Below, in pieces: positions 1 through 33,794 of a DNA stretch of 33,794 nucleotides. The notes under the pieces are model-generated. The model did not search any database and was not told the DNA's origin. It saw only the letters and a program-made list of their open reading frames with translations. Position numbers and translations under genes: made by a program. Numbering within the stretch: position 1 is the first letter of the stretch; each line of letters begins with the position of its first letter. Source of the stretch: an uncultured beta proteobacterium (lineage in GTDB: Bacteria > Pseudomonadota > Gammaproteobacteria > Burkholderiales > Burkholderiaceae_C); NCBI GenBank assembly GCA_903876715.1, contig CAIRBF010000165.1, forward strand, positions 1 to 33,794, read 5' to 3'.

Positions 1-738
1 CAGCTGCTCGTCGAAGAAGGTCTCCTTCTTGTGCACCGACCAGGCCCGGAACCGCCCCATGTGGTACGGGATGGCCCCGCCGCCGTGCGGGATCACGAGC
101 TTGAGGTTGGGGAAGCGGGTGAAGACGTCCGAGGACAGCAGGGACGTGATCGCGATGCTCTCCTCGGTGATGAACTTCAGCGTGTAGGACAGACGCGGCT
201 CGCAGCTGCCGGCCGAGTGCACCAGCGCCGGGATGTCGAGCTCGCACAGTTTCTCGTACAGCGGGAACCAGAACGGGTCACCGAGCCCGGGCGGCGGCGC
301 GCAGTCGCCCTCGGTCGGGTCCGGATTGAGCAGGCAGCCGATGAAGCCCTGCTCCTTGACGCGGAACTCCAGCTCCTCGAAGCAGTTCACCGGCGAGGTG
401 TCGCGGTACTGCGGCAAGCCGGCCACGCCGCGAAAGCGCGTGGGGAACATCTGCACCGTGCGGTGGACCAGGTCATTGATGTGCTTGGTCCACAAAGCCG
501 TCACCTTGGCCGGCTTGACCGAATGCATCTGCATGTAGGGCCGCGGCGACAGGAACTGGATGTCGGTACCGACCCGGTCCATGATGTCGATGATCGTCTG
601 GCCCGCCTTGCGCACGGCCTCGTCCGACAGGGTCGGGATGACGTTCGGGTTGGCGCGGCTGGCCACGAGCTCGGCCATGAACTTGTAGCTCTCCGGGGGA
701 ACGACGACGTGGGCGTGGGAGTCGATGATCAAGGGCAT
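1..738 (-). CDS. Amidohydrolase, 4-oxalomesaconate hydratase-like (partial, C-terminus beyond window)
   Basis: The first 246 residues are present and the frame is open at the window edge. The protein begins MPLIIDSHAH, giving the HxH metal-binding motif on the first strand of an amidohydrolase-2 TIM barrel. Further on are FIGCLLNPDP, a PALVHSAGSC segment and IPHGGGAIPYHMGRFRA. From memory, these resemble LigJ-type 4-oxalomesaconate hydratases of the protocatechuate 4,5-cleavage pathway; related decarboxylases of the ACMSD family are the main alternative. It would be cytosolic and metal-dependent. The ATG is preceded by GAAGAGG. The RidA-like gene lies 41 bp upstream in the same direction, so the two are probably co-transcribed from the promoter at 1243-1270. 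The specific reaction is inferred; the family assignment is firm. Confidence 0.82.
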   Translation of the reverse strand, partial: MPLIIDSHAHVVVPPESYKFMAELVASRANPNVIPTLSDEAVRKAGQTIIDIMDRVGTDIQFLSPRPYMQMHSVKPAKVTALWTKHINDLVHRTVQMFPTRFRGVAGLPQYRDTSPVNCFEELEFRVKEQGFIGCLLNPDPTEGDCAPPPGLGDPFWFPLYEKLCELDIPALVHSAGSCEPRLSYTLKFITEESIAITSLLSSDVFTRFPNLKLVIPHGGGAIPYHMGRFRAWSVHKKETFFDEQL

Positions 739-779
739 CGGGAAACCTCTTCAGTGGATGTGGAGGGCCAAGGGCGTGT

Positions 780-1172
780 TCAGGCGATGACGGCGACGAT
801 CTCCAACTGCACCAGCATGCCCGCGGGCAGGTTGTAGACCAGGGTGTGGCGCGCTGGCCTGTCGTGCGGGTCGGGGAAGCATTGCAGCCACTGCTCGTTG
901 ACCGCCGCGCGCGCGGAGTCGTCCTTGATGTAGACGGTCATCCGGACCACGTTCGCCAAGGTGGCGCCACCGGCCGCCAGCAGCGCGCGCATGTGCTGGA
1001 AGGCAAAGCGGGCCTGCGCCGCCACATCGGGCGGCAGGGCGTCGGTGGCGGGATCCTTGCCCATGATCCCGGACGAGTAGATGACGTTGCCCACCCGGGC
1101 CCCCATCGGGATGGGCGCGGTGCCGTGGGAGACGCCAGGGACTTCCAGGCTGCGGCCGCTGCGATCGCTCAT
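780..1172 (-). CDS. RidA/YjgF/YER057c family protein
   Basis: This 130-residue protein has the usual length of the RidA (YjgF/YER057c/UK114) family. Recognisable features are GNVIYSSGIMG in the first third, the VVRMTVYIKD strand and the C-terminal RPARHTLVYNLPAG segment, where the arginine sits at the place of the substrate-carboxylate-binding Arg. Classical RidA deaminates reactive enamine/imine intermediates; many relatives in catabolic clusters instead act on pathway-specific intermediates, which is more likely here because it heads an aromatic-type operon. GGAGGAG lies six bases before the ATG. It is the first gene after a promoter with the shared inverted-repeat operator and is followed by the amidohydrolase. 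Confidence 0.9.
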   Translation of the reverse strand: MSDRSGRSLEVPGVSHGTAPIPMGARVGNVIYSSGIMGKDPATDALPPDVAAQARFAFQHMRALLAAGGATLANVVRMTVYIKDDSARAAVNEQWLQCFPDPHDRPARHTLVYNLPAGMLVQLEIVAVIA

Positions 1173-1231
1173 GCTTGCTCCTCCGTCACGGGCGTCCTGC
1201 GTGCTGGTGCAACGCGGTCGCCATGGGCTTC

Positions 1232-1270
1232 TTAGTCACCTAAGTCTAGCAAACGGCCGATAGCGATCAA
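1232..1270 (-). promoter_or_regulatory. Promoter and operator of the RidA-amidohydrolase operon
   Basis: Read on the minus strand: -35 TTGATC at 1265-1270, 16-nt spacer, -10 TAGACT at 1243-1248, then the inverted repeat TTAGGTGACTAA at 1232-1243, which shares one base with the -10. Transcription would start inside the repeat, giving a leader of roughly 60 nt before the RidA start at 1172. The same arrangement occurs at 10389-10427, 27026-27066 and 32597-32637. The promoter and operator are read from sequence; binding by the neighbouring MarR protein is inferred. Confidence 0.65.
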
Positions 1271-1356
1271 GTCCCGGTGAAAGGCCCCGGATCAGGAATA
1301 ACCCGCAGCTCACAGCCGCTCCAGGCGGCCCGCGTCAGCCGGTCCGCGCCGCGCGT

Positions 1357-2013
1357 TCAACGCGGCCGACGCAGCGGCGGCAGGGTCCGGTTCCTGGTGA
1401 TCTCGTCCTGCTCGAGGTTCTTCATCATCGCGAGCGCCGTGCGCCGGAAGACCACAAGGTCCTCGGCGGGTATCCCGCTCACGGCTACGGCGTTCAGGTC
1501 CTCTGCCAACGGGATCAACGTGGGCTTCAGCGCCCGCCCCTGAGGCGTGAGCTCGACGCACACGTTGCGCAGGTTGCTGGGCAGCTTCTTGCGGGTCACA
1601 TAACCCAGTCTCTCCATGGCGCGCAAGGCGCTGTAGGTCGTGGGCTCGGTGACGCCCGCCATCTCTGCCAGTTCACGCTGAGTGATCCCATCGTGCTCCC
1701 AAAGGACGCGCAGGAAGGCCCAGTACCCGTGGGAGACCGAATGGTCCATGAGCCGGATCTGCAGGCCGCGCGTCAAAGAGCGCAGCAGTTCCTTGACGAC
1801 GTGGCCCAGCCTGTCGTTGGGAATCGCGTCGCGCCAGTTCCGGCGGGAAGACAGAGGGGCCAGCAACGCCAGGGCGTCAGGGTCCGCAACCGGCGCCGTC
1901 ATGGATTTCTTGCCCTTGCCTGCCCCCCTGCGGCCGCTCGCCAACGGCGCTTCGGGACCCCCTTGCCGGCTGACTTCGGAACTGCGCTTGGAGCGACGGG
2001 TGGAGAGTGTCAT
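1357..2013 (-). CDS. MarR family transcriptional regulator
   Basis: This 218-residue protein contains a MarR winged-helix domain over about residues 65-205. GITQRELAEMAGVTEPTTYSALRAMERLGYVTRKKLPSNLRN is the helix-turn-helix plus wing, followed by a dimerisation helix with VELTPQGRAL. The N-terminal extension of about 40 residues is rich in Arg, Lys and Ser and may not be translated: an in-frame ATG at 1902 (MTAPVADP) would give 181 residues, closer to the family norm. Neither start has a clear ribosome binding site, so the longer form is given. It sits between the PDR-reductase operon and the RidA operon, same strand. MarR proteins in such clusters usually repress and release DNA on binding an aromatic ligand; it is the best local candidate for the TTAG-N4-CTAA sites. 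Confidence 0.9.
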   Translation of the reverse strand: MTLSTRRSKRSSEVSRQGGPEAPLASGRRGAGKGKKSMTAPVADPDALALLAPLSSRRNWRDAIPNDRLGHVVKELLRSLTRGLQIRLMDHSVSHGYWAFLRVLWEHDGITQRELAEMAGVTEPTTYSALRAMERLGYVTRKKLPSNLRNVCVELTPQGRALKPTLIPLAEDLNAVAVSGIPAEDLVVFRRTALAMMKNLEQDEITRNRTLPPLRRPR

Positions 2014-2077
2014 GTGGGCATCGGTTCGAAGACTGCGCCGCCGGGCGGCGGCGGCCTGCAGATTTTCTGGACTTTAC

Positions 2078-2117
2078 TTAGTGTACAGATGGCCGATGTG
2101 AAATTCCGGATCCGGAA
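2078..2117 (-). promoter_or_regulatory. Candidate control region of the marR gene
   Basis: The gap upstream of the MarR gene holds a perfect 14-bp palindrome TTCCGGATCCGGAA at 2104-2117 and, 22 bp closer to the gene, a degenerate copy of the shared operator (TTAGTGTACA at 2078-2087; only one half matches TTAG). No convincing -35/-10 pair was found, so the promoter itself is not placed. The palindrome could be an operator for this or another regulator. Confidence 0.35.
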
Positions 2118-2194
2118 CGAAGCTTCTCAACAGCGCCCACCCGGCACTCGAGAGCGTCTCCAGGCTCGGGCTGTGCCAAGCTCCAGAGGGGCAC

Positions 2195-3175
2195 TCACAA
2201 GTCCAGCACCAGTCGCGGACTGCGGGCGCGCGAGACGCAGATCATGATCTCGTCCGTGGCATCCTCGTCGAGCACGTAATCCCGATGTTCGGGGATACCG
2301 TCGAGCACGGTGGTGCGGCACGCGCCGCAGGTGCCGCTTTCGCACGAGCTCGGCGCGGGAAGGCCCCGGTCGCGCAGCGCCTGCAGGATGCTGGTGCCGG
2401 CCGCGACCGGAACCTCGAGGCCGCTGCGGGCCAGGCGCACGGTGAACCCCTGCACCGGCGATGGTGCCTGCGGCGCCGCCACGGGTCCGGCGCCGAAGTC
2501 CTCGAAGTGCACACTACCCGCAGGCCAGTGACGGCTGAGGGCCCGCACGGACTGCATGAGCGGCACGGGCCCGCAGCAGTAGAGGTGGGTGCCCGGCGCT
2601 GGCTCCGCCAGCAGGGAGGCAAAGTCGAAGGCCCGTGCGGGATCGCCCAAGTCGTGGTGAAGGCGGCAGTGCGGCGCCACAGCGGGCGCACGCAGCTCAT
2701 CGGCAAACGCCGTCGTCTCGGGCGAGCGGGCACAGTAGACAAGCTCAAAAGGCCGCGGCCCGCCCTTCAGGGCGTGCACCATCGCGACGATCGGCGTGAT
2801 GCCGATGCCCCCGGCGATGAACAGGAAGCGCTGCGCATGCGCGTCCAGCGGGAAGAAGTTCTCCGGCGCGCCCACCGGCAGCAGGTCGCCCACCTGCACC
2901 CGATCGACCAGGCTGCGCGAACCACCGAGACCCTGGGCCTCGCGCTTGACGGCGACCTGGTAGCGGTGGCGCTCACCCGGCGCATTGCACAGGGAGTAGC
3001 GGCGCGTCAGGCCCACGGGAGTCATCACCACGACGTGGGCGCCGGCCTCGAAGGCCGGCAGCAGGTCCGCGCCCGCTGACGGAACCAGGTCGAACAACAC
3101 GATGTCGTGCGCGATCTGGCGCCGGCTGGCCACACGCAGCGTCATCATCGCGCCGGGTTCTTCGGCGCCGCTCAT
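2195..3175 (-). CDS. PDR/VanB family oxidoreductase (reductase of a Rieske oxygenase)
   Basis: This 326-residue protein has the phthalate dioxygenase reductase/VanB architecture: an FMN-binding FNR-like domain (RRYSLCN, residues 58-64), an NAD-binding domain (GGIGITP, 122-128; YCCGP, 199-203) and a C-terminal plant-type [2Fe-2S] ferredoxin domain with cluster cysteines 278, 283, 286 and 313. It would pass electrons from NADH to a terminal Rieske oxygenase such as those encoded at 9075 and 31216. The start at 3175 was chosen over longer options because ATGA overlaps the stop of the upstream dehydrogenase gene, indicating translational coupling. It is the last gene of the operon starting near 10316. 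It is the only such reductase in the window and may serve both oxygenases (inference). Confidence 0.93.
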   Translation of the reverse strand: MSGAEEPGAMMTLRVASRRQIAHDIVLFDLVPSAGADLLPAFEAGAHVVVMTPVGLTRRYSLCNAPGERHRYQVAVKREAQGLGGSRSLVDRVQVGDLLPVGAPENFFPLDAHAQRFLFIAGGIGITPIVAMVHALKGGPRPFELVYCARSPETTAFADELRAPAVAPHCRLHHDLGDPARAFDFASLLAEPAPGTHLYCCGPVPLMQSVRALSRHWPAGSVHFEDFGAGPVAAPQAPSPVQGFTVRLARSGLEVPVAAGTSILQALRDRGLPAPSSCESGTCGACRTTVLDGIPEHRDYVLDEDATDEIMICVSRARSPRLVLDL

Positions 3176-4365
3176 GCCCGACTCCCCCCTCGGACCTCGT
3201 CGATGCCGACCTGGTGCTTCAGCAGCACGTCCCGGCCGCTGGCCGAGGAGGCGAGCGCGGCGTCGCAAACCTCGAGGTTCGCCAGGCCCCAGCGCGCATC
3301 GTGCAGGGCGGGCCGGCGGCCTGTGACGGCGTCGTGGAGTTCATCGAGGACCAGGTCCCGCGGCCCACGGCCTGTGGGCAGCGCGATCTCCCTGCACCCG
3401 GACGCGTCGTAGATCAGGAGCCCGTCTGCAGACTGCCGGATGTCGCCGCGCTCGCAACTCACGAGCGTGATGCCGAAGAAAGGCTGGTGGGGCGACGGCG
3501 ACCAGTCGGCACGACGCGCGCGCGCCTGCTTGGCGCGCAACACCTCCTCTGCCGTCTGGGGGCCCGGCGCCGGGGTGCGCGGGTCGTAGCGCGCCGGCTG
3601 GTGGAAGCCCGACTCGGTGATGCCGAAGCACAGGTCTACACTGGAGAAGCCGCCGTAGCCGTTGTAGACGGCCGTGGCGACGGACTCGTCCTCGAAATCG
3701 AGGTAGGCGACATGCGCGCCCGTGCCCGGGCGCTGCGGGTTCCAGTCGAAGGTGCGCGCCCTCACGCTGCGCACCCGCCCGCCGCACAGCAGACGCAGCA
3801 TGTCGAACTGGTGCGCGCCCTGGCGGTAGGTGACGCCCCCGCCCTGGCCGGCGTCGAGCTCGTCAGGCCGCCGCGGGCGGTGCATCCAGTCCGTGTAGCA
3901 CCAGGTATGGACCATGCGCACGCGGCCGAGTTCGCCACTGGCGACGAGTTCGCGCATGCGCTGCACCGGCAGGTCGTAGCCGTGCGAGTGCCCGACCAGC
4001 ACGGTGCGGTCCGAGCGCCGGGCGGCATCGACCAGAGGCAAGGCGCGCGCCACGTCTTCAGCCATCGGCTTTTCGACCAGCACGTGCTTGCCGGCGGCCA
4101 GGCACTGCAGCACCTGGTCCACGTGGAGGCAGGTCGGCGTGGCGATGTAGACCGCCTGCAGACCGGGGTGCGCGAGCAGGCTGGTCAAGTCGGCATAGGC
4201 GGCCACGCCGTTGTCGCGCGCAATCTCGTCGCGCACGGCCTCCACGCAGTCGGCCACCGCGACGAGTTCGAAACCCGGATGGCGCCGGATCGCTGGCAGG
4301 AACGACCGTCCGGCCGTGCCGAAACCCACGATGCCCATACCGATCGACCCGTCGTGCTCTTGCAT
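3172..4365 (-). CDS. Gfo/Idh/MocA family dehydrogenase, phthalate 4,5-cis-dihydrodiol dehydrogenase-like
   Basis: This 397-residue protein has a Rossmann fold with GIVGFGTAGR at residues 11-20, the family EKP motif at 98-100 and the GGVTYRQGAHQFD active-site region with His185. The C-terminal part FFGITLVSCERGDIRQSADGL resembles, from memory, Pht4-type phthalate 4,5-cis-dihydrodiol dehydrogenases rather than sugar dehydrogenases. The expected role is NAD(P)-dependent rearomatisation of a cis-dihydrodiol made by a Rieske dioxygenase. AAGGA precedes the ATG by about nine bases. It is followed by the PDR reductase with a 4-bp overlap, and lies 63 bp after the ABC ATPase gene. Family is certain; substrate is inferred from resemblance and neighbours. 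Confidence 0.87.
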   Translation of the reverse strand: MQEHDGSIGMGIVGFGTAGRSFLPAIRRHPGFELVAVADCVEAVRDEIARDNGVAAYADLTSLLAHPGLQAVYIATPTCLHVDQVLQCLAAGKHVLVEKPMAEDVARALPLVDAARRSDRTVLVGHSHGYDLPVQRMRELVASGELGRVRMVHTWCYTDWMHRPRRPDELDAGQGGGVTYRQGAHQFDMLRLLCGGRVRSVRARTFDWNPQRPGTGAHVAYLDFEDESVATAVYNGYGGFSSVDLCFGITESGFHQPARYDPRTPAPGPQTAEEVLRAKQARARRADWSPSPHQPFFGITLVSCERGDIRQSADGLLIYDASGCREIALPTGRGPRDLVLDELHDAVTGRRPALHDARWGLANLEVCDAALASSASGRDVLLKHQVGIDEVRGGSRA

Positions 4366-4428
4366 GCGCCTGTCCTTGATGCGGTTGGTGTGGTTATCGC
4401 CGGGCCGGCCTGCTCAAGCCTCGGCCGG

Positions 4429-5550
4429 CTAGGCGATGCACTGTGGCGCCCGGATGCGCACACGCAAGGCTTGCCCCACCTCGACCGCGAAGGACGGATG
4501 GGCGCGCATGAGCAACTGACGCTCACCGATGCGCAGCTGAAGGTCCAGGCGCTCGCCGAGGAAGACCTTCTGCACGACCACCCCGCTCAGGGTCGTGAAG
4601 CCGTCGTCGACGCCGGTCGCGGGCTCGATGTCCTCCGGGCGGATCGACAGCAGCATCGCCTCGCCGGCGCGCAGCACCCTCGGAGCCTGCACCTCCAGCT
4701 CGCCGACGGGCGTGCCCAGGCGGTAGCGATGCGGACCGGCCGCCGGCCCGAGCACCTGCGCGTCGATGAAGTTGGTCGAACCGACGAAGTCGGCCACGAA
4801 ACGGTTGCAGGGGCGCTCATAGATCTCGCGCGGGGACGCGACCTGCTCGATGCGACCTTCGCGCATCACGGCGATCTCGTGCGAAAGCGCCAGCGCCTCG
4901 CTCTGGTCGTGGGTGACGTAGACCGTCGTCAACCCGAGTTCGCGCTGCAGGCGCTGCAACTCGAAGCGCATGCGTTCGCGCAGCTTGGCGTCGAGGTTGG
5001 ACAGGGGCTCGTCCAGCAGCAGCAGCCGCGGCTCCATCGCCAAGGCCCGGGCCAGCGCCAGGCGCTGCTGTTGTCCGCCGGACAAGGCCGTGGCGTCGCG
5101 CTGCGCGTACGCCTCCAGGCCCACCACCGCGAGCACATGCATCACCTTGTCGTGGATCTGGCGGGCTGCGTGCCGTGCCCGGCTCACGCGCAGCGGGAAG
5201 GCGGCGTTCTCGAAGACGCTCAGGTGCGGCCAGATTGCGTAGGACTGGAACACCATCCCGATGTTGCGGCGGTTGGCCGCGACGAAGACACCGCGCTGGC
5301 TGCACGACACGAGCTCGCCGGCGATGCTGACCCGCCCCGCCACCGGGCGCTCCAGGCCGGCGATGCAGCGCATCGTCGTGGTTTTGCCGCAGCCGCTGGG
5401 GCCGAGCAGCGTGAACAGGCTGCCCTCGCGCACCGCGAAGTCCACACCCTGGACGGCGCGCACCACCCTACCCTGCGCATCGACATAGTTGGCCTGCAGG
5501 CCCTCGACCTGCAGAAGCGCGCCAGACCCCGGCTCAGAGCTGCTTGACAC
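4429..5550 (-). CDS. ABC transporter ATP-binding protein, iron(III)/organic anion type
   Basis: This 373-residue ATPase has Walker A GPSGCGKT at 50-57, Q-loop VFQSY near 100, signature LSGGQQQ at 156-162, Walker B LLLLDEP at 176-182 and a C-terminal TOBE-like domain (SIRPEDIEP onward), as in FbpC/PotA-type importers. It would energise uptake through the fused permease encoded just upstream. The start is GTG at 5550, preceded by GGGAAG, overlapping the permease stop by 17 bases. The binding-protein, permease and ATPase genes form a complete importer inside the Rieske operon, so its substrate is more likely the aromatic growth substrate or a related organic anion than iron; this is inference. 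Confidence 0.93.
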   Translation of the reverse strand: MSSSSEPGSGALLQVEGLQANYVDAQGRVVRAVQGVDFAVREGSLFTLLGPSGCGKTTTMRCIAGLERPVAGRVSIAGELVSCSQRGVFVAANRRNIGMVFQSYAIWPHLSVFENAAFPLRVSRARHAARQIHDKVMHVLAVVGLEAYAQRDATALSGGQQQRLALARALAMEPRLLLLDEPLSNLDAKLRERMRFELQRLQRELGLTTVYVTHDQSEALALSHEIAVMREGRIEQVASPREIYERPCNRFVADFVGSTNFIDAQVLGPAAGPHRYRLGTPVGELEVQAPRVLRAGEAMLLSIRPEDIEPATGVDDGFTTLSGVVVQKVFLGERLDLQLRIGERQLLMRAHPSFAVEVGQALRVRIRAPQCIA

Positions 5551-7264
5551 CGTACTTCCCGCCCAACCATTGCGCCACCATGACGAGGAACAGCAGCGCG
5601 ACCATGAACATCACCCCGAGCGCCGACAGCTCGACGAGCTGACCGGCCTCCCAGAGTTCCCACACGACGATGGCCAGCACCTCGGACCCCGGGCTGTACA
5701 ACAAGATCGACGAGGACAGCTCACGCATCGAGACGATGAGGACGAAGATCCAGCCGGCGAGCAGGCCTGGCTTGAGCAGCGGCAGCACGATGCGCCGGAA
5801 GGTGGCGCCCCAGGAGGCGCCGGACATCTGCGCCGAGTCCTCGAGCTCCTGGTGGATCTGCAGCAGCGCCGTGGTGTTGTAGCGCATCCCGTAGGGCATG
5901 AAGCGGGTGACGTAGGCCAGCAGCAGGATCCACAGCGTGCCGTAGATGCCGACGTCGAAGTTCAGGAAGAACACCATCATCGCCAGACCCACCACCAGAC
6001 CCGGCAAGGCGATGGGCAGCGAAGCCAGTTGGTCCAGCAACCAGCGGCCCGGCCAGCGCGTACGCACGACGATCCAGCAGACCACCGAGGTCAGCAGCAT
6101 CACCAGCGTGGCGCTGCCCAGCGCGAGCAAGACGCTGTTGCGCACCGCGGGCCAGAAATTGTCATGGCCGAGCACGGCCCGGTAAGGGTCCAGCGTCAGG
6201 TTCCGCAGCGCCTCCAGCGACGGCACCGCGTAGAAGCTCTGGAACGACGACCAAAGCAGCACCAGGAAGGGCAGCAGCACGATGAGGGCGAAGTAGACGA
6301 CGAACACCGCCGCCGTCAGGTAGCGCCAGCGGCCCAGGTCCAGAACCCGCGGCCGGAAACCCTTGCCCGTGACCGTCACGTAGCGCCGGGAATGGCGCGT
6401 CACCCGCGACTGCAGGTAGATGCCGAGCGCGGCCACCACCAGCAGCACGGTGGCGTAGGCGGACGCGAGACCGATGCGGCTGGGATACTGATGGATCGCC
6501 TGGTAGATGGCCGAGGTGTACACCTGCAGGCCCACGGGCAGCCCGATCAGCGCGGGGACCTCGAAGGACTCGATGGCGCGGATGAACAGGATCAGCAGCG
6601 TGGCCACCGCCGCGGGCCAGCTCAGCCTCAGGCTGATGCGCCGTGCCACCTGCCAGGTGCTGGCGCCGCTCATCAGGGCCGACTCCTCGAGCGAGGGGTC
6701 CATGGAGCGGAAGGCGGCGCTCATGATCAGGAAGGCCACCGGCGAGTAGTGCAGGCCGTCGACCCAGATCATGCCGCCCATCGAATACACGTTGACGAAC
6801 ACGTGGCTGGTGCCGGTGAGCGTCTGCAGCGCGAGGTTCACCAGGCCGATCTTCGGGCTGGCCAGCAGGATCCAGGCGATCGTGAAGAGGACACCCGGCA
6901 CGATCAGCGGCACGACGCTCAGCGCGTAGAACAGCCGCTTGAAGGGCGTGTTCGTGCGCTCGTTCATCCAGGCCAGCAGCGTGCCGACAGCGAAGGCCAG
7001 CAGCGCCGTGCCGCCGGCGAACACCAGGGAATGGCCCAGCAGGCGGCCCGTGTCCGCCGCCCCGAGCGCCTCGCGGTGGTTGTCCAGCGTCAGCACGCCG
7101 GCCGTCGCGGCGGTGCCCGGCGTGTGCACGCTCTGCCACAGGAGGTAGAGCAGCGGCACCAGGGCGAGGAAGGCCACCACGGCCACGCTGGCGCCCAGCG
7201 CCAGCCAGCGGGGCTCGAAAACCCGGCCCAGGCGCCCGGCAGCAAGAGTGCCGGAAGTGGTCAC
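5534..7264 (-). CDS. ABC transporter permease, two fused membrane domains (FbpB-like)
   Basis: About 576 residues with roughly twelve hydrophobic segments in two homologous halves, each ending in a binding-protein-dependent permease EAA loop (LEESALMSGASTWQVARRISLRLSWPA in the first half, LEDSAQMSGASWGATFRRIVLPLLKPG in the second). Such duplicated permeases are typical of iron(III), thiamine and 2-aminoethylphosphonate importers. The start chosen is GTG at 7264, because its GTGA overlaps the stop of the binding-protein gene and AAGAAGG lies six bases upstream. A longer form starting at 7306 lies inside the upstream gene and is less likely. It would act in the inner membrane with the ATPase encoded at 4429. 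Confidence 0.92.
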   Translation of the reverse strand: MTTSGTLAAGRLGRVFEPRWLALGASVAVVAFLALVPLLYLLWQSVHTPGTAATAGVLTLDNHREALGAADTGRLLGHSLVFAGGTALLAFAVGTLLAWMNERTNTPFKRLFYALSVVPLIVPGVLFTIAWILLASPKIGLVNLALQTLTGTSHVFVNVYSMGGMIWVDGLHYSPVAFLIMSAAFRSMDPSLEESALMSGASTWQVARRISLRLSWPAAVATLLILFIRAIESFEVPALIGLPVGLQVYTSAIYQAIHQYPSRIGLASAYATVLLVVAALGIYLQSRVTRHSRRYVTVTGKGFRPRVLDLGRWRYLTAAVFVVYFALIVLLPFLVLLWSSFQSFYAVPSLEALRNLTLDPYRAVLGHDNFWPAVRNSVLLALGSATLVMLLTSVVCWIVVRTRWPGRWLLDQLASLPIALPGLVVGLAMMVFFLNFDVGIYGTLWILLLAYVTRFMPYGMRYNTTALLQIHQELEDSAQMSGASWGATFRRIVLPLLKPGLLAGWIFVLIVSMRELSSSILLYSPGSEVLAIVVWELWEAGQLVELSALGVMFMVALLFLVMVAQWLGGKYGVKQL

Positions 7265-8322
7265 CGCGCCTTCTTGATGAAGGCTTCGTCGTACATCTTC
7301 AACCACCGGTCCTGGCGATCGAGGGCCTGGACGGCATCGATCAGCTTGAAGGTCGGCAGCTTGTTCAGATGGGATTCGACCTTCCGGCTGGTCGGACCGT
7401 AGTCGGCGTCGGCCATGATCTTCTGGCCCTCGCCGAGCACGAAGTCGTAGAACAGCGTGGCGGCATTGGGGTTGCGGGCCTTGGCCATGACGGCCACGGC
7501 TGCCGGGTAGGCGAACAGCGGCTGCAGATACAGCCCTTCCACCGGCGCCCCCTTGCGCTTGAGCTGCTCGGGGTTCCAGCTGTAGACCGTCAGCGCCAGC
7601 GGCACCTCCCCCGAAGCCACCATGCCGGCGAGTACCGAGTGGCCCTTGCGCACCGAGATGCCGTTGACGGAGACGATGGTGTCGAACAACTTGCGCGCCA
7701 CCTCCTCACCCATCTCGGCGCTCAGAGCCCCCCACCAGATGTGGTCGTTCGCCTCGACGGCGAGCTTGCCCTTCCACTTCGGGTCGGTCAGGTCCTGGTA
7801 GGACTTCGGCAGGTCCTCCTTGCGGACCAGGCGGGTGTTGTAGGACGCCGTGAACACGTCGAGGTTGAAGGCCGCCCACTGGTGGTGCGCCGGCACCGCG
7901 CCGGAAATCAGGTCGGCTTGCACCGAGGAGCGGACCTCCTGCAGCAGCTTCTCGCGCGCCGCAGCCTCGGTGTCCGCGGAGGTGCTGAGGAAGACGTCGA
8001 CCTCGTGGCGGCCGGCACGCGACTCGGCGAAAATACGCTGCATGATCGCCTCGGAGCCGGCCCGCCAGAGCTTGACCTTGATGCCGTGCTTGCGCGTGAA
8101 GGCCTCGGCCATGTCCTTGACGATCGGGTGTGCGTAGTAGACGGAGAGCTCGCCCTCCTTCTTCGCGCCGTCGAGCAGGCGCGCCTGGCGGTCCGCCCCC
8201 TCGTAGGTGGCGACCTGGGCCACAGTGCGCCCGTCCTTGCCGGCCTGGGCCCAAGCCGCCGGCAGCGCCTGCGACAACAGGACGGCCAGCGGCAGCAGCA
8301 GCCGGATTCGGGAACCCTTCAT
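7261..8322 (-). CDS. Periplasmic substrate-binding protein, family 1 (iron/organic anion type)
   Basis: This 353-residue protein begins with a Sec signal peptide (MKGSRIRLLLPLAVLLSQALPAAWAQA, likely cleaved after AWA), followed by the two-lobed extracellular solute-binding fold seen in FbpA/AfuA-like and phosphonate-type proteins (KDMAEAFTRKHGIKVKLWRAGSE; PKSYQDLTDPKWKGKLAVE; ATLFYDFVLGEGQKIMADADYGPTSRKVES). The paired-tyrosine motif expected for iron in true ferric-binding proteins is not evident, supporting an organic substrate. AAGGAG lies upstream of the ATG. It is the first gene of the transporter trio in the Rieske operon, 43 bp after the class II aldolase gene. Confidence 0.91.
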   Translation of the reverse strand: MKGSRIRLLLPLAVLLSQALPAAWAQAGKDGRTVAQVATYEGADRQARLLDGAKKEGELSVYYAHPIVKDMAEAFTRKHGIKVKLWRAGSEAIMQRIFAESRAGRHEVDVFLSTSADTEAAAREKLLQEVRSSVQADLISGAVPAHHQWAAFNLDVFTASYNTRLVRKEDLPKSYQDLTDPKWKGKLAVEANDHIWWGALSAEMGEEVARKLFDTIVSVNGISVRKGHSVLAGMVASGEVPLALTVYSWNPEQLKRKGAPVEGLYLQPLFAYPAAVAVMAKARNPNAATLFYDFVLGEGQKIMADADYGPTSRKVESHLNKLPTFKLIDAVQALDRQDRWLKMYDEAFIKKAR

Positions 8323-8365
8323 ACTCGTCTCCTTGTCGCGGTACCGGCCTGCAGCAGCGCCCGCC

Positions 8366-9070
8366 TCACCGCGGAACGAGGCGCAGCTTGCGGCGCAGGT
8401 ACTCGAAGTTGATGCCGTACTGTTCCGCGGTGTTCATGTCACGGTGCAGGCGCTGGACCAGCTCGGGCGCGAACAGCTCGCCGACTCCGCCGCCAGCCAT
8501 GGCGAGCAGCTGGATGCGGCAGGCGGTCTCGAGCGTCAGGGCCAGGATGGTGGACTCCTCGATCGACGCGCCGACGACCGCCACGCCGTGGTTGCGCATC
8601 AGCACGGCCTTGTGCGGGCCCAGCGCCTGGGCCAGCGCCGCGCCCTTCTGCGGCGAGCGGATCAATTCGATCGTGTCCGTGTAGACCGGCAGCCCGTCAT
8701 GGAAGGTGACCGCGGGCTGGCTGATGGGCAGCAGGGGCCGGCACGTGGCGGAGAAGGCGACCACATGGGTCGGGTGCGTGTGGATGACGCTGTGGACGTC
8801 CGGCCGGACCTTGTAGATCTCCGAATGGATGTAGACCTCGCTGTGCCGACGCCCGCCGCCGGCGATCTTCTCGCCGCCGAGGTTGCAGACGACGATGTTT
8901 TCGGCCGTGATCTCGTCGAAGCCACGGCTGTGCGGCTTCATCAGGAAGTGCGTCGGATCGCCTGGCATGCGCACCGATATGTGGCCGCGGGTCAGGTCCC
9001 CTTGGCCGTCGGCATCGATGATGTGGCCGGCGTCGATGAGCTTGCGGCAGATGTCGTCGAGCGTGTCCAT
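8366..9070 (-). CDS. Class II aldolase/adducin family protein
   Basis: This 234-residue protein has the zinc-binding residues of class II aldolases: His97 and His99 in VIHTHPTH and His161 in RNHGVAV, with Glu78 in RHSEVYIHSEIY as the probable acid/base. Members cleave sugar phosphates (fuculose-1-phosphate aldolase, ribulose-5-phosphate epimerase), but relatives in aromatic pathways are decarboxylases, for example of dihydroxyphthalate. Given its place four bases after the Rieske oxygenase gene, decarboxylation or retro-aldol cleavage of a hydroxylated product is more likely than sugar metabolism. The start at 9070 begins the conserved domain (MDTLDDICRK); longer in-frame options run into the upstream gene. 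The substrate is unknown. Confidence 0.9.
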   Translation of the reverse strand: MDTLDDICRKLIDAGHIIDADGQGDLTRGHISVRMPGDPTHFLMKPHSRGFDEITAENIVVCNLGGEKIAGGGRRHSEVYIHSEIYKVRPDVHSVIHTHPTHVVAFSATCRPLLPISQPAVTFHDGLPVYTDTIELIRSPQKGAALAQALGPHKAVLMRNHGVAVVGASIEESTILALTLETACRIQLLAMAGGGVGELFAPELVQRLHRDMNTAEQYGINFEYLRRKLRLVPR

Positions 9071-9074
9071 GGCC

Positions 9075-10316
9075 TCAGGGTTCGAAGACCAGGCCGAGCG
9101 CGTCGGCCACGGGGCTGAAGCGAACGTGGGTGCGCGAGACGAAGGTGCGGAAGCTGCCACGGAAATGCTTCTTGCCGCGCTCGATGGGCAGGTCGATGCG
9201 CTCGTTGCGCGCCGCATCGCGGATCACGCCCTTCGGGTCCTGCCCCTGCTGCACCTTCTTGATCTCCCGCCGCAGCATGCGCCGGTACAGCGCTATGCCC
9301 ATGTCCGACGCCCCCAGGTTCTCCCGCGTGCGGTCCGCCAGCCGCCCCTGCGTCAGCCACGCCATGATGTCCTGGCCGTCGATGTGGTCCACGCGGAGCT
9401 GGCCGTTCGGCCACTGCAACGGCACCTCGTGCAAGTGCATGCGCTCCAGCAGCCTGGGCGGTACCACCGCACCCGCCGGCGGCACGTAGGCGTGGTACCA
9501 GTAGTGCAGCGTGTTCTCGTCATCCATCGGCACCCGGATCTGGAACACGTACGAGCGCTGGTGCTCGTCCCCGTTGCCCACCGCCAGCATCGTCGGGAAC
9601 ACGATCGGGTGCCCCACCCGCCAGTCGTCACCGTCCTCGCTCTGCCCCTCCAGCAAGCGGTGCTTCGTGATCCCCCACTCGAACTCGCGGAAGTCGATCT
9701 TGCGGTGCGTCGCGCTGATGTGCGTGCGGATCCCCTCCTGCTCCTGCAGGAACTCCAGGTTGCGCCCGTGCAGCCACTCCGCGTGCACCGGGTCCAGCGA
9801 GGTCTCCACGATCTGCAACCAGTTGCACGGGATCACCGCGTGCCCCAGCAGCCGGATCGCCCCTTGCGCCATGAAGCCGTCATAGTGCGGCAGCAGCGGC
9901 GCGGGCAATGGCCCCAGGTAGGCGAACACCATCCCGCCCAACTCCTGCACCGGATAGGCGGTGATCCCCACCTTCTGGCGGAACTGCGGGTTGTCGCCCT
10001 CGAAGGGCTGGCTCAGGCACTTCCCACGGGCATCGAACTCCCAGCCGTGGTACGGGCAGCGCAGCCCGTCCTGCGTGGGCAGGCCGTAGAGGAACGAGGC
10101 CCGTCGGTGCGGGCACTGGTGCTCGACCAGCCCCAGCCGGCCCTGCCGGTCGCGAAACAGCACCAGGTCTTCACCCAGCAGCCGCACCGCCTTCGTCCAG
10201 CGCTCGCGCAACTCCTCGGTCGACGCGATCGGGTGCCAGTAGCGTCTGAGCAGTTCGCCGCAAGGCGTGCCCCGGCCCACCTGGGTCAACAAACGGTTCT
10301 GCTCTTCGGTCTCCAT
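9075..10316 (-). CDS. Rieske non-heme iron oxygenase, alpha subunit
   Basis: This 413-residue protein has an N-terminal Rieske [2Fe-2S] domain with CPH at 68-70 and CPYH at 87-90, and a C-terminal catalytic domain with the mononuclear-iron residues in NWLQIVETSLDPVHAEWLH (Asp175 bridging, His178 and His183 as ligands). The length and the RRYWHPIASTEEL start match the phthalate-dioxygenase/vanillate-demethylase class, whose oxygenases are alpha-only and paired with PDR/VanB reductases. It opens the operon ending with such a reductase at 2195. The substrate is unknown: dihydroxylation or O-demethylation are both possible. It shares only the overall plan with the second oxygenase at 31216, so the two probably act on different compounds. 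Confidence 0.95.
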   Translation of the reverse strand: METEEQNRLLTQVGRGTPCGELLRRYWHPIASTEELRERWTKAVRLLGEDLVLFRDRQGRLGLVEHQCPHRRASFLYGLPTQDGLRCPYHGWEFDARGKCLSQPFEGDNPQFRQKVGITAYPVQELGGMVFAYLGPLPAPLLPHYDGFMAQGAIRLLGHAVIPCNWLQIVETSLDPVHAEWLHGRNLEFLQEQEGIRTHISATHRKIDFREFEWGITKHRLLEGQSEDGDDWRVGHPIVFPTMLAVGNGDEHQRSYVFQIRVPMDDENTLHYWYHAYVPPAGAVVPPRLLERMHLHEVPLQWPNGQLRVDHIDGQDIMAWLTQGRLADRTRENLGASDMGIALYRRMLRREIKKVQQGQDPKGVIRDAARNERIDLPIERGKKHFRGSFRTFVSRTHVRFSPVADALGLVFEP

Positions 10317-10388
10317 GCACGCCCCTGTTGCGTGGTGCCCAGCCCCGCACCGACGAGGAGTATGGTCGCCCCGTCGCCAGGCCAGCGA

Positions 10389-10427
10389 TTAGAGACCTAA
10401 CTCTAACAAAGACCCTGCATAGATCAA
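10389..10427 (-). promoter_or_regulatory. Promoter and operator of the Rieske-ABC-dehydrogenase operon
   Basis: On the minus strand: -35 TTGATC at 10422-10427, 16-nt spacer, -10 TAGAGT at 10400-10405 and the inverted repeat TTAGGTCTCTAA at 10389-10400 sharing one base with the -10. The leader to the Rieske start at 10316 would be about 75 nt. Spacing and repeat position are identical to the promoter at 1232-1270. The gap contains nothing else recognisable. Confidence 0.68.
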
Positions 10428-10469
10428 GGGGCGCAAGGAGCCCGACCCCCCGTGGAAACCCTGGGACGA

Positions 10470-11498
10470 TCAGGAGGACGGTTGCGCCATGCCGAAGCCG
10501 CGCGCGTACTCGCCGTAGACGACCGCCGCCGAGGCGATCATGCGGCGCTTGCGCTCGTCCAGTTCCGCGACGCGCCGCGCGGGGCGACCCGCCCACATCG
10601 AATTCGCCTGCAGGCGCTGGCCCTCGGTGGTCGTGGATCCGGCGGCCAGCAGCACGTCGTCCTCGACGACGGTGCCGGGCGCGAGCCGGCTGCCCATGCC
10701 GACCAGCACCCGGGCGCCGACCGTGCAGTCGTGCAGCAGCACGTTGTGCCCGACCGTGGTGTGCGCGCCGACCACCACGGGCGCGCGCTCGGAACGCAGC
10801 ACGCTGTTGTCCTGCACGTTCGCGGCGGGGCCGACGACGATCCGGCCGAGCGCGCCCTCGACGCGGCAGCCGAACCAGACGCTGCTGCCCTCGGCCAACT
10901 CGATGACACCGGGGCCGTGGACCGTAGCCGCCACAAAGCCTGCGCCCGTGGCGGCCGGCACGGCGCGCGTGGAGACCGGTTCGCCGTGCGGCGTGCGGCC
11001 GCGGACCGCCGCCTGCGCAGCCGCCAGTTCCGCCGCATCGACCGGCCCGACGACCACGGCCGGCACGCCGGCATAGCGCTGGCCCGGCGCCAGGACGGCG
11101 CGCGCGAACACCACCGCGCCGCGCTCGACGATGCTGCCGGCCCCGACGACGGCGGCGTCGAGGATGACCGCATCGTCCTCGACGACGACATCGTCCTGCA
11201 CCGTGCACGCGTGCACGACGGCATTCGCCCCGACGGCCACCCGATCCCCCACGATGGTGCCGCACTGGCCGTGCGAGATGTGCACCGTGCTGCCGGCACC
11301 GAGATGGAAGTCCGCGCCGACCACGATGTCATGCCCGTCGCCGCGCAGCACGGCGTCGCGCGCCAGCGTGGCGCGCGCGCCCAGACGCACGCGACCAAGC
11401 ACGGCGCTGCCCTGCCCCGCGGCCTGCGGCGGCGTGGCCATCGACGGGTGCTCCGGGCCGTAGGGCAGGACAAGAAGGTGGGATGAAGATGAGGTCAT
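10470..11498 (-). CDS. Tandem left-handed beta-helix protein, gamma-carbonic-anhydrase-like
   Basis: About 342 residues containing two successive hexapeptide-repeat beta-helices. The first (roughly residues 35-150) includes RGDGHDIVVGADFHLGAGSTVHI and VGDRVAVGANAVVHACTV; the second (about 195-310) includes IVVGPAANVQDNSVL, VVVGAHTTVGHNVLLHDCTV and ARVLVGMGSRLAPG, which closely follow the gamma-carbonic anhydrase/YrdA pattern. In the second copy the first zinc-histidine position after QDNSVL is Arg rather than His, while the GH and LHDC histidines are kept, so carbonic anhydrase activity is doubtful. A C-terminal helix (ELDERKRRMIASAAVVYGEYARGF) is typical of this family. The start at 11498 (MTSSSSHLLVLPYG) is preferred to a longer one. 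It is divergent from the mutase operon. Function unknown. Confidence 0.78.
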   Translation of the reverse strand: MTSSSSHLLVLPYGPEHPSMATPPQAAGQGSAVLGRVRLGARATLARDAVLRGDGHDIVVGADFHLGAGSTVHISHGQCGTIVGDRVAVGANAVVHACTVQDDVVVEDDAVILDAAVVGAGSIVERGAVVFARAVLAPGQRYAGVPAVVVGPVDAAELAAAQAAVRGRTPHGEPVSTRAVPAATGAGFVAATVHGPGVIELAEGSSVWFGCRVEGALGRIVVGPAANVQDNSVLRSERAPVVVGAHTTVGHNVLLHDCTVGARVLVGMGSRLAPGTVVEDDVLLAAGSTTTEGQRLQANSMWAGRPARRVAELDERKRRMIASAAVVYGEYARGFGMAQPSS

Positions 11499-11616
11499 GG
11501 CAGGTGCGGGGCAAGCGAGGTCGCGGACTGGTCGGCGCGGCCCGCCAATGGCGGCAGTCCAGGCCAAGGGTCGATCGGTTGGTCAGCGCCGCAGTATCCG
11601 ACGTCCCCCGGTCCTC

Positions 11617-11671
11617 TTGACACCCCGGGGCGGCTTCCTACAATGCCACGAATCTCGTATGCGAAATACGA
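11617..11671 (+). promoter_or_regulatory. Promoter of the mutase operon with a perfect inverted repeat
   Basis: TTGACA at 11617-11622, a 16-nt spacer and TACAAT at 11639-11644 form a near-consensus sigma-70 promoter. Start of transcription would be near 11651, and TCGTAT-N5-ATACGA (11655-11671), a perfect 6-bp inverted repeat, lies right at or just after it, a position suited to repression. The GTAT/ATAC half-sites recall GntR-family operators, so autoregulation by the GntR protein at the end of this operon is plausible but unproven. The leader would be about 64 nt. Confidence 0.7.
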
Positions 11672-11714
11672 AATTCCGCACACAACCATTCCGGTGACGA
11701 AAGGACTTCCTGCC

Positions 11715-12122
11715 GTGAGCAACAAGATCCGTGTTCTGCTGGCCAAGGTGGGGCTGGACGGCCACGACCGTGGCGTCAAGATCGTCGCGCGGACGCTGCG
11801 TGACGCGGGCATGGACGTGATCTACACCGGCCTGCACCGCTCACCCGACGAGGTCGTCGCCGCGGCGGTGCAGGAAGACGTGGACGTGCTGGGCGTGAGC
11901 CTGCTGTCCGGCGCGCACATGACCATCTTCCCGAAGCTGCTGGCGGGCCTGAAGGCGCGCGGGGTCGACGACATGATCGTGGTCGGCGGCGGCGTCATGC
12001 CCGACGAGGACGTGATCGCCCTGAAGAACATGGGCGTGCACGAGATCCTGCTGCAGGACACGCCGCCCAACGAGATCATCGCGACCATCGAGCGCCTGGT
12101 TGCCGAGCGCGGCGAGCGCTGA
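11715..12122 (+). CDS. hcmB: 2-hydroxyacyl-CoA (2-hydroxyisobutyryl-CoA) mutase small subunit, B12-binding
   Basis: This 135-residue protein is a stand-alone cobalamin-binding domain: DGHDRG at residues 15-20 gives the DxHxxG motif whose His17 coordinates cobalt, followed by SLLSG at 62-66 and the VVGGGV loop at 89-94. The length matches small subunits of 2-hydroxyisobutyryl-CoA and isobutyryl-CoA mutases. The start is GTG at 11715 with AAAGGA upstream; an ATG at 11643 is excluded because it lies inside the -10 box. It pairs with the large subunit encoded at 14577, with the ligase and GTPase genes between them. The choice of hcm rather than icm rests on active-site residues of the large subunit. 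Confidence 0.86.
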   Translation: MSNKIRVLLAKVGLDGHDRGVKIVARTLRDAGMDVIYTGLHRSPDEVVAAAVQEDVDVLGVSLLSGAHMTIFPKLLAGLKARGVDDMIVVGGGVMPDEDVIALKNMGVHEILLQDTPPNEIIATIERLVAERGER

Positions 12123-12160
12123 TCCGCCCGCATTCCGAGCCCGCCTGGAAGGAGACCACG

Positions 12161-13606
12161 ATGAGCACGATGGAAGACTGGCACTGGCCGCCGCGCTACG
12201 ACAACAGCTACATGCCTGCCGCGGGCAGCCGGCACTGGTTCCCGGTGCGCGAGACCATGCACCCGTCGGACCGCGACCAGGCCATCGTGCAGCGCCTGCG
12301 CGAGGTCTGCAACTACGCCTACACGCACTGCGACTTCTACCGCAACAAGTGGGACGAGGCCGGCTTCCACCCCAGCCAGGTGCGCTCGCTCGAGGACTTC
12401 GAACGCCGCTGCCCCGTCGTGACCAAGGCCGACCTGCGGGCCGCCCAGCACCGCGCGCCGCCCTTCGGCGACTACCTGTGCATCGACCCCTCCGAGATCC
12501 ACCACATCCACGGCACGTCCGGCACCACCGGGCGGCCGACGGCCTTCGCCATCGGTCGCGACGACTGGAACAGCATCGCCAACGCCCACGCCCGCATCAT
12601 GTGGGGCATGGGCATCCGGCCGGGCGACATCGTCTTCATCGCCGCGATCTTCAGCCTGTACCTGGGCAGTTGGGGCGCGATGATCGGCGCCGAGCGCCTG
12701 CGCGCGAAGGCCTTTCCCTTCGGCGCCGGCGCGCCGGGCATGTCCTCGCGCGCCGTGCAATGGCTGTCTCTGATGCGCCCCAAGGCCTTCTACGGCACGC
12801 CCTCCTACGCCCTCTACCTGGCCGAGACGGCCTTGAAGGAAGGCTACAAGCCCGCCGACTTCGGCCTCGAGCGCATGTTCTTCTCTGGCGAGCCCGGTGC
12901 GTCCGTGCCCGGCGTGCGCGATCGCATCATGGAAGCCTGGCAGGCGCAGGTGTTCGACTGCGGCTCGATGGCCGAGATGACCCCGTTCATGAACGTCGCG
13001 GCCAGCGCCGAGTCCGGCGTGGGCATGCTGTGCTGGCAGGACGTCTGCTACACCGAGGTCTGCGACCCCAAGACCTTCGAGCGCGTGCCCTACGGCCAGC
13101 GCGGCACCCCCGTCTACACCCACCTGGAACGCACCTCGCAGCCGATGATCCGGCTCGTCTCGGGCGACCTCGCGCTGTGGACGAACGAGCCCACTGCCTG
13201 CGGCCGCACCTACCCCAGCCTGCCCCAGGGCATCTTCGGCCGCATCGACGACATGCTGACGATCCGGGGCGAGAACGTCTACCCGAGCGAGATCGACGCT
13301 GCGCTCAACCAACTCGTCGGCTACGGCGGCGAGCACCGCATCATCGTCACGCGCGAGCACAACATGGACGAGCTGCTGCTGCGCGTCGAGGCGGACACCG
13401 CGCTCAGCGCGCGTGGCGCCGACGCGCTGCAGGGCTTCCGCGACCAGGTCGCCGACTCCGTGCGCACCCTGCTGGGCCTGCGCACGATGGTCGAGGTGGT
13501 TCCCGCGGGCACCTACCCGCGCACCGACTTCAAGGCCCGGCGCGTGGTCGACGACCGCGCGGTATTCCAGGAAATGGCGCAGCGCCTGGGCGCCGGGAGC
13601 GCGTGA
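12161..13606 (+). CDS. Acyl-CoA ligase, PaaK-like (probable 2-hydroxyacyl-CoA synthetase)
   Basis: This 481-residue AMP-forming ligase of the ANL superfamily resembles phenylacetate-CoA ligases. It has the phosphate-binding loop HGTSGTTGRPT at 117-127, the hinge region GRIDDMLTIRGENVYPSEID at 360-379 and a candidate catalytic lysine in RTDFKARRV at about 458. Its place between the B12 subunit and the GTPase indicates that it activates the acid whose thioester the mutase rearranges, probably 2-hydroxyisobutyrate or another 2-hydroxy acid (inference). GGAGACC precedes the ATG at 12161. Its stop overlaps the next start by one base (TGATG). Confidence 0.86.
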   Translation: MSTMEDWHWPPRYDNSYMPAAGSRHWFPVRETMHPSDRDQAIVQRLREVCNYAYTHCDFYRNKWDEAGFHPSQVRSLEDFERRCPVVTKADLRAAQHRAPPFGDYLCIDPSEIHHIHGTSGTTGRPTAFAIGRDDWNSIANAHARIMWGMGIRPGDIVFIAAIFSLYLGSWGAMIGAERLRAKAFPFGAGAPGMSSRAVQWLSLMRPKAFYGTPSYALYLAETALKEGYKPADFGLERMFFSGEPGASVPGVRDRIMEAWQAQVFDCGSMAEMTPFMNVAASAESGVGMLCWQDVCYTEVCDPKTFERVPYGQRGTPVYTHLERTSQPMIRLVSGDLALWTNEPTACGRTYPSLPQGIFGRIDDMLTIRGENVYPSEIDAALNQLVGYGGEHRIIVTREHNMDELLLRVEADTALSARGADALQGFRDQVADSVRTLLGLRTMVEVVPAGTYPRTDFKARRVVDDRAVFQEMAQRLGAGSA

Positions 13607-14580
13607 TGGCGCAACCGGTGCCGTCGCTGGAGCTGGTGCCGCGAGCGCTGGCGGGGGAGATCCCCGCGATGGCGCGGCTCATGACGCGCGCCGAGGCCGG
13701 GAGCGCCGAATCCCGCCCGGCGCTCGCGCAGCTCTACGCGCGCGCCGGGCGGGCGCACGTGATCGGCGTCACCGGCGTGCCCGGCAGCGGCAAGTCCACG
13801 CTGGTGTCGACGTTGGCGCTGCGGCTGCGCGCCGACGGCAAGCGCGTGGGCGTGATCGCGATCGACCCCAGCAGTCCGTATTCGGGCGGCTCGATCATGG
13901 GCGACCGCATCCGCATGAACGAGCTCGCCCAGGACCCCGGCATCTTCATCCGCAGCATGGCCACGCGCGGTTCGCAGGGCGGCATGGCGCGGGCCTCGCT
14001 CGAGGCCGTGGACGTGCTGGACGCCGCCGGCTACGAAGTCGTCGTGATCGAGACCGTCGGCGTCGGACAGGCCGAGGTCGAGATCGCCCGCGCCGCCCAC
14101 ACCGTGATCGTCGTCTCGGCACCCGGCCTGGGTGACGACATCCAGGCCATCAAGGCCGGGATCCTGGAAATCGCCGACATCCACGTCGTGAGCAAGTGCG
14201 ACCGCAGCGACGCGAACCGCACCATCGGCGACCTGAAGACCATGCTCGCGATGGGCATGGCCAGCATTCCGCGCGGCCACTGGGTCTCGCCGGTGGTGCC
14301 CACCAGCGCGCTGGACGGCACCGGCCTGGACGACCTGATCGCGCAGATCGAGCGCCACGGCGCCTACATGCGCGAGTCCGCGCCCGGGCGTGAACGCGTG
14401 CGGCGGATCGCCGAGTTCCGCATGCTCAAGACCGCCGAAGACCTGCTGTACCAGCGCTACCTGGCCACGCGCCAGGGCCGGCTGGACGTGGTGTCAGCCC
14501 GACTCGCCCAGCGCGAGATCTCGCCTTACCAGGCCGCCGAGGCGTTGCTCGACGGCCTTCATCTCGAGGACCATCCATGA
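13606..14580 (+). CDS. meaB: MeaB-type GTPase chaperone of the B12 mutase
   Basis: This 324-residue G3E-family GTPase has Walker A GVPGSGKST at 57-65, the ETVGVGQ switch at 149-155 and IDPSSPYSGGSIMGDRIRM near 86-104, all hallmarks of MeaB/ArgK. These proteins protect mutases from inactivation and gate delivery and removal of adenosylcobalamin. The G4 position reads SKCD (196-199) instead of the usual NKxD. The start is fixed by TGATG overlap with the ligase gene, and the stop overlaps the mutase large-subunit ATG (ATGA), so translation of the four genes is coupled. Its position beside the mutase subunits is typical of dedicated chaperones. Confidence 0.93.
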   Translation: MAQPVPSLELVPRALAGEIPAMARLMTRAEAGSAESRPALAQLYARAGRAHVIGVTGVPGSGKSTLVSTLALRLRADGKRVGVIAIDPSSPYSGGSIMGDRIRMNELAQDPGIFIRSMATRGSQGGMARASLEAVDVLDAAGYEVVVIETVGVGQAEVEIARAAHTVIVVSAPGLGDDIQAIKAGILEIADIHVVSKCDRSDANRTIGDLKTMLAMGMASIPRGHWVSPVVPTSALDGTGLDDLIAQIERHGAYMRESAPGRERVRRIAEFRMLKTAEDLLYQRYLATRQGRLDVVSARLAQREISPYQAAEALLDGLHLEDHP

Positions 14581-16268
14581 GCACGTCTTCCGCCACCGCC
14601 GACCGCCAGGCCCTGCTGGAGGAGATCCAGTCCTGGGAAGACCACGAGGTCGCCGCCTTCCTCGCCCGGCAGAAGGAAAAGAAGGCGACCTTCCACACCT
14701 TCGGCGGTCTGCCGCTGAAGCGCACCTACACCGCCGCCGACCTGCGCCCGGACCTGCAGGACGCGCTCGGCCTGCCGGGCCGCTACCCCTTCACGCGCGG
14801 GCCCTACCCGACGATGTACCGCAGCCGCAACTGGACGATGCGCCAGATCGCCGGCTTCGGCACCGGCGAAGACACCAACCAGCGCTTCAAGTACCTGATC
14901 GCCCAGGGCCAGACGGGCTTGTCGACGGACTTCGACATGCCCACGCTGATGGGCTACGACTCCGACCACCCGATGTCGGAGGGCGAGGTCGGGCGCGAGG
15001 GTGTGGCGATCGACACGATGGCCGACATGGAGGCCCTGCTGGCCGACATCGACCTGGAGAAGATCTCGGTCTCGCTGACGATCAACCCGACGGCCTGGAT
15101 CCTGCTGGCGATGTACATCGCGCTGGCCAGGAAGCGCGGCTGCGACTTGAACAAGCTCTCGGGCACGGTCCAGGCCGACATCCTCAAGGAGTACATGGCG
15201 CAGAAGGAATTCATCTTCCCGATCGCGCCCTCGGTGCGGCTGGTGCGCGACTGCATCACCTACTGCGCGACGCACATGAAGCGCTACAACCCGATCAACG
15301 TGTCGGGCTACCACATCTCCGAGGCCGGTTCGTCGCCGCTGCACGAGGTGGCCTTCACGATGTGCAACCTCATCACCTACGTCGAGGAGGTGCGCAAGAC
15401 CGGGATGGACGTGGACGCCTTCGCGCCGCGGCTCGCCTTCTTCTTCGTCGCCCAGGCCGACCTGTTCGAGGAGGTCGCCAAGTTCCGCGCCGCGCGCCGG
15501 GTGTACGCACGCATCATGCGCGAGCGCTTCGGCGCCCGCAACCCGGAATCGATGCGGCTGCGCTTCCACTGCCAGACCGCCGCCGCCACGCTGACCAAGC
15601 CGCAGCACAAGATCAACATCGTCCGCACGGCGCTGCAGGCGCTGTCGGCGGTGCTCGGCGGGGCCCAGAGCCTGCACACCAACGGCATGGACGAGGCCTT
15701 CTCGATCCCGACCGAGGAAGCGATGAAGATCGCGCTGCGCACGCAGCAGATCCTGGCCGAGGAGGCGCACGTCACCGAGGTCGTCGACCCGCTGGGCGGC
15801 TCCTTCTACGTCGAGCACCTGACCGACGAGTACGAGCGCCGCATCTTCGAGATCATCGACGAGGTCGACCGCCTGGGCGGCACGGTCAAGCTGATCGAGG
15901 AAGGCTGGTTCCAGCGCCACATCGCCGACTTCGCCTACGAGCAGGCGCTGAACAAGCAGAGCGGGGACAAGCCCGTGATCGGTGTGAACTGCTACCGGGA
16001 GCCCGACGAAGTCTTCGACCTGCACACCCACCCTTACGACCCGAGCTCGGCGCAGCGCCAGATCGACCGCCTGCAGCGTGTGCGCCGCGAGCGCGACGAG
16101 GCGCATGTGCAGGCGCTGCTGGACCGGCTCGTCGAGCAGGCGCAAGACGAGAGCCAGAACCTGATGCCGGTGACGATCGAGCTGGTGGAGGCCGGCGCGA
16201 GCATGGGCGACATCGTCGAGCGCCTGAAGGTCGTCTGGGGCACCTACCGCGAAGTGCCGGTCTTCTGA
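14577..16268 (+). CDS. hcmA: 2-hydroxyacyl-CoA (2-hydroxyisobutyryl-CoA) mutase large subunit
   Basis: This 563-residue protein is the substrate-binding TIM-barrel subunit of a B12-dependent acyl-CoA mutase (TRGPYPTMYRSRNWTMRQ, residues 74-90; GYDSDHPMSEGE; INVSGYHISEAGSSPLHE; LPKPQHK-like TKPQHKINI; DPLGGSFYVE). At the position of the methylmalonyl-CoA mutase Tyr89 it has Ile91 in RQIAGF, and 27 residues later Asp118 in STDFD. In 2-hydroxyisobutyryl-CoA mutase the diagnostic pair is Ile90 and Asp117, with the same spacing. It would therefore interconvert 2-hydroxyisobutyryl-CoA and 3-hydroxybutyryl-CoA, or close homologues. The B12-binding domain is on a separate gene (11715). No 3-hydroxyacyl-CoA dehydrogenase is in the operon. 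Confidence 0.88.
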   Translation: MSTSSATADRQALLEEIQSWEDHEVAAFLARQKEKKATFHTFGGLPLKRTYTAADLRPDLQDALGLPGRYPFTRGPYPTMYRSRNWTMRQIAGFGTGEDTNQRFKYLIAQGQTGLSTDFDMPTLMGYDSDHPMSEGEVGREGVAIDTMADMEALLADIDLEKISVSLTINPTAWILLAMYIALARKRGCDLNKLSGTVQADILKEYMAQKEFIFPIAPSVRLVRDCITYCATHMKRYNPINVSGYHISEAGSSPLHEVAFTMCNLITYVEEVRKTGMDVDAFAPRLAFFFVAQADLFEEVAKFRAARRVYARIMRERFGARNPESMRLRFHCQTAAATLTKPQHKINIVRTALQALSAVLGGAQSLHTNGMDEAFSIPTEEAMKIALRTQQILAEEAHVTEVVDPLGGSFYVEHLTDEYERRIFEIIDEVDRLGGTVKLIEEGWFQRHIADFAYEQALNKQSGDKPVIGVNCYREPDEVFDLHTHPYDPSSAQRQIDRLQRVRRERDEAHVQALLDRLVEQAQDESQNLMPVTIELVEAGASMGDIVERLKVVWGTYREVPVF

Positions 16269-16273
16269 GCGCC

Positions 16274-18022
16274 ATGAGCCCGCAGGTCGAGCCCGGCACG
16301 CCGCCCGACGAGGGCGAGCACAGCACCGCAGCCGTCATCGCGCGCTTCCTGCAGGCGCAGGGGGTGGCGCGCGTCTTCACGCTGTGCGGCGGGCACATCA
16401 TGCCGATCCTGATGGCGGTCGCGCGCCAGGGGATCGGGGTCGTGGACGTGCGCGACGAGCGCGCGGCGGTCTACATGGCGCACGCGCATGCCGAACTCAG
16501 CGGCGAGCTCGGCGTGGCCCTCGTCACGGCGGGTCCGGGCGTGACGAACGCGATGACCGGCATCGCCAACGCGCACCTCTCCCGCGCGCCGGTGCTGGTG
16601 CTGTCGGGCACGCCGCCGCGGCCGCAGGACAACCGGGGCGCGCTGCAGGACCTGCCGCACACCGAGCTCGTGCGCCCGCTGACGCGCTACGCGCGCACCG
16701 TGCGCGACGCTGTACTGGTCCCCCAGGAGCTGGCCGAGGCCGCGGCGCGCGCCTGGGGCCACGGCGGCGACCCGGGCCCCGTCTACCTCGACTTCCCGAC
16801 CGACGTGCTGCGCGCCTGTGTGCCCCCGCCGATGCAACTGCCCGAGTGGTTCGCACCGCGCGCCCGGCCGCTGCTTCCACCGGACCCGGCGGCCGTGGCG
16901 CAGGCCGTCGACCTGCTGTGGTCGGCGCGCCGTCCTCTCGTGATCAGCGGCCGCGGGGCCCGCGGCGCCGGTCCGCAGCTGTCCGCGCTGCTCGAGCGCA
17001 CGGGAGCCGTGTACCTCGACACCGGCGAAAGCCGCGGCCTGCTGCCCGACACCCACCCTTCGGTCGTCGCCTCGATGCGCGCCCGTGCCCTGCGCGAGGC
17101 CGACCTCGTCGTCACCGTCGGCCGGCGGCTCGACTTCCAGCTCGCCTACGGCTCGCCCGCCGTCTTCGGCACCGCGCGCTTCCTGCGCATCGCCGACGCG
17201 CCGGGCGAGATCCGCGACAACCGCCGCGGCGCGGTCGAGCTGTTCGCACAGCCGGCAGCCGCGCTCGCCGCGATGGTGCATGCGGCCGGCGACCGCGCGT
17301 CCCAGGCTGACCCTGCGTGGACGCAGGCGCTGCGCCAGGGCCACCGCGAGCGCGCGGCACAGTTCCAGCGCACCCTGCAGGACGCCGCGCCGGACAGCGA
17401 CGGGCGCATGCACCCGAACCGGCTGCTCGCCGCGCTGCAGCGCCATCTGGCCGACGACGCCATCGTCATCGCCGACGGCGGCGACTTCCTCAGCTTCGCC
17501 CGCGTCGCGCTGGGGGGCGGCAGCTACCTGGACCCCGGCCCGCTGGGCTGCATCGGCATCGGCACGCCCTTCGGCGTGGCCGCGGCGCTGGCGCAGCCAC
17601 AGCGCCAGGTGGTCGTGGCCACGGGCGATGGCGCCTTCGGTTTCAACGCGATGGAGATCGACACCGCCGTGCGCCACCGCGCGCCGGTGCTGATCGTCGT
17701 GGCCAACAACGGCGCCTGGCAGATCGAGGTCAACGACCAGCAGGACCGCTACGGCGAGGTGGTGGGCACGCGGCTGCAGTTCGCCGACCACGCGGCCATG
17801 GCGCGCGCCTTCGGCATGCACGCCCAGCGCGTGGAGTCGGCAGACTCGCTGGACGACGCGATCGCCACCGCGCTGCAGCGCCTGCCGGCGCTGCTCGACG
17901 TGGTGGTGAGCACGCAGGCGCGCTCGTCCGACGGCCGCTCCGGCCTGGCGCGCGTGCCCGACCTGCAGGCCCTGGACGCCTGGGACGAGGCCGAGGCCGC
18001 CTGGCGGGCGGGTCGCCCGTGA
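16274..18022 (+). CDS. Thiamine diphosphate enzyme, 2-hydroxyacyl-CoA lyase-like
   Basis: This 582-residue protein has the three-domain layout of acetolactate synthase/oxalyl-CoA decarboxylase relatives. Glu62 in VDVRDERAAVYMAHA is the cofactor-activating glutamate; the ThDP/Mg site is GDGAFGFNAMEIDT (GDG at 451-453) with Asn478-Asn479 in ANNGAW. Both the GDGAFGFNAMEIDTAVRH segment and the mutase context resemble bacterial 2-hydroxyacyl-CoA lyases, which split a 2-hydroxyacyl-CoA into a carbonyl compound and formyl-CoA. With 2-hydroxyisobutyryl-CoA this would give acetone. Alternatives are an acetolactate-synthase-like or benzoylformate-decarboxylase-like enzyme. The start at 16274 follows the mutase stop by five bases. 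Confidence 0.72.
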   Translation: MSPQVEPGTPPDEGEHSTAAVIARFLQAQGVARVFTLCGGHIMPILMAVARQGIGVVDVRDERAAVYMAHAHAELSGELGVALVTAGPGVTNAMTGIANAHLSRAPVLVLSGTPPRPQDNRGALQDLPHTELVRPLTRYARTVRDAVLVPQELAEAAARAWGHGGDPGPVYLDFPTDVLRACVPPPMQLPEWFAPRARPLLPPDPAAVAQAVDLLWSARRPLVISGRGARGAGPQLSALLERTGAVYLDTGESRGLLPDTHPSVVASMRARALREADLVVTVGRRLDFQLAYGSPAVFGTARFLRIADAPGEIRDNRRGAVELFAQPAAALAAMVHAAGDRASQADPAWTQALRQGHRERAAQFQRTLQDAAPDSDGRMHPNRLLAALQRHLADDAIVIADGGDFLSFARVALGGGSYLDPGPLGCIGIGTPFGVAAALAQPQRQVVVATGDGAFGFNAMEIDTAVRHRAPVLIVVANNGAWQIEVNDQQDRYGEVVGTRLQFADHAAMARAFGMHAQRVESADSLDDAIATALQRLPALLDVVVSTQARSSDGRSGLARVPDLQALDAWDEAEAAWRAGRP

Positions 18023-18750
18023 ACCTCAAGACACGCACCGCTGCGCCGGCTGCCGGCCTGCCGCCGCAGCCGCTGGACCTGCCGTGGGTGGCTCCGCCGC
18101 TGCACGAACAGGTCTACGCCGCCATCCTCGAAGCCATCTGCGGCGGTGCGCTGCGCTCGGGCGAGCGCATCCACCAGGACGAGCTGGCGGCACGCCTGGG
18201 CGTGTCGCGTCAACCCGTGACCCAGGCCCTGACCGTGCTGCGCACACAGGACTTCGTGCAGGACAACGGCCGGCGCGGCCTGGTCGTCGCGCCCTTGCGC
18301 AGGAAGTTCTTCGAGTCGCTGTACCAGCTGCGCGAATCGCTGGACCCGATGGCAGCGCGCCTGGCGGCGCGTCAGCACGGTACGCTGTCGCCGGCGGAGG
18401 CCCACGCCCTGCTGGAACGCGGCCGCCAGGCGCTGGAACTCGGCGAGCTCGGCGCCCTCACCCGCGCCGACATGGACTTCCACATGTGGATCTATGCCGC
18501 CTCGGGCAACCCGCTGCTGGCCGAGACGCTGCGCCTGTACTGGCACCACTTGCGCCGCTCGATGGCGGCGGTGGTCGGACCGGCGCACGACCGTCGGCGT
18601 GTCTGGGACGAGCACGAGGCCATCTTGCAGGCCATCCTGGCAGGGAACGAGGCGCAAGCGGAGAGCCTGTCGCTGCGCCACATCCGGGACGCCGCGCTGC
18701 GCGTGTTGCAAAGCCTGCCGGAAACCGGCTTCGGACCGGACGCGGACTGA
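18019..18750 (+). CDS. GntR family transcriptional regulator (FCD domain)
   Basis: A 243-residue regulator with an N-terminal winged helix (LHEQVYAAILEAICGGALRSGERIHQDELAARLGVSRQPVTQAL, about residues 28-75) and a helical FCD ligand-binding domain with the metal-site pattern DMDFHMWIYAASGNPLL and a late H in LSLRHIRDAAL. FCD-type regulators usually respond to organic acids. The start is GTG at 18019, whose GTGA overlaps the lyase stop, so it is expressed with the catabolic genes and is a natural candidate for feedback control through the inverted repeat at 11655-11671. It converges on the ABC ATPase gene. Confidence 0.92.
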   Translation: MNLKTRTAAPAAGLPPQPLDLPWVAPPLHEQVYAAILEAICGGALRSGERIHQDELAARLGVSRQPVTQALTVLRTQDFVQDNGRRGLVVAPLRRKFFESLYQLRESLDPMAARLAARQHGTLSPAEAHALLERGRQALELGELGALTRADMDFHMWIYAASGNPLLAETLRLYWHHLRRSMAAVVGPAHDRRRVWDEHEAILQAILAGNEAQAESLSLRHIRDAALRVLQSLPETGFGPDAD

Positions 18751-18787
18751 CACGCCGACCGGGCACCCGGGCCGAGACATCGCGCCG

Positions 18788-19600
18788 TCAGGCGCGCCGC
18801 GCGTCCTGGGGCGCGAGTTCGGCCGGCCCGCGGCGGGCCTCCTCCTGGATCAGCGTCCAGACCTCGTCCTCGATCGCCTGGAAGCGGGTGTCGCGCTTGA
18901 GCGAGAGGCGGCGCGGGCGCTCGAGCCCGACCGGCAGGATCTGGCGCACGCGACCCGGCCGCGCCGTGAAGACGACGACACGGTCAGACAGGAAGATCGC
19001 CTCGTCGATCTGGTGCGTGATGAACAGCACGGTCTTGCGCGCCTTGAGCCAGATCTGCAGCAACTCCTCCTGCATCAGCTCGCGGGTCTGCGCGTCCAGG
19101 GCCGCGAAGGGCTCGTCCATGAGCAGGATCTGCGGGTCCATCACCAGCGCGCGCGCCAGGTTGACGCGCTGCTGCATGCCGCCGGAGAGTTCGTGCGGGT
19201 AGTGCTGCTCGAAACCCGACAGGCCCACCATGTCGATGAAGTGCCGGGCGCGCTCACGCGCCTGGCGTGCAGGCACCCGCTGGCATTCCAGACCGTAGAC
19301 CACATTGCCCATCACCGTGCGCCAAGGCAGCAGCGAGGCGTCCTGGAACACCATGGCGCGGTCCGGCCCCGGCGCGCTGACCTCGCGGCCGTCGACGGTG
19401 ATGGTGCCCGCGGTCGCCGGGATCAGCCCGTCGACCACCGACAGGAAGGTCGTCTTGCCGCAGCCCGAGGGGCCGACGATGGACAGGAACTCGCCTTCCA
19501 TCACCTGCAGGTCCACGTCCTGCAAGGCCGCCTGGCGGATCGTCGTGCGCGGTCGCAGGTAGTCCAGCCGGATGCCCCGGGCCTCGAGTTTGACCGTCAT
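18788..19600 (-). CDS. ABC transporter ATP-binding protein, taurine/nitrate/sulfonate type
   Basis: About 270 residues with Walker A GPSGCGKT at 43-50, Q-loop MVFQDASLLPW at 83-93, signature LSGGMQQ at 138-144 and Walker B ILLMDEP at 158-164, the pattern of SsuB/TauB/NrtD ATPases. The start at 19600 (MTVKLEARG) has GGAAGG six bases upstream and is preferred to an ATG fifteen bases further out. It is the last gene of a seven-gene operon beginning at 27013 and would drive import through the two permeases encoded just upstream. Confidence 0.93.
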   Translation of the reverse strand: MTVKLEARGIRLDYLRPRTTIRQAALQDVDLQVMEGEFLSIVGPSGCGKTTFLSVVDGLIPATAGTITVDGREVSAPGPDRAMVFQDASLLPWRTVMGNVVYGLECQRVPARQARERARHFIDMVGLSGFEQHYPHELSGGMQQRVNLARALVMDPQILLMDEPFAALDAQTRELMQEELLQIWLKARKTVLFITHQIDEAIFLSDRVVVFTARPGRVRQILPVGLERPRRLSLKRDTRFQAIEDEVWTLIQEEARRGPAELAPQDARRA

Positions 19601-19634
19601 GTCATGCCTTCCCAATGCGACCCGAGCCCGTGCC

Positions 19635-20468
19635 TCATCCTCCCGACGCCTGCGGGCGCCAGGACTCGAAGCGGCGCTCGAGCAGGTGGATCGCCGCGGT
19701 CAGCAGCAGCCCGACGGCAGCGATCACGAAGATGCCCACGAACACGCGGTCCGTCTGGAAGGCGGAGCCGGCGGCGTTGATCATGAAGCCGATGCCGGCG
19801 CTGGAGCCGTAGAGCTCGCCGACAACGACGCCCACCATGCCGCGGCCCACACCCAGGCGCAGGCCGGCCAGCAGGTAAGGCACCGAGGTGGGCAGCACGA
19901 TGTCGCGCACACGCTGCCACTCGGAAGATCCGAAGCTGCGCGCGACCCGCAGCAGCCGCGCGTCGACCGTCCTGGCCGCGGCGATGGCGCTCATCGTCAA
20001 GGGGATGAAGGTCACCATCGCGATGACCAGGACCTTGGTCGCCGTGCCGGTGCCGACCCAGATGATCAGCAGCGGGATGAACACCACCTGCGGCGTGGCG
20101 TTGTAGGCGGTCAGGAAGGGCTCGAGCGCATGCCCCAGGCGGCGGTACCAGCCCACGGCCAGCCCGAGTGGTATCCCCACGAGCAGCGCGATCGCCCCGC
20201 CCAGCCCGAAGGCCACACCACTGGCGGCCAGGTGCTCCCAGAGTTCGCCGCTGGCTGCCATCTGCAGCTGGCGCGTCCACACGCGGGACGGGGCGGAGAC
20301 GAAGATCGGTTTGACGCGCAGGGCCTGAGCCGAGTCGCCCAGGAGGGGCTGCGCGAGCGTGGCCCACCATCCGGCGGACAGCCCTTCCCAGAATACGAGG
20401 AAGCCGACGACGGCCAGCAGCCCCCACAGCAGCGGTTCGGCGCGGCGCCCCAAACCCGTCATCGCCAT
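19635..20468 (-). CDS. ABC transporter permease (SsuC/TauC type), copy 2
   Basis: A 277-residue inner-membrane protein with about six to seven hydrophobic segments and the permease EAA loop ARTVDARLLRVARSFGSSEWQRVRDIVLP. The ATG at 20468 shares one base with the stop of the upstream permease gene (TGATG). It ends RRFESWRPQASGG, nearly the same tail as the other permease (RRFDAWRPRASGGE), indicating an old gene duplication. Together they probably form a heterodimeric channel, unusual in this transporter class, which generally has one permease gene. Confidence 0.92.
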   Translation of the reverse strand: MAMTGLGRRAEPLLWGLLAVVGFLVFWEGLSAGWWATLAQPLLGDSAQALRVKPIFVSAPSRVWTRQLQMAASGELWEHLAASGVAFGLGGAIALLVGIPLGLAVGWYRRLGHALEPFLTAYNATPQVVFIPLLIIWVGTGTATKVLVIAMVTFIPLTMSAIAAARTVDARLLRVARSFGSSEWQRVRDIVLPTSVPYLLAGLRLGVGRGMVGVVVGELYGSSAGIGFMINAAGSAFQTDRVFVGIFVIAAVGLLLTAAIHLLERRFESWRPQASGG

Positions 20469-21274
20469 CACTCTCCGCCCGAGGCCCGGGGCCGCCAGGC
20501 ATCGAAGCGGCGCTCGATCCGGTCCAGCCCCTCGGTCGTCAGCAGCCCCGCCAGCACGACCAGCAGCACGCCCACGAGCATCTTGTCGGTCTGCAGCGAG
20601 TTGGCCGAGGTGGCGATGAAATAGCCGATGCCCGCCGTCGCCGCGTACAACTCGCCCACGATCACGCCCAGCAAGGCCCGGCCCGACCCGTACTTCATGC
20701 CGGAGAAGACGAAGGGCACGGTGCCCGGCAGCACGATGGTGGCGAAGATCCGCGGCTGGCTCGCGCCGAAGCTGCGCGCCACGCGCAGGAAGCGCTCCTC
20801 GCTGGTGCGCACGCCCGCGCAGGTGCTGATCAGGATGGGGATCACGGCGCCGAGGAAGACGACGATGATCTTGGACCAGATGCCGATGCCGAACCAGATG
20901 ATGATGACCGGCAGCAGCGTGATGCGCGGGATGGTGTTGAGCGTGTGGATGAAGGGGCTGAAGAACCAGTACAGCCGCCGGTACCACCCCACCGCGAGAC
21001 CGAAGGGCACGCCCACGGCGATGGCCATCAGGTAGCCGACCAGGAACTCGGTGGCGCTCACCAGCATGTCGGCGCGGAACTCGGCCGACGACAGCACCTC
21101 GACCGCGGCCAGCGCCACCATGCTGGGCGCGGAGATGAACTGCGGGTTGACCCAGGCCAGGCGGAACGCCACCTCCCACAGAAGTAGGAAGGCCAGCAAC
21201 GTGCCGCCGGCGTAGACCGCGCGTTCGTGCCGCTGCAAGAAGCCGGTATCGGTGCGCACCGAATGCCTCCTCAT
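20468..21274 (-). CDS. ABC transporter permease (SsuC/TauC type), copy 1
   Basis: A 268-residue inner-membrane protein with an N-terminal hydrophobic segment (AVYAGGTLLAFLLLWEVAF) and the EAA loop VRTSEERFLRVARSFGASQPRIFATIVLP. Similarity to the following gene extends along the whole length (VGVPFGLAVGWYRRLYWFFSPF versus VGIPLGLAVGWYRRLGHALEPF). It lies 12 bp after the hydantoinase A-like gene and overlaps the second permease gene by one base, so the transporter is co-expressed with the HyuA/HyuB-like enzyme. Confidence 0.92.
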   Translation of the reverse strand: MRRHSVRTDTGFLQRHERAVYAGGTLLAFLLLWEVAFRLAWVNPQFISAPSMVALAAVEVLSSAEFRADMLVSATEFLVGYLMAIAVGVPFGLAVGWYRRLYWFFSPFIHTLNTIPRITLLPVIIIWFGIGIWSKIIVVFLGAVIPILISTCAGVRTSEERFLRVARSFGASQPRIFATIVLPGTVPFVFSGMKYGSGRALLGVIVGELYAATAGIGYFIATSANSLQTDKMLVGVLLVVLAGLLTTEGLDRIERRFDAWRPRASGGE

Positions 21275-21286
21275 GTGGGGACTGGG

Positions 21287-23341
21287 CTACGGCGCCGAAT
21301 CCGTCGCCGGCAGGTCGATCTCGAGGTTCAGGAAGGTGTCGACCCGCGCCGCGTCACCCGGGTACAGCACCGTGGTGGACGTCGGCTCCTCGATGACGGC
21401 CGGCCCCTGGACCACCATCCCCGGCTCGAGCCGGGCACGCCGGTACACCGGGGTGTCCAGCGGATGGTCGGGGCCGAACCACACGGCTCGCCGGGCTTCC
21501 ACCGGCGCCGCGGCCGTGGCGGCCGGGAACTCGCGCAGGCGCGGCTTCGGGATGACCCCGAGCCCCACCACCTTGAAGGTGACGATCTCCAGCGGCTGAT
21601 CGCCGGCCATGTGCCCGTACCGGCGCAGGTGGGCGGCGTGGAAACGGGCGGCGATGTCGGCGCGCTCGGCCGCGGAGAAGCCCTGCACGGGCACCAGCAC
21701 CTCGTAGTTCTGGCCGGCGTAGCGCATGCCGGCGTGGCGCAGCAGGCGCAACTGCCCGGCTTGCACGTTCTCGCGCAGCAGGTCGGCCTCGACGCGCGCC
21801 TCGAGCTCGCGGTAGGTCGCATCGAGCTGCGCGGAGTCCACTTCGGCCAGGCGTGTCAGGCGCGTCACCGAGCGCTCCTGCTGGATGTCGGTCACGAGCA
21901 TGCCGTAGGCGCTGAAGGTGCCCGGATCGCGAGGCACGAGGAGGCGCCGCACGCCGAGGTCGGCAGCGATGCGGTTGGCCGTGGTCGGGCCCATGCCGCC
22001 GAACGGGATGAGCGTGAACTCGCGCGGGTCGAAGCCGCGCTCCACCGTGATCGTGCGCATGGCCGCCACCACATTGGCCGACAGCACGGTCAGGATGCCC
22101 CAGGCCGCCTCGGTGGCCGTCATGCCCAGCGGCGTGCCGACAGACTGCATCACGGCGGCCTGCGATCGGGCGCTGTCGATGGGCATCTTGCCGTCCAGCA
22201 GGACCTGCGGGTTGAGGTGGCCGAGCACGACCAGGGCGTCGGTGAGCGTGGCTTCGGTGCCGCCGCGCATGTAGCACGCCGGACCGGGCCAGGCGCCGGC
22301 GCTCTGGGGCCCGACCTTGAGCACGCCGCCGAGCTGGATCGACGCCAGGCTGCCGCCACCGGCGCCGATGGTGTCGATGTCCACCGCTTCGCTGCGCACC
22401 GGGTGGCGAGCCACCGTCAGTTCGGACTTCGTCAGGGGCCGCCCGGGAATCACCGCCATGTCGGTGCTGGTGCCGCCCACATCGAAGGACAGAAGGTTCT
22501 CGATGCCCTTGACGTCGCCGAGGTGGCGGCTGCCGATGACGCCGGCCACGGGGCCGGACATCATGGTCTGCACCGGCGTGGCGCCCAGCATGGCGGCGCT
22601 GGCCGCCCCGCCGTCGGACTTCATCATCAGGATGCGCGCCTGCGGGAAGTAGGACCGCGACAGGTCCTCCAGGTCCTGCAGGTAGCGGGCGGTGGGCGGC
22701 CCGATGTAGGCGTTGGCGACGGCCGAGGCCGTGCGTTCGTACTCGCGCCACTGCGGGTTGACGTCGCTCGACAGTGACACGTAGACCTGCGGCGCGAGCC
22801 GGCGGATCACGGCGGCGGCCTCCTGCTCATGGCGCGGATTCGCGTACGAGAACAGAAAGGACACGGCGATCGCATCGACCTGCTGCGCGAGCATCTGCCC
22901 GACCACCTGCTCGACGCTCCCTGCGTCCAGCGGGCGGACGACCTCGCCGCGGAAGTCCAGGCGCTCGTCTACCTCGAACACGCGGTCGCGCGTGAGCAGC
23001 ATCTTCGGCGCCGGCGCGTACAGGTTGAAGACGTCGGCGCCGCGCCACTGGCGGCCGATCTCGTAGACGTCGCGAAAGCCGCGCGTGGTCAGCAGACCCA
23101 CGCGCACGCCCTTGCCCTCCAGCATGGTGTTCAGCGCCGCCGTGGAGCCGTGCAGGATCAGCGCGACGGAGCCAGCCCCGAACTCGTCCCGGAAATCGCG
23201 CGCGATCTGGTCCATGACCTTCATCGGCTGCGCCGGGTTGGAGGAGTACTTGCGGATGGCGATGACCTCGCCCTGGTCCTCGTCGAACGCGGTCACGTCG
23301 GTGAAAGTGCCGCCGACGTCGATGCCGATGCGAAGCTTCAT
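21287..23341 (-). CDS. Hydantoinase A/oxoprolinase family protein
   Basis: This 684-residue protein starts MKLRIGIDVGGTFTDVTAF, the ATP-binding phosphate-1 motif of the ASKHA-like HyuA fold. Later motifs are LLTTRGFRDVYEIGRQWR, MMSGPVAGVIGSR, LLSFDVGGTSTDMAVI (phosphate-2-like) and FTLIPFGGMGPT. The family hydrolyses cyclic amides with ATP (5-oxoprolinase, N-methylhydantoinase) or carboxylates ketones (acetone and acetophenone carboxylases). The start at 23341 is fixed by ATGA overlap with the HyuB-like stop. The two subunits form one enzyme. The size and lack of a third small subunit favour a hydantoinase-type activity, but the substrate is unknown. Confidence 0.93.
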   Translation of the reverse strand: MKLRIGIDVGGTFTDVTAFDEDQGEVIAIRKYSSNPAQPMKVMDQIARDFRDEFGAGSVALILHGSTAALNTMLEGKGVRVGLLTTRGFRDVYEIGRQWRGADVFNLYAPAPKMLLTRDRVFEVDERLDFRGEVVRPLDAGSVEQVVGQMLAQQVDAIAVSFLFSYANPRHEQEAAAVIRRLAPQVYVSLSSDVNPQWREYERTASAVANAYIGPPTARYLQDLEDLSRSYFPQARILMMKSDGGAASAAMLGATPVQTMMSGPVAGVIGSRHLGDVKGIENLLSFDVGGTSTDMAVIPGRPLTKSELTVARHPVRSEAVDIDTIGAGGGSLASIQLGGVLKVGPQSAGAWPGPACYMRGGTEATLTDALVVLGHLNPQVLLDGKMPIDSARSQAAVMQSVGTPLGMTATEAAWGILTVLSANVVAAMRTITVERGFDPREFTLIPFGGMGPTTANRIAADLGVRRLLVPRDPGTFSAYGMLVTDIQQERSVTRLTRLAEVDSAQLDATYRELEARVEADLLRENVQAGQLRLLRHAGMRYAGQNYEVLVPVQGFSAAERADIAARFHAAHLRRYGHMAGDQPLEIVTFKVVGLGVIPKPRLREFPAATAAAPVEARRAVWFGPDHPLDTPVYRRARLEPGMVVQGPAVIEEPTSTTVLYPGDAARVDTFLNLEIDLPATDSAP

Positions 23342-25092
23342 GCCGCGACCTCCGCGCCCGCGCGCAACGCGGCCGTCGCCTGCGCATCGACCTCCAGCGT
23401 CAACGGGTCGAGGGCCACGCCGTACTCCGACCGCGCCGCCTCCAGGCTCACATAGCCGCAGACGACATCCTGGCGGACGCGCTCGGGGTCCCGCGTGAGG
23501 GGGTCGCCCCAGCCGCCGCCGCCGGCCAGCCGCCAGCTGATCACTTCGCCGGCCTGGACACGCAGCGCCGCGGTCTTCGAATGCAGCGCCCGCTCGTCCG
23601 CCTGCCCCGGGTTCAGGAGCGCGCCCCCGGGCCGCGCGGGCCGGGCCCCGAGCGCGCCTGGGGAGGCGTGCTTGAAGCGGTCGGTCCGCAGGTTGAAGAA
23701 CAGCTCGTTCTCCAGCACCCGCCAGTCGCGCCGCGTTCCCAGGCCGCCGCGGAAGCGGCCGGCGCCAGCGGAATCGGGCAGCAGCTCGTAGCGCTCGATG
23801 CGGATCGGGAACTCGGTCTCCATCGCCTCGACCGGCGTGTTCATCACGTTGATCACGAGCTCGTCCTGCGCGCTCACGCCGTCGTCGTGCGGGCGCGCCC
23901 CGCCGCCGCCGTTGTAGATCTCGTGGAAGGACGACCAGCGCCCGGTGCGCGGGTTGTGGCCCGAGCCGGTGAGGCCGCCGCTGGCAGCGCTGCCCGGCGC
24001 AGGGATGCGGCCCGGCGCCACCCGACCGAGGACACGACAGCACACAGAAGCCACCATCTGGCCGGCGCGCACGTACATGTTCACGGGCGCGGGGTAGCGC
24101 GGGTTGAGCAGGGAGCCTTCGGGCGGAAAGGTGATGTCGACGACCCGGCGCATCCCGTCGTTCACGGGCAGCTGCGAACCGAACGCCATCTTGACCCAGC
24201 ACTCCAGCACCGTGCGCGACACGCAGGGCCGCAGGTTCAGGGGACCGTGCGCCTGGCTGTCGCTGTCGAGGATGAAGTTCAGCTTGTCGCCCTTGATCTC
24301 GAGCGAACAGGTGATGCGCAGCGGGCGGTCGCGCGACGCGCCGTCGTCGTCAAGCCAATCCGTCTCCGGCCCGTACACGCCGTCAGGCAGCTTGGCGATC
24401 TCCTTGCGCAGCTCGGATTCGCAGATGTCCATCCAGCGGCTCCAGCAGGCCTGGACCTTGTCCACGCCGTGCTTGCGGAACAGGGCACTGAACTTCTGCA
24501 CCCCGTAGACATTGGTCTGGGCCTGTGCGTTCACGTCGCCCCAGGTCACGTCGGGCGTGCGCGTGTTCGCGAGGATGATCTCGTAGACGTCCTGGTTGAG
24601 CTCGCCGGCGATGAACAGGCGCACCGGCGGCAGCAGCAGCCCCTCCTGGAACACCTCGGTCGCGGCCGGGCTGTTCGTGCCAGGCACCATGCCGCCGAAA
24701 TCCGGCTTGTGCGCGGTATTGCCGATGTAGGCCGCCAACCGGCCTTCGAAGAACACCGGCGAGATCACCGTGACATCCGTGGCGTGGTTCTGGCAAGCCC
24801 GGTACGGGTGGTTGACGATGATCGCGTCGCCCGGCTGCAGCCTGCCGTGGAAGACGCGATGGACCTCGCGCACCTGCGCCGAGATCGGGCCGATGTGCAG
24901 AGGCTGCGGGATGCCCTGGGCCACGAGCCGCGCCTGCGGGTCGAAGATGCAGAAGGTGAAGTCCTGGCTCTCCTTGATGACGTTGGAGTAGCCCGTACGC
25001 ATCATGTTGACCGTCAGCTCCCGGGCGATCTGCTGGGTGGACTGGTAGATGACTTCCAGGTCGATGGCGTTCAAGGCGATGTCCGTCGGCAA
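23338..25092 (-). CDS. Hydantoinase B/oxoprolinase family protein
   Basis: This 584-residue partner of the HyuA-like subunit has the family landmarks LEVIYQSTQQIARELTVNMMRTGYSNVIKE, PGDAIIVNHPYRACQNHATDVTVISPVF, NTAHKPDFGGMVPG and the C-terminal GGAGRFRGGLGTRRDWRV and AGGGGWGDPLTRDPERV segments. The reading frame given starts at a TTG codon at 25092 without a clear ribosome binding site; another TTG six codons in (position 25074) would also retain the whole domain. The substrate-binding-protein gene lies 75 bp upstream. Coupling to a taurine/nitrate-type importer suggests that the imported compound, or a product of it, is the substrate. Confidence 0.92.
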   Translation of the reverse strand: MPTDIALNAIDLEVIYQSTQQIARELTVNMMRTGYSNVIKESQDFTFCIFDPQARLVAQGIPQPLHIGPISAQVREVHRVFHGRLQPGDAIIVNHPYRACQNHATDVTVISPVFFEGRLAAYIGNTAHKPDFGGMVPGTNSPAATEVFQEGLLLPPVRLFIAGELNQDVYEIILANTRTPDVTWGDVNAQAQTNVYGVQKFSALFRKHGVDKVQACWSRWMDICESELRKEIAKLPDGVYGPETDWLDDDGASRDRPLRITCSLEIKGDKLNFILDSDSQAHGPLNLRPCVSRTVLECWVKMAFGSQLPVNDGMRRVVDITFPPEGSLLNPRYPAPVNMYVRAGQMVASVCCRVLGRVAPGRIPAPGSAASGGLTGSGHNPRTGRWSSFHEIYNGGGGARPHDDGVSAQDELVINVMNTPVEAMETEFPIRIERYELLPDSAGAGRFRGGLGTRRDWRVLENELFFNLRTDRFKHASPGALGARPARPGGALLNPGQADERALHSKTAALRVQAGEVISWRLAGGGGWGDPLTRDPERVRQDVVCGYVSLEAARSEYGVALDPLTLEVDAQATAALRAGAEVAA

Positions 25093-25167
25093 AGGATGGG
25101 CAGGACGGCCGACCCCACAGGCGACATGGCGCCTGACGGGGAGGCTTCACACGTTCGGAGCCGGGGC

Positions 25168-26187
25168 TCAGATACCGTAGCGCTTCTTCATCTCGTCGAA
25201 GAAGCCTTCCTTGCGCAGCGCCTCGACGATGCTCAGGTCCACGTACTGCGCCGCGTCGCGCGAGGACAGCGCCGGGCCCATCGTGTGGACCTCGTTGATG
25301 ACGTTTCCGACGGCGGCCGCGCTGGGCGTGAAGTCACGCGGGTAGAACCGCTTCAAGGTGTCGTAGGCGTCGTCGATCACGGCTTTGGAGGTGGTCTTGA
25401 ATTCCTTGGCGATGACCTCGCGCGCCCACTTTTCGTCAGACAGCGCCTTGTAGATGCCCTCGACGTTGGCCTTGACAAAGCGCTTGAGCAGGTCGGGGTT
25501 GGACTTCAGCACATCGCGGCTGACGACCAGGCCGTTGAACACCCAGGGTGCGCCGTCCTTGCCCAGGTCCACGAGCAGGTTCAGGCCCCGCTCCTTGGCC
25601 ATCGCCGTGGCGGGCGAGACATAGGGCGCCGCCAGCACCTGCCCCGACATCTGCGCCGCCAGGCGCTGGGAGGCCCCGCCGAGCGGGACCACCGTGACGT
25701 CCTTGCGCGTGAGCTTGAGCTGCTGCAGCGCCAGGCTGACCGCCATGTCGCTTTCCGAGGTGAACGCACTGACGGCGATCTTCTGGCCCTTGAGGTCGGC
25801 CGCCGACTTCACGTTCGCGTTGACATAGATGTCCATCGGCATCACGTTGCTGCTCGACGTGATCAGGCGCAGGTCGGCCCCCTCGCGGTTGGCGTTGACG
25901 GCCACCGAGAAGCCCACCTGCATCGCCTGCAGCTTGCCGGCCAGCAGCACCTGCACCCCTCGCGATCCTCCCTCGATGGTGACGAGCTCGGCCTTGATGC
26001 GGTGGTTGGCGTAGGTCCCTGCCGCCTGAGCGAAGCGCGGTGCGAGCGAGGTGATGTCGCCGGGCACCAGGCCGACGGCAAAAGCATCCTGGGCGAAGGC
26101 TGGGGAGGCCGCGCCAAGACCCAGCGCCAGGCCGGCCGCGGCGAACACGGCCCGACGCCGCAGAGAGATCTTCGAGGTGTGCTTCAT
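25168..26187 (-). CDS. ABC transporter substrate-binding protein (NMT1/TauA/SsuA type)
   Basis: A 339-residue protein with a signal sequence (SLRRRAVFAAAGLALGLGAASPAFAQD; the RRR-plus-hydrophobic stretch could be Sec or Tat) followed by the NMT1/THI5-like fold: SLAPRFAQAAGTYANHRIKAELV, GGSRGVQVLLAGKLQAMQVGFS and SAADLKGQKIAVSAFTSESD, typical of taurine, nitrate and sulfonate binding proteins. AGGAG lies seven bases before the ATG. It supplies ligand to the permease pair encoded downstream, although the hyuBA-like genes come in between. The ligand cannot be read from sequence. Confidence 0.92.
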   Translation of the reverse strand: MKHTSKISLRRRAVFAAAGLALGLGAASPAFAQDAFAVGLVPGDITSLAPRFAQAAGTYANHRIKAELVTIEGGSRGVQVLLAGKLQAMQVGFSVAVNANREGADLRLITSSSNVMPMDIYVNANVKSAADLKGQKIAVSAFTSESDMAVSLALQQLKLTRKDVTVVPLGGASQRLAAQMSGQVLAAPYVSPATAMAKERGLNLLVDLGKDGAPWVFNGLVVSRDVLKSNPDLLKRFVKANVEGIYKALSDEKWAREVIAKEFKTTSKAVIDDAYDTLKRFYPRDFTPSAAAVGNVINEVHTMGPALSSRDAAQYVDLSIVEALRKEGFFDEMKKRYGI

Positions 26188-26227
26188 GCTGGGCTCCTGT
26201 GCTGGGTGTCGACGGATGTGTGGGGGG

Positions 26228-27013
26228 TCATGACACGGGCAGGCGGGCCACACCCCCGCGCTCGCTGTCCTCGAGCAGCCGCACGTAGTGTCGCCAGGTC
26301 CACTTGAACACGTCGGCACCATGGGCCTGAGCCTTGCGATCCTGGGTCTCGCGCAACCGCCGGAAGTACTCGGCGTCCTCGGGGCTGATCGGTTGCGGCC
26401 GGCCGCCGGCACGCGCGATCTCCAGCGTGATGCTGGCCAGCGTCTCGAGCTGGATCGCGCGGATCGTGGCCTCCTGCACCGAAGCGCCCGTCGCCACGGT
26501 GCCGTGGCCGCGCAGGATGCACACCGGCTTCATGCCCAAGGTGCGCGCCAGCTCCGCGCCCACGGCGCGCTCGCGTACCAGGATGGAACGCGGGAAGATG
26601 GGCACGCCGTCGACCGACAGCGCCATCGCATTGGGGTCGAAGGCGCCGAAGAGGGGTTGCAGCTCCAGCCCCAGCAGGGTACAGACCAGCGAGGCGCGCG
26701 GGTGGGCGTGAACCACGGCACGCACGTCGGGCCGGGCGCGGTAGATCTCGCCGTGGATCGGCAGCTCGGTCGGCGTCTCGTACGACCCGGCGCCGTCGAG
26801 ATGGGCACCGTCGAAATCGACACGGCGCACCGCCTCGGCCTGGGTGTGGACCAGGCCAGCCTCGAGTTGACCGCGGCAGCGGATCAGCATGCGCTGATCG
26901 TCGAGCCGCGCGCTCACATGGCCGGTGGTCTCGCGCACCAAGCCCAGGAAGGCCAGAAGCCGGCACGCGGTCGCTATCGTCTCCTCGACGGGTTCGGGCG
27001 CGACTTCCGTCAT
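26228..27013 (-). CDS. Class II aldolase/adducin family protein, decarboxylase-like
   Basis: A 261-residue protein with zinc-site residues His102 and His104 (VVHAHPRA) and His170 (LRGHGTV), and Glu83 in PTELPIHGEIYRARPDV as acid/base. From memory the overall pattern (GHVSARL near 31, LIRCRGQLEAGL, a long C-terminal tail) is closer to the aromatic-acid decarboxylase branch, such as 3,4-dihydroxyphthalate decarboxylase, than to sugar-phosphate aldolases, but this needs a tree. AAAGGAG lies six bases upstream of the ATG. It heads the transporter/HyuAB operon and is directly preceded by the shared promoter-operator. Confidence 0.88.
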   Translation of the reverse strand: MTEVAPEPVEETIATACRLLAFLGLVRETTGHVSARLDDQRMLIRCRGQLEAGLVHTQAEAVRRVDFDGAHLDGAGSYETPTELPIHGEIYRARPDVRAVVHAHPRASLVCTLLGLELQPLFGAFDPNAMALSVDGVPIFPRSILVRERAVGAELARTLGMKPVCILRGHGTVATGASVQEATIRAIQLETLASITLEIARAGGRPQPISPEDAEYFRRLRETQDRKAQAHGADVFKWTWRHYVRLLEDSERGGVARLPVS

Positions 27014-27025
27014 GTCGGCTCCTTT

Positions 27026-27066
27026 CTAAGGAATCTAATCCTAAACAGCGTCCTGTCCTGCGTCAA
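27026..27066 (-). promoter_or_regulatory. Promoter and operator of the aldolase-HyuBA-ABC operon
   Basis: On the minus strand: -35 TTGACG at 27061-27066, 17-nt spacer, -10 TAGGAT at 27038-27043 and the imperfect repeat TTAGATTCCTTA (27027-27038), which shares one base with the -10 as in the other three copies. Transcription would begin near 27031, only about 18 nt before the ATG, so a bound protein would also cover the ribosome binding region on the DNA. Confidence 0.62.
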
Positions 27067-27315
27067 CGCCGCCCGCACCGACCGAAGCTAGGCATTTTCC
27101 CTAGGGGATGCATCACGAATTTCGGAGCAGCCACGTCTCGCCGAGGCCCGCCAGGGTGGCATCCCCCAGCGGTCTTGCGCGCGCAAGGAAGCCGGCCTGG
27201 AACGCAGCGACCCGAGCCGCTGCGCTGGCAAGCGCTTCCAAGGCCTCGCCGGGCCGCCCAGAGCCTTCTTGCGCCCCCCGGGCCAGGCCGGGCGACGACC
27301 GGCCCTCGGCGGTGC
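27067..27315. other. Intergenic stretch between MFS gene and aldolase promoter
   Basis: With the promoter at 27026-27066, the gap between genes is about 300 bases. The only structure seen is a short inverted repeat CTAGG-N7-CCTAG at 27088-27104, about 20 bp upstream of the -35 box, a position where an activator could bind. A frame open across 27113-27315 on the minus strand has no start codon context and no recognisable homology. No terminator hairpin with a T-tract was seen after the MFS gene. Confidence 0.4.
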
Positions 27316-28719
27316 TCAAGACTTGCTCGACAGACGCATCAGGCTGAAGCCCGCGGCCAACGCCGCCAGCACCGCGCCCAGCCACAGCCCGTGCACCGAG
27401 CCCTGCTGCGCGCCGGCCAGGTTGAAGACCGCAACCATCAGCACCGCACCCACGGACTGCCCGGTGAGCCGGGCCGAGCTGAGCATGCCACCTGCCGCGC
27501 CTGCGCGCTGCGCCGGTGCGGCGGTCAGGATGGTGTGGTTGTTCGGCGACTGGAACACCCCGTAGCCCAGGCCGCACAAGGCCATCCCGACCGCAATCGC
27601 CGTCAATGTCGGCGCGGAGGGCAGCAGCGCGAGAACGACCAGGCCGAGCGCCAGGCAGCCCAGGCCCAGTGCGCCGAGGATCGAACTCGGATACCGGCCG
27701 ATGAGACGGGTCACCAGGGGCAGCGTGCAGATCAATGCCAGGGGCCAGATCGCCATCAGGAGACCGGCCTCGCCCGGCGTGCGCTGCCAGCCCTCGAACA
27801 AGAGGAAGGGCAAGGCGATGTAGGCCAGGGTCTGCGCGCCGAAGGCGCAGACCGAGGTGCACATGGACAGGCGGAACACCGGAAGACGCAGCAGGTCCAC
27901 CGGGAACAGGGGTTCCGGGCGGCGCAACTGGCGGCGCACATGGAACACGCCCACGGCCACGCCAGCGGCGACCAGCAGCACGGCCAGCCAGGCACTGGCG
28001 CCGGGCAAGGCATTGGGGTCAGCGCCGTGCGTCGGCCGCTCGCCTGCGAGATGCACGCCGACGAAGAACAGGCTGAACATGGCCATGTTGAGCAGCACGT
28101 CCGCGACCGGCAGCGCGGGCGCAGGCGCCGCGCGCGGCGCGTTGGCGGGAAGCGCCGTGGCGCCGAGCAGCGCCACGGCCGGGCCCAGCACCAAGCCGGG
28201 CACGAACAGACCATGCCAGCTTGTCCATGACAGCACCGCCGCGGCCACCGGCGGGCCGCAGACGGAGGTGAAGGCCACCACGGCAGTGTTGATGGCCAGG
28301 CCACGCGCCAGCAGCTCGCGCGGATAGATCAGCCGCAGCAGGGCCCCGTTGATGGCCATCATGCTGGCCGCCCCCAGGCCCTGCAGGCCGCGCGCCGCCG
28401 CCAGAACCGGCAAGCTGGGCGCCACGATGCACACCGCGCAGGCCAGGGCGAACACCGCCGCCCCGGCCATGTAGACACGGCGGTAGCCCCAGCGGTCCCC
28501 CAGCGCAGCGCACGGCAGCAGCATGCCCAGGGCGACGAGTTGGAAGGCATTGACGACCCACACCGAATCAGCGGCGCTGACGCCCAGATCCCGGGCGATG
28601 CCCGGCAGCGCCAGGGACATCACCGCCGCGTCGAGCGCGGTGCACACGATGCCCAACATCAAGGTCAGCGCGGCGCGCCGGCGCTGCCGAGCGGCCGCGG
28701 CGTGGGTGACGCTCTCCAC
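27316..28719 (-). CDS. MFS transporter, drug:H+ antiporter-like (DHA2/EmrB type)
   Basis: A 467-residue integral membrane protein with at least twelve hydrophobic segments. The first helix has TALDAAVMSLALPGIARDLGVS and SVWVVNAFQLVALGMLLPCAALGDRWGYRRVY, the motif-A region of DHA2 exporters, and a large central loop rich in Ala and Pro near residue 200. It could export a toxic intermediate or import the aromatic acid; DHA2 resemblance favours export. The start is GTG at 28719 with no strong ribosome binding site. It is the last gene of the second Rieske operon, 54 bp after the EamA gene. Confidence 0.9.
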   Translation of the reverse strand: MESVTHAAAARQRRRAALTLMLGIVCTALDAAVMSLALPGIARDLGVSAADSVWVVNAFQLVALGMLLPCAALGDRWGYRRVYMAGAAVFALACAVCIVAPSLPVLAAARGLQGLGAASMMAINGALLRLIYPRELLARGLAINTAVVAFTSVCGPPVAAAVLSWTSWHGLFVPGLVLGPAVALLGATALPANAPRAAPAPALPVADVLLNMAMFSLFFVGVHLAGERPTHGADPNALPGASAWLAVLLVAAGVAVGVFHVRRQLRRPEPLFPVDLLRLPVFRLSMCTSVCAFGAQTLAYIALPFLLFEGWQRTPGEAGLLMAIWPLALICTLPLVTRLIGRYPSSILGALGLGCLALGLVVLALLPSAPTLTAIAVGMALCGLGYGVFQSPNNHTILTAAPAQRAGAAGGMLSSARLTGQSVGAVLMVAVFNLAGAQQGSVHGLWLGAVLAALAAGFSLMRLSSKS

Positions 28720-28773
28720 GTTCAGCCCGGGTTCAAGCGCTGCGTAACCGGCGCCAAGGCGAGGCCGCGGGGC

Positions 28774-29766
28774 TCATGGCCGCGGCGATGCGGCCGCCGC
28801 CGGCGGCGCATTCCATGCGGACGTGTCGGCCATGATCACCACCGTGCCCACGAACCCCAACAGGGCCGCGGTGACGGCCGCCCGCGTGAGCGGCTCGCGC
28901 CTGCGGAACAGCAGGTAGGTGATCGCCATCGTCACGAACACCTCCGAGGACACGATGAGCGACGCCCTCGACACGGTGCCGTGGTCGATGGCCACGAAGA
29001 ACAGCAGCTGCCCGGCCGAGGCCAGCACGCCAGCGCCCAGGAGCCAGGGATTGAAGCGCGTGAAGGCATTGCGCACGGCAGCGCGGTACTCGTTGACGAA
29101 AGCGGCCGTGACCACGTACAGCAAGGCCCCGACCAGCGAGCCCAGCATGGCGCCGAACGCCGGATCAGGCATGTCCTGCAGACCGTACTTGCGGGCGATG
29201 TTGCCTGCGGCGTAGGCCAGCGACGAGACGGCGCCGAAGAACAGCCCTGGGTTGACCCACGCGCGCCAGTCACGCGCACCGCCGGTCACGGCAGCCCCGC
29301 CACCGGTGCCTTCCCGCTGAGCAGCCGCGCTGCTGCTCAGCGACTCGTGGACCAGGACACCGAAGCCGGCGAAGATCAGCGCCGCGCCCATGACCAGCGG
29401 TCCGGTCAACGGGTCGCCGAGCATCAGGACGCCCAGCAGCACCGCGAACAGCGGCGCCAGGCGCTTGACCGACGAGCCGCGTACCGCACCGAGCCACTGG
29501 ATGCTGGAGTGGAAGAACACGCGCCCGATGAAGATCGTCAAGGCGCCGGCCAGCGCGTACCAGAAGATCGCCGCCCAGGTCGGCGCCACCCAACCCCGGC
29601 GCGTTGCTTCGGCGACCCAGGCCACGGCCGCGAACGCCGTCGTGATCAGGATGGAGAGGAAGGCGCCGTTGTCCCCACCCCGCCCACCCGAGCCGCGGGC
29701 GATGGCAATGTTGGCGCAGGACCAGCAGAAAGCCGCGATCAGGGCGGCGAGGTCGGCGATGGGCAT
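28774..29766 (-). CDS. EamA family (DMT superfamily) transporter
   Basis: A 330-residue membrane protein with about ten transmembrane helices in two EamA repeats. The first starts ADLAALIAAFCWSCANIAIARG and ends LIFAGFGVLVHESL; the second starts VNPGLFFGAVSSLAYAAGNIARKYG and ends LLGFVGTVVIMAD. A hydrophilic Ser/Ala/Gly-rich linker separates them. DMT transporters typically exchange metabolites or amino acids; no substrate can be assigned. The ATG at 29766 lies nine bases after the stop of the epimerase remnant, so it probably belongs to the same transcript as the Rieske oxygenase at 31216. Confidence 0.9.
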   Translation of the reverse strand: MPIADLAALIAAFCWSCANIAIARGSGGRGGDNGAFLSILITTAFAAVAWVAEATRRGWVAPTWAAIFWYALAGALTIFIGRVFFHSSIQWLGAVRGSSVKRLAPLFAVLLGVLMLGDPLTGPLVMGAALIFAGFGVLVHESLSSSAAAQREGTGGGAAVTGGARDWRAWVNPGLFFGAVSSLAYAAGNIARKYGLQDMPDPAFGAMLGSLVGALLYVVTAAFVNEYRAAVRNAFTRFNPWLLGAGVLASAGQLLFFVAIDHGTVSRASLIVSSEVFVTMAITYLLFRRREPLTRAAVTAALLGFVGTVVIMADTSAWNAPPAAAASPRP

Positions 29767-29775
29767 GAGGTGTGT

Positions 29776-30126
29776 TCAGTGCCGCGGCGCATGGGGCGCA
29801 AGCCCGAGCTGCCGCATCGTCTGGGCGTCGGTGGCCCTGCTGCGACCGACGTCGGCAGCGGCGACGTCGCCCAGGTCCTCCCGCGCGCGCGGACTCAACA
29901 CGGGCAGCCAAGCCCCCAGGTGGACGATCTGGACCGTCCGATGCTCGCGCAGCACCGCACGCAGGCCTGCGGCGTCGATCGTGTCGCCACGTGGGTTGTC
30001 GCAGGCGCCCACGGTGTCGGCCACCCGCATGGGATAGTCGCTGCGCGGCTGCAGCAAGGACCGCGCGCCGCGCGCCACCAGCCGCCGGGCGACGACGAAG
30101 CGACCGATGACGCCATTGCCGCCCAT
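29776..30126 (-). pseudogene. Truncated NAD-dependent epimerase/dehydratase (extended SDR) remnant
   Basis: About 116 residues. MGGNGVIGRFVVARRLVARG matches the dinucleotide-binding loop of extended SDRs (VTGGNGVIG in intact proteins), and VQIVHLGAWLPVLSPRARED matches the strand and loop after it. Then the sequence loses the family pattern (ADVGRSRATDAQTMRQLG) and stops, with no YxxxK catalytic motif and no C-terminal domain. The apparent ATG falls within the nucleotide-binding motif itself, so the normal start region is also altered. It is best read as a decaying gene, with a frameshift or deletion, between the decarboxylase-like and EamA genes. It could still be translated as a fragment. 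Confidence 0.6.
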
Positions 30127-30188
30127 CACCCGGGTGCGGCGGCCCGGGGAGCAGCGCCCGGGCGCGCCCGAAGACTGGACCGCCATCC

Positions 30189-31184
30189 TCAGATCTCGAG
30201 CGTGGACGGCGCGAACACCTCCTCCACGGCGATGCGGCGCTCGGTCAGGCCCTGCTCGTGAAGGTACTGGGCGATGGTCTCGATCACCTTGCGCGAGGCC
30301 TTCATGCCGTAGCCCTTGGGGTCGGCCTGCAGGCCCTGACGACCGGCAGGATCGATCAAGCCGGTGTCGAAATACGACTGCAGGGTCTCGGCGGTGTCGC
30401 GCTCGACCTCCTTCTTCGCCGCAACGAAGGCATGGAAGAGGTTCAGCGCCAGCCAGGGGTGGCGCTCGTGCAGCGAGCGCTTGATGACTACGGCGTGGTT
30501 GATCGGGTAGATGCCGGTCTTGGCGTAGTAGCGCCGGGTCTCGGCAGGCTTGTCGGGAAACAGCGGCTGGATGACCTCGTGCGCCGACAGATCGAGCGTG
30601 CTGCGGTCGACGAGGTTGCGGTTGTTCAGGTAGAGCAAGGTGGCGTCGAGTTCGCCCGACACCAGCATCTCGCCGATGTTCGTGCTGGGCGGGATCTGGT
30701 TCAGCCGCACGCCGGGCGGCGGCTGGAAGCCGGTCGCGCCGCCGTGGCTCTTGTCGGGGCCACGCTCCATGAACCACTCGATGTCACGCGCGGGCACGCC
30801 GAACTCGTGCTCGAGGATGCCGCGCGACCACAGCGCAGCCGTCTGCTGGTATTCGGGCACGCCCACACGCTTGCCACGCAGGTCCTGGGGGTGCGCGATC
30901 CCGCGGTCGGCGCGCACGAGGATGTTCGTGTGGAAAAAGCTGCGCGAGGTGTAGATCGGCAGGGCCACCCAGTTGCGGTCGCCGCGGGCGGTGGCGATGA
31001 ACAGCGACGACAACGACATCTCCGAGATGTCGAAGTCGCCGAACTTCAACTGGCGCCAGAACATCTCCGAAGGGTGGACGACCGTCGGTATGAGGCGCAC
31101 GCCCTGGGGCTGGAAGCGACCCTGCGCGATGGGGCGCGTGCGCTCGTTGTCCGACAAGGCGATGCTCAGGTTCAGCGTTTCCAT
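30189..31184 (-). CDS. 4,5-dihydroxyphthalate decarboxylase-like protein
   Basis: A 331-residue protein resembling Pht5-type 4,5-dihydroxyphthalate decarboxylases, which share the periplasmic-binding-protein fold but act in the cytosol. Key stretches are LSIALSDNERTRPI, the PSEMFWRQLKFGDFDISEMSLSS segment, LRGKRVGVPEYQQTAALWSRG and SGELDATLL. There is no signal peptide (METLNLSIALSDNERT), supporting an enzyme rather than a transport protein. It would remove a carboxyl group from a dihydroxylated aromatic acid, for example yielding protocatechuate. GGAGAA lies upstream of the ATG. It directly follows the phthalate-dioxygenase-like gene (31 bp gap), consistent with consecutive steps. Confidence 0.85.
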   Translation of the reverse strand: METLNLSIALSDNERTRPIAQGRFQPQGVRLIPTVVHPSEMFWRQLKFGDFDISEMSLSSLFIATARGDRNWVALPIYTSRSFFHTNILVRADRGIAHPQDLRGKRVGVPEYQQTAALWSRGILEHEFGVPARDIEWFMERGPDKSHGGATGFQPPPGVRLNQIPPSTNIGEMLVSGELDATLLYLNNRNLVDRSTLDLSAHEVIQPLFPDKPAETRRYYAKTGIYPINHAVVIKRSLHERHPWLALNLFHAFVAAKKEVERDTAETLQSYFDTGLIDPAGRQGLQADPKGYGMKASRKVIETIAQYLHEQGLTERRIAVEEVFAPSTLEI

Positions 31185-31215
31185 TCAGGTTCTCCGGCAG
31201 ACGGGATCAGGGGAC

Positions 31216-32532
31216 TCAAACCGCCACCGCGGTCGTGGCGGGATCGCCCACCCGCGCGCCGACGAAGTCGAAACCGCGCCAGTCGGCTCCCTTGGGCAAC
31301 AGGCCCTCGAACGACGTGATCTGCGCCTGCGGCCGGGTCAAGGTCGCGTGCGAGCCGAGCGCGGGCTCGCCGCCCTGGAAGCGCCGCACCGCCTCCAGCA
31401 TCGAGCGGCGGAACTCGACGATGGCCAGGTCGCTCGCGCCCAGGCGCTCGCTGCTGCGGTCGACGATCGGGCCCATGCTTTCCCACATCGCGATGTCCTG
31501 GTTCGCGATGCCCTCGATCCCCGAGAAATTGCCGTTGCGCATGGCCAGGCGGTTCTGGCCGTAGTCGTTGGCGGCGTTGCGCGCGAGCTTGCGGTAGCCG
31601 CGGTCGAGGTCGATGCCCACCTGCGCGCGCATGAACTTGCGGTACTCCTCCTGGTCGAGCGCGCCATCGCGGGCCTGCGACCAGGAGATGAAGTGGAACG
31701 CGGTGTGCGTGTCGTCGATGGGCACGTTGACGTTGGCCGAGTTGTACTGCGCGTTGGGCGGGATCAGCGCCGTGAACGGTGCGACGAAGATCGTCATGCG
31801 CACGTAGTCCTGGAGGTCCGCGTTCTGGATCGGGCGTCGGATCGCAGCGTACTTGAACCCGTACTCGGTGGCCTGCACCTGGATGCGCGGGGCCTTGTCG
31901 GTGGAGGGACGCTGCATCATCGTGCCGGCCCGGTGCATCGTGCCGCTGACGCGCGCGGGAACGATGTCCGAGGAATGCAGGGAGGAGCTGTGCGCGGAGT
32001 CGATCGCGCCCTCCAGCACCTGGGCCCAGTTGCAGTCCACCACCATCTTCACGATACTCACCTTGGTGTCCGCGTTCGGCGCCCAGGGGGGCGGCGCGAA
32101 CTCGGGCATGGTCTGCGGCGGCCCCATGTAGGTCCACACGACGCCGGCATGCTCGTGCGTGGGATAGGCCCTGATGCGCACCTTGTCCACGAGCGCGCTC
32201 TGCGTCGGCTCGGAAGGCATCTCGACGGCCTGGCCGTGGATGTCGAACTTCCAGCCGTGGTACAGGCAGCGCAGGCCATGGGACTCGTTGCGTCCGTACA
32301 CGAGCGAAGCCTTGCGGTGCGGGCACCGGCGCGCCATCAGCCCGACCCGACCGTCGGAGTCGCGCCAGGCCACCAGATCCTCGCCCAGCAGGCGCACCGG
32401 CACCGGCGCGCCATCGGGCTCGGGCAGTTCCTCGCTCAGGCAGGCCGGGAACCAGTGGCGTCGCATCAACTCCCCCATCGGCGCATCACCCTCGACGCGA
32501 CAGAGCAGGTCGTTCTCTTCGGGCGTGAGCAT
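31216..32532 (-). CDS. Rieske oxygenase, phthalate 4,5-dioxygenase-like
   Basis: A 438-residue alpha subunit with Rieske ligands C70/H72 (CPH) and C89/H92 (CLYH) and the mononuclear-iron site in NWAQVLEGAIDSAHSSSLH (Asp178, His181, His186). The start MLTPEENDLLCRVEGDAPMG and the RRCPHRKASLVYGRNESHGLRCLYHGWKFD segment closely resemble Pht3/OphA2-type phthalate 4,5-dioxygenases. ATG 32532 was chosen over the one six bases upstream because AGGAG lies eight bases from it and homologues start MLTPEEN. No reductase gene lies in this operon; the PDR reductase at 2195 is the probable partner. Product would be a cis-dihydrodiol for the dehydrogenase at 3172 (inference). Confidence 0.94.
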   Translation of the reverse strand: MLTPEENDLLCRVEGDAPMGELMRRHWFPACLSEELPEPDGAPVPVRLLGEDLVAWRDSDGRVGLMARRCPHRKASLVYGRNESHGLRCLYHGWKFDIHGQAVEMPSEPTQSALVDKVRIRAYPTHEHAGVVWTYMGPPQTMPEFAPPPWAPNADTKVSIVKMVVDCNWAQVLEGAIDSAHSSSLHSSDIVPARVSGTMHRAGTMMQRPSTDKAPRIQVQATEYGFKYAAIRRPIQNADLQDYVRMTIFVAPFTALIPPNAQYNSANVNVPIDDTHTAFHFISWSQARDGALDQEEYRKFMRAQVGIDLDRGYRKLARNAANDYGQNRLAMRNGNFSGIEGIANQDIAMWESMGPIVDRSSERLGASDLAIVEFRRSMLEAVRRFQGGEPALGSHATLTRPQAQITSFEGLLPKGADWRGFDFVGARVGDPATTAVAV

Positions 32533-32596
32533 GGACATGTCTCCTGGTCGGCGAGAAGCCGCAGCCCCGGACCATCGATAGCGGGGGGGGTTATAT

Positions 32597-32637
32597 ATTA
32601 GTCGTCTAATAATGCCAATGATTCGACCCTGCGTCAA
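32597..32637 (-). promoter_or_regulatory. Promoter and operator of the phthalate-dioxygenase-like operon
   Basis: On the minus strand: -35 TTGACG at 32632-32637, 17-nt spacer, -10 CATTAT at 32609-32614 and the inverted repeat ATTAG-ACGA-CTAAT at 32597-32610, the most symmetrical of the four copies. The core TTAGACGACTAA (32598-32609) again shares one base with the -10. The leader to the oxygenase start is about 70 nt and is locally AT-rich, followed by a run of C residues on this strand. Confidence 0.7.
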
Positions 32638-32890
32638 CGCAATGACGCCACCGAGCACAAGCTCAGCGCCCGCAGGATGAACGGCATGGAACCCGGGCGC
32701 GGCGTCACCGCCTCGGTCCACCAGCGCTTTGCATGCCCCCGGCACGTCGGCCCGGCCACGCCTTGCTCGACGGTGACGGCGGTATCGGGCAGCGGATGAG
32801 GGTTGCGCCATCGGACCCATGGGGCAACGGCGTCGTGCGGGACGACCGTGTCAGCCTGAGACTGCGGCTTGCGGCCCGTCCTTGCGGCGC
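32638..32890. other. Intergenic stretch upstream of the phthalate-dioxygenase-like promoter
   Basis: About 250 bases between the promoter and the end of the isomerase-like gene; with the promoter and leader the gene-free gap is about 360 bases. Open frames cross it on both strands but none has a start with a ribosome binding site or any recognisable motif. No repeat or terminator was seen. Confidence 0.4.
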
Positions 32891-33697
32891 TCAGGCCCTG
32901 ACCGATGAGGCCCCTGGCGTGGGCGCGTAGCGCTGCATCCATCCCAGCCCGGCCTCGGTCGTCGTCGCGGGGATGTATTCGCAGCCGATCCAGCCGGCGT
33001 AGCCGACGCGGTCGATGTGGGCGAAGACGTGATCCCAGGCGATCTCGCCCGTGCCGGGCTCGTGGCGGCCGGGGTTGTCGGCGATCTGCAGGTGGCCGAT
33101 GCGCTCCAGGTAGCGCGACAGGGTGCCGCACAGTTCGCCGTGGGTGCGCTGGGCATGGTAGAGGTCGTACTGCACAAAGGCGTTGTCGGCACCGATCTCG
33201 TCGAGCAGGCTCACCGCGTCGTCGGTGCGGTTGAGCCAGAAGCCAGGCACGTCGAAGCGGTTGATGGGCTCGATCACGAGCACGCGCCCGGCGGCCTTGA
33301 GCTCGGCCGCGGCGTGGCGCACGTTCTCGATGAAGGTGCGCCGCAGCGTCGCCGCGTCCATGTCCTTCGGGGCGATGCCGGCCAGACAGTTCAGGCGCGG
33401 CACGTCCATGGCGTCGGCGTACTGCAGCGCACGCCGCACGCCGGCGCGGAACTCCTCCTGTCGCCCGGGGTGGCAGGCGATACCGCGTTCGCCCGCAGCC
33501 CAGGTGCCGGCCGGCAGGTTGTGCAGCACCATCTCCAGACCGGCCCCACGCAAGGCCGCCGCCACCTCGGCCGCCGGGGCTTCGTATGGAAACTGGATCT
33601 CGACCGCGCGAAAGCCCGCACGCGCAGCGCGCTCGAAGCGTTCGAGCATCGGAGCATCGGCAAACAGCATCGAGAGGTTGGCGGCAAAACGGGGCAT
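32891..33697 (-). CDS. hyi: Hydroxypyruvate isomerase family protein (sugar isomerase-like TIM barrel)
   Basis: A 268-residue protein of the xylose-isomerase-like TIM barrel superfamily, Hyi/OtnI type. It starts MPRFAANLSMLFADAP, with FRAVEIQFPYE, the metal-ligand glutamate in VLVIEPINRFDVPGFWL, QYDLYHAQRTHGEL, HLQIADNPGRHEPGTGEI and the second active-site glutamate in IGCEYIPATTTEAGL. Hyi interconverts hydroxypyruvate and tartronate semialdehyde; the close paralogue OtnI acts on 2-oxo-tetronate, and OtnC is a class II aldolase, so OtnI cannot be excluded given two such aldolases here. AGGAG lies seven bases before the ATG. Its link to the other operons is unclear. Confidence 0.85.
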   Translation of the reverse strand: MPRFAANLSMLFADAPMLERFERAARAGFRAVEIQFPYEAPAAEVAAALRGAGLEMVLHNLPAGTWAAGERGIACHPGRQEEFRAGVRRALQYADAMDVPRLNCLAGIAPKDMDAATLRRTFIENVRHAAAELKAAGRVLVIEPINRFDVPGFWLNRTDDAVSLLDEIGADNAFVQYDLYHAQRTHGELCGTLSRYLERIGHLQIADNPGRHEPGTGEIAWDHVFAHIDRVGYAGWIGCEYIPATTTEAGLGWMQRYAPTPGASSVRA

Positions 33698-33794
33698 GGG
33701 AGACTCCTGAAAGCTGAGCTGGGATTGTGCGTGTGTCGCAAGGCGAGCCCCGGGGTCGCACGCTGCTCTGCCCCTTGCAGGCGCGGAGTTGCTC

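Follow-up and report, generated by a model that had tools for sequence, protein, structure and literature searches.

A probable MarR-repressed regulon for phthalate-type aromatic acids in an uncultured beta proteobacterium

MarR-repressed catabolic regulons are an ordinary, known kind of system in bacteria, and several described regulators bear comparison with the one considered here. CbaR, reportedly the subject of work by Providenti and Wyndham in 2001, is said to be a MarR-like regulator of cbaABC chlorobenzoate catabolism, and the cbaABC Rieske system is related to phthalate dioxygenase. IphR and TphR of Comamonas sp. E6 are IclR-type, for isophthalate and terephthalate respectively. In review passages IphR is described as an isophthalate-responsive repressor, and the two are dedicated regulators of phthalate-isomer catabolism. 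OphR appears as a MarR-family gene in a primer table for Methylobacillus V29b that cites Han 2008 (PMC5031561), and phtR is annotated as a MarR-family regulator in the phthalate cluster of Sphingobium yanoikuyae SHJ (PMC6051330). As described in passages of PMC4737184, CouR of Rhodococcus is a MarR repressor whose inverted repeat, cATTGA-N5-TCAATg, overlies the -35 box and recurs at several catabolic promoters; its ligand is p-coumaroyl-CoA, and a single repeat can serve two divergent promoters. MarR_73/IadR, the MarR repressor of the Variovorax auxin-degradation locus, has indole-3-acetate as its ligand and a site between iadR and iadA (passages of PMC9613470).

The window analysed here is the whole 33,794-nucleotide contig CAIRBF010000165.1. 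We put the probability that it contains a regulon for phthalate-type aromatic acids under MarR repression at roughly 80%. Its marR gene, like OphR and PhtR, keeps company with genes for a phthalate dioxygenase, a dehydrogenase and a decarboxylase; the primer table and the cluster annotation give OphR and PhtR without an operator, and the comparison is one of description and gene company (PMC5031561, PMC6051330). Compared with those clusters as described there, the window has its genes spread over four operons and includes hydantoinase-type genes, another Rieske oxygenase and a pair of ABC importers. The MarR candidate would share with IphR and TphR the role of a dedicated regulator of phthalate-type catabolism, with MarR_73/IadR that of a MarR repressor of an aromatic-degradation locus, and with CbaR that of a MarR-like regulator of a Rieske system, although the predicted substrate is phthalate-type rather than chlorobenzoate. 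Like CouR, it would repress several catabolic promoters by way of one kind of inverted repeat; the CouR repeat covers the -35 box (PMC4737184), whereas the palindrome in the window overlaps the 3' end of the -10 box and runs on past it.

Promoter-operator elements and the genes downstream

A sequence-only reading of the window had proposed four minus-strand elements with spacers of 16, 16, 17 and 17 nucleotides, each with an inverted repeat beginning on the last base of the -10 box. All four were found in place, and the register holds at every one of them. Site 1 (1232..1270) consists of TTGATC-16-TAGACT and the operator TTAGGTGACTAA at 1232-1243, upstream of ridA-like and amidohydrolase genes, while site 2 (10389..10427) consists of TTGATC-16-TAGAGT and the operator TTAGGTCTCTAA at 10389-10400, upstream of the Rieske_a operon. 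Site 3 (27026..27066; TTGACG-17-TAGGAT) carries the operator TTAGATTCCTTA at 27027-27038, which is one base off TTAG-N4-CTAA in one half-site, and precedes the PhtC-like operon. Site 4 (32597..32637; TTGACG-17-CATTAT, an atypical -10 box) carries TTAGACGACTAA at 32598-32609 upstream of the phthalate-dioxygenase-like oxygenase. The site 1 promoter scores 8/12 and was missed by a stricter promoter scan of region 1000-2300 because the threshold of that scan was 9/12. A duplication probably links sites 1 and 2, which are therefore not fully independent.

The genes downstream of the four sites are all on the minus strand. Operon 1 holds a RidA/endoribonuclease L-PSP family gene (780..1172) and an Amidohydrolase_2 family gene (1..738) truncated by the contig end. 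Operon 2 is led by Rieske_a (9075..10316), a LigXa/phthalate-dioxygenase-like oxygenase of uncertain substrate whose 185-bit match to 7fjl, which we take to be a phthalate dioxygenase structure, is split over two stretches. It continues with the class II aldolase family gene AldII_a (8366..9217), which falls below the NCBIfam PhtC equivalog cut-off (91.8 bits against 200), and ABC importer 1 (4429..8322; ATPase 4429-5550, permease 5534-7306, solute-binding protein 7261-8322). A Gfo/Idh/MocA dehydrogenase follows (3172..4365), which is 4,5-dihydroxyphthalate dehydrogenase-like (269 bits to 7wzd, with the 'probable dehydrogenase' 3moi slightly higher at 271 bits), and then a phthalate dioxygenase reductase-like gene (2195..3175). 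The best PDB match of the reductase is the phthalate dioxygenase reductase 2pia at 325 bits, against 175 bits for 7ylr, presumably IadC, and an auxin (iad) locus is thereby ruled out.

Operon 3 is led by a PhtC-like class II aldolase-fold decarboxylase gene (26228..27013) whose product passes the NCBIfam equivalog DhpthDcsPhtC (3,4-dihydroxyphthalate decarboxylase; 252.7 bits, cut-off 200). The rest of this operon (18788..26187) encodes an SsuA/NMT1-like solute-binding protein (25168-26187), HyuB (23338-25092), HyuA (21287-23341), ABC permeases (about 19635-21274, the second, at about 19635-20468, being called by its similarity to the first) and an ATPase (18788-19600). Operon 4 is led by Rieske_b (31216..32538), a phthalate 4,5-dioxygenase-type oxygenase that matches 7fjl/7v25/7v28 at 614 bits and aligns to 7fjl over its full length (residues 3-424); by this close full-length homology it qualifies as a predicted phthalate 4,5-dioxygenase oxygenase. 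It is followed by a periplasmic-binding-protein-fold gene (30189..31184) whose product is 38% identical to a protein annotated as 4,5-dihydroxyphthalate decarboxylase. By homology, the predicted function of the window genes is phthalate-type catabolism. The sequence-only reading made no mention of the phthalate-type nature of the system.

The marR gene (1357..2013, minus strand) encodes an OphR/PhtR-type candidate repressor with a MarR winged-helix domain (PF01047, E-value 4.9e-12, 46 bits, cut-off 24.6). Its neighbourhood includes phthalate dioxygenase and reductase genes as well as those for a dihydroxyphthalate dehydrogenase and a decarboxylase, as expected of such a regulator. The marR product distantly matches a chain of 7kym, presumably MarR_73 (37 bits), and identity as HpaR was rejected (38.8 bits against an NCBIfam equivalog cut-off of 121.2). 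The region upstream of marR holds a two-mismatch operator candidate at best, and no operator match was seen by eye in the corresponding stretch of a Rubrivivax MAG (G299). The gene is probably transcribed from operon 2. Since it lies 3' of the reductase gene in that operon and is without a good operator, read-through from site 2 would place it under negative autoregulation.

Distribution of the palindrome

Exact TTAG-N4-CTAA occurs at three places in the 5.58 Mb assembly, all inside this 33.8 kb contig; in 300 random sequences drawn with the dinucleotide frequencies of the window, the expectation was 0.003 per window (maximum 1). The sequence-only reading had named genome-wide scatter of matches as the result that would count against it, and for the palindrome the exact matches are confined to this contig. 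A plus-strand module at 12.1-18.7 kb (AMP ligase, MeaB, methylmalonyl-CoA mutase, TPP enzyme and GntR/FCD regulator) was weighed as a possible part of the regulon and contains no exact site. Allowing one mismatch gave 18 more places, one of them in the window (site 3). Only site 3 (score 9) and a site on contig C82 (score 8) among these 18 have an in-register promoter of at least 8/12, which makes the C82 site the sole such case among the 17 outside the window. It heads an operon of dehydrogenase, TctC, Rieske and class II aldolase genes, the best match of the dehydrogenase is 4,5-dihydroxyphthalate dehydrogenase, and the site is conserved in G299. The regulon probably extends to this operon as a fifth member. 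Another phthalate cluster in this assembly, on contig C420, contains neither an exact nor a one-mismatch site.

All four window sites are conserved in the Rubrivivax MAG, in which the counterpart of the site 3 operator is TTAGATAACTTA. In the alignment, counted by eye, 32 of 32 half-site positions are unchanged and five of 16 N4 positions have changed, the N4 of site 1 being among those altered. The fourth exact site in G299 lies in a 3 kb stretch where none of the 21 window proteins searched has a homologue.

Among 299 family genomes, the marR product was matched at E<=1e-15 in 30 (its own genome counted) and the oxygenase is present in 25, every one of which has a MarR match. In 21 of these 25 an exact site is no more than 400 bp away from the gene for the oxygenase or the reductase; the remaining four have a site at the operon head, mismatched in three. 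Operon-head sites were thus assigned in 25/25 oxygenase genomes (22 exact, three with one mismatch), four of them by eye. The 30 MarR genomes hold 79 sites, of which 31 are within 10 kb and 35 within 25 kb of marR, the 25-kb surroundings amounting to about 1.2% of the DNA. Elsewhere in the same genomes the density is 0.36 per Mb (beyond 10 kb) or 0.33 per Mb (beyond 25 kb), and 30 comparison genomes with no MarR match have 49 sites in 126.6 Mb. Sites are more than 50-fold denser beside marR than elsewhere. Because the sites share descent, p-values are optimistic throughout. The exact site is missing at eight of the 30 fetched MarR loci (L050, L055, L061, L064, L065, L068, L070 and L073); a one-mismatch site heads the operon in L050 and L068, and the contigs of L055 and L070 are short, at 8.5 and 10.5 kb respectively. 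The same palindrome adjoins marR orthologues on alpha-, beta- and gammaproteobacterial plasmids, with an exact site in all nine plasmid loci opened. Polaromonas naphthalenivorans CJ2, a cultured relative, carries a related cluster on a plasmid.

Register was compared at 40 sites. Offset 0 between promoter and palindrome was the best of 41 offsets tried, and the in-register promoter score reached 8/12 at 17 of the 40 sites against one of 40 background sites. The other 23 sites are without a strong promoter in the register of the window sites, and only one of the 14 sites on plasmids reaches a score of 8 in register.

Proposed repression and its alternatives

These data point to the palindrome as the predicted target of the repressor encoded by the local marR gene. 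Weighing against this are the C420 cluster with no site, the eight MarR loci with no exact site, the 23 sites with no strong promoter in register and the poor operator candidate upstream of marR. The choice of this protein as the regulator, made in the sequence-only reading, is backed by its presence in all oxygenase genomes, the clustering of sites at marR and the plasmid orthologues; confinement of exact sites to the contig and co-occurrence of MarR with the oxygenase likewise support treating the four operons as one MarR regulon. A MarR dimer of the OphR/PhtR type would sit on every palindrome, its two winged helices taking one half-site each, and would span about -7 to +5, so that RNA polymerase would be kept from opening the promoter. 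The repressor may come off the DNA when it binds an early catabolite or a ligand of the phthalate type, and the operons would then be induced together. Uptake would be through the two ABC importers, ring dihydroxylation through the Rieske oxygenases and reductase, and rearomatisation through the Gfo/Idh dehydrogenase, with decarboxylation following.

The palindrome might instead be a shared operator of a different regulator encoded elsewhere, the local MarR acting on another target, and the loci with MarR and no exact site would fit such an arrangement. We consider it improbable: MarR accompanies the oxygenase in all 25 oxygenase genomes, and the plasmid loci of Thalassospira and Sulfitobacter keep the site while their incomplete feature tables list no second regulator near the phthalate genes, save one Thalassospira helix-turn-helix protein about 10 kb off, beside a RelE/ParE-type toxin gene. 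It is just as doubtful that MarR is an activator or dual regulator at these sites rather than a plain repressor, as the palindrome, at about -7 to +5, lies downstream of the positions that activators usually occupy. In favour of activation, MarR activators are known in aromatic catabolism, and BhbR2 binds over a -35 box (passages of PMC12016517).

Recent duplication of a promoter segment could have left the sites alike with no selection for a common regulator. Sites 1 and 2 do resemble copies, and in G299 fragments from both ends of a Rieske_a gene lie between site 1 and ridA. This account is very unlikely to suffice: in the G299 pair the N4 and flanks drift while the half-sites are kept, and the contexts of sites 3 and 4 and of the relatives' sites differ. 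Chance or low-complexity matching might be suspected in AT-rich promoters, with a motif fixed at only eight bases and sites elsewhere at about 0.3-0.4 per Mb, but the random-sequence expectation, the genome-wide confinement and the marR-linked density rule it out.

Beyond repression of the window operons by MarR, we propose a broader scheme tentatively, as its parts taken jointly seem somewhat less probable than an even chance. TTAG-N4-CTAA would be the operator of the phthalate MarR clade in alpha-, beta- and gammaproteobacteria; promoters in several family genomes would face each other across a shared pivot; and the operator would have reached at least five operons here by duplication and recruitment. 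In the face-to-face design, two -10 boxes would abut one palindrome from opposite sides, a single repressor dimer would silence both promoters, and the two polymerases would exclude each other. In the lineage studied here, a single sensor may control at least two oxygenase/decarboxylase branches running in parallel, along with two importers.

No description of a TTAG-N4-CTAA operator was found in a literature search of titles, abstract openings and passages that covered few subscription journals. For the widespread MarR clade found alongside phthalate dioxygenases, the palindrome is a candidate operator. It would link about 18 genes, two importers included, to phthalate-type catabolism, and with MarR it makes a short, testable repressor-operator pair. 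Most work on phthalate biosensors has been on terephthalate, and o-phthalate clusters are regarded as a source of new sensors (passages of the review PMC13040137); the MarR and TTAG-N4-CTAA pair would be one such candidate.

Promoters and palindromes in the genome

The sequence-only reading had described four minus-strand promoters in which the -35 and -10 hexamers are separated by 16-17 nt and the final base of the -10 is also the first of a TTAG-N4-CTAA-like inverted repeat. All four (1232-1270, 10389-10427, 27026-27066 and 32597-32637; sites 1 to 4) were recovered exactly as described, and the repeat begins on that base at each. The window contains three exact palindromes, whereas random sequences that match it in dinucleotide frequencies (n = 300) contain a mean of 0.003. 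The genome scan proposed for the repeat found the exact form three times in the assembly (5,582,208 bases in 505 contigs), all three within this contig, and 18 further places at one mismatch, one of which is site 3. We scored the match to sigma-70-like hexamers in the claimed register out of 12. Two of the 18 scored at least 8, namely site 3 (9) and position 8536 of contig C82 (8), while about 0.4 would be expected by chance among the 17 places outside the window (background rate 1/40). Site 1 fails a stricter scan (9 of 12 needed), since no promoter was found over 1000-2300. The marR gene (1357-2013, minus strand) lacks a good palindrome of its own.

The C82 site, TTAGATGAATAA after TTGCCC-17-TAGGAT, lies directly before a gene whose product, among solved structures, is closest to 4,5-dihydroxyphthalate dehydrogenase 7wzd (276 bits) and shares 38% identity with its counterpart in the window. 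Genes for TctC, a Rieske oxygenase and a class II aldolase follow, the latter two being 41% and 35% (over 173 residues) identical to their operon 2 counterparts. The site is conserved in G299, a Rubrivivax MAG. The site rule by itself led to this operon, the best single test of the finding. A second set of oxygenase, decarboxylase-like protein, reductase and dehydrogenase (62%, 39%, 55% and 39%, respectively) is encoded on contig C420 of the same assembly (L111 1640-8244), together with genes for TctC and quinolinate phosphoribosyltransferase. This cluster has no palindrome, either exact or with one mismatch, and no regulator was detected among the ten reading frames scanned.

Conservation and co-occurrence with MarR

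A MarR scan of named genomes returned one locus, L079 of G299, whose MarR is 70% identical to the marR product of the window. G299 has four exact palindromes. Three occupy the promoters that are orthologues of sites 1, 2 and 4, and the conserved site 3 reads TTAGATAACTTA. Across the four aligned sites, half-site positions are unchanged at 32 of 32 and N4 is changed at 5 of 16. The flanks of site 1 align poorly. No homologue of the window proteins searched was found within 3 kb of the fourth exact G299 site. The identity of about 70% for MarR is low compared with 88-98% for neighbouring operon proteins. Between marR/site 1 and ridA, G299 (L079 10835-11122) retains pieces of Rieske_a, the operon 2 oxygenase, that correspond to its residues 1-42 and 366-411 at about 74% identity; in the window, site 1 and ridA are only about 60 bases apart. 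Because these pieces persist before ridA, site 1 is probably a duplicate of the site 2 promoter and its first gene, which later decayed.

The family sample comprised 299 genomes from a larger group. MarR has a match (E<=1e-15) in 30 of them, and Rieske_b, the operon 4 oxygenase, in 25 (E<=1e-120); all 25 fall among the 30. In 21 of the 25, the Rieske_b or reductase gene has an exact palindrome no more than 400 bp upstream, the window's site 4 being one of these. The others were judged by eye: G175 has an exact palindrome about 540 bp upstream, before a hemerythrin-like gene preceding Rieske_b, and a one-mismatch site lies immediately upstream in G063 and G124, and before an operon-heading TctC-like gene in G150. 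Of the 79 exact sites in the 30 MarR genomes, 31 are no more than 10 kb from MarR and 35 no more than 25 kb; the 25 kb surroundings make up at most 1.65 of 135.6 Mb, and density elsewhere is 0.33 per Mb. In thirty genomes without a MarR match (126.6 Mb), 49 exact sites were counted, and a single genome accounts for 15. The E-P-T-T recognition segment of MarR is kept in 41, 44, 41 and 41 of 45 rows of an alignment that includes distant MarR-like sequences. The proposal of the local MarR as candidate repressor is thus strengthened by its presence in all oxygenase genomes and by the concentration of sites around marR. The exact site is absent from eight of the 30 MarR loci fetched: L050 and L068 have a one-mismatch site at the operon head, L055 and L070 are short contigs, and no explanation was found for L061, L064, L065 and L073.

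MarR also matches 78 plasmid records. Nine loci were examined from the 15 matches listed, and in each at least one exact palindrome occurs within about 20 kb (14 sites altogether); the loci come from Polaromonas, Variovorax, Acidovorax, Massilia, two Caballeronia, Pseudomonas luteola, Thalassospira and Sulfitobacter. The site is within 400 bp of an oxygenase or reductase gene in five (L164, L165, L167, L169 and L170), and Sulfitobacter has two, directly before the reductase and oxygenase genes. It precedes a cluster-heading hemerythrin gene in L163 and a citrate synthase gene in L168, and in L166 it is flanked by an MFS gene and marR; L162 is without annotation. Genes for nadC/quinolinate phosphoribosyltransferase recur beside phthalate genes (L163, L164, L169 and L111), which fits the link between this enzyme and growth on phthalate reported in excerpts of PMC6051330.

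Register of the palindrome against the promoter

To assess register, 40 exact sites were taken from 24 genomes, the window and G299 among them, at loci that carry marR or its oxygenase. Of 41 offsets tried, the claimed one was the best, with a mean score of 7.2 compared with 5.6 for 40 sites elsewhere, and 17 of 40 sites scored at least 8 compared with 1 of 40; the register is therefore a recurring design. The second-best offset was the neighbouring +1 (33%). Register was not strongly shown at 23 of the 40 sites and was strong in only one of 14 plasmid sites. At four of the 40 (L048 7396, L053 12484, L059 12419 and L112 8176), divergent oxygenase and reductase genes share one palindrome, and -10-like hexamers abut both sides in register, scoring at least 8 each way, i.e. 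two predicted face-to-face promoters over one putative operator. The -10 begins with TA on both sides at 8 of 54 sites, on one side at 16 and on neither at 30; for background sites, the counts are 0, 6 and 34 of 40.

Enzymes and proposed mechanism

Rieske_b (31216-32538) matches 7fjl/7v25/7v28 with 614 bits over residues 3-424; these are labelled Rieske domain protein in the match table, and we take them to be the phthalate dioxygenase of Comamonas testosteroni KF1. Its next match is 7fhr, named putative phthalate 4,5-dioxygenase (258 bits). For the reductase (2195-3175) the match is 2pia, a phthalate dioxygenase reductase (325 bits), and for the Gfo/Idh protein (3172-4365) it is 4,5-dihydroxyphthalate dehydrogenase 7wzd (269 bits), level with the 271 bits of 3moi, a 'probable dehydrogenase'. 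Operon 3 begins with a gene above the NCBIfam cut-off for PhtC, 3,4-dihydroxyphthalate decarboxylase, and the protein encoded at 30189-31184 shares 38% identity with one from Polaromonas that is annotated as 4,5-dihydroxyphthalate decarboxylase. From these enzyme matches, the regulon is predicted to be phthalate-type. Rieske_a and the class II aldolase AldII_a (8366-9217) are more distant relatives. A short reading frame downstream of 30189-31184 (29776-30186) has no Pfam match at E 0.01 and is perhaps a remnant. A separate plus-strand module (12161-18750) encodes an AMP ligase C-terminal part, MeaB, methylmalonyl-CoA mutase, a TPP enzyme and a GntR/FCD regulator.

The palindrome is established in its sequence, place, conservation and gene company. 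It is likely (probability about 0.8) that the four operons form one phthalate-type regulon repressed by MarR through the palindrome. A MarR dimer would cover about -7 to +5 and stop open-complex formation, and a phthalate-type ligand, guessed from the genes, would release it. marR would be transcribed from operon 2 and would thus be autoregulated.

Parts of this design are already known: phthalate clusters described in excerpts of PMC5031561 and PMC6051330 include MarR regulators annotated OphR or PhtR, and CouR, as described in an excerpt of PMC4737184, is a MarR repressor that uses one repeat at several catabolic promoters. The passages returned by a literature search held no description of a TTAG-N4-CTAA operator.
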